64,000 nucleotides of DNA from Daucus carota subsp. sativus (Eukaryota; Streptophyta; Magnoliopsida; Apiales; Apiaceae). Positions 1-64,000 of this stretch are shown here, one piece after another. A program made the position numbers and the translations under genes. How positions within the stretch are numbered: the stretch's first letter is position 1; each line of letters opens with the position of its first letter. The notes under the pieces were generated by a model. It ran no database searches. It saw only the letters and a program-made list of their open reading frames with translations, and was not told where the DNA came from. The stretch lies in the NCBI RefSeq assembly GCF_001625215.2, contig NC_030389.2:40475454-40539453 (forward strand). Reading direction: 5' to 3'.

Positions 1-380
1 TCTGGTTTAAGGCATAACCATAGGGCATTTCAATATCAAAGCCAACATCTGCGACAAACTCAAAGAGTCCAGAAATTTGCTAGACTCTGGCTAAGAAGAT
101 CCTGTTATATAGTCCGCAACAAGCCTCTGACATTGTACAGATGGTGTAGAATTTCGTAGCTCATTTCTTCCATATTTACAGTTTACATTCAGTTGTGAAT
201 ATTTATGCCGACATTTTTTTAAAATTCATGCAAAAAACTATAAAATCCACATGCATACACAGATTGTAATGTGGAACATCCAGAAACATAAATAACAACA
301 GAACACGAGTTTGGGGTTCCAATTTTCATATTTATCACAACAAGGAGGTCCACCTCACGGAGTAAACTTGCCACCATGCT

Positions 381-1553
381 TTAGAATGGGGAGCTGGGAC
401 ACCTCCTCAACAATCCGAGTTTATCTTTTGCCCGGGCCTCATCTTTGGCTTCTTCTGCTTCAATGTTCTGCATGATGTTCACAAAAAACATCTCAAAATT
501 TAACATATTCAAGAATGCAGGACAACATTTCCACCAAATTTTCATCATCGGTTAGTACAAAACATTGAAACTTTACATAAAAAATGCACAATTCAAATGG
601 CACAAACCTCCACAAGGAATGACATCATCACATTGCACCATTTCTGTAAAATTGTGTTTATGGGCTCACAAGATTAGTTTGAGTGAATAGTGCTGGTCTT
701 TAACGCTGCCTGTTCATGTCACTCAACAAAGAGAGTTTTGTTAACACAAGAAGCTATTGTAAACAAATAAATTCTAATAAATTGAAGCTAGATGACCAGG
801 AATAGGGTATATACCAATCTATGTCTGAGGTAACTGGTAAGCATTCTTAACTTTCCAATGATTCAGCTCTGCTTCTAGTTCAACCGTGTACGCCTGTCCA
901 TACAAATAAAACATTTGAGGTATCACAACAGTAAAAAATACACACTTCAGTTTAGAAACAAGATAAGAGCGGTACATGTTTTCTTGCTCTGGATCTTACT
1001 GCAGACTCCCTGTTTTTCAGTATCTTCTTTCGACGGTTCTCAATGACCCTTTCCACAGGGCCATTCCGCTTCCTTCCCTATCCCATCAGAGGAAACATGA
1101 CTCATGTTGGTATTACTCCCCCTCCATGAACACTATAGGCAAGTTGGTATGTGCTGTCGCTACTTATTCCACCTGGCAAGCAAGCCGCTACACTTGCTCT
1201 ACCAATTTGTGGCAGTGATTTGAATAGAGTAAGAATATTAAGCTACCAGCACCACCATATCCCAGAACCATAAAGCTAGATGCTGCTGTATTTTCGTAGT
1301 TTACATGCATACCATAGGCCAGTTGAGAGTGAGGCTGTGGCTGAAGCTGAGGCAGCTGAGGGGGAAGAGAAGGAGGAGGAGGTGGTTGTGCTTGTCTGGC
1401 ACTTTCTTCTCGGACTACACCTGCCCTGACAAAAAATTCCTCCAGTGTCATTTTTCCATATGCAGGTTCGCTTTGCCTGGAACCAGAATGATCGGTGCTT
1501 TGCTGTGTTCTACTGATCTCAGACCACACTTCTGCCCCTCTTTTCAAGCTCAT
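381..1553 (-). pseudogene. Decayed ABI5/AREB-type bZIP transcription factor gene
   Basis: Read on the minus strand, the piece at 1188-1553 carries EVWSEI and then GKMTLEEFFVRAGVV, the conserved phospho-motif of ABA-responsive group A bZIP factors. A basic region follows at about 976-1085 (GRKRNGPVERVIENRRKK, then KNRESAVRSRARKH). It keeps the N-x7-R spacing but departs from the usual RRMIKNRESAARSRARKQ. A donor at 975 and an acceptor at 894 join it to the zipper start AYTVELEAELNHWKVKN (893 downwards). A last exon near 381-470 ends LRRCPSSPF-stop, like DPBF/AREB tails. Between 1188 and 1085 the frame changes and contains stops. The N-terminal MNMDEFL-type motif is not found upstream of 1553. 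I call it a 5'-truncated, frameshifted pseudogene, although an unrecognised intron at 1085-1188 cannot be excluded. Confidence 0.72.
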
Positions 1554-2187
1554 TTATTTAATTTTTTTAAATTGAAATATTGATTCCAGTAATCGACCAA
1601 TAACATGATATGAGATATGATACCTTAAAAGCATATTAATTTAACTCGTTTCCTCAACCTCATAGGACTACACTGCGCAAACCAAACGACCCCTTGGAGT
1701 CTGTTTTATGATACCGGATTTTATTGGCGATTTACCCATTCACTGACTTTTGCTAGCCCTTTTCAAATTTAATCTTAAAATTTTACATGTTTATATAATA
1801 AGTCAGAGACTGACAATATGTAAAATATGTGAGAACCTGATTTAATTTCATAAGTTGGTAGGTTGTATTTTTTTGAACAACTTATTTTATTTAATGATTT
1901 TTCTAATATAAATCAATTTCATCATTCAAATGAATAACATAATAAATTACTTTTATTATTATAATTTTAATAACTTATAAGTCACATACAATGTAAATTA
2001 TCTAGATAACTTAAATTACACACCTATCATGACAAAGAGAAATACTTATATTATATGGAGGTAGAGTAGGGGTTTATTGGTACCATAAATATTCTATAAA
2101 AATGACAAAACCGAAAATATAAGGATTACATTTAATCATTTTTTGTTGGAACTTCTTGCAGTTACAATTAAACTCAAATATATTGTT
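1554..2187. other. AT-rich intergenic stretch
   Basis: No gene, tRNA or clear transposon end seen. It separates the bZIP relic from the 3' end of TK1. Confidence 0.4.
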
Positions 2188-5100
2188 CTAATGGGGCTCC
2201 AAGTTTATTAAAGAAAGAAGCTGCTCTAATTCTTCTGCTACTTGCTTTGCATCAGGTCTTGATTTGGTATCTACTGAGGTGCATCTAAGTGCGAGGGAAG
2301 AGGCTGTTGATGCTGCTCCTACAGTGTATTGGCCTTCCAAATGTGCATCCATTATATCCAAAATCCCATGCTCTTTGCTGAGCCGAGACTGAACCGAAGA
2401 AGCCAGGTTCACCTCATTGTCGGCTTTTCGTCCTGTCAAAAGTTCCAGGAGGACAACTCCAAAGCTGTAGACATCGCTTTTCAATGTTAATTCACCTTCA
2501 TAAGAATAGATTATCATGGGATTAGTAGATAATACAGAAGCAAGGAGTATGTGCCCTGCTTGATTAGAGATATTTGCAATCTACTTCCAGAAAAAATATA
2601 ACATGTACACAGCTAAACCCTTTAGACGTAAGGTTATGTGAAATATTAACCTGTATGATAATATTCGGGATCTATATAACCGAATGTTCCCTGAACACGT
2701 GTAGTAACATGGGATCTTTCCTCTTCTGGTCCGTCCTTAGCCAGACTAAAACCAGAGAGCTTTGCATTGTATTTCTGTCAGTAACAGAAATTTTGTCAGG
2801 CAAAAGTATATTTTTAGGGGGAACAATGGTCGGTAGTAAATTTTAACCATCATTGTTTCTACATACTGAATCAATCAATATGTTGGATGTTTTGACATCA
2901 CGATGTATAACATTTACTCCTGGACCATGAAGATATGCAAGCCCCTTAGCAGCTCCATGAGCAAGACCTATACGAAGTTTCCAGGAGAGCCGTTGAGAAG
3001 TAGAAACCCCTGTTTCAAGTGAATTAAGTAGCTGCGTCAAACAACAGTTTTTCACAGGCATAGCTTACAAAACCCAGGTTTTTCCCCTTCTTAAGATTTT
3101 TACAATTTTACGCGGAGCCCACCATCTAATAACTTATGACGAATATTATACGAGCGATGAAAAATTGAACTTAAGACGCATTCAAAAGCGACAGATATTT
3201 TCCGTCGTAATTGTGTCCATTTACGACAGATGCAGTGTTATAAGAGGATAATTGACTAGATCAGAGCTAATAATATTAAGAAACTCACGCAGATGCTGGT
3301 CCAAGCGTCCATGAAGTGGGTGCTCAAGTACTAGAAGCCGCTCCTTTTCCAAGCAATATCCAATCAGTTTTACGATATTAGGATGACAAAGTTTTCTTAA
3401 GGTATCGATTTCTTTCTGTAGTATAAGAGGTGACAGAGTTCTTTAGTAGCTTAAATAAAACACAACAAAAATTGTAAAACTAAAACAAAAAGATCACAGG
3501 GAAATGTATTGCAGGCAAAAGTTGAAAAGTGAGACTAACCAACCACACCTCCTTGAAATTTGGGTTATCTTTCAATCTCTTTATTGTAGTAATCGGACCA
3601 GTACCCTTATAATAAGTATAATAATCATCATTCCCCCACAGAGCACCGGGATCGAACTTGCTGGTAGCTGTCCTGAGATGATGGAATGTGTAACTCTTCA
3701 AATTTGATGGCTTCATGATGAGCTTTGAACAGGGCTGTTTGAGACTTTTTTTTTGAGGCCCTGTGCTAACTATAAGAATGAGGTCCTCCCAAATGACAAC
3801 ACAAAATTTTAATATATTTAAAATAATAAGATATCATCCATAAAATTATACTACTACAACTGAAAAATTGTTTGATTGCAACTACTACAAAAAACATCAA
3901 CTATTACTTGAACTTGTCACTTCTTCTAGCGTTTTTTGAAGTGAATTCATCCACCAAGTCTTCATAATCAATTGGTTGGAGGCTTTTAAAAAATAAAATT
4001 CAGATAATTTCTACACCCATTTGATGAACACCGGAGCTTGAAATCTTTGATGGAGTCTGGAGAAGAAATGGCATGACAGTGGAATGGACAAATGAGTCAC
4101 TAAAATATGTTTGCTCGTTAAAAGTTTTGTTTTTTTGGATAGTTAGACTTAAATATGTGTGTGGCCATGTGGGATTTAGCTTACACAGTGTACTAGTTTG
4201 TGGGGGTGGGGGGAGGAATAAGAAGAGACATGCATAGCTCGATCTTGAGAATTGATTAGTGTTTAAATAAAATAATGTTAACAATTAAAGAGATGTTAAT
4301 ATTATATTATATTTATCATGAGTATACTAAGAGATAGACAGAAGTAGTCATATAAAAACGGCCCTGGCTTTGAATCCCTGTTGACTGGCGTACTTGGCCA
4401 AACCTATTTTTAGCGTATTCGTGTAGCTTTTGTTAAAGAAACTATAGGTCAATTTATGATTTATAAATCTATATAGATGAAATTGAAGATCTTAATTTTT
4501 TTGTTACTTAATTTGGATTTACAAAACGTATTACAGTGAGATTACCTGATATGACCCGAGCTGCAAGTGTCAGCAAAGTAGCAAATCTTTGAAAAGAAGA
4601 AGACTGCTTCTCTTTCTCGGGGAAGAATGAAGAAGACTGCTTTTCCTGATGCCTACTGCTGGAAATACCATCCAGCTCATCATCGGAATTTTCATTCTCC
4701 ACCTCATGGTCTGATACATCTCCTTCCTCCACCTCAGAGTCTGATATATCTATTTCCTCTTGGTTCTCATCACTAGTTATCTTTTCAGTCCTCTTTTCTT
4801 GCAAGGCCAAGGCAGACTCAAGACCAACAACAACCTCAGCCATAGTGGGACGATGTTTAGGTTCGGTCTGTAAACACTGGATTGCAACTTTCACGAACAT
4901 CTCTAGAGAATCAGGATACACATTATCTTTTATTCCCTCATCAATAATTTCCCCCAGTCTTTTCTCTCTGAAGCAATATTGTGCCCATCTAGCTAAACCA
5001 ATTTGCTCTTCATCCAGACTCTTGTCCACTGCTGGCCTTCCACACAAGACCTCAAATAACACAACACCGAAGGCATACACGTCGGATTTCCTCGTGAGCC

Positions 5101-5869
5101 TTTGGGTTTGGAAATAATCAGGATCAAAATATCCAAAGGTTCCTTTCACCTGAGTGCTTACGAATGTATGCGTCTGATTAGCTGGACTTGTTCTAGATAA
5201 TCCGAAATCAGAAACCTTAGCTGCAAAATTCTGGTCAAGTAGGATGTTAGTGCTCTTTACATCACGGTGTATGATTCTCTGGTAAATCCCTGTTCCAGTG
5301 TGAAGGTAATCCAGTCCTCGAGCTGCTCCGATACAAATCTTGAGACGTTGAACCCATGAAAGAGGCGAAGAAGAAGTGTCATCTTGTCTAAGCCTCTTAT
5401 GAATATGATCGGCTAACGTACCACCTGCCATAAATTCATAAACAAGAATCATCTCATAACCTTCATTACAGTAACCAATTAAAGACACTAGATTGATGTG
5501 CCGAATTTTTGAGAGCATCTCAATCTCTGCACGGAATTCTGTGGATCCTTGTTTCGAAGTTGATTTCAACCGTTTTATGGCAACTAGAGTTGCTCCCAGA
5601 GTCCCTTTGTAAACATTTCCAAACCCGCCTTTTCCGATCACTAATTCGATGTGGAAGTTACGTGTCGCACGCTTCATCTCATTAAAGGAGAAACGGTAAC
5701 ATGATTGTCGAGTAGACGATGATTGAAGCCAGTTTTTTTGTTCCACGACTTCTGCTTCTTGAAGTTTTTGGAGCATGTAAACTACGATATTCAAGATGGT
5801 AATAAGAATAATTGCTAAATTTACAGTGATGTTTGTATATCCATATAGAAATACCAAATCTTGTGTCAT
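2188..5869 (-). CDS. TK1: CrRLK1L-type kinase fused to RLCK-VII-like pseudokinase
   Basis: Proposed exons: 5869-4546, 3769-3540, 3415-3289, 3009-2867, 2774-2651, 2495-2188. They sum to 2256 nt (751 aa plus stop) without an internal stop. The start [15 protein letters not shown] is chosen because the same start recurs in TK2, TK3 and three relics; an in-frame ATG at 5998 would add 43 residues. Residues about 14-33 form a membrane segment. KinA spans about 73-355: GKGGFG, VAIK (K99), HRDVKSTN (201-208), DFGLS (221-225), all intact and FERONIA-like ([20 protein letters not shown]). An acidic, Ser-rich linker follows to residue 441. The second domain has a ruined glycine loop ([12 protein letters not shown]), [13 protein letters not shown], and KLSGFSLAK in place of KLSDFGLAK, so the metal-binding Asp is lost. 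The 776-bp fusion intron (3770-4545) holds no recognisable gene. If the intron is retained, KinA alone ends at 4508. Confidence 0.76.
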
Positions 5870-6162
5870 TGCAAGAACAAGAATACAGCAAAAATAAAAA
5901 CTTGACAATAATATTATAGCAAGATAGATTGGGCTAAACCCAGACGAGTTATGTGTAGGAATAGGATGAAGAACATTGATCGGTTGACCACAAGTCAAGA
6001 AATAGTGAGGGTCAACACTGCAAATATATCCTCAAACAAAATACACGGTTCCAAATAATTTAACAGTTTATACCAGTGGAATTTTCAATCACAAGCTTTA
6101 CGTAAACTTGTTATTTGTCTCACAACTATTGTTCACATTTACGTGTAAACTTGCACATGTAT

Positions 6163-6530
6163 ATGAGTAGTGCTACATGCACAAAATTAGGTACAGAATT
6201 TTGCACAAAATGATGTGACAACTGAGGTGGGAAGTTATAATTGGTACTATTAATGCATATACAGGGAGCCCATTTCAATCAAAAGTTGACACATACTCAT
6301 TATGTGAATGTATGTTTTTTACCCAATTTTGTGCTTCTAGCATTTTCCCATGTATATTTCACGAGTAGTGCTAGGTGCACATAATTGTGTACATAGAACT
6401 TGCACATAATGATGTGGCAATTGAGGTGGAGGGTTTTAATTAGGGTGGTTGATGTGAATACAGGGGGCTCATTCCAATTAAAAACTCCCACATGTCATTA
6501 TGTACACAATTCTGTATACAATTCCATATT
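6163..6530. repeat. Imperfect duplicated, MITE-like block upstream of TK1
   Basis: Two similar units begin at about 6163 (gtagtgctacatgcacaaaa) and about 6364 (gtagtgctaggtgcacataa). Each continues with a 'tgcaca-aatgatgtg-caa-tgaggtgg' string. The block closes near 6490-6530 with catgtcattatgtacacaat, roughly the reverse complement of the opening. It looks like one or two nested non-autonomous elements. Superfamily and exact ends are not resolved. Confidence 0.4.
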
Positions 6531-6779
6531 TCACTCTCTGTTTCCCAGATTTCATCTTCTTCTCCTACTTCAGTTTCTAGTCTTAACCCCACCCGTATGT
6601 TTTTTCGCTTATATCTATGTCTTCAAGTATTGCTATAGTGTTAAATTCCCCATTTTCTCGATGATCAGAGCATGTGGACAAAAAATATGCCCGACGGGTG
6701 AAAAATCGGATCAATTAGGTTTCGGTTATCATCGTGTTGACGCTACATCAAGTTGATTGGAGTTGCGAGATGATCATTC

Positions 6780-7900
6780 ATATGGGTCCATCTGATGAGG
6801 CAATATCCGTACTAACAGGTGTGATCTTTCCAAAACATAAAATTATATGACTATGATTATGTGATTATTCTTACAGTATATTTTCTTGCGATGCGGTTCA
6901 TATTTCATTTTTTCATGATTAGATATAATTGTGTGCTTAGATCTATTATGTTATGGGTTGTTTCGTATCCTATTTCATCATTTTTTAACATTTTTTTTCT
7001 TTCGGATTTGAGGAGATTGATATGTTGAATCAATGTTACATCTTATTTGTCCCGTATCATATTTTGATTTTAGTTTTTCGCTAGTGTGCATGATGATTGT
7101 TTGCAGTTCTTGAACGGTGGCGGTGGAGGTGGTGTATCGGTGACTTAATTAGTGCGCGTAGATTATTCTGCTCGACTAATTTTATTGCATGATTTTGTTT
7201 CTAGTTCTGTAATTTTGGATATTGTTTGTTTCTACATGCTTTAATTGATAGAATGTTTATTGCTGATTTTGTACCTGAATTCTATAATTCATGGGGGCCA
7301 TTTATGATGGCTTTATTGTGCCTTAATGAGGTATTATTGCGCCATTAAGGGTTGATTTGTTGATTGGTGTATACCAAATTTATATGGTGTTGATAATGAT
7401 AATTAGCTATAATCGTGATACATTTATTTGTCAAGATTTTGTCTTATATTTGAGTAGATATATCTTAGCCATATTTTAATTTTCAATTATATTTTCCTAA
7501 TTTTATTTAAATATTTATTGATATTAATAGTCAATTATTTTCCGCTGGGATTTAAATTTTATTATTTGTTATTTTATTAGGTATCTAACTAAAGAGATCT
7601 CACTGTCTCTTTGGTGTAGATTTTTTAATGTTTTGTTTCACATTAGTTTTATTTTACTTTTCTTATGCTTTAAAGAATTATATGATATTCATATTTTTTA
7701 TGAGTTTGTTGACTTTTTTTCTCTTTTGTTTTGGATAGTTTTATTATTCTATTTTCAGTATGAACTTACTATGTTTCTTTTATTTGTATTGTATTTTTCA
7801 GGATACGCGAGTGGAAAAAGAATGATAGCGGGATCCTTTATGGGTGTTTTCTTATCGAACATTAAAATTTTATTGTCTAAGTGTTCCCGGTAAAAAAACT
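6780..7900. repeat. Non-coding block resembling 24.4-25.2 kb
   Basis: T-rich sequence without a credible gene. Its end (7800-7892: ggatacgcgag..., cgaacattaaaattttattg, ctaagtgttcccgg) resembles 25110-25190 (ggattcttgg..., cggacattgaagttaaattg, ctaaatttccctgg). Both blocks also carry 'ttgtgccttaa'-type text upstream. The similarity was judged by eye. It may be an old dispersed element or a duplicated intron. Confidence 0.35.
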
Positions 7901-8219
7901 CCTGGCAGCGGTTATTATATTCTGATACAATTCATTATACGAGAAAGTATCTTGTGACGAAAAAAAAAACAGTTTAAAACAGTGGGATCATGGTCCGCAA
8001 TCATAAAATTATAACATACGCCAGATAATTTTTGCAACTATGCAGATTGATTGGTTGCAAGTAATTAACTAATAATTTCTTCTCTTTAAATTCCAAATAT
8101 ACAGGTACATGATAAATATACACATCCATATCCTAAAACCGAATTTTTCCAGATCAGATACGGATATTCAGGATTATATTCGACTAGAATTTTAATTAAT
8201 TTATATTTCTTGTGATTTA

Positions 8220-8499
8220 CTCCCTCCGTCTCGACCAATTTTTTACGTTTGGTTTGGGCACTGAGGTTAACAAATATGTATAAAGTAGTGGAAAAGAGGA
8301 AGAAAGGTGAGTGAAGTGGTGGGACTCATCAATTTTTAATGAATAAAAGAGAGATAGGGGAGTAAAAGTAGTGTGAAAAGGGAGAAAAAATTTGGAAGTG
8401 GTGGGACCCATTGACTATTTTTTATAAGTTTTGGAATGTAAAGAATTTGATGGTACATCCCAAAAAAGAAACCGTAAAGAATCTTGTGGACGGAAGGAG
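8220..8499. mobile_element. Stowaway-like MITE
   Basis: Bounded by TA (8218-8219 and 8500-8501), with inverted ends ctccctccgt and acggaaggag, the classic Stowaway (Tc1/mariner) terminus. It is 280 bp long and has no coding capacity. The open frame across it is incidental. Confidence 0.85.
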
Positions 8500-8957
8500 T
8501 ATTATATAAGTTGCTTGACGTTTACACGCTTTTGTGGATAATTTGATCATGTATCTAAATTTTTTAAAAAAAATCATTTTTTGAATAAAAATATATATGT
8601 TATATTTTTATTCAAAAAAGTTTATAAAAATATTAATTTTTGCTATACGGTCAAAACACCTAAATTACGGGTAAAAATTCAAACAACATATATAATGGAC
8701 GAGAGAGAGTATAAATTTTAATAGATTGTATTTAATTTTGATTTTATACAGATTCGAATGTCGTATGATACTGTAAAGTCTTTAGAATTTAAACACAAGA
8801 AAAATGTTGTACTTATGATTTTTCATGTATAATACCCTCATGTTATGTAAAATTAGATAGAATTGATTTCAGATTGTAAAATAAAATGATATTTTAAATC
8901 TTTGTAAGAAAAATACATAAATAGACTTTTAAATCATATAAACCGGAGTCAAACTAA

Positions 8958-9416
8958 GAGGGGTGTATTCGATTGGAATTTTAATGGATTGTTTTTAGTC
9001 TATGGATTTTAATGGATTGTGTTTGATTTTGATTTTGTGCGGATTCTTGATAAAATGTCGCAGAGTTTTAAGCACAATGCTTCAAAATCCCATTGATTAA
9101 TTTGATGGGATTTCAAAAAACTTAAAATACACTGAAGAATGCTACAAAATCCATCATTTTATGAAATGCAAAAAAATCCATCAACATTTGAATACCATCA
9201 GATTTTAATGGATTTTAAACAATCCCAATTGAATACCATCGGATTTTAAAACATAATTTAAAATCCCAATTGAATACCTCCAGATTTTGTAGCATAATTT
9301 GAAATCCCAATTGAATACCTCAAGATTTTAATGGATTTCAAACAATCCTAATCGAATACCCCCGGATTTCATGAATGCAAAAAAATGCTTTAAAATCCCA
9401 ATCCAATACACCCCTC
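8958..9416. mobile_element. Tourist/PIF-Harbinger-like MITE
   Basis: 459 bp with inverted ends gaggggtgtattcgattgg and ccaatccaatacacccctc, flanked by TAA on both sides (8955-8957, 9417-9419), the expected 3-bp PIF/Harbinger target duplication. The interior repeats 'gattttaatggatt'-type phrases. Confidence 0.8.
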
Positions 9417-9419
9417 TAA

Positions 9420-10284
9420 GTGTAACATAATTGATCAAAGTTCAGTTATGAAATTCGAATATATCTCACTCAGTTTAACTCATTTTACATGATTTAAAAG
9501 TATATTTCATATATATTTTTTTAATAAAAATTTCAAGTATATAATTTTTAATAAGGTGGCGAACTCAAGATCCCGAAATAATTTCAAATCTTCCATTAAA
9601 AATCAGTATCAATCCTTGAGGACAAGGATTGTTTCAAGGAGGGACTATTATAACAGAGATCCATAATCATAGTATTGCTACTGTGCCATTTAACTAGAAT
9701 AAAGTGTATAGTTTTTTTTTACTTTGAGATATCCAATAGTGTCATAGTACATTCTCTACGTGAATTATAAAATAAAGGGTCTTAGTGATCTAGGATCAAT
9801 AATTTGTATCTCAGCTCCGATAACAATCCCTGTACTCATTTCTGATTCTTATTATAATAATATATTAACTAAACTAGAAAAGAAGAAATAAGGAGACAAA
9901 AAATGTGTAAAGTATAAAGTAGTGAAAATCAAGAGTGTAGAAAGGGAGGAAAATGAATTGTAGATTCCAAAACAAAAAAATAGAGGATGACTAGTAGTTA
10001 CCTAAAATAAGGCATGACTAATAAATTTGAGAATGTCTTGGTGATTTAGAGAATCACTAGGACACTGTTGGAACCGCATTTTAGATCACATTCCCTGTAT
10101 TTGAGCTTAGGAGCTTGTTTAGGGAAGCTTTTGGACTCGCTCTTATCAGTAGTTGAGTCACAAAATGATATCGTATTATCTGTAGCAACCTTAGATCATG
10201 AGCCCGTAACCGTTTGAACAAACAGCCAACTACTGAGACACTTGTTCAGAGAAGTGGAGGACAGACTTGAGTGGTGTAATTTTA
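9420..10284. other. Intergenic stretch without recognised gene
   Basis: No convincing coding signal. A purine-rich string near 9635-9648 (tttcaaggaggga) resembles a retrotransposon polypurine tract, but no LTR pair was found. Confidence 0.35.
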
Positions 10285-10292
10285 CCTGTATT

Positions 10293-11008
10293 TAGGGGTG
10301 ATCGCGGTGCGGGCGGTGCGGTTTTTTGCTAAAACCGCGAACCAAACCGCGCATGCGGTTTGGCTAAAAACTCAAACCGCAACCGCACCACGCTAGCATA
10401 AAAACCGCGTAAACCGCACCACAAAAATGCGGTGTGGTGCAGTGCGGTTTGTGCGGTTTGTATGCTTAAGAATAAATATTTTTAGTTGAAGTTAGAAATA
10501 AAATTTAAATATACAATAATTAAAAACTTTGCATGTAATGAATTTATATGATATTTATCATTACAGAGCTACAACAACTACTAAAATAACACAAACAAAA
10601 ATGTAAATATGATAATAAATACGAGTACTAACTACTAAGAGACATATTATAATAATATAATCATTTCATACAAATTTGTATAATAGTAATGCGAGATTGA
10701 TAAAATAATAATTAACTATTATTTGAAGAGATTTAACAAACATATATAATATAATTATAAATAATATAGATGTATAATATAATTTTATTTGACAATCACT
10801 AATATACATGTATATATAATGATATTGCGGTGCGGTGCGGTTTGAACCGCACTACTAATATGTCAAACCGCAATCCGCACCGCACCGCGCGGTTTGTGAA
10901 AAATTCAAACCGCAACCGCACCACGAAAATTAAAAACCGCGTTTTGTGGTGCGGTTTGATACGATGCGGGCGGTTTATGCGGTGTGGGCGGTTTTTTGAT
11001 CACCCCTA
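10293..11008. mobile_element. hAT-like non-autonomous element, 716 bp
   Basis: Inverted ends taggggtgatc and gatcaccccta lie inside an exact 8-bp target duplication CCTGTATT (10285-10292, 11009-11016), the hAT signature. Both subterminal regions are dense in 'gcggtgcggttt' and its complement, forming long GC-rich inverted arms around an AT-rich centre. No transposase is encoded, and the open frame beginning at 10830 is a by-product of the arm. Confidence 0.85.
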
Positions 11009-11655
11009 CCTGTATTTCTCCTTTACTGTCTTGTATTTCCTTTCCAGTTTAATTCCAGTTATATACATTACCAGCATTATTCCTTCAGTTTATTTCAATT
11101 CTGTCCAGTTAAGTTTGCTTATCATCTTAATTATGACAAAAAAAAAAGAAAAAGAAGTTTGCTTATCATCTTTATATCAAGTCACTGGTTACATCAAAAC
11201 TACCTTTAAAATAAGAAATAATTTACTTGGAAGTTTCATATGCATTTTGTCTGAACTTGTTGCATATTATAAATATCCTATGAATTATATAGTTAGTTAT
11301 ATTATAATAGTTGTTCGTTTTTTAGTATTAAATAATTATTGCAGAAAAATAGATGTTTCAACTAAGTCTGCAACCTGTCATGGGTTTAGCAAATGTATTA
11401 TTAAGTTAAGTAGCCATCGTGCACACCCTACTTGTGTTGCTGGGTCCGAATTCCTGTGTTTTGTATAGACTTGATGAGTGAGTCAACCACAGGTGATATT
11501 GTAAATATATAGTTGGGACCTATTATTAGCTCATGTACCTTCTTCATTTTTTCATAGAATTGTGAAGTGAGTTTAGAGCTGTGTTGTAATTACAAAACAG
11601 TAATTATGTGCAGCTAGTGTCTTACTGTTCTTCTTCTGTCTGCACATGTGCCACA

Positions 11656-11895
11656 ATGACACAAAACTGGGAATTTCTGTTTGGATATACAAACATTGCT
11701 GTAAATGGTGGGATCATTCTGGTCATTATTTTAAATGTCGTGGTTCATAAATTTCGACAGCTCCAAGAAGCAGAACTCACAAAACAAAAATCCAGCTCTT
11801 GTCATTGTCTGCAAGAGAATTGTGTTATCGTATCTCACTTGATCAGATGCAGCGGCCAACATCTAATTTCCCTGACCAAAAAATGTTGGCTGGTT
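11656..11895 (+). pseudogene. KinA N-terminal relic
   Basis: Starts [18 protein letters not shown], followed by a membrane segment and a juxtamembrane FRQLQEAEL, closest to the N-terminus of TK3. After a frameshift near 11795 the text continues as ELCYRISLDQMQRPTSNF, the start of the kinase domain. Homology stops before the glycine loop, where duplicated flanking sequence begins. Non-functional fragment. Confidence 0.8.
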
Positions 11896-12034
11896 ATCAT
11901 CTTCATATCAAGTCACTGGTTACATCAAACTACCTTTAATATATGAAATAATTCGTTTGGAAGTTTCATATGCATTTTCATTGAACTTGTTGCATGTTAT
12001 AAATAATCTATGATTGATATAGTTAGTTATATTA

Positions 12035-12818
12035 CGGGTTAAATGGCTAATTCATAATTAAGCTACTTAAAAAACTTGCAGTTTGATCATGTTGTTAAAA
12101 AAGCTCACAGTCAACTAATGAAGTGTTTAAAAACTTGCATATCAATAATTCTCGTTAACTCTGTTAAAAACATTAACAGAAAACCCAAATTTCGATTATG
12201 AGCAGCCCAAACAATAGCTATCACCGCCACTATTATGCACACACAACTATCCCTCATCTCCTCCACCTCTTTATCTCCTTCCAACCCCATCCCGTCATCA
12301 TCTGTAACGGCGGAATCCGTCGCACCATCCCGACTGATTCGAACTCCACGACCATCCCTTTCGTTGTCAAACTTAACCCCCCACGCAACAACATATACAC
12401 AAAATCAAACCTCTCTCGACTCACGGCGGTTATGCCGCCAACTGTAGTTCAAGCCGCAACAGCCACACCGCTGCTCAACTTCCTTTCTGCCGCGAAACTC
12501 AACTTTGTATCCCAGTCGGAATTTTCAACATCGCTGACCTCCTTAACGCAACTCCTTCACATCTCAATCAAACTCAAGCAAGCATATGTTTTATTTTGAT
12601 TATAGATGTAATTAGGATTGTATCGGGTCGGGTTAACGGGTATTTTAATGGAAAACGTTAAAAGTCAATGACCTTTAACGTTCGTGTAAGTTTCTGTAAG
12701 CAAGATCGTTCAATTGAAAATTATATGAAGCAAAGTTATGTGTTTGAAAGTTTTTTCAACAACATGACCAAACTGCAAGTTTTTAACCAGCTTAGTTATG
12801 TATTAGCTATTTAACCCG
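12035..12818. mobile_element. Terminal-inverted-repeat element, 784 bp
   Basis: Ends cgggttaaatggctaattca and (complement of the right end) cgggttaaatagctaataca match over roughly 60 bp. They are flanked by the 8-bp duplication TTATATTA (12027-12034, 12819-12826). hAT-like or small MULE-like. It sits inside the second copy of the duplicated KinA flank and therefore postdates it. An internal open frame of 133 codons (12198-12599) is Pro/Thr/Ser-rich and unrecognised; it may be captured sequence. Confidence 0.8.
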
Positions 12819-13174
12819 TTATATTACAATAGTTGTTTGTTTTTTGAATAATTATTGCAGAAAGATAGATGTTTCAACTAAGTCTGCAACCTGTCATTGG
12901 TTTGATATCGTCACATTTGACTAGTATCATATTTTAGAGGTTTAGCAAGTGCATTAATAAGTTAAGAAGCTATCAGGCACACCCTGATTGTGTTGCTGAG
13001 TCCGAATTCTTTTGTTTTGTATAGACTTGATAAGTGAGTCAACCACAGGTGATTTTGTAAAGAGTTGAGACCTGTTATTAGCTTCAATGAAATGGCTCAT
13101 GTACCTTCTTCATTTTTTTAATGTACCTTCTTCATTTTTTATAGAATTGTGAAGTGAGTTTAGAATTGTGAATT

Positions 13175-14090
13175 GTGATGTTTCGTTTTTTGTTCGGATA
13201 TACAAACATTTTTGTAAATGGAGCCACCATTCTGGTCATTATTTTAAAGAATTACTGTAATAGGTTAAAAAGTCACTCAACAATTATTAGGCTAAAAAGT
13301 CACCCAGCTCATTGTCAACTTGCAGTTGGGTTACTGAATTCAAAAAGTTTGTTGTCAATTAATTGAACTAATAAAAACTTGTTTTTAGGTAACTACCGCT
13401 AGTGTCCTAAACGAAATGGACGGAACGGACAGAAATGTCCATTTTTTGAAAAATATCTTTATATTTTAAAATTTTATGGGGAAACTTCTATAATTTCATA
13501 AAATTTATAATGGTGAAGAAATGACAATTTTTTGAAAAATCTCTTTTTAAATTCTATGGGGGCGCACTTTTATAAATTTGTCAAAGACAGTGATCAATTT
13601 TTTTCAAAATATTAGGTTTGAACTGAACATACCACTTTTATTAAAAGGATATCTAGTTGGAAATGATTCCGTTTGGCTTAATTACCTTATTTTTCTGAAA
13701 GAAATCCAGGTCTTTTAGAAAAAATTATGTAAATATGTATTTTTATTAAGTATAATACATTTTTGCAAAATAATGAACATGAAACAGGTCAATAGCCTAA
13801 TATATAAACAAATTGACCCCTAACTTGCAATTGGAACTAAACTAATAAAAATTTGCATTTAAATAACTGAAAAGAACATGTGCTAGCGTTTTTTATTGAA
13901 GTCAAACAGGAGTTAACGGTTGTGCAAACTTTTTAATGTTCAATAACTAAATAGCAAGTTTAGTTTAATTTTATGATCCGTTTTCAAGTTTTTTGAGTTC
14001 AATATCTCAAGTACAAGTTGGTCATGAGTTTTGAGTGACTTGTAGCCTATTAACTCTTATTTTAAATGTTGTGGTTCATAACTGGTTACA
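13175..14090 (+). pseudogene. KinA N-terminal relic split by a transposon
   Basis: 13175-13248 reads [20 protein letters not shown], the KinA membrane segment. The continuation ('ttttaaatgttgtggttcat', about 14060-14085) lies beyond an 808-bp insertion. No kinase sequence follows. Second copy of the relic at 11656. Confidence 0.78.
13249..14056. mobile_element. MULE-like non-autonomous element, 808 bp
   Basis: Flanked by an exact 10-bp duplication TTATTTTAAA (13239-13248, 14057-14066), in the 9-11-bp range typical of Mutator-like elements. Both ends carry 'aataggttaaaaagtcactcaa' and its imperfect complement. No transposase frame seen. It splits the KinA relic, which proves insertion after the kinase fragment was in place. 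Confidence 0.8.
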
Positions 14091-14854
14091 GAGCAGGTAA
14101 ATAACTGGTTACAGATCATTAACATGGATCTCAACTTAATGAGATCAGTGTTTGTGCCCTTTGATTCGGCCTGGCAGAAGGGCAAAAAGGCGCCCATCCT
14201 CGACTATACTTCTAGGACCCCAAAATTTAACCAACCTATGTAACAAGTATAACATGCATTGAGTTTTCTTCTAAATATGAAAGATCTGATATATTTTGTG
14301 CAGAGTAGAGTTGGTGAGACTCAACCTTTGTGCGCTCTTTCTCCCTAGATTGGATTCGCCGAAGATTTCTTATGTCACTTGTCACCATTTATATATTTAT
14401 CTTTCTCTACTTGATTCATAAAAATTAATTTCACACCTCTGATGAGAATTAACTAGAGGTACAGGAGAACAAGTTTGAAGTGGTATTCTTTTCTTATCTT
14501 TGATGTTTAGTCTGAAATATTGATTCCCTGAATCAACAGAGCACTAGTTAAATAAGACGTAATGACTTATTCAGCAACCAGCGACCTATCTGCCTAGTGG
14601 TTGCGAAAATAATACTATCTAGCTGTAGTAGAATTTTATGTTTGCGTCTGCATGATCTCACCAGCATTAAGTTAGGTGTTAAATTATTTAGGAATTGTGT
14701 ATTTTGTTTGAGGATATATTTGGTGGTTCTTGAGTTGTGGTCAACCAATTAATGTTCTTCATCCTATTCCTATACATAACTCCTCTGTGTTTAGCCCAAT
14801 ATATCTTGCTATAATATTGTTGTTTTTATTCTGGCTGTATTCTTTCTTCTTGCA
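14091..14854. other. Upstream region of TK2
   Basis: The last 120 bp or so (for example 'gtggtcaaccaattaatgtt', 'cttcatcctattcc') closely matches the region just upstream of TK1's MTQD start and also the relic at 27.27 kb. It is therefore conserved 5' flank or UTR of the family. Nothing else recognised. Confidence 0.5.
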
Positions 14855-17800
14855 ATGACACAAGATTTGGCATTTCTATATGGATATACAAACATCACTG
14901 TAAATTTAGCAATTATTCTTATTACCATCTTGAATATCGTGGTTTATATGCTCCAAAAACTTCAAGAAGCAGAAGTTGTGGAGCAAAATAATTGGCTTCA
15001 ATCATTGTCTACTCGACAATCATGTTACCGTTTCTCCTTCAATGAGATGAAGCGGGCAACATCTAACTTCCACGACGAATTAGTGATCGGAAAAGGCGGG
15101 TTTGGAAATGTTTACAAAGGGAGTCTTGCACCTGGAGCAACTGTAGTTGCCATAAAACGGTTGAAATCCATGTCAAATCAAGGATCCACAGAATTCCGTG
15201 CAGAGATTGAGATGCTCTCAAAAGTTCGGCACAGCCATCTAGTGTCTTTGATTGGTTACTGTGATGAAGGTTATGAGATGATTCTTGTTTATGAATTTAT
15301 GCCAGGTGGCACGTTGGCCGATCATATTCATAAGAGGCTTCGACAAGATGACACTTCTTCTCCACCTCTTTCATGGGTTCAACGTCTCAAGATATGCATC
15401 GGAGCAGCTCAAGGACTGGACTACCTTCACACTGGAACAGGCATCTACCAGAGAATCATACACCGGGATGTAAAGAGCACTAACATTCTACTTGACGATA
15501 ATTTTGCAGCTAAGGTTTCTGATTTCGGATTATCTAGAACAAGTCCAGCAAATCAGGCAGATACATTCGTAAGCACTCAGGTGAAAGGAAGCTTCGGATA
15601 TTTTGATCCTGATTATTTCCGAACTCAAAGGCTCACAAGGAAATCCGACGTGTATGCCTTCGGTGTTGTGTTATTTGAGGTCTTGTGTGGAAGGCCAGCA
15701 GTGGACAAGAGTCTGGATGAGCAGCAAATTGCTTTAGCTGGATGGGCACAACATTGCTTCAGAGAGAAACGCTTGGGGGAGATTATTGATCCGGGAATAA
15801 AAGCGAACGTGTATCCTGATTCTCTAGATATGTTTGTGAAAGTTGCAGTCCAGTGTTTACATACCGAACCTAAACAGCGTCCCACTATGGCTCAGGTTGT
15901 GGTTGGTCTTGAGTCTGCCTTGGCCTTGCAAGAAAAGAGCACAGAATATTGTTCTCCAGAGACAATTAGTGATGATAAACATGAGGTGGATAATGAAAAT
16001 TCTGAAAATGAGATGCGGGGTATATCTAGGGGTATATCCAGCAGTAGGCATCAACAAAAGTGGTCTTCTACTTTTAAAAGATTTTTTGCTCTACTCACAC
16101 CTGCAGCTCTGGCCAGATTAGGTAATCTTAAAATTAAGATTTTCTTTTAAGGAATCTTCCATTAATATTATAATTCCTACTAATCTTATAATTAGAAAAT
16201 TACTAATACATGGATATATTAATCTAGTTATCTATGTAATTTAAAAAACCAATAAAATGTATGAAGGTCTCACTGCTCGTAAAACAATCAAAATCTATTA
16301 TAATAAAATTAGTCATAAAAATCTTTTTCTTAACTTATCTAGAAAACTTATTCTCATTAAAAGATAGTGATTTAAATAAGTATAATTGTAACACCAAACT
16401 TCAAATATGGAATATAACAAGATATAAGCTAATCTATATTATAATTTATACATACACACACATAGACATACATACATACATACATACATATATGAATTAA
16501 TATTTTGTGTTTTGATTTATTCCTTATTTTTTGTTGTCAATTTTAATCATTAATCTTTTAACTTAAGTGCTATATTGTAACTATATATAGGCATTTTTTT
16601 GGGTTAAGTCTCATCTTTACTTTTGCAATATTAAATTTTTTTTAGCTCAAAATGATGAGAATTATAGAATGTAATACTAAAAAATATTATCCGAAATTGA
16701 ACACCGGAGAATGAAGTAAAATTTATAATATAAATTTGGGGTAATCAGATAAGATGTCTAAAATTTTTATTCCTTCAATCCAATCAATCCATTCCAAATT
16801 ATTTGAACAAGAAATCTAAATCATATATTTTTGAAGAAATGCTGATTCAACTTCTTCATCATGTTCTTCTACAATCTTCTTTATAAACAATTTAGATAGA
16901 CACTATTATCTCAAAATTTCTTACTTATCCAAAAAACTTTTTCATAATTTTTCATTTCATTCTCACTCATTCCATTACATCCAAATGAACCCAACCTTAA
17001 TGTCTAATGTTGTGTTTGGTTGGGGTGAATAAAAATGGAGGGAATGGAATGAGATATGAACTATAATTTAGTTGAATTTATAATAATTTCATTCCTTCCA
17101 CCATTCCATTCTTATCACCCTTGACTAGAGCTAATGCTCCATTCCTAATCATACATATTTTCTTATCAAATCTTATCATACAAAATTTGCATTCACTCAT
17201 ATTTTTTTCAAAGTCCTCCCTCTTACACTCTATTATTTTCTTTCATTTATACTCATTCCATTCCATTCACCCCAACCAAACACAACATAAGAGTTTAGAA
17301 GAATGATTTTGTTCTCCTTTTTCTCTTCATAATATTTCAACAAAATTTTTATATGATTTTCTCGTTGTTGGCAGTCCAAAGGTATTCAAAGTCAGTAAAG
17401 TCATCAAATATGAAGATGTACACATATAATGATCTCTGTATAGCTACCAGGAAGTTCCATGCCGATGCTGAGTTGTGGAAAGACGGTAATTGTACCATTT
17501 ATAAGGGTTACTTTGATGAGAAAACATACGCTGTTGCAAAATGGGGTACTGGTCTGGTTACTGCAATAAAGATGTTCAAAGATAGCGAAGCTGACATTCA
17601 GGGGTATTTGGTTAGTCTCACTTTTCAGCTTTTCCAGTACTTTTTCCTGTGACCTTTTAAGTTTTAGTTTTAGATTTTTTTGTTGTTTATAAGTTCTATT
17701 TAAGCTGACTAACAAACTCTGTCACCTCTTATGCTACAGACAGAATTCCTTACCTTACAAAAACTTTGTCATCCTAATATTGTTAAAGTGATTGGACTTT

Positions 17801-19079
17801 GCCTTGATAACAAGGAACCGTTTCTGGTACATGAGTACCCACCTCATGGACGCTTGCACTGGCATCTGTGTGAGTTTCTCAATATTATTAGCTCTGATCC
17901 AGTCAATTATATGCATCCAGAAATCATCTAAGTATGATGTGATGTTAAGTCGAATGAGTTATTGTCATAAATTTGCCTTAAAAAGTGGTTTTTGAATCAC
18001 GGCCTGATAGATAACTGCTATAGATATAGAATAAGATATATCAGGCGAACTGGTCTTGGCCTAAGAAGGTACAAAATTGTTCACATCTTAAAAAGGGACA
18101 AAGTTTCGTAATCTATGCCTTTGAAATAAACTGATTTTTGACGCAGTTACTTAATTCAGTTGAAACAGGGGATTCTGACTCTGAATCGCTCTCTTGGAAA
18201 CTTCGTATAAGTATTGCTCATGGAGCTGCTAAGGGGCTTGCATATCTTCACAGTCCAGAAGTAAATGTTATACATTGCGATGTCAGAACATCCAACATAT
18301 TGATTGATTCAGTATGTAGAAGCACTGATGGTTAAAATTTACTTCCCGACATTTTTCCCACTAAAAATATAGTTTTGCCTGACAAAATATCTGTTACCGA
18401 CAGAAATACAATTCAAAGCTCTCTGGTTTCTGTTGCTCTACGAACGGACCAGAAGATGAAAGATCCCATGTTACTACATTTGTTCGGGGAACAGATGGTT
18501 ATCTAGATCCCGCATATGTTAATACAGGTTAATATTTCACATAATCTTGTGTCTAAAGGTTTTAACATATTGTATATATGTTATTATATTTTTCCTGGAA
18601 GTTGATTGCAGTTTATGTGTGGCAAGTAGATTGCAAATATCTCTCTAATCAAGCAAGGAACGTACTCCTTGCTTCTGTATTATCTATGTGCTTACTTGGT
18701 CCCGTATATTTTCTATTCCTATGAAGGTCATTTAACAATGAAAAGCGATGTCTTCAGCTTTGGAGTTGTCCTCCTGGAACTTTTGACAGGACGAAGACCA
18801 GTTTTCGAGTTTGAAACAGAGAATACGAGCCTTGCTTATTGGGCTCAGTCTCGGCTCAGCAAAGAGCATGGGATTTTGGATATAATGGATGCACATTTGG
18901 AAGGCCAATACACTGTAGGAGCAGCATCAACAGCCTCTTCCCTCGCACTTAGATGCACCTCAGTAGATACCAAATCAAGACCTGATGCAAAGCAAGTAGC
19001 AGAAGAATTAGAGCAGCTTCTTTCTTTAATAAACCTAGAGGTCAACGAGAACGACTTAAGCAAGCCAACTGCACGGTGA
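14855..19079 (+). CDS. TK2: CrRLK1L-type kinase fused to RLCK-VII-like pseudokinase
   Basis: Proposed exons: 14855-16121, 17375-17610, 17740-17869, 18169-18311, 18404-18527, 18727-19079. They sum to 2253 nt (750 aa) with every junction in frame. The protein starts [20 protein letters not shown] (membrane segment). KinA is intact: [45 protein letters not shown]. The linker ends ALARL and joins to [20 protein letters not shown]. The second domain is heavily degenerate: DGNCTIYKG for the glycine loop, [13 protein letters not shown] in the catalytic loop, and KLSGFCCST where KLSDFGLAK is expected. The last exon, from [19 protein letters not shown] onward, matches TK1's exon almost exactly. The fusion intron (16122-17374) carries a Tourist-like MITE and a CATA microsatellite. 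Intron retention would stop KinA at 16150. Confidence 0.76.
16458..16496. repeat. CATA microsatellite in TK2 fusion intron
   Basis: Short tetranucleotide run (catacatacataca...) inside the intron. Confidence 0.8.
17008..17287. mobile_element. Tourist/PIF-like MITE in TK2 fusion intron
   Basis: 280 bp with inverted ends tgttgtgtttggttggggtg and caccccaaccaaacacaaca, flanked by TAA on each side (17005-17007, 17288-17290). Lies about 90 bp upstream of the RLCK exon's splice acceptor. TK1's corresponding intron lacks it. Confidence 0.85.
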
Positions 19080-19325
19080 CAATAAATAATGATTTAATGT
19101 AATCGATATATTTGAATTTTGTCATTTTTATAGAATACGTATTGTACCAATAAACCACTGCTCTTCCTCCATGTAATATATTTCTCTGTCAAAGTGTGCA
19201 ATTTAAATTTTCTACGTAATGTTATATTGTGCGTGATTTATGAGTGTGTTATGGTACAGGATGGTGCTATAATGCTTAGTGAATTGCAGAGAAATTTTAG
19301 ATATAGCTCCAATGTTTACATATTG

Positions 19326-19490
19326 GACCCAAAGACCGTCCCACAATGGGTGAGGTTGTGGTTTGTCTCGAGTCTACATTGGTAGTGCAAGAACAGAACA
19401 CAGCTTCTACTTTACTGGAAGGCTCAACTGTCAATCATAGCCATGAGATTATGGATTATTCATCAGATGAAATGCATAATGCTGTATAAG
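19326..19490 (+). pseudogene. KinA C-terminal relic behind TK2
   Basis: Reads GPKDRPTMGEVVVCLEST, then LVVQEQNTAS and an acidic tail to a stop, matching the end of KinA domains and the first part of their linker (family form: [18 protein letters not shown]). No upstream kinase sequence remains. It shows that another KinA once lay next to TK2. Confidence 0.78.
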
Positions 19491-20303
19491 GTTAATCCAC
19501 TGTGCGAAAAAAGTAACGGTTCGAATCAAAAGTGGTTTTCATAGGTTTTGATTTCAAACTTCGGATACAGTGCAGATAAATCGACTTTGTGTATCAAATT
19601 CGATTCAAATAAAAATCAAATGGCCTTAGCGGTTTTCCAGCGGACGAGCGTGCTAGATTTCTTCTTGAATGATGTTATCCGGGTAAGTTTGCGTTTAAAT
19701 CATTTCCTTGAGGTGATTGTCATCGTTCTGATATCTTGATAAATTTGGAATCAAAGTGCTTGGATGCAACAGATTGTGAATCATATTCACTGTGATTTGT
19801 TCGTCCACGCTTGAATGTGTTGTTTCCTTGTTTCTTTTTAGTTTTGTTTGTTCAGAATCAACCTAGAAAGCAAGGATACTTCATCTGGGTGAAGAACTGT
19901 GTAGGAGATACTTGGGGTGCGGGGGTGCGGCGGGATACGCCACGTGGCGTATCGGTGGAGGCAGCGATGGGGATACGCGGGGTGCGGGGATGGGGGTGCG
20001 GCAGTGGCACAAATCGTAATTTTTAACAACTTTTTTTTTAAAACTTAAAATTAGTTGGTCAAAAGAAAGAAAAGAGGGATCAAAACCTAATTATACTAAT
20101 TGAGTACCTGTACCAGAGAGAGCAGAGCATCTCCAGCTCAAGTATGTCGATTGGTAAGTGTGTTTTCTGTAATATCTGCTCATGTGTGTCTATAGATTGT
20201 ATGTATATATAATTGCTCGTGTGTGTAAATATTTCTATCTCTAGTAGGATTGATTTAGTTATTCCGCTATTTTGTTCTACTTAAATGCATCTTATGAATT
20301 ATT

Positions 20304-20368
<65 letters not shown>

Positions 20369-20373
<5 letters not shown>

Positions 20374-21274
20374 ACTCCAATACAAACCCTCTTATTCTAC
20401 AAACTAAAAACCCAGCTGTAATTTCACTAAATTTTAAACACAATATCACTAAATCTTTTAACAACCCCACCTCCACTTCCATCTTCTCCGGCTAAGCCTC
20501 CACTTCTGGCAACACCATTTCCGCCGCTCCCTCCACATTTGTCGCCCACTGTCATCCCGTTCACGTCCACCATCCCTCCATTCCTCCTCCACCATCTCTA
20601 CCACCAACGTCCACCCACCTCCACCTCTTCCACCACCTTCATCTCGACCTTTGCCATCATCACCTCCACCTCAACACTTCTACCACCAACACCTTCACCT
20701 CCGCGCTCTATCTCAGGCACTACCTCCGCCGTAACTCCATCTCGACCTCCACCATCTCAACCCTCACCCCCGCATCCTCCATGCCCTCGCCCCCTCCATC
20801 TCCACCACCGCCATCACCACCAGAATCAACAAACAAAAACAGATCTGGAGGTTTGCATCAAGTTCTGGAGATTTTTATGAATATCACTAATTTCTACAGC
20901 GGATATCACTAATTTCTAAAGCGAATTTCACTAAAATGTATAGCTGATATCACTAAATGGTATATCAGAATATCATCGATTTTTGTAAACATATCAGGAG
21001 CAGGTGGTAGAGGTGGTGCTGATGATGGTGAAATCGGAAACAATAACATGGGTGGCAGTGTTGGTAGGAGCGTGTGTGCATAGATGTGGCAGTAGAGGTG
21101 GAAGAAGAAGAGGGAGATGAAGTGGGGTTGATGAAAGAGAGAAGGTGGAAGGAGGAGAAAGAAAGGGGCAGATCTGGATGGGGGGTTACTGCTGGGTTAT
21201 AATTAAGTGTAGGTGAGTGCCTTTAGTAATTTAAGGAGTTTCAATAGTGGTTTCTAGTTTTTATTTTAAGATTG

Positions 21275-21278
<4 letters not shown>
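20369..21278. mobile_element. Element A in a TA-microsatellite string
   Basis: Lies between (TA)n tracts at about 20308-20368 and 21279-21307. Weak inverted similarity between ends (ctacaaactaaaaaccc on the left, complement of gggtttctagtttttatttt on the right). It carries a Pro/Ser/Thr-rich frame (20539-20880) of low complexity that I do not accept as a gene. Probable Mutator-like element of the TA-microsatellite-targeting kind. Confidence 0.5.
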
Positions 21279-21307
<29 letters not shown>

Positions 21308-21309
<2 letters not shown>

Positions 21310-22437
21310 GGGCTTCTCAGTGAGTAACCAACATAAATGGTAACCTAGGAACCCACTACACAGAATTGCCCATTACACGGAGAGACAGGAGATATTAAGC
21401 AGTTATACCCATGCAGTTAGTGGTTTTGTTTATCATTTATTTTCCAATTTTCACCTTTTATTTATTCAAAAATATTTGTATTAAATTTTAATTTTTTATG
21501 TAACATAAATCTTTTTATGAAAAACTTATTAATATTTTTTATGTGCATTTTTTGTTTGGTATTTTCTGTTAATTAACTTCACTCTTTATTATATATATTT
21601 TAATGTAAAGTTTTGATTTATATTTTAGTGTGTAGTAATTCAAAATTTATGTGTTCTGTATTTTTAGATTATACTTGTTTTGTATTATTAGTGTTCTGTA
21701 TTCTTATTTTGTATTATATAAAATTCTGAATAATGTTTCTTTTAGATTTCTAGTAGTTTTAAAAAAATATGTCTTGTATATATTATTGTATATCCCAATT
21801 GTCTAGTTGTTCTTGTTTGTATTTTTTATATGTTCTGTAGTTTAAAAAATTGTGTTCTATGTTTAATATTTATATCAAATTTATATTAATGATTATTTAT
21901 GTTTTTACATATACATAATATACATTATTTAAACTAATTTATACCATGTTCTTCAAAATTATATTATATAAACACAACATATGGTGAAAAATATAAATTA
22001 CAAATATTATATAATCCAAAATAAAATCAAAATAAAGAATATTAAAAAAGAGAGATGATGTTTTATATTTTAGCATGTATTTTTTTAATCTTTAATGTGT
22101 TGTGTGCTGTATTATTTTATAAACATGCTATTGTTCTGTATTTGTTTTTATGTGTTCTGTAGTCGTATTTTTTGTGTTTGATATATATATTATTGTCCTG
22201 TACTTTTTTGTTGTGTCATACGGGTTTCATCATATTAAGTTCTGTGTTATATGTAACAATAGAAAATAAAATTTTTAATTTTGTACGTGCCCACGTGTTT
22301 AAAAATTTAAACAAAGCAGTTAATGTTCACGTGTCTAGGTTTTTTGAGCAGAACAGTTACAGAGTTGTTTGATTATTGTAGGGCTGTGATTAAAAGTTAC
22401 TAGTTACCACGATAAGAAAGTTCCCACCTGAACCATC

Positions 22438-22440
<3 letters not shown>
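21308..22440. mobile_element. Element B in a TA-microsatellite string
   Basis: Between (TA)n tracts ending at 21307 and starting at 22441. Ends gggggcttctcagtgagtaa and complement ggggatggttcaggtgggaa are imperfect inverted repeats. The interior is AT-rich and non-coding. Confidence 0.55.
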
Positions 22441-22496
<56 letters not shown>

Positions 22497-22499
<3 letters not shown>

Positions 22500-22947
22500 A
22501 TAGGATCAAATAAAAACTTTTTTAAGTTACAAACTTACAAACTTTTTTTTATTCTCCTATCGTGTTAATCCTTAGTTATATAAAGTATCCATGTTGAAAA
22601 TTTTTCAAAAAAAATCACAATTTTAAAAAATAACGCATAAATAAATCGCGTTTTCAACATATTTATAACTGGGGTTCAACATCGGGTGTTGAACACTAAT
22701 TATCATTGTGTTGAATATATCTAAAAAGATGTTTAAACTATACCTCTGGGGTTTGGGTAGGGTCTAGAAACATAAATATTAGTTATATAACATGTTTCCC
22801 TTAGTTCTTACATTTAAAAATTGGTTTACGTACTTCTCCATCACTATTTTAATCGATGTTCAACAAAATATGTTAAAAAAATGTTGAACTCAAGTTATAT
22901 ATGTGTTGAACAAAAAAAGTTTGTAAGTTTGTACCAGAACCCTCCCC
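22497..22947. mobile_element. Element C in a TA-microsatellite string, 451 bp
   Basis: Between (TA)n tracts 22441-22496 and 22948-22973. Ends read gggataggatcaaataaaaa then 'acaaacttacaaactttttt', and the complement of the right end gives ggggagggttctggt then 'acaaacttacaaactttttt', so they are clear inverted repeats. No coding capacity. Confidence 0.65.
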
Positions 22948-22973
22948 TATATATATATATATATATATATATA

Positions 22974-24180
22974 GAGTCATGCTCCAGGGAGAACCAATAT
23001 TATTGTGAGATATGAGATCTAATTTTAACCACTCATTTTATATCTTAATTCAATTTCCTACCATACATTAATTTTTAATTTTTAAATATTTCATCACCAT
23101 CTTCACTCCAGTTCCACCACTGCCACCTCCAACCACCACCGACCACCATCTTCGGCCACCACCACCTCCGGTCACCGCCGGAAAATCACCACCGGCAAAG
23201 ATAAAATCACCACCGGCAAATCCAAAATCACCAACGGAAAATGAGAAATCGCTCTTGGAAAAAATAAAATCACCACCAGAATACGAAAATCACCACACCC
23301 GGCCATTATTTATCCCCACCAGCTCCGTTCATCAATTTCGGTCACCAAAATCATAAAAATAATCACCAGATTTTATTGTAAATCATAATAAGAATCACTA
23401 ATTACCACCACATCACCACCATCATCATCTACAAATCCCCTAAATCTGAAAAATCACCTATTACAAAATAAAATCACTAGAAATGAACTCCGGTCACCAA
23501 CATAATAACAATAATCACCAAAAACACCATCATTAATCACCACAACCACCATCTACAGACCACCACCACCATCTACAACTCCCTCAATCTGAAAAATCAC
23601 TGATTACAAAATAAAATCACCATGAACAAAAATGAATAACCTGCTACACGATAATGCTTGAGGTGTCGAGAATTAATGAAGGATGATTGTAATCACTGGA
23701 TGGAGGTCGGAGAGCCGTCAGAAAGCTCCGTCGATGGACTCTCATCGGTGAGAACGAGGAAGAGCGGGGGCAAGTCAAGAGTGACGAGGAGATATGGAGG
23801 AGACGAAAGGAGGATGAGTTTTGTATATCAAGGTTGTGCACTAGGGTTACGATGTCGCCGGCGTTGACAACGCCACCGCGACATCAACGGCTGCTGAAAA
23901 GAACGATGGGATCGATTGATGTGTGTGTATGGCCATGCCCACAACATCAACGATGGAGTGAGCGGTTTAGTCATGGACAGCGATCGCGGCAACAGGAGGA
24001 GAGGGTGGAGTTTTGAAATGGTGAGAGAAGTCAGTGGATAGGTGGTGAGTAAGATGGGTGGATAAAAGAAAACTTTATAATATAAATTATGTGGTTGTGA
24101 TTTAATTTAGAAAATAAAATTGTGTGGCTGAGATTAGATCTCATATCTCATATTAGTTGGGGTTCTCATTTGAGTACTTG

Positions 24181-24182
<2 letters not shown>
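22974..24182. mobile_element. Element D in a TA-microsatellite string
   Basis: Between (TA)n tracts ending at 22973 and at about 24183-24254. Near both ends 'gagatatgagatctaat' occurs in opposite orientation (23006-23022; complement near 24131-24147), following gagaaccaata and gagaaccccaa. The interior carries 'caccaccggc'-type low-complexity sequence. Short frames at 23658-24016 look incidental. Confidence 0.65.
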
Positions 24183-24256
<74 letters not shown>

Positions 24257-24259
<3 letters not shown>

Positions 24260-25205
24260 TTTAATATTTTAATATTTGTCGTATCCCCCGTACCCGTATC
24301 CCCATATTTTGGAATTTGACGAATTCCTGTATCCACGTACTGCGCACCCGCACTCATGCTTCCTAGGAATCAACCGATGAAATATTATTTTTGTATATTA
24401 CGGTTTTATATGTATTTCAACTTAGTTCTACAAAGTGTCTAGTTATTTCTCAGCTTTGACCAATGGTGGTCTTGATTCCCTTCTTGTACTTGTTGTTTTG
24501 TTCTTGTTTCATGCTTTGTTGGTGATGCTATTACGGAGTTACTTTTCGGCTGTTTTATGGATCCGAGTAGCTGTGCCTAAGCCAATTGTGGTTTAGGAGA
24601 GTGGTGATGCTGACTTATTGGCAGGGTCTGAATTCAGTCAGTTGGCAAGTTATACTTCTTGCTCAATTTTGATCGAAACGGTATTCTGAGAGAGAGATAG
24701 TGTAGCGAGGGTGGCGGCAATGGTGGTTCCGAAAGGAAAGCGTTAATTGTGTCCTAACTGAGGGCATTAATTGTATCTCTTAATTGAGTGGTTAATTGTG
24801 CCTTCTAATTGAGGCGTTAATTGTGACTCGGCGTTAATTGAGGTTCTAAATTGTGCTTTCTAATTGAGGATGTTGATTGTGTCTTAATTAAAAGCGTTAA
24901 TATTTTATCAATTGTGCCTTAATTGAGAGTTTAATTGTCTCAATTATTAGTTATCATGGTTGCGTGGAATATTTTGATCGGCACATGCAATATACACGTG
25001 ATTTTAATAATTATTATTTATTGAATATATTATTTTCCATTTTTTATAATATATATAATATGTTATATAGATCGGCTTTTATTCTTCTTGTGTCCTTTGT
25101 TTTATTTTCAGGATTCTTGGTAAAAGATGGGTTTTTCTTTCGGACATTGAAGTTAAATTGTCTAAATTTCCCTGGTCATCTTGCATGTCCGACGATTAGA
25201 TAATA
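24257..25205. repeat. Degenerate repeats and copy of the 6.8-7.9 kb block
   Basis: 24740-24950 is a run of imperfect 'ttaattg(a/t)g' phrases (gcgttaattgtg, cttctaattgagg). 25100-25200 resembles 7800-7892, and its end (cttgcatg...aataaattttcttgaatgaa) resembles 32740-32780. No gene recognised. Confidence 0.4.
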
Positions 25206-25544
25206 AATTTTCTTGAATGAAAGAATTATCATGATATATTGCCGATTCATTTTGTTGAGATTTATTCTCATTATCAGAAGAAAATGGGCAAAGTATTTTT
25301 TTCATCTGTGTTTAATAACATACTCCATTAGAATAATAGTTTGTCCTCCTTATGCTATGTTTATAGCCTTACAATATGATTCAGGTTTTGAGAGTTTGAA
25401 TCCTTCTTGCAATTGATAATAATGCGAAGGTGTCAAGTGACAGTGATGATGTACTGTCAAGTGATGGTAATCAAAATTCGGCAGAATACCAACAACTGAC
25501 TGATTATCCATCAGAGATGCCAACAATCTGGAACCAGGAAGAAA

Positions 25545-26023
25545 TTCTGAAGTCACCAAATTTGAAGATTTTTCATTTAAAGATCTAAGTTTAGCTACCA
25601 AGAAGTTCCACAGAAAATATATGTTAGGGCAAGGTAGTTTTGGCTGTGTTTTTAAGGGTTGGGTTGATGAGACACGTTTGGGGAAGCTTCATATTTAATT
25701 CCCGGAACCTGTTAATCTCTGTAAAGAGATTAAATCAAGGGGTCCAAGGTTACGAGAAGTGGATGAAAGTACTACTTTACAAAACCTACTGTGTTTTATG
25801 CTGTTAATTTGAGTTTTATGTTTTACATTTCGCGTTTGATATTACAAGCTGGCTGAACAAGAACAACCCTTTGCACGTCTTGACTACAGGCAGAGATTAA
25901 TTTTCTGGGGAGATTTTCTCATCCGAATCTTCTAAAATTGATCGGATACTGCTTAGAAAAGGAGCATCTACTTCTAGTATATGAGTTTATCTCTCAGGGC
26001 AGCTTGGAAAAGCATATATTCGA
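25545..26023 (+). pseudogene. RLCK-VII N-lobe relic
   Basis: 25555-25660 reads FEDFSFKDLSLATKKFHRKY, then [19 protein letters not shown]: this relic keeps a canonical glycine loop, unlike the TK second domains. Frameshifts and stops follow (25695-25750) before ISVKRLNQGVQGYEKW. The second exon (about 25889-26023) is open: [20 protein letters not shown], then [15 protein letters not shown], with the family's phase-1 donor 'gagagtgag'. No further exons. It preserves a less degenerate version of the RLCK module. Confidence 0.78.
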
Positions 26024-26467
26024 GAGTGAGTTTCTCAATCTTATTAGCACTAATCCATTTTGAAGTATAAGAGCTTTACCCAGCCGGAAGTACAGAAGCA
26101 TTGCCCGGGTTTCTTAAGTTCGATTGTGGCTCGACGAGGACGTTGAGCAAGAGAGGGGATCAAATGGTTGTTCATCTGCCTTTATCTTTTGAGGCTCAAG
26201 CAGAAGCACGTTTATTTATGTTTTCTTGTATTAACCTTTTATCTCCGACGAGTGTTTATAACATCCCACATTGATTACATAAAGAGTATTTGGCCTTCTA
26301 TGAGCACAAGCAAAAAATATTAATTGAGAGAGAATACTATTTTAGAAGTATTGGTCAGTGTTGTAATAAAAACGCATTGAGCGGCCGCCTCAGAAGAATC
26401 GGATTTTGTACTAAGCTGACGATTAAATACTTTTGAAAATTAAGCGGATTAAGCGGTCAAAATGATA

Positions 26468-26718
26468 CTCCCTCCATCCCCCTGAGTAGTATACATTGGG
26501 GGACGGGGACGCGGCACGGACTTTAATGCTCTTGCAAAGTGTAGTTGTGCAATCTATTTTTAAAATTTTTCTTTTCTGAATTAAAGTTTAGATGTTATAT
26601 TTTTATACAGAAAAAGAAAATCTCAAAAATAAGTTACGGAACTATATTTTATAAGAGCATTGAAATGCGTGTCGAGCAGTTAAAAAGAAACGTATAGAAT
26701 TAAATGGGACAGAGGGAG
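26468..26718. mobile_element. Stowaway-like MITE
   Basis: Ends ctccctccatccccctgagt and complement ctccctctgtcccattta, flanked by TA (26466-26467, 26719-26720). Related to the copy at 55265. Confidence 0.85.
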
Positions 26719-27269
26719 TAGTTACTTACTAATTTTTTAATGTTAAAATATTAAATTTTTTTATAACATAAGTATAATTATATCAAAAATTAAAATATAT
26801 ATTTTATTAAAAATATTAGAAATTTGAATTTTTATCACAACATAATATTACTTTTAAATTTATTAATATTATACCAAATATTTTAATTATGATTTATTAA
26901 TTCACTTAAACATCTGTTATAGTATTGTTTAAGATTGAAGGTCCTTAGAAATGATTTGCGCTATTCCCGGTACTGATACAAATCATATTTGATTGCCCGC
27001 ATCCTTAATTTTTTTATTTTTTTTGAAATAGTATATATTACTAATTGTAAGACAAAAGTCCTGCAGGAAAAACTCTTTTTGTTTTGATAAATAATAAACC
27101 GGGTAAAATTAATGTCCACAAATCTAGGTATGGAAATGTCAAATTGTATTAGTCAGTCAACCGTGTATTGACTTTTCTCTGCTTCGCCCGTATACATGTG
27201 GTTGTCGAATTTCCCTAGAAAAATTAACTAAATGATTTACTTCAAGTCTTCAACAACCAACCTCTCTCC

Positions 27270-27870
27270 TATTCCTGGTACTAGTAGTACATAACTCCTC
27301 CGGTTTAGCCCAAACTATCTTGCTATAATATCATTGTTGTTTTTATTCTTGCTGTTTTCTTGTTCTTCTTGCAATGACAGAAGATTTAGCCTTTCTATAT
27401 GGATATACAATTGCTAGTTTGTAACATATCTACAAAATATTATCTCGTAATTATTTATATTATTGTCTAATTTATTTTTTTTTTTTGTCACATATTATTG
27501 TCTAATTTTCTAATTTATTATCATGCATGGGAATAGAATACAAATGTTACTATTAATCTGAAACACGGGAATCGGAGTTGGTAAAGACGCGTTATCGAGA
27601 TATATCAAGCCAAAATATTTTAGAGAGCCACAAAAACATGAAAGGAACGGTTGTTTTAATTGTGTATAGTAGTGTTCCTTTGGAATTACATGAAAGAGTT
27701 CGCCTTTTAATTCAATCCTGAGAGACATGGAGTATTATCAAGCAGCACCAGTTTTGATCCTCATCAGTTGGGAAACATCAAAAGTTAAGGTCCTTGTCAA
27801 GATCACAAGGAGATACAATTGAGTTGGCCCAGCAAGAGTGTGCAAAACATCGAGAGGACGGTTTGAACAA
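27270..27870 (+). pseudogene. KinA relic (5' end plus scrap of C-lobe)
   Basis: 27270-27415 matches the 5' flank and start of TK2 ('cctattcc', 'tagcccaa-ctatcttgctata') and reads [13 protein letters not shown] before homology breaks off. Further on, 27780-27870 reads SQGDTIELAQQECAKHRED, resembling the KinA C-lobe segment around [12 protein letters not shown]. Everything between is lost or replaced. Non-functional. Confidence 0.65.
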
Positions 27871-28062
27871 ACTTAAAAAAAGTGAATTTTAAAATAAAGA
27901 AGTTGATTAGAAATGAGAAGTAAATAAGTTAATAAAATGTTTGGAAAAGAAGTAGAAGGTCTTAGAGAAATGTTATTATTCTCAATTTTTTAAAAATGAG
28001 TCTACTTATTTACATAAACGCGTCAAGACTTCTGTTTTTCTGAAGCAAACGGGCGCTGAGTC
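27850..28062. repeat. Dispersed element, copy also at 52130
   Basis: Shares long strings with 52130-52350 ('gagaagtaaataagttaata', 'ggaaaagaagtagaag', 'ctacttatttacataaac'). Probably a MITE-type element. Exact ends not resolved. Confidence 0.55.
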
Positions 28063-28357
28063 CGGCTATTATTCTATCATATTATGAGTGGTCTGATTTC
28101 TAGCAGCTTCGCCAATGAAAACCTCGGCATTGGTTAGTGGTTACACCATGCATTTGTTCATTTATAAAATGTGCATGTCACCTCTCTCATTTTCGAAGGA
28201 ATGAACTATAGCTTGCACTTCTGCTGAAACTCTAAATACAAGATTCATCGAGTCATTAGAAATTCAACAGGAAAAGGCATTTGAATTATGTCTATTGCTA
28301 GTCAAGTTTCTTGCCTCACAGGCTGCATGAACTTTTATCATCGAATGTTGAGGGTGA

Positions 28358-28612
28358 ATGAGGCGGAACCAGCCCATTTTGGGGTGGGCTGTAGCCCGGT
28401 CCAAAAAAAGATTTCATAAAATTTTTATATACATCTGCTGGCTCTATATATTTTCAGCCCAAGTAGCCCAAAAATTTAAACAATCTCCACCAAACTAAAC
28501 GTATACACATGGTATTGTTTCTATTTTTCACACTTCACAGTTCCGATCGCACAATTAAAATTCTGCTCCGCCCAGCTCAGGTGAATTCTAAATCCTGGTT
28601 CCGCCCCGCTCA
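28358..28612. mobile_element. Possible small MITE
   Basis: Inverted ends ggcggaaccag and ctggttccgcc enclose about 255 bp without coding sequence. No convincing target duplication identified, so superfamily is left open. Confidence 0.4.
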
Positions 28613-29190
28613 CGTCCTTTTAATTAAGGGTCTTGCATGTGTTGTTAGACTTAAATCCGTCAGAGGCTGGTGAACTTCTTTCTATGAATATTGAGAGTGA
28701 AGAAAGGTCCAAACCGGCCGTATAATTTTCAAATCAACAGTAAAACTGATCAGAAATTATCGGTCCGTTATTATCATGTAACGTCCTCAAAATGACATCG
28801 TCTCTAACATAACTAACCAAGCATAATTGATCGATCGGTTTAAATTATTTTTTTTCATTGTCATTAAGTGTCTCAAGTACTCTTTCTGTTTCGATCCTCG
28901 CAGACCTCACAAATAATACTAGCTAGTAATGGCATTAATTCATAACAGAAATACTTTATTCATATAATTGCTTTAATGCCACAATAACAAACCTCTATTT
29001 CTAGAGGTCGAGAGGTTCCCCGATACTACATGCATATGTAAATGTTATTCATTCGCAGACAAAAAGCAAATGACCCATACTAGAATACAACAAAAATATC
29101 ATATTCGATCAACATATTTATAAAAACGCCAAAATTATCGTGCGCGCCATTATTTTACTTCATCTTCTTAAGTTGGCCTCCATCAGTGTC

Positions 29191-29375
29191 CTGCAAGACG
29201 TATATGAACTTTAGTAATATGGCATCCAGTTTGTATAATTACATTTTTGGACAAAGGATTCTATAATAAAACATGAAATGTTTTATGTTAGATAGGTATA
29301 GATATTATTAGATGTTAACTTCAAATTTAGTTCATTATACATTTTCATGACCCATGCATTAAGATTAACACGTAC
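29191..29375 (-). other. Intron in the extensin 3' untranslated region
   Basis: Downstream of the stop, a donor (ttaaag|gtacgtg) and an acceptor (cttgcag|gacactg) delimit 185 bp. From memory, an intron in the 3' non-coding region is a reported feature of the carrot extensin gene, which supports the assignment. Confidence 0.7.
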
Positions 29376-29392
29376 CTTTAAGGGAGATTTTA

Positions 29393-30307
29393 TTAGTAGT
29401 GGTGAGGAGGAGGAGGTGAAGTATAGGAGTAGTGATGTTTGGGTGGTGGTGGAGAGTAAACTGGTGGTGGAGGAGAGTGCATTGGTGGTGGCGGGGACTT
29501 GTACTTGTAAACTGGTGTTGGTGGTGGTGGAGAGTGCATTGGTGGTGGTGGAGACTTGTATTTGTAGACCGGTGTTGGTGGTGGTGGGGAATGCTCGGGT
29601 GGTGGTGGAGATTTATAAACTGGAGTTGGTGGTGGTGGAGACTTGTACTTGTAATGGTGTACTGGTGCGGGAGAATGCTTAGGTGGTGGTGGAGACTTGT
29701 ACTTGTAGACGGGTGTTGGAGGTGGTGGAGATTTATACTTGTAGACCGGTGTTGGTGGTGGTGGAGACTTGTACTTATAGTGATGTTCTGGTGCGGGAGA
29801 ATGCTTAGGTGGTGGTGGAGACTTGTACTTATAGTGATGTTCTGGTGCAGGAGAATGCTTAGGTGGTGGTGGAGATTTGTACTTATAAACCGGTGTTGGT
29901 GGTGGTGGAGACTTGTACTTATAATGATGCACTGGTGCGGGGGAATGCTTAGGTGGTGGTGGAGATTTATACTTGTAAACCGGTGTTGGTGGTGGTGGAG
30001 AATGTTTTGGCGGAGGTGGAGACTCAAAATGATAAGGCGTTGGAGGAGAATGCATAGGAGGTGGTGGAGACTTGTACTTGTAAACCGGTGTAGGTGGTGG
30101 TGGAGAATGTTTAGGCGGGGGCGGGGATTTGTAGTGGTAAGGCGGAGGAGGAGAATGCTCCGGGGGTGGAGGAGAATGCTCGGGAGGTGGTGGAGAGGAG
30201 TAAGAGTATTTAGCTGTGGTTTGTGAAGCCAAATTGAGGGACACCAATACTACAAGCAAAGACACAATGAGAGACCTCATTTTGGAGCCTCTAGCAATCC
30301 TTCCCAT
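29393..30307 (-). CDS. Extensin, hydroxyproline-rich cell-wall glycoprotein
   Basis: 304 residues from [20 protein letters not shown]; an ATG 15 bp further upstream is also in frame. The Leu/Val-rich N-terminus is a secretion signal ending about QTTA. The rest is tandem Ser-(Pro)4 blocks alternating with YKYK, HHYKYK, TPVYKYK and KHSP units, ending PPPPHHY. Ser-Pro4 is the hydroxylation and arabinosylation motif, and Tyr-x-Tyr motifs form isodityrosine cross-links, so the product is a structural wall protein. The order of blocks agrees with the carrot root extensin as remembered. A TATA box lies about 55 bp upstream and a 3'-UTR intron downstream. It has no evident functional tie to the surrounding kinase cluster. 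Antisense frames across it (Trp- and Val-rich) are shadows. Confidence 0.95.
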
Positions 30308-30362
30308 GTTTACTACAACCAAAAGGCTTGTTGTGTTATGCTTTCAACTAAAACTTGGCCCT

Positions 30363-30372
30363 CTATTTATAG
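30363..30372 (-). promoter_or_regulatory. TATA box of the extensin gene
   Basis: On the minus strand the sequence is ctataaatag, followed by agggccaag, 56-65 bp upstream of the start codon. Position and sequence are typical for a plant TATA box. Confidence 0.75.
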
Positions 30373-30373
30373 C

Positions 30374-33300
30374 CTTGGTGATCTTTTCACCGTGACAGAT
30401 GATTTCAATAATGGGTAAAAAATGTTACTAAAATATATATAAATATTTGAAGAAGCCAACAACTCTGTTTCTTTTTTCCTTTTTTCTTTCTTTTTTCCGT
30501 CTGCAGAGGCCAACAAGTCAACAACTATATCTAAACATGTATTATCAGAATGAGAATTTTGATCATGATATTAACATCATTCGTTTGAAATGTCAAATGA
30601 GTTGTCGTATTTTCATGGCATAATTTTTACTTTTCAGAGTCGGTGTTTCTAATTGTGTTTTTTTTTTTCAGTGGCTGCAAGCAAATTGAACTATCTAGTA
30701 ATGTTTTGCTACTGCATTCACACACACGATATATAACACATGAAGTGTGTGGAGATTTTTAACATACGATTCTAGAAAAAATTAATAATTATTTTCCCTT
30801 TTCTAGTTTTGTTTATTCGTATTGACCTTTTTAGTTCTAACCTAAAATTTCTATTACGTCAAATAAAAAAAAAATCAATTATTAAAATGGATACATAGGG
30901 CATAGGGCATGCTTAGCGTATCACTTAATTAGTTCATTTAGTAACCGGTTTTATATCAGAGATAAACAAGGCCAAACTAGTACTCTAATCTAACTTTGAG
31001 TCTGTCAATAATGAATTCTCCCAACAATTAAGTCCTAATTAGCTTGGAGTATTTCCTTTTCCGGTTTGGGGGTAGGTACTTCAATATATCGACTTTTCAT
31101 GCAGATAATTTCTCCAGTTATCTACGGCCTGTTGCTCTCATTGTGCTAATATTTTCAAAAAACTTTAATACGTAGGAAAATGAAATTAACCTAACATTTA
31201 TAAATGTCATGTCCATACATGCAGCCACCATACATTTTTATTACTTACTCTACATTCTTGTATTCACGCGGTTAAGCTAGCTGACTACTCAGATCTCAAT
31301 AATTTTTATTATCATTTGTAGAAAACCATCACTACAAATTCAACTTTTTTATTTTAATTAATATAAATTCTTATTTTTGAAACATAATATAAATTCTTAT
31401 TATTTAAATACTAAAAACCAAGTATATATATATTACAATGACATAACACTTATCACTTCACAATCATTTCAATAATACTAAAATCAAAATTGAGCTCGAT
31501 CTGATAACTCAAATGACAGGTTTAAGATTTATTCTCTGTTTTTCCGAACGTTTGGGTTCGACTCCGACTCACCGAAATCAGCTAATTCACTTCACACCTC
31601 ACTTCATAAAACATACGCGGGCATGACAATTATCTGTACACAAGACATTTTCTTCTTTGCTGATAAAGTCTGGAAATTAAGTTTCACGTGCAATCTTATT
31701 TCCCCGCAGTTCGGCAGAAATCCAAAAACATTTTGAAATATCAGACCCAAATTTTAATATTTCGGGTTCTTCTTTTTCACATAAATATTTAAAGTCCAAT
31801 TCACTTGAGAATGCAAAACAACTTTATCATTTAAGCATATTCACAAAAACAAAAATAAACTTCAATCTCTTGCATGACAGCACTACTACAAAGACAATTA
31901 TGTATATATATTTCCTTTTATGTTTTTAACTGTATATTCAGACAGGTTGGCACACGTATTTCTTTCTTTTTACAACGTCAAAACACAAAAGTAACTTCTG
32001 GTAAATCATGAGAAAAAGTTAAAGTATTGTTCTTTTATCTTACATGCATGATTGATTAGCTGGTCAAATACTAACTAATCACCGTCTTGTTCACTAAAGT
32101 CAGACTTCTGAAAGATTGTTGTTCTGCAGAAAAATCGAATCAAAAATTTGACTCATGTTCTCGATGAAAAATCGTTTAAAATATTGCATGAATCATCTTT
32201 TTCTTCTTTTCAATTATTGTGTGTCTCGATGATTTTCTGCCAACTATCTTACAATATATGTATTAAAGGTTGCTAAAAATGTAGCAGGTAGATCTATAAC
32301 TTATTTGATACAATTAGATTATTTCAATCCAATCAAAAAATAGAGGATAGAGTGATAATTTATATTATTTGATAATTTATATTTTCATTCAAAAAAAGTT
32401 TATTCTCCTGGTATGATTGAAAAGATAAAATGATTGTAAATCCGAATTATCTATAACTTTTCCCTTACTAATTATTTTATTGATTTAGTAGATAGAGTGA
32501 TGAAATATTATAGATATTTAATTTTGGTTTACAACTAAGATAGATAAATAATTTTTGTTCTATTTATTTAAATTAGGATTTATTCGATTTTTGTGTATTT
32601 GGATGCAGGCATTGGATACGGGTTTCGGAACAAAGGAATCTGAGGATGGTTCTTGAAGATAGGTTTTATCTTTTTAATCGTTAAAATCTTATTTTCTAAA
32701 TTTTTATCGTTAAAATCTTATTTTCTAAATTTTTTGAGGACATCTTGCATGACCTCCTGTTGGAGAATAAATTTTGTTGAATGAAAAAATTCTCTTAATG
32801 CAGCTATTGTATTCGATACAATTTATTTATAGGTAGACCCTGAAAAAAAAATCATATTTTCCAAGTAAAGAACAGATTATTAGGAGTGACTTGCAAACCA
32901 TTTTGGCCTTTTCTGAGAAGCTGATTTTAAATTGAAATAGAGAATTCGTTACCTTATCTTTGCATCTATGGTCACAGAGACTTTTTTGTTCATAACTTTG
33001 TTCAAAGTTGAACAATATCGTGAAAAGAGGCCAGTTAATTAACACCGCTAAACACGGAGCATTGTTTATTGCATTACTATTTAGTATTTACTCGTAGTTG
33101 CCTCTAGAGTCTAGAAAATCCTCACTTCCTCCCTTTTTTCTGATAAAAGATCGATATTCTGTTACTTGGCTTTTAACATTTTAACAAAGATGTTGTAAAA
33201 AAAAAAAATCATTTTAACAAAGATGTAATTTTAATTGTTATAATTTTATTATTTTTTAATTTAAAGTATGTTACTGTATTAAGATTATTATTTCTTAAAA

Positions 33301-34071
33301 TGAAAAATAAATGGACTTTTATTTTTCCTCCTATTAATAATCAGGAAAAGAATGGAACCTTCCTTGGCAAGATCATCTCAGCTTTTTTACGAAATTTATA
33401 TTATTACTGTGAAATAATAGATCATATTCGTGTATAGGAAGAGAAAGCACGTGTTCCAGTTCTGTACCAGATAGTGAGCAATTTTATCAAATGTACCTAA
33501 CTTCATTTTATTTAATAATAAATTTGCTTGAAAACTTAAAATTTTCTGGTTCAACTTTATATCAAGTCATACTACTAAACTCGATTCATCTGGGAATAGG
33601 TTATGTGATAACATTTTTAATTCAACTGGTTTGAAAGAAGAAATAATTCGGCATCATAGAAGAAGTTGGTCGAAAAAGGGTACATTATCACGTCAACCTC
33701 AGACCATTTTGACAGAAAGAGCTGATGTATTAAAATGTATCCGATATGATATTTATGTGATAGGATAACGTATCTTTTTAGTTAAATGAGCAATATACGC
33801 TTTTCTTTTTTTTTTTCTTTTTCATTATATCATATGTTCACATCTATTTTAGAGATAAAATGTTATATTTTTAAAACAAAAAAAATGACAGTATATATTT
33901 GTAATAAAATCGGAAAGATCATATAACTGCAAATATTTATATTTTCTTTTTTGTAAAAGTGGCAATCTCCCAAAATTTTAATGCAACTTCTATACAGCTC
34001 TTCATAAAATTTCAACTCTTGAGGCCTATCAGAGGACTTCCCTTGTGATATTCTTCACAGTTTTCCGAATC
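30374..34071. other. Long AT-rich intergenic region
   Basis: Promoter-proximal sequence of the extensin gene, then 3 kb in which I find no gene or kinase relic. 32580-32790 contains a short internal duplication ('aaaatcttattttctaaatt' twice) and a stretch ('catcttgcatgacc', 'aataaattttgttgaatgaa') resembling 25170-25230. Confidence 0.45.
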
Positions 34072-37000
34072 TTAGAGTTGCTCTAGTACATTTACAACTT
34101 GGTTTGCATCAGGTCTTGATTTTGGATTCAGAGAAAGGCATTTAAGAGTGAGGGAAGAAACTCTCAGTGCTGCATCCACTGTATATTGACCTTGGATGTC
34201 TGCATCTATGACATCCATAATTTGAAACTCACTGGTAATGTACAGGTCATGTTGCCCTGTTAGAAGGGCCTGCTTGCTCGTATGATCAGCGTCACTCACA
34301 TTGGTAACAGGATCATGTTCGTGTTTAAGAATCTCGAATACAGATTTTCCTGTCAAAATTTCCACCAGAACACCTCCAAAGCTGAATATATCGCTTTTCA
34401 TTGATTGATGACCTTCACAATAAGAGATTGGCTTGGAATTAGAAGAGCTATAAACGAGATTAAGAGAATGAGAATATGTGAGTGAAACAAGTTATAAGTA
34501 AGCATGTGCATGATGAATATGGTTTCTCAATTAATAATATTGACGCGAGCAGAGCAGATTTCAAGCCATCATGATAATAACTGAGGCCATGGATAAAAAA
34601 TGTGAATCAATTTTGTTAAGGATAATTTCAACATATCTGCATTAAGTTGAACCTGTTTGGGCAATTTATTATGTTAAACAATAACCTGTTTCAACATATT
34701 CTGGAGCCATGTAACTATTTGTTCCCCGAATAGTTGTAGCAGAGACATGGGTTCTTTCAGGTTCTGGTCCGTCTTTTGCAAACTCAAAACCTGAGAGCTT
34801 TGCGTTAAATTTCTGTCAATTAGTAATAAAAAGGTTGGTAAGTAAATGCTGTAATTAAAATGGGAACACTAGATAACACTAAATTTTAACAGTCCAATGG
34901 TTTCACATACGGAATCAATTAGTATATTTCCTGTGTGGATATCACCGTGAACAACATATGCTTCTGGACTGTGAAGATATGCAAGAGCCTTTGCTGCACC
35001 AAGAGCAATACTTAGACGAAGATTCCAGGAGAGTGGTTGAAAGTAAGAAACCCCTGTTTCAATTGAATCCGGTAGCTACATCACAAATCAGTTGATATCA
35101 CAAGCATATATTACAAAATATAGGTCTCATGATTAAATTTTAAAACTGCCATGGCTCATAACTTCTGAAATGTTGCAGTAAATAAGAGTGGTTCCTTTGC
35201 AACACCATAGCATAGTTTCTGGTTTGTCAGTAAGAGAAATTTAATTTGGCTTGAGCTAATAAGATGGAGAAACTCACTCTTAGATAAATAGTCTCTTAAG
35301 CTTCTCTGAGGCATGAAGCCATGATATACAAGAAGTCGATGCTTCTTCTTTAAGCAGTAGCCTATCAATTTCACAAGATTAGGATGACAAAGTCTCCCCA
35401 GAATATTGATTTCATTCTGTGTCAAAGAGGTAACAAAGGTAACTCAGCCAGGTTAGTTAAAATTCGAACCAGCCAGTAATTCAGTCAGCTTAATGAAAAA
35501 GTTGGTACACAAAAAATAACAGGGAAAAAGCAGGGTATATAGTTAAAAGTTAATACTAACCAGCCAGTACTGCTCGTTACAGTTGGCATCATTGCGATCT
35601 GTCATCACCTTTACTGCAATACCCCGAACTTCAGTACCCAGTTTTGCTGCAGTGTTCTCATCAACCAAGCCGTTGTAAATAGGACCAGAAACAACATGGC
35701 CGACTTTACTGTTAGGATGGAAGTTGCTGGTAGCTATATTCAGATCATTGGGCGTGTAATGCTTTAAATTTGATGACTGTGGGATGACTGGCAGTGAACC
35801 ATTTTTTTAATCTTTATTGACTGCAAAAGGTTAATAAACTCATAAAACTGAATACTATAATCATTGCTAACTAAGGAGAACAAACCGTTATTGCAACAGG
35901 TTCTTGTCATATACTCATATAGACGGAGAGAAATAAAACTGTAGTGCATTTAAACTCTGGTAAATGCATGATCAGAAAAAACTGGTTTCTACTTTTAAAC
36001 ATTTAGACTGCTAAAATGACTGTTATGGCTTGCTCGGCTGCATAAAGTGAACCTGAAATTTCAGCAATGACTAAAATATATCAATTCCTAGTTCGACTCC
36101 GCTTTTAAGCTCATACCTTTTAATTACCAATAGTTAAGCTCAATAATTTAATTTATATATTAGGCCCCAATCTTATGAAGTAAGCCCTCATTACAAATAT
36201 CTCACTTAACCCATCACAGAAGGGGATTGCAGAGGAAGAGAATGAAGGTGGCCGGAAAAGTAAAGGCCCTGCTATGAAGAAGGGGTCACAGACTCACAAC
36301 TGTTATCAACATGTGCTCATGTGCACTAGTACTATAACCTCCATTGTTATTTATGGGTAAGGTCAATTCCAAGAAATCTATATACTCATTCACACATTTG
36401 TATCTGCTGAGACTAAAAATCCTCCAGATTTTCCTACAAGTGAGGGATATCTACAAGGGTAAGCCTAGCAGATATGAGATAACCTTCATTTTTGTAATGT
36501 TTTCTACTACATAAAGGAAGATTCTTGTTTGGAGAATTTACAAAATTGGGTTGTGGATTGATAACTTGCTATCTCAATATCTTAAGTCTTAATAATGTTA
36601 ACAAAGTTAATTTTACCTGACATGGCCCCGGCTGTAGCCGTAAGAAATGCAACAAATCTTTTTAGAGCAGAAGACTGTTTTTTCTGATGCCTGCTATTAG
36701 AAACATTCACCATTTCCTTTTCGGAATTTTCATACTTAGCCTCAGGTCCTGATAAATCTATGTCTTCATGATCGTCATCACTAGTCATAACCTCGGGTAA
36801 ATAATATTCAGTACTCTTTTCCTGCAGTGCCAAGGCAGATTCTAGACCGACCACAATCTCAGCCATAGTGGGACGATGCTTAGGTCCAAAATGTAAACAT
36901 TGGATTGCGACTTTTACATAAGCCTCTAGAGAATCAGAAAAGACATCCCCCTTTATTCTGTGATCAATTATCTGACCCAATATTCCTTCTTTGAAGCAGT

Positions 37001-37877
37001 GTTGCGCCCATCCAGCCAAACCCCTTTGCTCTTCACTGCGAGTCCTGTCCACTGCTGGCCTTCCACAAAAAACCTCAAACAGCACCACACCAAAGGAATA
37101 CACATCTGATCTCCACGTCAGTCTATGAGTTAAAAAATAATACGGATCAAAATAACCATAGGTGCCTTTGACATGAGTACTTACAAATGTAGTTGCCTGA
37201 TTTGCTAGACTTGTTTTAGATAATCCAAAATCCGAAATTTTAGCTTCCAGATTATCATCCAGCAGAATGTTCGTGGTCTTTACATCACGGTGTATAATTC
37301 TTTGCTTAATGCCTGTACCCGTGTGAAGGTAATGCAGTCCACGTGCTGCTCCGATGCAAATCTTGAGGCGCTGAACCCATGACAGTGATGGCCGAGATTT
37401 ATACAGATGATCAGCTAATGTGCCACCTGACATAAATTCATAAACAAGAATCATCTCATGACCTTCATCGCAATAACCAATTAGTGACACTAGATGGCTG
37501 TGACGAAGTTGGGAGAGCATCTCAATCTCAGTCCGGAACTCTGTCGATCCCTGTCTAGACATGGATTGTAACCGCTTTATGGCAACCACAGTAGGTCCAT
37601 TTTCAAAAGTACCCTTGTAAACCTTCCCGAACCCACCTTCTCCAATGACCAGTTCATCGCAGAAATTTGATGTCGCCTTTTGCATCTGATCAAGTGAGAA
37701 ACGATGACACAATCCTTGAAGAGACAATGATAAGAGCCCTTGGTTCTCCTCCACAAACTCAGCTTCTTGATCTTGTCGAAACTTATAAACCACACAGCTC
37801 AAGATAGTGATGAGAATAATCACACCATTTACAATGATGTTTGTATATCCGAATAAAAATTCCAAATCTTGTGTCAT
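34072..37877 (-). CDS. TK3: CrRLK1L-type kinase fused to RLCK-VII-like pseudokinase
   Basis: Proposed exons: 37877-36617, 35787-35561, 35416-35278, 35053-34911, 34812-34686, 34412-34072. They sum to 2238 nt (745 aa), all junctions in frame. Start [18 protein letters not shown]; a longer in-frame start exists at 37961. Membrane segment, then an intact KinA ([34 protein letters not shown]). The second domain starts [20 protein letters not shown]; that exon has no ATG before the kinase homology, which argues it is not an independent gene. The domain lacks the glycine loop ([12 protein letters not shown]), has HGDIHTGN for HRDxKxxN, and KLSGFEFAK for KLSDFGLAK. Three catalytic motifs are therefore broken. 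The fusion acceptor (ctgccag|tc) has a weak pyrimidine tract; a better-looking site 39 bp upstream would introduce a stop. Confidence 0.72.
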
Positions 37878-37892
37878 TGTAAATTTGTACCA

Positions 37893-38110
37893 CAACTGCA
37901 GGAAGACTATAAGTACTGTAAGACAATAAATTTTGTAACAACACTTGATCCAACCTCTCAATTCTTTAGAAAAATGAACAAGATAAAGGATTTATTTCAT
38001 GAATATCAAGCTGTGGTTGACTGACTTCTTTAGCTAGTGGAGGTCAACAACACACAAGAACCAAACTTTGTCCCGGAAACACTGAGTCAAACCTGAACTT
38101 AATTTTCTTT
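37893..38110. repeat. TK3 5' flank, duplicated at 39220-39400
   Basis: Shared text includes 'agaaaaatgaacaagata', 'atatcaagctgtggttgact' and 'ggaggtcaacaacacacaag'. The second copy abuts the 3' end of TK4. It marks a duplication breakpoint between modules. Confidence 0.8.
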
Positions 38111-38264
38111 CTCTAAATTTAGAAACTGAGACAAGTCAAATTTCTGACAGCTAGACCAATCTGTGGTTCAGAAAACATGCGTGGGAAGTGATCTCATGAT
38201 CTCCTAATTTAGAGGCAAACAAGGTACACAGGATTGCTATTGACTCATCAGTATTAAGTCCAAG

Positions 38265-38624
38265 CCTGTTTGGGTGAGCTTATGACTTATGACTTAACGT
38301 GATTTATGACTTAACGTGATTTATGTGATATAAGCTGAGAGATTAAAATGTCTGTTTGGGTAATTTTGACTTATTAATGACTTATGAGTTATTAAAAATA
38401 TAATAATAAAAATAAAAATGATTTATGTGTAACTTATGACTTAGGAGTAATTCTTATCAAAATTAAAATCAAAAAAATTTAGTTACCGCAAAAAGTACCT
38501 CAAACTAACTTCTGACTTTAAGTTAGTTTCTGGCTTATTTCATATTAAGCTGATTTCTGACTTATTACACAAACAGACATTTTTCAACTCAAAGCCAGAG
38601 ATGACTTCAAGCCCGGGCAAACAC
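38265..38624. mobile_element. hAT-like MITE, about 360 bp
   Basis: Imperfect inverted ends (cctgtttgggtgagctt and complement cgtgtttgcccgggctt), flanked by the near-duplicate gtccaag and ctccaag. The interior repeats 'gacttatgacttaa' phrases. No coding capacity. Confidence 0.55.
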
Positions 38625-38949
38625 GCTCCAAGTCTTTGTGTTCCAGAATGTTGTCTACTTCCTTCACTAACAAATTACAAATAGTTAAAACCCTCTTCTC
38701 CCAAACTGTGTCTTTACCCATTTGTTTACAATTAGGAAGAAAAAAGTGGTGGGACTCAAGACTGACCCATGTCTAATTTATAGCTTTAAAATGATGGATG
38801 TGATTTATGTTTATATTATAAAGGTTTAAAAATTTTAGAAAATTTAGAAGTATAAAAAATATGGAGGCACATCCATAAATGAAAATGTTAAGAATTGATT
38901 GGACTTTTGTAATTTTTGCATATCAGAGAGTAGACAAACCTTGTGCAGG

Positions 38950-39130
38950 TTTGAGCCCCAGAGATGCCCAGCAGAACATAGTCAAATTTGCATGCTAACT
39001 GGGAGTTAGTTCACAACTCGTTCACAAAGAAATCTGAGAGACTTCAATCTCACTACTGAGGCAGTTCAATATCCCTTGGTTCCCTCAACAAAGAGTGCCC
39101 CGCATTTATCTTCCATGTTTTTCAGAAAAC
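38950..39130 (-). pseudogene. Relic of a CRK-type kinase C-terminus
   Basis: Contains PRDIELPQ followed by stops, then text matching the last codons of TK4 and TK5 ('aagaaatctgagagactt', 'tttgcatgcta'). About 180 bp of decayed tail, lying between TK3 and TK4. Confidence 0.6.
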
Positions 39131-39219
39131 AACTGTGAAATCGGTTAGAGCAAATGAACAATCAAATGAAAACTTTGTTTCTCTTAGGAATTTTATCAAA
39201 CATTTCATGTGATCCACAA

Positions 39220-39400
39220 CTGCAGCTGCAGGAAGACAACAAATCTTGCAATAACAACAAAACTCCAAGTCCAACCTCTCTATTGTTCAGAAAAATGAAC
39301 AAGATACACGATTCGTTTCATAAATATCAAGCTGTGGTTGACTGACACCTTCAGCTTATGGAGGTCAACAACACACAAGAAGCGAACTTTCTCCCAGCAA
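39220..39400. repeat. Second copy of the TK3 5' flank
   Basis: See 37893-38110. It ends at 'tttgcatgctacctaggag', next to the stop of TK4, so a KinA promoter fragment is fused to the tail of a CRK module. Confidence 0.8.
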
Positions 39401-39419
39401 GCCAAGTCAAATTTGCATG

Positions 39420-42400
39420 CTACCTAGGAGTGAGTACACTACTCGTTGAAAAAGAATTCTGAGAAATGTTATCTAGATCTAAGTTATTCATGTAAAAATT
39501 GTTTTCATATTGGTATAAACTGGGATCCTTTGGCTGAGGCAGTTCAATATCACTAGTGAGCATCAAAACCACCGTGGACATGGTCGGCCTGTCTTCTGGA
39601 CGTGGTTGCACACACAATAGCCCAATTTGAATTGCTCGAATCAGTTGAGATTGATCATATGATCCCATGGCTTCTTCAAACATTAATAGTACCATAAATT
39701 TTATGGTTTGATGGACACGCCATGCCTATAATTAGATACTATAACTCTGAGTTATATTATATAAAAAAGAAAAATTTACACATTCTATGAACTCCAAACT
39801 AAAACTGGGCACTTACATTACCGAGAAACCCAAGGTTGTTGTCGAAAAAATCTAACGTTTTCATTCCACATATTATCTCTAGCACTATTACACCGAAGCT
39901 GTAAACATCATATTTTTCTGAGACTATCCCGTTAAGTAAATACTCTGGAGACATGTAGACCCTGCAGAAACCCATGAAGATTGTTAACTAAAATTTATAA
40001 CCATTAGTTGGGAGCAGATACTTAAAAAGTTTGGCTGAAATTATTACAAATTTCCATAGACACTTGCGCTTGATATACATTCACTTTCCCCAAAAACCTT
40101 GGCTAATCTGAAGTCTGAAATTTTTGGAGTCATCTCAGAGTCAAGCAGAATATTGCTGGAGTTCAGATTTCTATGGATGATTCTCGGTCTAGAGCTTTTA
40201 TGAAAATAGAGGATTCCTCTAGCTATACCATTTATGATGTTGCAGCGCATTGGCCAATCCATTGATTCTTTGTCTGTTCCAAGTCAAATATACATAAGAG
40301 ATCATGGTTGTAACAAATTACATCCGAAATGGCTAATATCAGTATCATATATATCCACGGAAAAAAGGGAGGCATTATTAACACCTCGAAAATATAACTA
40401 CCTTAAAGAAGATAATCAAAACTGTAGTTGGGCAGATATTATGCGTGAGAAAGATTATTATCGACGCTGTTGCTTGGGCATTCTCATCATTACTCTCACT
40501 ACACATCAATCCTGATTCTTGATGTATACATTGTTTTAATAAGTTACTAATTAGTTATTTATATCAATTCAATTTAAAAATGTTTGTTTGATTCCGAAGT
40601 AGTCAGCGAAGAAAGGCACTTTTCATGAAAATGTTATAAAAAGCTTCAAAGTGTACAAATGCAAACCTTTCAGATAACAATGTATATTTTTTCGTCTGGG
40701 GAGTTTATGTGACAAGTGTACATAAAATAATACAAGATGGCTTATATGTTAACATCCCTGGTTCATAGTATACTTTAAACTTCGACAAGTACATGATTTT
40801 TAACAGGTAGGAAAATATTTACAGGACTAGAGGTCTAGAAAAAGATTGGGAAACTCACTGTTCAAATGATTTTTCAAGTTGCTCTGAGGCATGAAGTCAT
40901 ATACTAGAAGTTGATCATCTTCTTTATAGCTGTACCCGAGCAATCTCACAACATTAGGATGACAGAGATTCCCCAGAGAGTTAATTTCTGCCTGTGGTCA
41001 AAGATGTGGCAAAAATGTTAGTCAGCTAGCTTACTCTAATTTTGAACAAAAACTAAGTTAATAAACTGACAAATCCTAAGATAACAGATTTAAAGTAATT
41101 TTTGCGGAAAAATACTTTAAATTTCAGAAAAGCTTAATGCTTACCAACCACTGCCGGCAATCTTGGGAATCGGTGAGATGTAATCTCTTTACTGCAATGG
41201 CCAGGCCAGTACCCCATTCTCCAGCAGCAAATGTGTTCTCATCAACCCAGCCTTTGAAAACTACATAAGCACCATTACCAATTTTACTGTCAGGATGAAA
41301 ATTCCTAGTAGCTACACGAAGCTCGTCAAATGAGAAACTCTTCAACTTTGATGGCTTCAGAACTTTAATGATGGGTCTCATTGTATTGCCTGAAAGAGGG
41401 AAATCAAATAAACTCTTGAATTTGTATTGTCAATATTTTATAGAAAATGCTTATCGAAATTCATATACTCAAGCCTTGTTTTGAAGGCTGTTACATCTGA
41501 CTTGGGAAATAGGTTTCTACTTTCTAGTCTTCCATTGTTCCAAGTAGATCATAGTTTTCAGTTTTCACCAATGATGTGCTGGTTTAAGGAGGTATATCTA
41601 TGACATAATACCAACAAATATGCAGAAGCCGTCCTCTATTACATATATAAATTCCACAGTTAAGATGGCTTCACAGGTTAGTTGAAACAAATCACTGATA
41701 TTGCTTCATCCAGGTAATTTATTGGCACATAGAAATAAAAGAGGAATTGATGTTTACCTGAGAACGCCCGGGCTCTAACTGAAAGAAGGCCAATTATCCT
41801 CTTTCTGAATGTCATCCCAACAGAAGACTGCTTTTTGCGATGGCAACTATTAGACAATATAGTCCTTTCTGAATATTCATATTCTACACTGTGGTTAGCA
41901 TCGTTCCCCTCATGTATCAAATAATCTACGTCTTTGGTATGATCAATAGGCAATATATCGACTAAAGGATAATATGCACTTTTTTTTTGCAATGTCAAAG
42001 CTAATTCAAGACCCGCCAGAACATCAGCCATAGTAGGACGGAGCTTAGGCTGGAAATTCAAACACATGATAGCAACGTCCACGTATGCTTTTAAGGAATT
42101 GAAGGATATGTTCCCCTTGATTCTGTGATCAGCTAGCTTGTCCAGGATCCCCTCTTTGAAGCAGTGTTGTGCCCAATTAGCTAGATTCATTTGCTCTTCA
42201 TCTAGACTCGTATCCACTACTGGTCTTCCACACAAGACCTCAAATAACACTACACCAAATGCGTAGACATCAGATTTTGTGGATAATGTGTGAGTCGATA
42301 CATAGTATGGATCTAGATAACCACGTGTGCCTTTGACATGAGCGCTTACATGTGTTGACGTCTGATTTGCTGGACCTATTTTCGACAGTCCAAAGTCTGA

Positions 42401-42919
42401 AATTTTAGCTCCCAAAGTATCATCCAGTAGAATGTTGTTAGTCTTGACATCTCTATGTATAATTCTGTTCCCAATGCTTGTACCACTGTGAAGGTAGTCT
42501 AGTCCATGTGCTGCCCCAATGCAAATCTTGATCCGCTGCATCCATGATAGAGGACGTAAAGAGGTATCACCTTTTCTCGATCTTTTATGCAGATGATCAG
42601 CAAGGCTTCCATGAGACATAAGATCATAGACCAGGATCATCTCCTCACATTCATCACAATAGCCAATGAAAGACACTATGTTGCTGTTTTGGAACTGGGA
42701 AAGCACCTCAATCTCTGTGCGGAACTCCTTAATTCCTTGATTGGACCCTGATTTCAACCGCTTTATTGCAACTTGTCTGTTGCCAAAGTATCTGAGTCCT
42801 TTGTAAACCTTCCCAAATCCGCCTTTTCCAATCACTAGTTTCTCATCAAAGTTGTTTGTTGCCGACTGCATGACTCTAAGTCGAAAACGCCTACATTTTT
42901 CTGGTACAGACATCGGCAA
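39420..42919 (-). CDS. TK4: CrRLK1L-type kinase fused to RLCK-VII/CRK chimeric pseudokinase
   Basis: Proposed exons: 42919-41758, 41389-41145, 40991-40859, 40273-40048, 39961-39817, 39725-39420. They sum to 2217 nt (738 aa), in frame throughout. Start [18 protein letters not shown]: a membrane-segment frame lies just upstream (42933-43166) but is out of frame. KinA is intact ([34 protein letters not shown]). The linker ends ARAFS and joins to [20 protein letters not shown]. The second domain takes its N-lobe from an RLCK-VII ([28 protein letters not shown]) and its C-lobe from a DUF26/CRK-type kinase ([42 protein letters not shown]). The catalytic loop is HRNLNSSN: Asp to Asn and Lys to Asn. 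DFG is DFR. Introns before the C-lobe (585 bp) and at the fusion (368 bp) hold nothing recognised. Confidence 0.74.
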
Positions 42920-42932
42920 GTGATTGGTTTTA

Positions 42933-43166
42933 TTATGTGCTGGAATTTGGTCTTTTGCGTTTCCTTGAGTTTAGTTTCTTCTGGTATTGACGCTTCTGGA
43001 GCTTATAATAAAGCACTATATTCATGAGATTGGGAACCCCATTTGAATTACAATAAATTAAGCACAATACAAGAACCAAAATGAAAAAGAAGAAGAGAAA
43101 AGGAGATGCGATGATTAAGTCAATGGGAACATAACATCCTAGATGAAAACCTGTTGGTACAAGCAA
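42933..43166 (-). pseudogene. Out-of-frame membrane-anchor segment of TK4
   Basis: Open frame with a strong hydrophobic run (IIASPFLFFFFILVLVLCLI), then YYKLQKRQYQKKL and a basic stretch, the same plan as the membrane plus juxtamembrane part of TK6. A stop comes 14 bp before TK4's first ATG and the kinase lies in another frame. Either a small indel has disconnected the anchor, or an unrecognised short intron joins them. Without it TK4 would be soluble. Confidence 0.65.
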
Positions 43167-43599
43167 AACACAGGGTCAACATTCAACAATATACAATTAT
43201 AACACTTTATTTTCTCCGAAATTAAGCAGAATGAAGTTCAATACACACTATGTAATTAAGCTATACTTCTATGCCATGTAAACTTTTACTAGACTTGTTC
43301 ACTAGTGATCCAAGTTCCAACTAGATGAGCCATATGTTTTTTTCCCAAGTTTTTTACAAGAGAACTTTCATTTTTATCTCAATTTTGGAGAAAAAGGTTT
43401 GGAGTGAAATTATATCATAATTGCATCCATTTTCACTTATTTTTGTCTCTTTAAAAAACTCGAGAGCATAAATAAGAGTGAAAGTTATATAAATTTACTT
43501 TCTCTTCGCTTGCTTTACTTTCTGTTTATAACTCGGGAGTAGGACGTTGATGGCCATACATGTTAAAAGCATTATCCACTGTATACTTTAATAAGATGG

Positions 43600-43710
43600 A
43601 GAAACTCACAATGCAAGTACTTGTCCAAGCTGTACTGAGGCAAGAATTCATATACGGGAAATTGTTCACTTTCTTTGCAGCTGAACCCTAGCAATCGCAA
43701 TTCTCACAAC
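43600..43710 (-). pseudogene. Relic of RLCK N-lobe exon 2
   Basis: Minus-strand text gives NVVRI, a frame change, then FPVYEFLPQYSLDKYLH and the family donor 'gtgagtttctcc'. It corresponds to the second RLCK exon ([11 protein letters not shown]...). Frame is broken and there are no neighbours of the same module. Confidence 0.68.
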
Positions 43711-44599
43711 ATTAAAGATTACCTCAAATTTATAAATTTAGAAAGTTCTCAAAAGGTTTATAGCTTACCTACCACTCCCGTCATCTATGGAACTTCGTGA
43801 ATCAGAGCCCTTTTGGCAGAGGTCAAGAATCAAGATCGTGACTTATCGTGAATTGACGTAGGGGGTGTTTGGGGCGGACTTAAAAGCCAGAATCTGGAGT
43901 TTTAAGTTATAAGCACTTATTTGTAGCGTAAAAAGTCGAAAAGCACTTATCAAAAACCAGCATTCCTGCTTTTGTTCCATGACTTCTACTTTTTTTTCTT
44001 AAACATTTTAATTACTTATAAATCTTAACTAATTTCTAACTTCTATTTTACTTATTTTATTTTAAGTAAGAAGCATTGAACTTAAAATGTGTGTCATAAT
44101 CTTGATTTATGAGTTATTAAAAATCGGTATTTTTACCGTGTACACATGGGCACACAATGAAACAAAGTTTAATGGGCTTGGTGCATTTTTATTGGTAATC
44201 TAATCATAAATATGGATAACTCTCTTGCATTTACACCAATTCCACCAATTAAATTTAATCTACCAAACTCATAAAAATTTAGTGTTTATTCATTAATTAT
44301 TGTGTGCCCTCAGGGACATACTAGAAAGTCTCATTAAAAATATAATAATGAAAAACGAGTTATTAAGAATTGATTATTTAGGAGTAATTTTTGTACAATT
44401 TTTTTTAAAAATTTTATCCAGCGAAAAAAATATCTTAAACTAAAATTTGACTTTAAATCGGTTTGTGATTTAATTCTAACTTTAGACTAACTTAAAATTT
44501 TATTACATGAATAGACGTTTTTCGGTTTAAAAACTTTAATTTCAAGTCAATTTATGATTTGTTAGTTTGTGTCGGCACAGAAATCTGAATTTTTATTGA
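43711..44599. other. Intergenic region, MITE-like sequence
   Basis: Contains a 'gggggtgtttggggcggact' start near 43862 and 'cttataa'-rich sequence resembling 60600-60830. A transposon is likely but ends are unresolved. No gene seen. Confidence 0.35.
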
Positions 44600-44760
44600 G
44601 TGAAGCACATTAGAGAAGATCCAGCGGTGACCCCAGGGCATCATGTAGGATGGGTTGGTGCAAAATCACAACGCAGAAGTTTCTCAGAAATTTGAAATGC
44701 CGCGTCAGTCAATTAACACGGCTGTCCTACGTGTAAATTCAGCAATATTCTTTGCGTTGC
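44600..44760. repeat. Conserved block, copy at 58910-59045 upstream of TK6
   Basis: Shared strings include 'cggtgaccccag', 'atgtaggatggg' and 'cacaacgcagaagtttctca'. The 58.9-kb copy sits about 220 bp upstream of TK6's start; this one lies about 1.7 kb upstream of TK4's start. Likely a duplicated 5' flank with possible regulatory content. Confidence 0.7.
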
Positions 44761-45059
44761 TAAAATATGGAGTAGCATAAAAAGGTTCCAAATGAGCACG
44801 ATTGGATAGCCTGGATTTATCCTTTGTTGTTCCGGGACATCCGGGTATATGCCTGCACTGTCAAACAAAAAAAAAAACAAAAAAAAGTTTCCAAATGGTA
44901 GACACTACATTAACAAGAACAGAGTATCTCCTCTGTTATTTTCTTCCCTATTAAAGTTATTTAAAGCCCATGCAGCAGAATGCTTTCAGAGACGTCAGAG
45001 TCTAGACTCTAGAGGTCTTCACTCTGTATATTTCATAAGTTTTACAAATCTTGAAGCTG

Positions 45060-45938
45060 CTCAAGTTCCTTCACCACCTGGTTTGCATCAGGTCTTTATT
45101 TGGGATCCACAGAGAGGCATTTCAGCGCGAGGGAAGAAGCTCGTAGTGCTGCTGTGATCGTATACTGGCCTCGGATATCTGCATCCATGACATCCAAATC
45201 GTCGGTTCTCTGGTAGGACAAGACTTAGCCCAAGAAACAAGACCCTCTTCCCTTGCACAGAGCAACTCAAATACACTTTGTCCTGTTAAAATTTCTCTCA
45301 GAACAACTCCAAAGCCGTAGACATCACTTTTCATTGTTATACGACCTTCATCACAACAAATCTTTTGGGATTAATAAAGGCATACAATGAGATTGGTAAA
45401 AACATGATACAGTTGTTAGCCTTAAACCATAAAGGGGTTTCAATATTGACGCTGAATGATACTGTAGATTTAGGATTAAGCCGTTCAGTGCTTTTTTTTA
45501 CTGAATATATGCTGTTAACATACGTATGACCGGGACCCTGACCCTATATGCATTATGTGGAACCCCATAAGATTATATGGAAAAATAACCTGTAGCCACA
45601 TATTCTGGAGCTATGCAACACACTGTTCCATTCATCTCTGTGGAAACGTGAGTCCTATCATGTTCTGGTCCTTTTTTTGCCAATCCGAACCCAGAGAGCT
45701 TCGCATTGCAATTCTGCCAATCAATATCAAAAATAAAATTTTAATGGGAAAACTAACTCAGAATAAATGTGAACGACTGAATTGTTCCACCTACTGAATC
45801 AATCAATATATTGGCCGTTTTATAATCACGATGAATCACATTTGCTTCTGGACTGTGAAGATATGCAAGTCCCTTTGCTGCATCAAGAGCAATCCTCATG
45901 CGAAGTTTCCAAGATAGCGGTTGAAAGTAGGAATCCCC
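45060..45938 (-). pseudogene. RLCK-VII C-lobe relic (exons 3-5)
   Basis: Exon 3 (to about 45938) reads [20 protein letters not shown], then [13 protein letters not shown]. Exon 4 (about 45590-45715) reads NAKLSGFGLAKKGPEHDRTH and ends at a donor. Exon 5 (to about 45060) starts GRITMKSDVYGFGVVLREIL, then has a 1-base frameshift near 45210 and a stop inside the PDP-K-RPDANQ segment. It also carries the SGFG (Asp to Gly) change seen in TK1-TK3. It lies downstream of TK5's CRK-type C-lobe exons, as expected if those exons were inserted between RLCK exons 2 and 3. Confidence 0.8.
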
Positions 45939-46139
45939 TGTTTAAATAATCAAGTAGATATGTCACTTTGTAGTTTCTGACCATCACAGATTCTGTAATA
46001 CCACATCAATTTGAATATTAGCTATACATTGATTATATTGAATAATTTGATCTTGCCAAACAGATATTCAAAAATTGTCTTGTCAAAACCCTAGGGCACT
46101 TTCAGAGTTAACAGAGACATATTGCTATTTGCTCCTTTA

Positions 46140-46480
46140 TTCTGGGATCAATTATCTGACCGATATTCCTTCTTTGTAGCAGTGTTGCGCCCATCCAGCT
46201 AATCCCATTTTGTACTAGTGCCTGTCCACTGCTGGCCTTCCACAAAAAACCTCAAGCTGCAGCACACCAAAGGAATACACGTCAGATCTCCACGTCAGTC
46301 TATGAGTTAAAAAATAATATAGATCAAAATAACCAAAGGTACCTTTGACATGATTGCTGACAAATGTAGTTGCCTGATTTACTGGACTTGTTTTAGATAA
46401 TCCAAAATCCGAAATTTGAGCTTGCAGATTATATCATCCAGTAAAATATTTGTGGTCTTTACATCACGATGTATAAAAAA
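46140..46480 (-). pseudogene. KinA C-lobe fragment
   Basis: Minus strand gives [13 protein letters not shown], a small indel, then [37 protein letters not shown] and AGWAQHCYKEGI with stops. Wording is closest to TK3's KinA. It lies between TK5's last exon and the RLCK relic, so it was part of the rearrangement there. Confidence 0.78.
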
Positions 46481-46606
46481 ATTAAAACATAAATATAAGG
46501 ATATCCAAAAATAAAAATTATAAAGAATTGATCGAATTTCCATCATTTTTAGATATCTGGGCAGGTCTGAGCACCAGAGATGCACAAACATGGTGAAATT
46601 TGCATG

Positions 46607-49600
46607 CTACCTAGGAGCGAGTACACTACTTGTTGACAAAGAATTCTGAGAAATGTTATCTAGGTCTAAGTTCATGTTAAAATTGTTCTCGTATAGGTCA
46701 AGACTGGGATCCTTTGGCTGAGGCAGTTCAATATCACTAGTGAGCATCAAAACCACCATGGACATGGTCGGCCTGTCTTCTGGACGTGGTTGCACACACA
46801 ATAGCCCAATCTTAATTGCTCGAATCAGTTGAGATTGATCATATGATCCCATGCCTATCTCAGCCAATGCTTCAAAATGTTTTCCTTCTCGATGGACACG
46901 CCACACCTATAATCAGATAATATAACCGTGACTTGTATTATATAAAAAAGAAAAATTTACACATTCCATGAACTCCAAACTAAAACTGGGTGCTTACATA
47001 ACTGAGAATGAAAAGGTTGTGGCCATAAAAATCTTTCGTTTTCATTCCACATATTATCTCTAGCACTATTACACCGAAGCTGTAGACATCAGATTTTTCT
47101 GACACTATCCCGTTTACATACTCTGGAGACATGTAGGCCCTGCAGCAAACCCATGAAAATTGTTAACAAAAATTTATAACCATTGGTGGGAGAAAATATT
47201 AAAGAAGTTTAATTGAAATAATTACGGATATCCATAGACACGACTTGTGCTTAATATACATTCACTTTCCCCAAAAACCCTGGCTAATCCGAAGTCTGAA
47301 ATTTTTGGATTCATCTCAGAGTCAAGTAGAATATTTCCGGGGTTCAGATTTCTATTGATGACTCTCGGTCTAGAGCTCTTATGAAAATAGAGGATTCCTC
47401 TAGCTATACCATTTATGATGTTGCAGCGCATTGGCCAATCCATTGATCCCCGTCCTCTTTCTTCGTCTGTTCCAAATCCAATGTCAATTAAATATACATA
47501 AGAAGTCATGGTTGTTTCAAATTACATCCGAAAAAGTTAACATCAGTATCATATATATCCACAGAAAAAAGAGAGGCGTTATTAACACCTCGAAAATGAA
47601 CCTACCTAAAAGCAGATAATTAATCTAAACTGTAGTTGGGCAGATTTATGCGTGAGAAGGATTGTTATCAATGCTGTTGCTTGGGTATTCTCATCATTAC
47701 GCTCACTAAACATCAATCCTGATTCTTCATGTATACATTGCTTTACTAGGCTACTAATTAATTATCAAAACAATTCATTTTAGCAATGTTTGTTTAATTT
47801 GCCACGTGTTTTAATCAATATGCTTAGTGTTTTAAACACATCTGTTATATAAACGAATACAACGTTTATGTTGTTGGAATCGCCTAGCTTCTAGGGATTA
47901 AGACAATAATAACTTTATGCATAACATATGCTCCTTTAGAGCCTATGGTTGTCCGTCCTTTCCCTATGTTACTTTTTTACTCTTAGTGTTACTATTACAG
48001 TATTTCTTTGACTACTTTCAGCGCTACTGCTTTTGTTATATCAAATCGGGTCTCTGCAGAAACAAATCGAGGTAAGGGTTTCATCAATCTTAATCTCCTC
48101 AGACCCTACTAGGCACCGAGCACCGGGTATGTTTGCTTTCATTAGGTTTCATACCATATATGAATAATTGCGCTACCCTACCTTATGACATACCATATAT
48201 TTATGGCTTATTAACATTTTGGCCATAAAATATTCACTTTTAGCTACATGAATCCAAAAAGAGAACAGAAAATGTGGGATTTAAACCCTGAAGTTTGAGA
48301 TTCCTACATTTTGAACTTTATATGTATTTTTGCTTCTGAAAATACCATTCCTCGAATTCAGAAATAGTCAGTGAAGAAGGGCACTTTTCATGAGAATGTT
48401 ATAAATAGGTTCGAAGTGCACAAATGCCAACCTTTCAGATAACAATGTATATTATTTTGTTTGGGGGGTTTATGTGACAAGTGTACATAAAATAATACAA
48501 TGATGGCTTATATGTAAAAACCCTGGTTCACAGTATACCTTAAACTTTGACATGTACGTGATTGTCCTCAGGTAGGCAATAATTTACAGGACTATAGGTC
48601 TAGAAAAAGATTGGGAAACTCACTGTTCAAATGCTTTTGCAAGTTGCCCTGAGGCATGAATTCATATACTAGAAGTTGATCATCCTCTTTAAAGCTGTAC
48701 CCGAGCAATCTCACAACATTAGGATGACAGAGATTCCCCAGAGAGTTGATTTCTGCCTGCAGTCAAAGAGGTGGCAAAGAGTTAGTCAGCTAGCTTACTC
48801 TAATTTTGAACAAAAACTTATTTTTTAAACTGAGTAATCCTCAGATATTAAAATAAAATAAATCTTAGCGGAAAAACAATTTAAATTTTAGAAAAGATTA
48901 ATGCTTAGTTGCTTACCAACCACCGCCGGAAACTAGTGGAATGTAATTTCTTTACTGCAATGACAAGGCCAGTACCCTGTTTTACAGCAGCAAATGTGTT
49001 CTCATCAACCCAGCCCTTAAAAACTTCACCATAATCACCATTACCAATCATACTGTCAGGATGAAAATTCCTAGTAGCTACACGAAGCTCATCAAATGAG
49101 AAATTCTTTAACTTTGATGGTTGCAGAACTTTAATGATGGGACTCTTTCTATTGCCTGGAAGAGGGAAATCAAATAAACTCTTGAATTTGTATTGTCTGA
49201 AAGAGGTCACATCAAATCAATATTTTATTGTAAATGCTTATCGAAATTCATATACTCAAGCCTTGTTTTAAAGGCTGTTACATCTGACTTGGGAAATATG
49301 TTTCTAGTCTTCCATTGTTCCAGGTAGATCATAGTTTTCACCAATGATGTGCTGGTTTAAGGAGGTATATCTACGACATAATACCAATATATATGCACAA
49401 GCCATCTTCTATTACATATATAAATTCCATAGAACTAAAAGAGGAATTTATTTTTACCTGAGAACGCCCGAGCTCTGACTGAAAGAAGGCCAATTATCCT
49501 TTTCCCGAATGTCATCCCAACAGAAGACGGCTTTTTGCGATGGCAACCATTAGACAATATAGTCCTTTCTGAATATTCATATTCTACCCTGTGGTTAGCA

Positions 49601-50601
49601 TCGTTCCCCTCATGTATCAAATAATCTACGTCTTTGGTATGATCAATAGGCAATATATCGACTAAAGGATAATATGCACTTTTTTTTTGCAATGTCAAAG
49701 CTAATTCAAGACCCGCCAGAACATCAGCCATAGTAGGACGGAGCTTCGGCTGGAAATTCAAACACATGATAGCAACGTCCACGTATGCTTTTAAGGAATT
49801 AAAGGATATGTTCCCCTTGATTCTGTGATCAGCTAGCTTGTCCAGGATCCCCTCTTTGAAGCAGTGTTGTGCCCAATTAGCTAGATTCATTTGCTCTTCA
49901 TCTAGACTCGTATCCACTACTGGTCTTCCACACAAGACCTCAAATAACACAACACCAAATGCGTAGACATCAGATTTTGTAGATAATGTGTGAGTCGAAA
50001 CATAGTATGGATCTAGATAACCATGTGTGCCTTTGACATGAGCGCTTACATATGTTGACGTCTGATTTGCTGGACCTATTTTCGACAGTCCAAAGTCTGA
50101 AATTTTAGCTCCCAAAGTGTCATCCAGTAGAATGTTGTTACTCTTGACATCTCTATGTATAACTCTGTTCCCAATGCTTGTACCACTGTGAAGGTAGTCT
50201 AGTCCATGTGCTGCCCCAATGCAAATCTTGATCCGCTGCATCCATGATAGAGGACGTAACGAGGTATCACCTTTTCTAGATCTTTTATGCAGATGATCAG
50301 CAAGGCTTCCATGAGACATAAGTTCATAGACTAGGATCATCTCCTCACATTCATCGCAATAGCCAATGAAAGGCACTATGTTGCAGTTTTGGAACTGGGA
50401 AAGTATCTCAATCTCTGTGCGAAACTCCTTGATTCCTTGATTGGACCCTGATTTCAACCGCTTTATAGCAACTTTTCTGTTGCCAAAGTATCTGAGTCCT
50501 TTGTAAACCTTCCCAAAGCCGCCTTTTCCAATCACTAGTTTCTCATCAAAGTTGTTTGTTGCTGACTGCATGACTCTAAGTCGAAAACGCCTACATTCCA
50601 T
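46607..50601 (-). CDS. TK5: CrRLK1L-type kinase fused to RLCK-VII/CRK chimeric pseudokinase
   Basis: Proposed exons: 50601-49458, 49155-48917, 48756-48624, 47466-47226, 47139-46998, 46906-46607. They sum to 2199 nt (732 aa), in frame throughout. Very close to TK4 across all exons, so a recent tandem duplicate. Start [18 protein letters not shown]: upstream membrane-segment sequence survives but has a stop and a deletion, so the product should be soluble. KinA intact ([26 protein letters not shown]). The second domain begins [20 protein letters not shown] with no Met in that exon. It keeps [12 protein letters not shown] and VIAVKKL, then a CRK-type C-lobe with NRNLNPGN in place of HRDLKxSN but a normal DFGLAR. 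The tail ends STSSVLAPR. The 1157-bp intron between lobes carries about 570 bp absent from TK4. Confidence 0.75.
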
Positions 50602-50770
50602 TTGAATTACAATAAATTAAGCACGATAATCACGAAGCTGGTCTGATTAATCACAATACAAGAACCAAAATCAGAAAGAAGAAGAGAAAAGGAGATGTGA
50701 TGATTAAGTCAATGAGAACATAACATCCTAAATGAAAACCTTTTGGTACAGGCAAAACGCGGGGTCAAAA
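50602..50770 (-). pseudogene. Decayed membrane-anchor segment of TK5
   Basis: Minus strand reads GFHLGCYVLIDLIITSPFLF, like TK4's anchor frame, but a stop follows the hydrophobic run. The juxtamembrane part is deleted: 'ccatttgaattacaataaat' joins directly to the kinase start. Confirms TK5 lost its anchor. Confidence 0.7.
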
Positions 50771-51109
50771 TTCAACAATATGTGACCCTACAATTATAAC
50801 ACTGAATTTTCTCCCAAATTAAGCAATTATGATTACACTTCCAAATTAATATGTAATTAAGCTAGACATATTACATGACTACATGACTAACCGAGCGACA
50901 AAATCTGGTGGGTGGGAACTCCTGCGATACGCACGGTTTGGGGGCCGATGTCCTTTGATGAAATCTTCCCACCGTCTCTTCAACTCAGGTGTGCGTCCGG
51001 GAGCAGGTCACCTCGTAACCCTTTTGATCAAGACAAGGCCCATGAAGTTCGAACCCCGTGACCCTTTTGATCAAGGCAAGGCCTCATTTCCACCGGGCGG
51101 CTCTCACAC

Positions 51110-51530
51110 TCTCTATGTCATCCAGCAGAATGGTGTTAGTCTTGTCTTGACCTCTCTATGTATAACTTTGTTCCCAACACTTCGTGCTGCCCCAATGCAG
51201 ATCTTGATGCGTTGCGCCCATGAAAAAGGATCTAGATCTTTTATGTAGATGATCTGCAAGGTTTCCACGAAACATAAGATCATAAACTAGGATCATCTCC
51301 TCACATTCATCGCAATAGCCACTGAAATAAACTAAAATTCTGTGTTGGAACAGGGAAAGTAGAACTCCTTGATTCCTTTGGACCCTGATTTCAACCGCTT
51401 TATAGCAACCTTTCTCTGCCCAAAGTCTAGGATCCCTTTGTAACTCTTCCAAAGTAAGCGACTGGTGACACTTGCAGTTTGGTTTCTTGTAATACTTGCT
51501 GTTTCTGGAGCTTATTAGGCAAGAAATTCA
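51110..51530 (-). pseudogene. KinA N-lobe relic
   Basis: Scattered pieces in changing frames: YKAVEIRVQ corresponds to a frameshifted AIKRLKS region, then [20 protein letters not shown] and [11 protein letters not shown], then TKCWEQSYT. Several deletions. Closest in wording to TK4/TK5. Confidence 0.8.
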
Positions 51531-51772
51531 ATAGAGTCGTGAGAATCGAAAACCCATCTGAGTTGTTTATCGAAGCATTAAAATGTGTACCAAACAGTGA
51601 ATTAGTATTTTATATTTTTATCCAAGTGAAGTCTTTGGTGATGAGATAATGCTGCGGTGCTGCCCCCTTCTCCCACGTGTATAGACAGGTCAAGAAAGTA
51701 AAAGAGACGCTCAAAGCATGGACGGAGCCAGGTTTCCAATAATGTGTGGGCAAATTTTTTTTCAGCTTAATA

Positions 51773-52012
51773 CTCTCTCCGTATCCGTATCAAAATACAT
51801 GTGATTTTGATTTTTTTTACATAATTTGAGATGTAAAAATAATATACTTCTACATATTATTTTTCAATTTCTTTTTCTGAATAAAAATTTAAGATCTATA
51901 TTTTTATTCAGAAAAATAAATTTTGATAAATAATATGTAAAAATATATTATTTTTTCATCTCAAGTTACATGAAAAAAAATCAAAATGACATATATTTTG
52001 GAACGGAGGGAG
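51773..52012. mobile_element. Stowaway-like MITE
   Basis: Ends ctctctccgtatccg and complement ctccctccgttcc, flanked by TA. The interior is largely palindromic ('aataaaaatttaagatctat' and its complement). Confidence 0.8.
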
Positions 52013-52129
52013 TATTTTTTTGCACACAAGCTGGGAACAACTGCTGCACAAAAACATTACTACGTCTACAGCCCAGCCTGGGAAGTGGGAACAAAAAGTG
52101 CCTGGATAACAAAAACAAAGTGCAGTAAG

Positions 52130-52350
52130 GTCGTTTGAGTAAATTTAAAAAAATGATTTCTTTTTTAAGATAAAGAAATGGATTAGAAGTGAGAAGTAAA
52201 TAAGTTAATAAACTGTCTGGAAAAGAAGTAGAAGCTCTAAAAGAGAAGTTAGCCTTCTCAAATTCTTAAAAGTGTATCCACTTATTTACATAAACAGATT
52301 AAAAAAGCAAAAATCGGAACCAGCTTTTGCTTCTTGAAAACAAACAGCCC
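52130..52350. repeat. Dispersed element, copy also at 27850
   Basis: See 27850-28062. The two copies share most of their length in the same orientation. Confidence 0.55.
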
Positions 52351-52439
52351 GTGCATCAACTTACAAAGCACAATATAAGAACAAAAACAGAAGAGAAAAG
52401 GCCTTGAGTGTCACCTTTGTGACACATAATGACCCAACT

Positions 52440-53640
52440 GGCACAGTATAAAAATATGGCCCCGGTCTGTCACTCGAAAACCCAACTTTAACCTGCGTTT
52501 CCTAACTCCCCTTAAAACGCCAGACGCACCCACGTTTTGTACTTTTTTTTTTTTTTTTTTTTTTTACTTTTTTATTTGTTATTCGGACAAAACGTCACCT
52601 ACAGTCACGTTTATAATATATGTTTTTATATTTTACATATATTTTAGAATTAATAGTTTTAATAGTTTTTAAATATTTTAGGATTCACTTTTGGATTTTA
52701 AAATAATTTATTTATACTTGAAATAAAATTGTTGTTTATAATAAAAACTTGAAATTAATAATTTTTAATATTTTAGGGTTCATTTTTGGGTTTTAGAATG
52801 ATTAATTTATACTTTAAATTAAATTGACTGACGATTAGGGTTTAGGATCGAGGGTTTAGGGCCTTTAGACCCTACTCCCTCGAGCCTAAACCCTAATTAA
52901 TGCGAGGCTGCAGGGCCGAAGGCCCCAAAGCCGAGAAACCGGCGGAATAAATAAATTTACAATCGTTAACATTTAGGGTTTAGGTTTGGGTTGTAGAATA
53001 ATTAATTCGTACTGTATATTAAATTGGCCGACGGTTAGGGTTTAGGATTGAGGGTGTAGGGCCGTTAGGCCCTACTCGCTCGAGCCTAAACCCTAATTAA
53101 TGCGAGGCTGCAGGGCCGAAGGCCCTAAAGCCGAGAAACCGGCGGAATAAATTTATTTACAATCGTTAACATTTAGGGTTTAGCTTTGGGTTGTAGAATG
53201 ATTAATTCGTACTGTATATTAAATTGGCTAACGGTTAGGGTTTAGGATTGAGGGTATTAATTCGAGGCTTTAGGGCCGAGGAACCGGTTTAATAAAATAA
53301 TAATTAGAAAGTAAATTAACAGTCATTAATAGATGGTTCATATTTGGGTTTTAAAATAATTAATTTATACTTAAAAAAATTTTAGGGTTGAAATAAACGC
53401 TACATAAAATAGCGTTTTTCATTTATTACATTATTACATATGAATGTGTTAAACGTAAGTTTTGCTAAAGCCCATTAAAAAGCAAGCCCAATAAAGAAAC
53501 ATAGCAAAACGTGGGACGAAGTCCCGTTTTGTGTCTCTAGCTCTGCAGAACGTGAAGCGAAGTGACGTTTTACCCGAAACGCCTGCTGAAGACGCGTTTT
53601 GGGGTGACACCCAGGGCCATTTTAATAGATCGTGGCAAAC
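52440..53640. mobile_element. Possible transposon enclosing a 200-bp tandem repeat
   Basis: Left end 'aaaatatggccccggtctgt' and complement of the right end 'aaaatggccctgggtgtcac' are similar. 'aaacg' motifs recur symmetrically just inside ('acgccagacgcacccacg', 'aacgcctgctgaagacgcg'). No target duplication or transposase seen, so the class is unknown. Confidence 0.35.
52821..53290. repeat. 200-bp tandem repeat, about 2.4 copies
   Basis: The phrase 'aaattg(a/g)c...acg(a/g)ttagggtttagga' starts at 52821, 53021 and 53221, an exact 200-bp period. Each full unit has 'ccctaaacc'/'ttagggttta' motifs and a GC-rich core (cctaaaccctaattaatgcg, then aggctgcagggccgaaggcc). The third copy is truncated by an internal deletion. 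Confidence 0.9.
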
Positions 53641-54083
53641 AGGGCCTTTATGTTACTAACTGTGCCCCAGAGGGCCAACACCCAAAAGAGAACTTCAATA
53701 TCGTGAAGTGCAAAAACATGGTATGAAAGGAGGCAACTGACAAAGCATGTCCCTGATAAGTAAGGGTCGCTTGTCACTGTAGCTACAGTGCGTGCGGCCA
53801 CACTATAAATACTAGCATCCTCACAATTTAGCGGGGATGGGGAAAAATCAAGACAAAGAACGCTACACGCACAAAACAGACCATACAACCGACATCCTGA
53901 TATCAACTCCCGTTTGTATAAACCTAATTACCAAGCACGAGACGCTTCACAGGATACATCCCGTACGATGTTGTTTTGAAGGCCTCAGGTAAGCCGGAAA
54001 CTGCCTGGAAACAGTGACACCCACAACGAACAGAGGACGTATCACTTCCCAACAGAATGATTAGGACATAAGGCTGTTGCATG

Positions 54084-57000
54084 CTATCTAGGAGTTAATA
54101 AACTGGTTGTTGGTGAAGATATTTCAGAATATTTATGGATCGATGGTGAAGATATTTGGGAATCGAGTTCTTCCCTAAAATAGGCCGGCCGTTTTGGCTG
54201 AGGCAGTTCAATACCACCACTCAGCATCGAAATTACCATGGCCATGCTTGGTCTGTCTTTTGGATATTCTTGCACACACAATAATCCAACTTGAATTGCT
54301 CGAGACAGTTCAGACTGATTACATGATCCTATGGTTGCCTCATCAAACAGTTCCAAACATCTTTCTTTGAGATAGAGTCCCCATGCCTACATGTCAATAT
54401 TACAAGTATGATCACAGATTTTGGAACAATGAGTTTATACAAATTGAATATATTCTTGACAAAATCTGGACACTTACATGACCAGCAAGGAAGTCGGGAT
54501 CTAATTGTCTGAAACTTGTATTTTCTCTTCCACTTACTATCTCCAGAACTAATACCCCAAAACTATAAACATCAGATTTGACCGAAAATTTCCCATGAAT
54601 TAAATACTCGGGAGACATGTAGCCGCTGCATGAAACCCAATAGAAATTGTTAGCCAAGTCATAATAGTGGTAGGAGTGAGTTAGAAAATTCGGTTTACGT
54701 AATTACTATGTGCCAACTACGCGCATCGTGCTCATTTCACTTTCACTTTCCCCCAAAATCTTAGCCCCTCCAAAGTATGAAATTCTTGGATTCATCTCAT
54801 GGTCAAGTAGTATGTTACTAGCATTAAGATTTCTATGCATGACTGTTGGTTTTGAATCCCGGTGAAGATAGAGAATTCCTCTAGCTATACCATCTATGAT
54901 GTTGTAGCGTGTTGGCCAATCTAATAGCCGTCCTCCTTTCACTGTTCCAAACGCCAAGTCTGTCAATTATCATGGTGTATTGAGCAATAACAATTTTACT
55001 AAATTATATTTGAGAAAGGTAGCATGTTCATCGAAATATTAAAAAAAGAAATTAGGCATCAACAGCTCGGAATGATCCTACCAAAAAGCAGCAAATTTGA
55101 ACTGTCGGAATGTACAGATGTACTTATGTATCCAAATGGCATCATAGTTTTGTAGTTTAAGATTAACTACTCATCAAAGGATTCCCATAAAAGGTGATGC
55201 TTAGCCTTTGCAGCATTGGCAGTACTATATGCGTCAAAAGCCAAATAACTCCCAATTAATAATACTCCCTCCATCCCCTGAGTTGTATGCGCAAGGGAGC
55301 GGAATCGTTGGCACGAAAAATAAAGCAGCTGACCTAGTAGCATGGGCTGCAACAAGGACTCGGTGCTTCTCTAAAGTATAGTACTATAACTTATTTCTAA
55401 ATATATTTTTTCTGAATAAAAATTTAACTATTAAATTTTTATTCAGAAAAACAAAATTTTAAAATAAGTTATAGAACTATATTCTATAAAAGCATTAAAT
55501 TGCATGTCAAATAGTGAATGTATAGAATTAAATGGGACGGAGGGAATTCTAGCTTATAACGGAAGGAGTATTTTTATTTTTGAAATTTGACTTTACACAT
55601 ATGTACAGGATCACTTTAAAAGATAATTTATAATTATAATATTTTATTATTATATTAATGATTTTTATACCCAATAAGTTGTAAACGCCAAAAAATTATC
55701 CACACATATAAAATTTACTTCTTACATGTACTTAACTTCTCATTTATAAATAATAAATATTGTTTTTAAGTTAAGCCAAACATCCTAGAATCCCTTTTCA
55801 ACAAAATAAGCAGCTAAATCTCAATTCAGTTGGATCCAGGCAAATATGGATTAATATATATTCCCTTTGTCCCCTACAAATGTTTATATTTGGTTGGGCA
55901 CATAAGTTAAGAAAATATGTAAAGTAAGAGTGAAAAGTAAGAAAAATGAGGATAGTGGTTGGACTATAGATATTTAATGTATAAATTAAAGTATATTGGA
56001 AGAATAATGGTGGTAGTTGATTTTTATATTATTAATTTTTACTTAAATTTGAAACATAAAAAATTGGATGAAACATCTTAAAAAACGTAAGAGGAAAGTA
56101 TACAGAAGAGTTGGAACAGATTACAACCTAAATTCTAACAAAAAATAAACATGGACGATCATGGCAGCAGAGTTAGTATAACTTGAGTTTGCTAAATAGA
56201 TCCAAATTGGAGTTTGTTTCTTTTTTTTTTTTTTTGTCAGGAGATCCAAATTGGAGTTTTGGAAAACAAAAATGTATAGAAAATAATGGGATTATAGCTA
56301 ACAAGATTGAGAACTCACTCTTGATTAGATGATCTTTTAAGCTGGTTTGCTGCAGATAATCGTATACTAGAAATCGATTTTCCTCTTCCAGGCAGTACCC
56401 AATCAATCTCACAACATTAGGATGACAAAGATTCCCCAGATAATTGATTTCTGCCTGTACTTAAAAGAGGTGGCAGACAGTTAATTAGGCAAGTTTACTT
56501 GAAATTTGAACAAAAGAAATCAAATTTAAAACTAATCCAAAATTTGTTAAACAAAACTAAACGTAACCGGTAAAGATTTCAGAAATTCTTGATACTAACC
56601 AACCAATCGCCGCGACCTTCATGTACCAATCTCTTTACAGCAATAAACTGTCCAGTGCCCCACTTTGCAGCAGCAAATGTATTCGCATCAACCCAGCCCA
56701 TAAAAACAACACCATAAGCATCTTGCTTTACCACACTGTCAGGATGGAAATTTCTAGTAGCCACACTAAGATCATTGAATGTAAAGCTCTTCAAGTTTGA
56801 TGAGTGCAGAACCTTTTCCTGGTCCAAAGGTTCTTGTCTGACCAATGGAGTTACCGGTAAGAAGCTTGCACGATTGTCGGCCTTCAATTTCTTACTCTTA
56901 ACTGACAGATCAGCATAACAATTAGCAAAAAAACAGTACACATCACTGAATCTTAATTAAAATTTTAGTAAATGCTAAAAGTACTGTTTTTGCAGACTGC

Positions 57001-58693
57001 AGTCTTAACTTGGAATCTCTTGCATGAGAACAAAAAGAAAGTGGTTTCTGATTTAAAATTCCGTAATATAATTATAATGCAAAAAGATCATATTTTTTAC
57101 CCTCAACGTGTTAATTTTAGGAAATCTGTCAATGGCATAATACAAATATGCGCATACACCATCATATTTGACAAATAGAAAAAGCCAGTTCGTTTCAGTT
57201 CATGATCAGAATTCTATGATTTTTCATAGTTAAGACATTAATAAAGACTCTAATTGGAAGATAGCTTCACAGGTAAATGATTTAAACTACAACTATTGCT
57301 TCTTCCAGGTGACTTTGTGTACATACATGAACAGATTAGGTTTACCTGAGAAAGCCCAAGCTTTAACTGAAAGAAGGCCACTTATCCTTTTTCTGAAAGT
57401 CATCCCAACAGAAGACTGCTTTTTGTGATGCCAACCATTAGAAACGTTTATAATTCCTTCCCCCGTATGTTCACATTCTTGGCTGTGATTATTATCTTTA
57501 GCCTCAGGTATCGAACAATCTACAATTTCAGTACAATGAATAGGCATAATCTCACATTCTTGGCTGTGATTATTATCTTTAGCCTCAGGTATTGAACAAT
57601 CTACAATTTCAGTACAATGAATAGGCATCATCTCGACTAAAGGATATTGTGTACTCTTTCTTTGCAATGTCAATGCAGATTCTAGACCAACCACAACCTC
57701 AGCCATTGTAGGACGGTGCTTGGGTTGATAATACAAACACTTGATAGCAGTGTCCATATACACATGTAAGGCGTCAGAGGAAATGACCCCCTTGATATTC
57801 GGATCAGTTATCTGGTCAAGGAGTCCCTCTTTGAAGCAGTGCTGTGCCCATCCAACTATATTAATTTGCTCATCATCCAGGCTTCTATCCACTGCTCGTC
57901 TTCCACACAAGACCTCCAATAAGACGACACCAAATGCATAGACATCAGATTTCCTGGTCAATCTGTGAGTTGAGATATAATATGGATCAAGATAACCCGG
58001 AGTGCCTTTGACACGGGTGCTCACATGTGTACATGTCTGATTTGCTGGACCTGTTTTGGACAGTCCAAAGTCTGAAATTCTAGCTTCCAAATTCTCATCC
58101 AGCAGAATGTTTGTAGTCTTGACATCTCTGTGTATAACTCTACTCTTAATGCTTGTGCCAGTGTGAAGGTAATCAAGTCCATGTGCAGCACCAACACAAA
58201 TCTTGAGGCGCTGCACCCATGATAAAGGAGGTAAAGACATATCGCCTTTGTTTACCCGTTTATGCAGATGATCAGCAAGGTTTCCAGAAGGCATATATTC
58301 ATAAACTAGGATCATTTCCTCACTCTCGTCACAATAACCAATGAGAGGGACTAAATGGCTGTGTCGAAACTGTGAAAGCATTTCAATCTCTGTCTGAAAT
58401 TCCTTTCTTCCTTGCGTAGACGTGGATTTCAACCGCTTTATAGCAACAATCCTCTGTCCAAGGTCTATGATCCCTTTGTAAACCATTCCAAACCCGCCTT
58501 TTCCGATCACCAGTTCCTGTTGAAAGTTGTCTGTTGCCAACTGGATCTCTTGAAGTGAAAAACGACGACATAACTGTCGTACAGACAAAGGCAAGCGATC
58601 GGTTTGCTGTGCTTCTTTGAGTTTCTGGAGCTTATAAACCAAGATATTCAGTAGAGTTATGAGAATCACCACGCTACTTGAGTTGTCTGTCAT
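54084..58693 (-). CDS. TK6: CrRLK1L-type kinase fused to RLCK-VII/CRK chimeric pseudokinase
   Basis: Proposed exons: 58693-57346, 56901-56600, 56454-56319, 54941-54707, 54625-54478, 54386-54084. They sum to 2472 nt (823 aa), in frame throughout. Start [20 protein letters not shown] gives a short membrane segment directly at the N-terminus. KinA is intact ([44 protein letters not shown]). The linker contains a perfect 27-residue duplication and ends KAWAFS, joining to [20 protein letters not shown], an exon with no Met. The second domain has [12 protein letters not shown] and FIAVKRL (RLCK N-lobe), then [28 protein letters not shown] (HRD lost), SYFGGAK (DFG lost), and the perfectly restored GTYGYMSPEY across an intron. 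The C-terminus ends [11 protein letters not shown]. The 1377-bp intron between lobes contains a Stowaway MITE. Confidence 0.78.
55265..55568. mobile_element. Stowaway-like MITE in the TK6 inter-lobe intron
   Basis: Begins ctccctccatcccctgagtt after TA (55263-55264) and ends in ggaaggag before TA (55569-55570). A second terminus-like 'gggacggaggga' lies 22 bp inside. Related to 26468-26718. Confidence 0.75.
57471..57632 (-). repeat. 81-bp tandem duplication in the TK6 linker
   Basis: Two copies (57471-57551, 57552-57632) differing at only a position or two. Each encodes 27 residues beginning [18 protein letters not shown] and continuing KDNNHSQEC. In-frame and recent; it lengthens the acidic linker between the two kinase domains. 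Confidence 0.93.
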
Positions 58694-58909
58694 TGGACCA
58701 GATGTCTTAGAGTAACTTATATAAACAGAAACGAAATCTAAGAGAAACTAACAATAATCTACTTAATAGAAGCAATAAAAAGAAGGAATGTTCAAAAGAA
58801 CATCAGCAAGCTCATTTGATGACTACAAGACAACTACAAAAGCCAAGTCAACAACAAGAGCAAAGGAGGAATTAAAACTAAAATATTTTAAAAGATGAAA
58901 TTTTATTTA

Positions 58910-59045
58910 GTGAAGCACATGAAAGAAGATTCAACGGTGACCCCAGAGCATAATGTAGGATGGGCTGATGGAAAATCACAACGCAGAAGTTTCTCAGAAA
59001 TTTAAAAGACCACACCAGTCAACTGTCACTGGTGTCCTAAGTCTA
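58910..59045. repeat. Conserved upstream block, copy at 44600-44760
   Basis: About 220 bp upstream of TK6's start. See the 44.6-kb copy for shared strings. Confidence 0.7.
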
Positions 59046-61081
59046 AAGTAAGCAATATTCTATACATTGTTACAACATATCTACCACATCCTATTTATAA
59101 CGTGTCACTTAAGATCCAAAATAACAAATGTATCGCAATCCTTATGTGAATTTCCAATTTCAAAGTAAGTTCCAGGGTGGCACATCTGGATCTGGTTAAT
59201 TAGTAATATTGTAAAGTACACTTACAGTTTTGTATACTTATTTGCTTTGCAAAAATTAGGGAAATAAGTAAATGAAAATATTGTGCAAGTCAGTCAGAAA
59301 ACAAATACTCATTGGCCACTGAGTTTAATATGACCGGCTGAATATAGTAAATGTAATGGGCTAATATTTTATTATATAATCCTGACACCAGGTATTTGAT
59401 CGAATCCAGATATGAATCTGGTCAGGGTATCTCTGAAATTTGGGATCATATATTATTTGAGCTTATTTTTTCCGTCAATTTGGATAGTTTACAAAATGAC
59501 ATGTATAATATTTTCGAGCCAAATCCAAACCAAGATACTGGATAGCGATAGTCCGAATCAATTTTCAACCCTGTCGCGGATATTTCTTGATGAGATAAGC
59601 CGAGATTTGGACCATTTACTGCAAGTTTATATAAGAGACTTAGAGAGTACCAACCAACAACAAGACCATATTTACCAGTACTGCTACTGCAACTAATATC
59701 GGAAAGGAAAGGACCAAATTCAAACATTTTATGAGCATTTATGACAAACACGATAAGGGTAATCCGGAAAGAACACAAATAATAAACTTGGAAAACAAAT
59801 TACGAACCTTCGGTACAGGGGGTCGAAGCATTACACCAACCAAGAAGTTGAACATTTAACCGAATGATTCTCCAGCGGCCAAAAAAAATCTAAGAAATTG
59901 GGATTAACAACGACGAACACGTATGCTTGGAGCAGGTATTGATAAAATAAATTACATTTTTAAGTGGATTTAATTTTTATAATAGTATACATATATTTCA
60001 AATTAAGAAAGTATCTCATATTCGTTATATGACAAAAAAATTGAGTTTAATTTAATAAAAAAGTGAAATTTCATGTTCTTTCTTCATAGATAAGTCTTTT
60101 TTTTCGGGTGTGACAAAAAAAAGTCCTTATTTTTGGATTTTGTCATTAAAAAGTCTTTATTTTCGGGTCAATTACGAGTAATCTGAATTTAACTTGAAAA
60201 TAATCTTTTTTTCGGTTAATTTGAGGTCAATCCGAATCCGAAAAACTCAAACTCGAACTCGTATTTTACGGATCGAATTCTTGTCGGGTTATCGGGTCAG
60301 GTCCAATATTAGTCCGGTCACAGGGGTAAACAGTATTGTGGCGAATCAATGCAGTGTGGAATTGAGGAGGAAGTGAGGGTTATGATTTTCAGGACCGAAA
60401 ATCTGTATTGATAAGAGTGATTGATTACGACAAAATTAATTGAATCTGCAGCTTTAGTTAAGACATATGTACTGATGGTTTGGAACCCGTGTAAATGTTT
60501 GCGATTTAAGTTTTATAAAATGATTTTACAGTCGTCTGATAAACAAATGGATGGACTGGATTTTTAAAGGAGCCGCGGGCAAAAAAGTGCAGTCCGATGA
60601 GCTGTAGAAATCGTGACAAGGCAGCTTCTGACTTCTTTCAATAAAAAATCAACTTTTATTTTTTTATCGTAAAAAATCGGAAGCACTTTTAAAAAATGAA
60701 AATGCTATCTTTTATTTTTGAAATTCTGCTTGTTTTCCGGATATTTAATAACTTATATTTTAATTATTTCTCACTTCTATTCACTTTAATTTAAAATTTT
60801 TTAAAATTTACGCAAACGGCCCTATTTAATTACTCGGGCGGTCAATTTGAGAAAAAATATTACTGTAACAGAGAAGGGGGAAGAATAGCTGCCCGGGAAA
60901 TAGTCATCTTTAGTTCTTTACAGCATCATCTTCAAACCTAATTGATTTTAAACTTCATCATCATCTTGAAGTAATCCAAGTCTCACAACGTAGGTACATT
61001 CTTGTTCTTTATTGTATCTGTTTAGGCGTGTATCTATGTATATATGTAAAGATGGTCACTGTCCATGGAGCCTAGGCCTTG

Positions 61082-61303
61082 CTCCCGACCCGAGTTTTTT
61101 AGGAGAGAAAGCAAGTGGATGTAAGTGATAGCAAGTGGATGCAAGCGAAAGCAAGTGTGCAAATCTTTTAGTGAAATTATGTTATATTTGTACTCACTTT
61201 CACTTGCTTTTATCCTGAAAAACTCGAGAACACAGATTGGAGCGAAAGTTAGACTTCCTCCTCACTTGCTTTCCTCCCTGTTTAAAACTCGGGAGCAGGA
61301 TGT
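61082..61303. mobile_element. Possible MITE
   Basis: Ends 'ctcccgacccgagttttttag' and complement 'cctgctcccgagttttaaac' are inverted, and the interior repeats 'gaaagcaagtg'. A related sequence lies at about 43340-43545 ('aactcgggagtaggacgttg'). No clear target duplication. Confidence 0.5.
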
Positions 61304-62189
61304 TAGTCTCTTCCCCCTTCTCTGTTCTCTCGTAAAAGTGTTTATGTGTCTAGCTGAAGTCCCATATGAGTATTATTAATATCGTTTCTGCGAAATATCC
61401 CGCAGGAGCCGTTATAAATTTCTACAACCCATGGGACAAGCCGGGTTTTTTTCACTCGGCTCCTTTAAAATTCAAGCCATTCAATGACGGCAGTGAACCC
61501 ATTTGTTATGTAAGGCTTAATTTGCAAACATTTGCACCAAGTTCAAGAACTTGCAATTTATTTAGTTAACTGAATACTAATCTAATCATGTATATGCGAT
61601 AAGTTGAAATGTCCAATCGCTTTCAATTGTTCCTAGTAGGGTAGTTTACTACAAATCCAGCTATGCGAAAAAGACTTCCATAAAAAAAATGCAGGAAGAC
61701 AGAACTCTACAAAATTTTAATAGCCCACGCGGATAGGAATGGTGGGTTCGATGTGGTTCGATGTCTAGTGTGTGTCCATGCGCACATGCTAAGCATTAAA
61801 TTCTATATATTTAGCTCATTTTGATTGGTGTAGTTTTTGTATATGCAGGGCGGTTCACCATGATTAAGAAATAGGAGTCAATCAAAATGAGATAAATGTA
61901 TAGAACTTGGTGTTTAGCTTGTGTTCATGCAAAAGCGTTAATTTAATCCTACTTGTATATCCAAAAGCAGTGTGCTGGTCAACACCGCGTTTCCAGTAGC
62001 TAGAGTTATATTATTTATCAAGAAATGTCTTTAGTATGACCTTCATCAGTTGGTACCTCTCATCTTCTTATTGTTTAATTTGGTGGTTGTTGTAGATTAA
62101 ACTAGTAAGATCCTCTACATCAAGTAACCTTGCTGGTTTATTTGATAAGAGCATAGTTGGCATTATCTTTCTTTGTTAACATAAGTTCG

Positions 62190-64000
62190 ATGACGGACAG
62201 GTCAAATGGGGTGGTAATCCTTATCACTCTGTTGAATATCTTGGTTTATAAGCTCCGGAAGCTCGAAGAAGCACAGCAAACTAAACTCCAAGAACTGCAA
62301 ACCAAACTCCATGAAGCGCAAACCAAGCTCCAAGAAGTGCAGGAAACTAAAATCAAAGAACTGCAAACCAAACTCCAAGAAGTGGAAACTAAACTCCAAG
62401 AAGCCGAGGAAGCCAAACTCCGGGAACTGCAAACCAAACTCCAAGAAGCGCAAACCAAACTCCTAGAAGCGGACGAAACCAAGTTCCAAGAAGCAAAGCA
62501 ATCCATTCGTTTACCTTTGTCTGTAAGACAATTATGTCGGCGTTTTACCCTTAAAGAAATCCAATGGGCAACAAATAACTTCCAGGAAGAGTTTGTGATT
62601 GGGAGAGGTGGGTTTGGACTGGTTTATAAAGGTATCATCGACTATAAACAGGGGACTGTTGCTATAAAGCGGTTAAAGTTACTGTCTAAGCAAGGAAGCA
62701 AGGAATTTCAAACAGAAATTGAGATGCTTTCCAAGTTTCAACACAGCCATTTAGTCTCCCTTATTGGTTATTGCGATGATTATGAGGAGATGATCCTAGT
62801 TTATGATTATATGTCTCGGGGAACCCTTGCTGATCACTTGCATAAAAAGGTTAAAAAAGGTGACAGTTGTTTGCCGTCTCTAACATGGATTCAGCGCCTC
62901 AAGATTTGCATCGGAGCAGCACATGGACTAGACTACCTTCACACTGGTACAAGCACTGAGAACAGAGTTATACACAGAGATGTCAAGAGTACAAACATTT
63001 TGCTGGATGAGAATTTTGCAGCTAAACTTTCGGACTTCGGATTGTCCAAAATAGGTCCAGCTAATCAGACATGTACATATGTAAGTACTCGCGTCAAGGG
63101 CACACCTGGTTATCTTGACCCATATTATGTCGCAACTCATAGATTAACCAGGAAAACCGATGTCTATGCCTTTGGTGTAGTGTTATTTGAGGTTTTGTGT
63201 GGAAGACCAGCATTGGATATGAGTCGGAATGAAGACCAAATGAACTTAGCTGGATGGGTACAACATTGCTTACAAGAGGGATTCTTGGACAAGATAATTG
63301 ATCCCAGGCTCAAGTGGGAGATATCCTCTGATTCCTTGAATACTTTTGTGGACATTGCTGTCAAGTGTTTACATTATCAACCCAAGCACCGTCCTACTAT
63401 CGCCGAGGTTGTTGTGAGCCTTGAGTCTGCATTGAGATGCCAAGTAAAGAGTGCAGATTATTCGTTGTTTGAGATAATGCCGATTGATTATCCTCAAGAA
63501 GAAGCAGATTGTTCAGTGCCCGAGGTGAAAAATACTGACCATGACAAAGGATATGCGTTAACAGGAATAGGGACTGTAAATGATCCAAGTGCTGGGCATC
63601 GCAATAAGCAGAAATTGACATTTTCAGAAAGGGTCAGTGGTATTTTTTCACGTACAGCTCAGGGGTTGTCAGGTAAAACTAAACTCTTGAAATGTCAATA
63701 TGTGCATACAACTTATCTTAATAACATATATTGACACTGCAAAAGTAAAGATTACTCGTCATTCATTAATTGAGATTGTACCAAAGAAGTTTTACACTGT
63801 TCAATACTTGAAGGGCAAGTCTTTAAGTACAACTGCATATAAATTTGCAGGGGAAGGGATTGCAAATTTGTCCAATGTTTCACATCGCAAAAAGAAGATA
63901 ACACTGACAAAAAGAATTGGTGGTCTTCTTTCAGTTACAGCTCGGGTGTTTTCAGGTAAACCTAAACTTCAGCATCAATATGTATGCACCTGGAAAAATT
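62190..64000 (+). CDS. TK7 (partial): coiled-coil CrRLK1L-type kinase, tandem-kinase family
   Basis: Exon 1 is 62190-63672 and exon 2 is 63851-63955; both end at phase-1 donors, and the gene runs off the window. Start [20 protein letters not shown] is chosen over an in-frame ATG at 62157 because TK6 begins the same way. A membrane segment is followed by about 80 residues of heptad repeats (TKLQELQ, TKLHEAQ, TKLQEVE and similar), a strong coiled coil absent from the other genes. KinA is intact ([44 protein letters not shown]). The linker tail ends TAQGLS. Exon 2 (GEGIANLSNVSHRKKK... to TARVFS) is a second copy of the linker tail, 105 nt and symmetric phase 1-1, so it can be included or skipped without changing frame. 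The second kinase domain should lie beyond 64000. Confidence 0.8.
62256..62500 (+). repeat. In-frame 21-bp repeat array encoding TK7's coiled coil
   Basis: Variants of 'aaccaaactccaagaagcgc' recur roughly every 21 bp, encoding one heptad each, with 'aggaaactaaaatcaaagaa'-like units interspersed. Expansion appears to be by DNA-level duplication. Antisense frames here are shadows. Confidence 0.88.

Follow-up and report, generated by a model that had tools for sequence, protein, structure and literature searches.

The window, which is the whole 64,000-nucleotide stretch of the carrot (Daucus carota) genome that was analysed (C9:40475454-40539453), contains seven predicted tandem kinase genes, numbered TK1 to TK7. 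Each joins a FERONIA-like, CrRLK1L-type first kinase (K1) with a second kinase (K2). The genes and the broken pieces found among them are as follows, in window numbering.

2188..3769, minus strand: TK1 K2 (RLCK-VII, PBL9/10/11-type; DFG lost); exons 3769-3540, 3415-3289, 3009-2867, 2774-2651, 2495-2188
4546..5869, minus strand: TK1 exon 1, N-terminal hydrophobic (TM) segment, CrRLK1L-type K1 and linker; open frame, phase-1 donor CAG/GTAATC
14855..16121, plus strand: TK2 exon 1, TM segment, K1 and linker; by-hand splice model
17375..19079, plus strand: TK2 K2 (RLCK-VII pseudokinase; HCD, SGF); exons 17375-17610, 17740-17869, 18169-18311, 18404-18527, 18727-19079
25555..26033, plus strand: orphan fragments of RLCK exons 2 and 3, with no K1
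34072..35787, minus strand: TK3 K2 (RLCK-VII pseudokinase; HGD, SGF); exons 35787-35561, 35416-35278, 35053-34911, 34812-34686, 34412-34072
36617..37877, minus strand: TK3 exon 1, TM segment, K1 and linker; by-hand splice model
39420..41389, minus strand: TK4 hybrid K2; RLCK-VII N-lobe exons 41389-41145, 40991-40859; SD-1-type C-lobe exons 40273-40048, 39961-39817, 39725-39420
41758..42913, minus strand: TK4 exon 1, K1 and linker, hydrophobic segment not found in the exon; by-hand splice model
45045..46474, minus strand: degenerate tandem-kinase remnant between TK5 and TK4 (K1 pieces, then RLCK exons 4, 5, 6)
46607..49155, minus strand: TK5 hybrid K2; N-lobe exons 49155-48917, 48756-48624; C-lobe exons 47466-47226, 47139-46998, 46906-46607
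49458..50601, minus strand: TK5 exon 1, K1 and linker, hydrophobic segment not found in the exon; by-hand splice model
51143..51362, minus strand: K1 fragments upstream of TK5
54084..56901, minus strand: TK6 hybrid K2; N-lobe exons 56901-56600, 56454-56319; C-lobe exons 54941-54707, 54625-54478, 54386-54084
57346..58693, minus strand: TK6 exon 1, TM segment, K1 and linker; by-hand splice model
62190..63672, plus strand: TK7 exon 1, TM segment, LQEAQTK-type repeat, K1 and linker
64440 to ~66404, outside the window: TK7 K2 (motifs intact)

A preliminary description had placed seven FERONIA-like kinase exons here, each closed by a phase-1 donor and six of them joined in frame to a K2 on the same strand, and all of this held. 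Each exon carries a single Pfam PK_Tyr_Ser-Thr stretch of 153-167 bits, the donor is phase 1 in 7/7 by-hand models (including the TK7 donor at 63672), and the linker introns of TK1-TK6 are GT-AG and phase 1. Spliced by hand, TK1-TK6 form single open frames of 2256, 2253, 2238, 2211, 2199 and 2472 nt with a stop at the end, each with two adjacent kinase domains; these lengths agree with the earlier exon sums except in TK4, for which 2217 had been given. The TK7 K1 can likewise be joined in frame, at phase 1, to the K2 beginning at 64440, but its 3' end was not followed to a stop and the open-to-stop claim covers TK1-TK6. These by-hand models replace the output of an automatic aligner, which is steered by its query model, for the window genes only. 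The automatic models have a phase-1 K1 donor in 15/23 cases, with other phases in TK1, TK3 and TK7 among others, and contain a stop in three of the 23.

Predicted fusion models exist in databases for five of the seven window genes. TK1 is 99.6% identical to P0040 (751 aligned positions, 3 gap positions), TK4 is identical to the NCBI model P0043 over residues 1-635, and TK5 is 100% identical to the NCBI model P0045 over 728 residues. Two genes are represented through another carrot contig's records: TK6 aligns gap-free with P0016 over 823 residues (97.8%), and between TK7 and P0005 1 of the 842 residues aligned differs, with an insertion of 35 residues where K1 and K2 join. For TK2 and TK3 a near-identical fusion model was absent among 360 fetched proteins (best 74% and 58%).

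It could be argued that the K1 and RLCK modules are separate, ordinary neighbours whose in-frame junctions reflect chance or annotation artefact. Junctions do differ between models (P0052 and P0040 disagree at the K1-K2 junction of TK1, and P0005 differs from our TK7), the automatic models fall short of uniform phase 1, and some database models split the modules, as in Heracleum P0333. That split model, however, opens with what reads as K1-linker sequence. In a module scan of DNA fetched from C9, C1, C4, C6 and C8, 23/23 near-full-length K1 exons had a K2 downstream on the same strand, short K1 fragments being left out of the count, and C2 and C3 contribute 2/2 more, so that order and strand are kept in 25/25 copies on seven contigs. 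Among five FERONIA-like control loci, four lack an RLCK exon within ~4 kb downstream of the kinase; the remaining one, with a diverged kinase 1.2-2.1 kb further on, is not a clean control. As earlier reported, in TK3, TK5 and TK6 the translated first RLCK exon shows no ATG upstream of the kinase homology, and a search of the six TK1-TK6 linker introns for ATG frames with an MG start and a Cys in the first eight residues found none. Together with the uniform phase of the by-hand junctions, this makes separate genes highly improbable. The prediction that each TK gene encodes one two-kinase protein, read at the DNA level, is well supported.

The predicted protein would run from an N-terminal membrane helix (not found in exon 1 of TK4 and TK5) through K1 and a disordered linker to K2. 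The open frames of the carrot copies begin at the TM segment, the position of the receptor's membrane helix. The malectin-like ectodomain (PF12819) has 104 matches in the genome, and on inspection by eye none of these lies close to the tandem loci, the shortest distance being ~32 kb on C8. The architecture is not particular to carrot: in 93 of the 120 best database matches a CrRLK1L-type kinase is directly followed by an RLCK-VII-type kinase. A malectin ectodomain often precedes the two kinases in these relatives (PF12819 in 30 of the 120); in other asterids they are two-kinase malectin receptors, and such receptors are present outside the campanulids as well. The fusions of other species are predicted models, of which that of Escallonia (P0064) looks poor. 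At the level of predicted models, the carrot genes share this architecture with a type of asterid receptor (malectin ectodomain, TM, CrRLK1L kinase, RLCK-VII kinase), and the carrot members are versions without the ectodomain.

K1 is a CrRLK1L-type kinase domain. Among solved structures its best relative is that of the FERONIA kinase (E 2.5e-100), to which P0016 has 52% identity in its fold match. The catalytic Lys, alpha-C Glu, HRD and DFG are retained in 23/23 carrot K1s, and in four window pairs omega is 0.17-0.36 for K1 versus 0.51-1.57 for K2. The K1 tree broadly mirrors host order and K1 behaves as a single lineage. Its motifs are intact and constrained, and K1 is presumably active.

The second kinase has a different history. 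The fused K2s form three groups within RLCK-VII: one of 27 rows (100/99), one of 14 Apiaceae rows (100/97) and Actinidia P0037. They comprise an older type, a PBL9/10/11-type RLCK-VII in most carrot copies and a PBL34-type in one Actinidia receptor; Actinidia P0037 and P0063 are 93% alike in K1 and 54% in K2. A single origin of the fused K2s was rejected (AU p=4.25e-6), as was one clade for the Apiaceae K1s bearing the old K2 type (p=0.0029). The K2s of TK1-TK3 and TK7 nest with Apiaceae PBL9/10/11 and have RLCK-VII sequence and exon phases, sharing phases 1,0,1,0,1 with a stand-alone carrot PBL9/10/11-type gene (L038) whose exon 1 begins MGSCLSVRIK. Compared with that exon, the RLCK-VII N-terminal MGxC acylation exon was not found in TK1-TK6. 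Exchange of K2 on one K1 lineage is well supported. K2 would be a replaceable cassette on a fixed K1: in most Apiaceae copies a PBL9/10/11-type RLCK-VII may have taken the place of the older K2, its first exon, with the MGxC anchor, being swapped for the K1 exon at a phase-1 intron.

In TK4-TK6 the K2 is a hybrid of an RLCK-VII N-lobe and a C-lobe resembling a G-type lectin S-domain (SD-1) receptor kinase, with PBL9/10/11-group sequence and phases in the N-lobe only (TK4 phases 1,0,1,2,0). The TK6 C-lobe exons have 64-69% identity to the sole stand-alone C-lobe relative examined, which carries B_lectin, S-locus and PAN_2 domains, and phases are 1,2,0 in both. The earlier assignment to RLCK/CRK modules is thus borne out for RLCK-VII, while the C-lobe looks SD-1 rather than CRK by this one relative. 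For P0016, the TK6 relative, structure prediction still folds the hybrid K2 as a kinase, with pLDDT means over ten residues of 64-97. Here the K2 C-lobe would in turn have been replaced by an SD-1-type C-lobe at another phase-1 intron.

By motif reading, catalytic residues are lost in the K2s of all six genes TK1-TK6, so that the proposed clustered kinase-pseudokinase family, with a CrRLK1L-type K1 and an RLCK-VII K2, fits these six and fails for TK7, which has intact K2 motifs. The full set of Lys, Glu, HRD and DFG survives in 4/22 tabulated carrot K2s, namely TK7 and three C1 copies; a further copy, C1_34732651, has a doubtful model in which the alpha-C Glu alone is missing. Because these four and many malectin-type K2s keep their motifs, K2 is not always a dead bait; the activation-loop THVST/SHVST is also often retained. 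Omega exceeds 1 in one of the four window pairs only (TK1/TK2, 98.2% of bootstraps, uncorrected), and K2 omega in the remaining three fits relaxed purifying selection. By these sequence measures, K2 is degenerate in TK1-TK6 and evolves faster than K1. The broken pieces between genes, the stops in automatic models and the high K2 omega might suggest a decaying cluster, with K2 a vestigial tail on genes drifting to pseudogenes. This seems improbable, as the K2 frames of TK1-TK6 are intact, TK5/TK6 and TK2/TK3 have a K2 omega significantly below 1, and another carrot record preserves the frames of TK6 and TK7.

A kept K1 with a repeatedly exchanged, often inactivated K2 is the pattern that would be expected of a built-in bait for pathogen proteins. 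Our main reading, to which we give a probability of roughly 45%, is a membrane-anchored tandem kinase in which K2 serves as an exchangeable bait that mimics RLCK-VII immune kinases. On this reading K2 resembles these kinases, which are targets of pathogens; interference with K2 would switch K1, which is conserved and presumably active, into another state at the membrane, and K1 would then trigger a defence output, perhaps via a helper NLR. Helper NLR involvement is reported for wheat tandem kinases. The same genes might, though this is doubtful, form a hard-wired relay, a receptor kinase fused to its downstream RLCK-VII substrate, in which K1 phosphorylates K2, K2 relays the signal or acts as allosteric partner or scaffold, and K2 exchange rewires outputs, not baits. 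FERONIA acts on RLCK-VII kinases such as RIPK, and a relay suits the two-kinase malectin receptors outside the campanulids, the intact K2s and the kept activation loop; it sits poorly with repeated loss of catalytic residues in K2 while K1 is kept and with the faster evolution of K2 in clustered copies. Moreover, since no malectin match was found near the carrot tandem loci, there is no obvious ligand input. Extending the bait reading, we tentatively suggest a receptor-kinase counterpart of NLR integrated decoys. One asterid CrRLK1L-type kinase lineage would be the fixed signalling chassis. Immune-type kinases (RLCK-VII of several subfamilies, copies of CrRLK1L, half an SD-1 receptor kinase) would have been joined to it again and again as bait via phase-1 exon exchange and then freed from catalytic constraint, at first in full malectin receptors and afterwards in clustered genes that lack the ectodomain.

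Tandem kinases are emerging as a class of immune receptor, with most known examples in cereals, and the accessible part of a 2026 paper describes kinase fusion proteins as specific to cereals (PMC12830362). A large family in asterids, in which one kinase stays constant and the other is exchanged, offers a natural experiment on which kinase senses and which signals, many ready-made K2 modules for effector screening, and suggested resistance candidates in carrot, celery, sunflower and lettuce. Newly added here are the kinship with asterid two-kinase receptors, the K2 exchange, the hybrid K2 of TK4-TK6 and the unequal constraint on K1 and K2.

The carrot genes resemble the tandem kinase proteins (Rpg1, WTK1/Yr15, Sr60, Sr62, Rwt4, WTK7-TM/Pm36, Pm57) in having two kinase domains per predicted protein, often kinase plus pseudokinase, and in fusing two kinase families (PMC6170490). 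They differ in their CrRLK1L-type first kinase with an RLCK-VII or RLCK-VII/SD-1 hybrid second kinase, in the N-terminal hydrophobic helix of most copies and in the repeated replacement of K2 on one K1 lineage; the word CrRLK1L does not occur in that 92-protein survey's main text. Cloned tandem kinases confer disease resistance, a role for which the carrot genes would be candidates. The composition, earlier put forward as not known to have been described, has partial precedent in database models of these genes and in the sunflower CrRLK1L-1 dual-kinase genes at OrDeb2 and OrAnom1, proposed broomrape-resistance candidates (PMC8866362, PMC10884359). In the portions of these papers available, the sunflower genes pair a CrRLK1L-1 kinase with a second kinase and are clustered and ectodomain-less; a comparison with tandem kinases is drawn, one sunflower gene matches an RLCK-VIIa-2 gene in part, and K2 exchange is not mentioned. 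The 2021 paper reports both halves as CrRLK1L-like, without a TM. With CrRLK1L receptors such as FERONIA the carrot genes share the kinase domain of K1, but they have a second kinase and no nearby malectin-like match. With RLCK-VII kinases (PBL9/10/11, BIK1, PBL34/35) the K2s of TK1-TK3 and TK7 share exon phases, as seen in the carrot stand-alone gene; they differ in that the MGxC anchor exon is replaced by the K1 exon and, in TK1-TK3, in the lost catalytic residues. NLR integrated decoys combine a conserved signalling chassis with an exchangeable, target-like domain. The carrot genes would share this plan, with a putative bait and with a kinase rather than an NLR as chassis; the bait idea itself is summarised in the accessible part of PMC12835825.

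Seven single-exon FERONIA-like kinases (K1) had been reported for this segment (C9:40475454-40539453) of the 441-Mb carrot genome, and all seven were confirmed in place. By-hand models of the first six tandem kinase genes (TK1-TK6), in which K1 is joined to a second kinase (K2), comprise 2256, 2253, 2238, 2211, 2199 and 2472 nt, each one open frame to the stop. These totals reproduce the exon sums of the preliminary description for TK1-TK3, TK5 and TK6; its 2217 nt for TK4 is corrected to 2211. The proposed phase-1 junction between K1 and K2 also held, as all six linker introns in these by-hand models are phase 1 with GT-AG boundaries and lengths of 302-1253 bp. TK7 extends beyond the window with its second half and is joined in the same manner (donor 63672, acceptor 64440). 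An automatic aligner, which was steered by the query models, assigned phase 1 to the K1 donor of 15 out of 23 models and a different phase to that of the remainder, which include TK1, TK3 and TK7. None of the six TK1-TK6 linker introns contains an ATG frame with an MG start and an early Cys.

To separate fusion from chance adjacency, fetched DNA of contigs C9, C1, C4, C6 and C8 was scanned with module peptides, short K1 fragments being left uncounted. Every near-full-length K1 exon (23/23) is followed by RLCK-type exons on the same strand, and C2 and C3 add two more K1 loci of this kind, bringing the census to 25/25; this census includes loci L040 and L041, which were left out of the trees and motif tables. 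RLCK-type exons are lacking in the ~4 kb behind the kinase at four of five FERONIA-like control loci; the fifth, with a diverged kinase lying 1.2-2.1 kb beyond, does not count as a clean control. The presence of K2 behind all 25 K1s and its lack at four clean controls lead us to reject chance neighbours, and we place the probability of a tandem architecture at about 0.9, whether K2 serves as a bait or as a signalling relay.

Predicted fusion proteins in the databases match most of these genes. TK1 corresponds to P0040 (99.6%, 3 gap positions), and another TK1 record, P0052, has a differently spliced linker. TK4 is identical to P0043 over residues 1-635 with a different end beyond, and TK5 matches P0045 at 100% over 728 residues. 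Records of another carrot contig match TK6 (P0016, 97.8% and gap-free, with 3/305 differences in K1 and 12/339 in K2) and TK7 (P0005, one difference in 842 aligned residues, none of it in K1 or K2, and 35 residues inserted at the junction). No near-identical predicted model for TK2 or TK3 was present among the 360 proteins fetched.

Further features of the window
19307-19396, 25555-26033, 43614-43700, 45045-46474 and 51143-51362: broken pieces of K1/RLCK exons between the intact genes
29396-30343: Extensin-like open frame between TK2 and TK3 (Pfam Extensin_2, 6 stretches)
62250-62540: LQEAQTKLQE-type repeat in TK7 exon 1, between the TM segment and K1, unseen in the other window copies
63690-63999: linker end of K1 (..LSVTARVFSGKPKL), present a second time within the TK7 linker intron

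The broken pieces suggest that genes have been born and lost within this cluster. The repeat of TK7 is probably a coiled coil, and the intron copy looks like a duplicate of the 3' end of exon 1; as the 35 extra residues of P0005 fall exactly at this junction, that record may use part of the duplicated linker end. Left of the window, C9:40425381-40443077 holds three more tandem copies, the K1 exon being interrupted by a stop codon in two of them; one copy, C9_40434214, has the older K2 type, an RLCK-VII group distinct from the PBL9/10/11-type and PBL34-type K2s.

Exon phases offer insight into how the junction arose. The carrot stand-alone PBL9/10/11-type gene L038 (C2) has a 52-nt exon 1 encoding MGSCLSVRIKAETPFHA and intron phases of 1,0,1,0,1; a second stand-alone gene, L039, has the same phases except for a 4-nt exon inserted by the aligner. 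TK1-TK3 and TK7 have exactly the phases of L038, and the K1 exon therefore occupies the former place of the anchor exon, in phase. The phases of TK4-TK6 are 1,0,1,2,0, and the last three exons of TK6 are 64-69% identical to a gene on C2 that has phases 1,2,0 and an upstream open frame carrying B_lectin, S_locus_glycop and PAN_2. From these phases and this identity, the K2 of TK4-TK6 most plausibly combines an RLCK-VII N-lobe with a C-lobe of SD-1 receptor-kinase type, the two meeting at the third (phase-1) intron, the SD-1 assignment resting on one stand-alone relative. A CRK donor for this C-lobe was set aside, the single relative examined having B_lectin/S_locus_glycop/PAN_2.

The catalytic Lys, alpha-C Glu, HRD and DFG are kept in all 23 carrot K1s, with an altered glycine loop in six C4/C8 copies. 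Catalytic residues are lost in the K2 of all six genes TK1-TK6, and the four motifs are all kept in 4 of 22 tabulated carrot K2s, TK7 included; the K2 of C9_40442175, a short model, was dropped before these counts.

Altered catalytic motifs in K2 of the window genes
TK1: SGF
TK2: HCD, SGF
TK3: HGD, SGF
TK4: HRN, DFR
TK5: NRN
TK6: HRN, YFG

For four window pairs, omega was 0.32, 0.18, 0.36 and 0.17 in K1 and 1.57, 0.81, 0.53 and 0.51 in K2, the K2 value being clearly below 1 for two pairs; a broader set of ten pairs, based on automatic models, gave 0.12-0.37 for K1 and 0.36-1.60 for K2. These values indicate that K2 is constrained, less so than K1. Among the four window pairs, K2 dN was above dS in 98.2% of bootstrap replicates for TK1/TK2 only, and K2 is possibly diversifying in this one pair.

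Relatives were sought with a C6 carrot fusion as query, the 8000 candidates with most shared words being scored and the best 120 examined. Each of these 120 contains at least two kinase stretches; in 93, a CrRLK1L-type stretch is directly followed by an RLCK-VII-type stretch. The malectin-like domain PF12819 occurs in 30 of the best 120, whose species names we take to represent Ericales, Cornales, Solanales and Lamiales; it is absent from all Apiaceae, Asteraceae, Lonicera and Escallonia matches among them, the last two genera being placed in the campanulids. P0037 (Actinidia) and P0093 (Solanum) have the order malectin, TM, kinase, kinase, and the carrot proteins start at a segment homologous to that of the receptor (GVVVLLTVVNIIVYKL in P0037 vs a 16-residue stretch in P0001). 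Of 104 malectin-like matches across the carrot genome, none was near a tandem locus by eye (the nearest ~32 kb off, on C8). Loss of the ectodomain in campanulids is the simplest reading. Other multi-kinase arrangements were also observed: seven Asteraceae proteins of ~1250 residues (P0027, P0042, P0051, P0081, P0110, P0116, P0117) have four CrRLK1L-like kinase matches in a row, and locus L029 (C3:46512400-46517400), where a FERONIA-like kinase precedes another, diverged one, may correspond to the three-kinase protein P0082 (DCAR_0312521), which would be yet another multi-kinase type.

The two kinases have different histories. Trees drew on 57 of the best 120 matches, hand-picked for taxonomic spread; P0007, P0021, P0038 and P0012 were dropped because their branches were long or a merged model was suspected. 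The K1s of 78 tandem proteins split from FERONIA and Pto at support 100, but these were the sole outgroups and ordinary asterid CrRLK1Ls were left out, so K1 may have a closer single-kinase relative. The K1 tree broadly tracks host order; P0111 and P0104 are among the exceptions. For K2, 61 of 106 rows were hand-picked and 59 kept after cleaning (42 fused, 17 stand-alone). In that tree the fused K2s fall apart into three groups: the older type (27 rows, support 100/99), 14 Apiaceae rows beside Apiaceae PBL9/10/11 (100/97), and P0037 beside PBL34/35 (100/99, in the 61-row tree). We infer which type is oldest, the K2 tree being midpoint-rooted for drawing. A further K2 type is a seven-row CrRLK1L-like group (Actinidia, Cornus, Phlomoides, Buddleja).

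In AU tests whose p-values are weakened because the groups were defined with an earlier tree already in view, a single group of all fused K2s was rejected (p=4.25e-6, cleaned 59-row set), and within Apiaceae a single group of K1s with the older K2 type was rejected (p=0.0029), so that K2 types also moved between K1 lineages within Apiaceae. The former result supersedes a first p=4.5e-47, for which P0333 was tagged stand-alone and P0064 included. P0333 reads as a mis-split fusion and is set aside as a stand-alone relative; Escallonia P0064, considered as an independent capture of its own PBL10, has a broken N-lobe and no TM and is no clean case. On the K1 tree, 11 changes of K2 type are required over 76 rows, or 9 if hybrids are scored as PBL9/10/11 type. 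Identity is 93% in K1 against 54% in K2 for a pair of Actinidia receptors, and 80% against 43% for carrot C9_40427378 and C9_40434214, ~7 kb apart.

An AlphaFold2 model of P0016, the TK6 relative (45 sequences), predicts that both domains fold as kinases, with ten-residue pLDDT means mostly >80 (64-97 in K2), that residues 6-31 form a helix and that the linker is disordered; at a pTM of 0.47, K1-K2 contacts are unreadable from it. Foldseek on this structure confirmed a FERONIA-like K1 and nothing further, and a PADLOC scan gave kinase matches that are uninformative here. We infer the membrane helix of the carrot copies from hydropathy and homology to the receptor segment.

This anatomy fits a membrane-anchored tandem kinase in which the signalling kinase is conserved and its partner, similar to RLCK-VII immune kinases, can be exchanged. 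That K2 acts as a bait, mimicking such kinases, is a tentative reading to which we give slightly less than an even chance; signalling by K1 through the fused K2 would have the same architecture and appears less likely. In the titles and abstract openings searched, K2 exchange and two-kinase malectin receptors are undescribed, and a 2025 atlas may list them. Klymiuk et al. 2018 (PMC6170490) report 92 tandem kinases in families, with 40 fusions of 10 combinations, mostly in monocots; the term CrRLK1L never appears in their main text. The wheat tandem kinases Sr62 and RWT4 are described as working with helper NLRs, and sunflower CrRLK1L-1 dual kinases are reported at broomrape-resistance loci (PMC8866362, PMC10884359).
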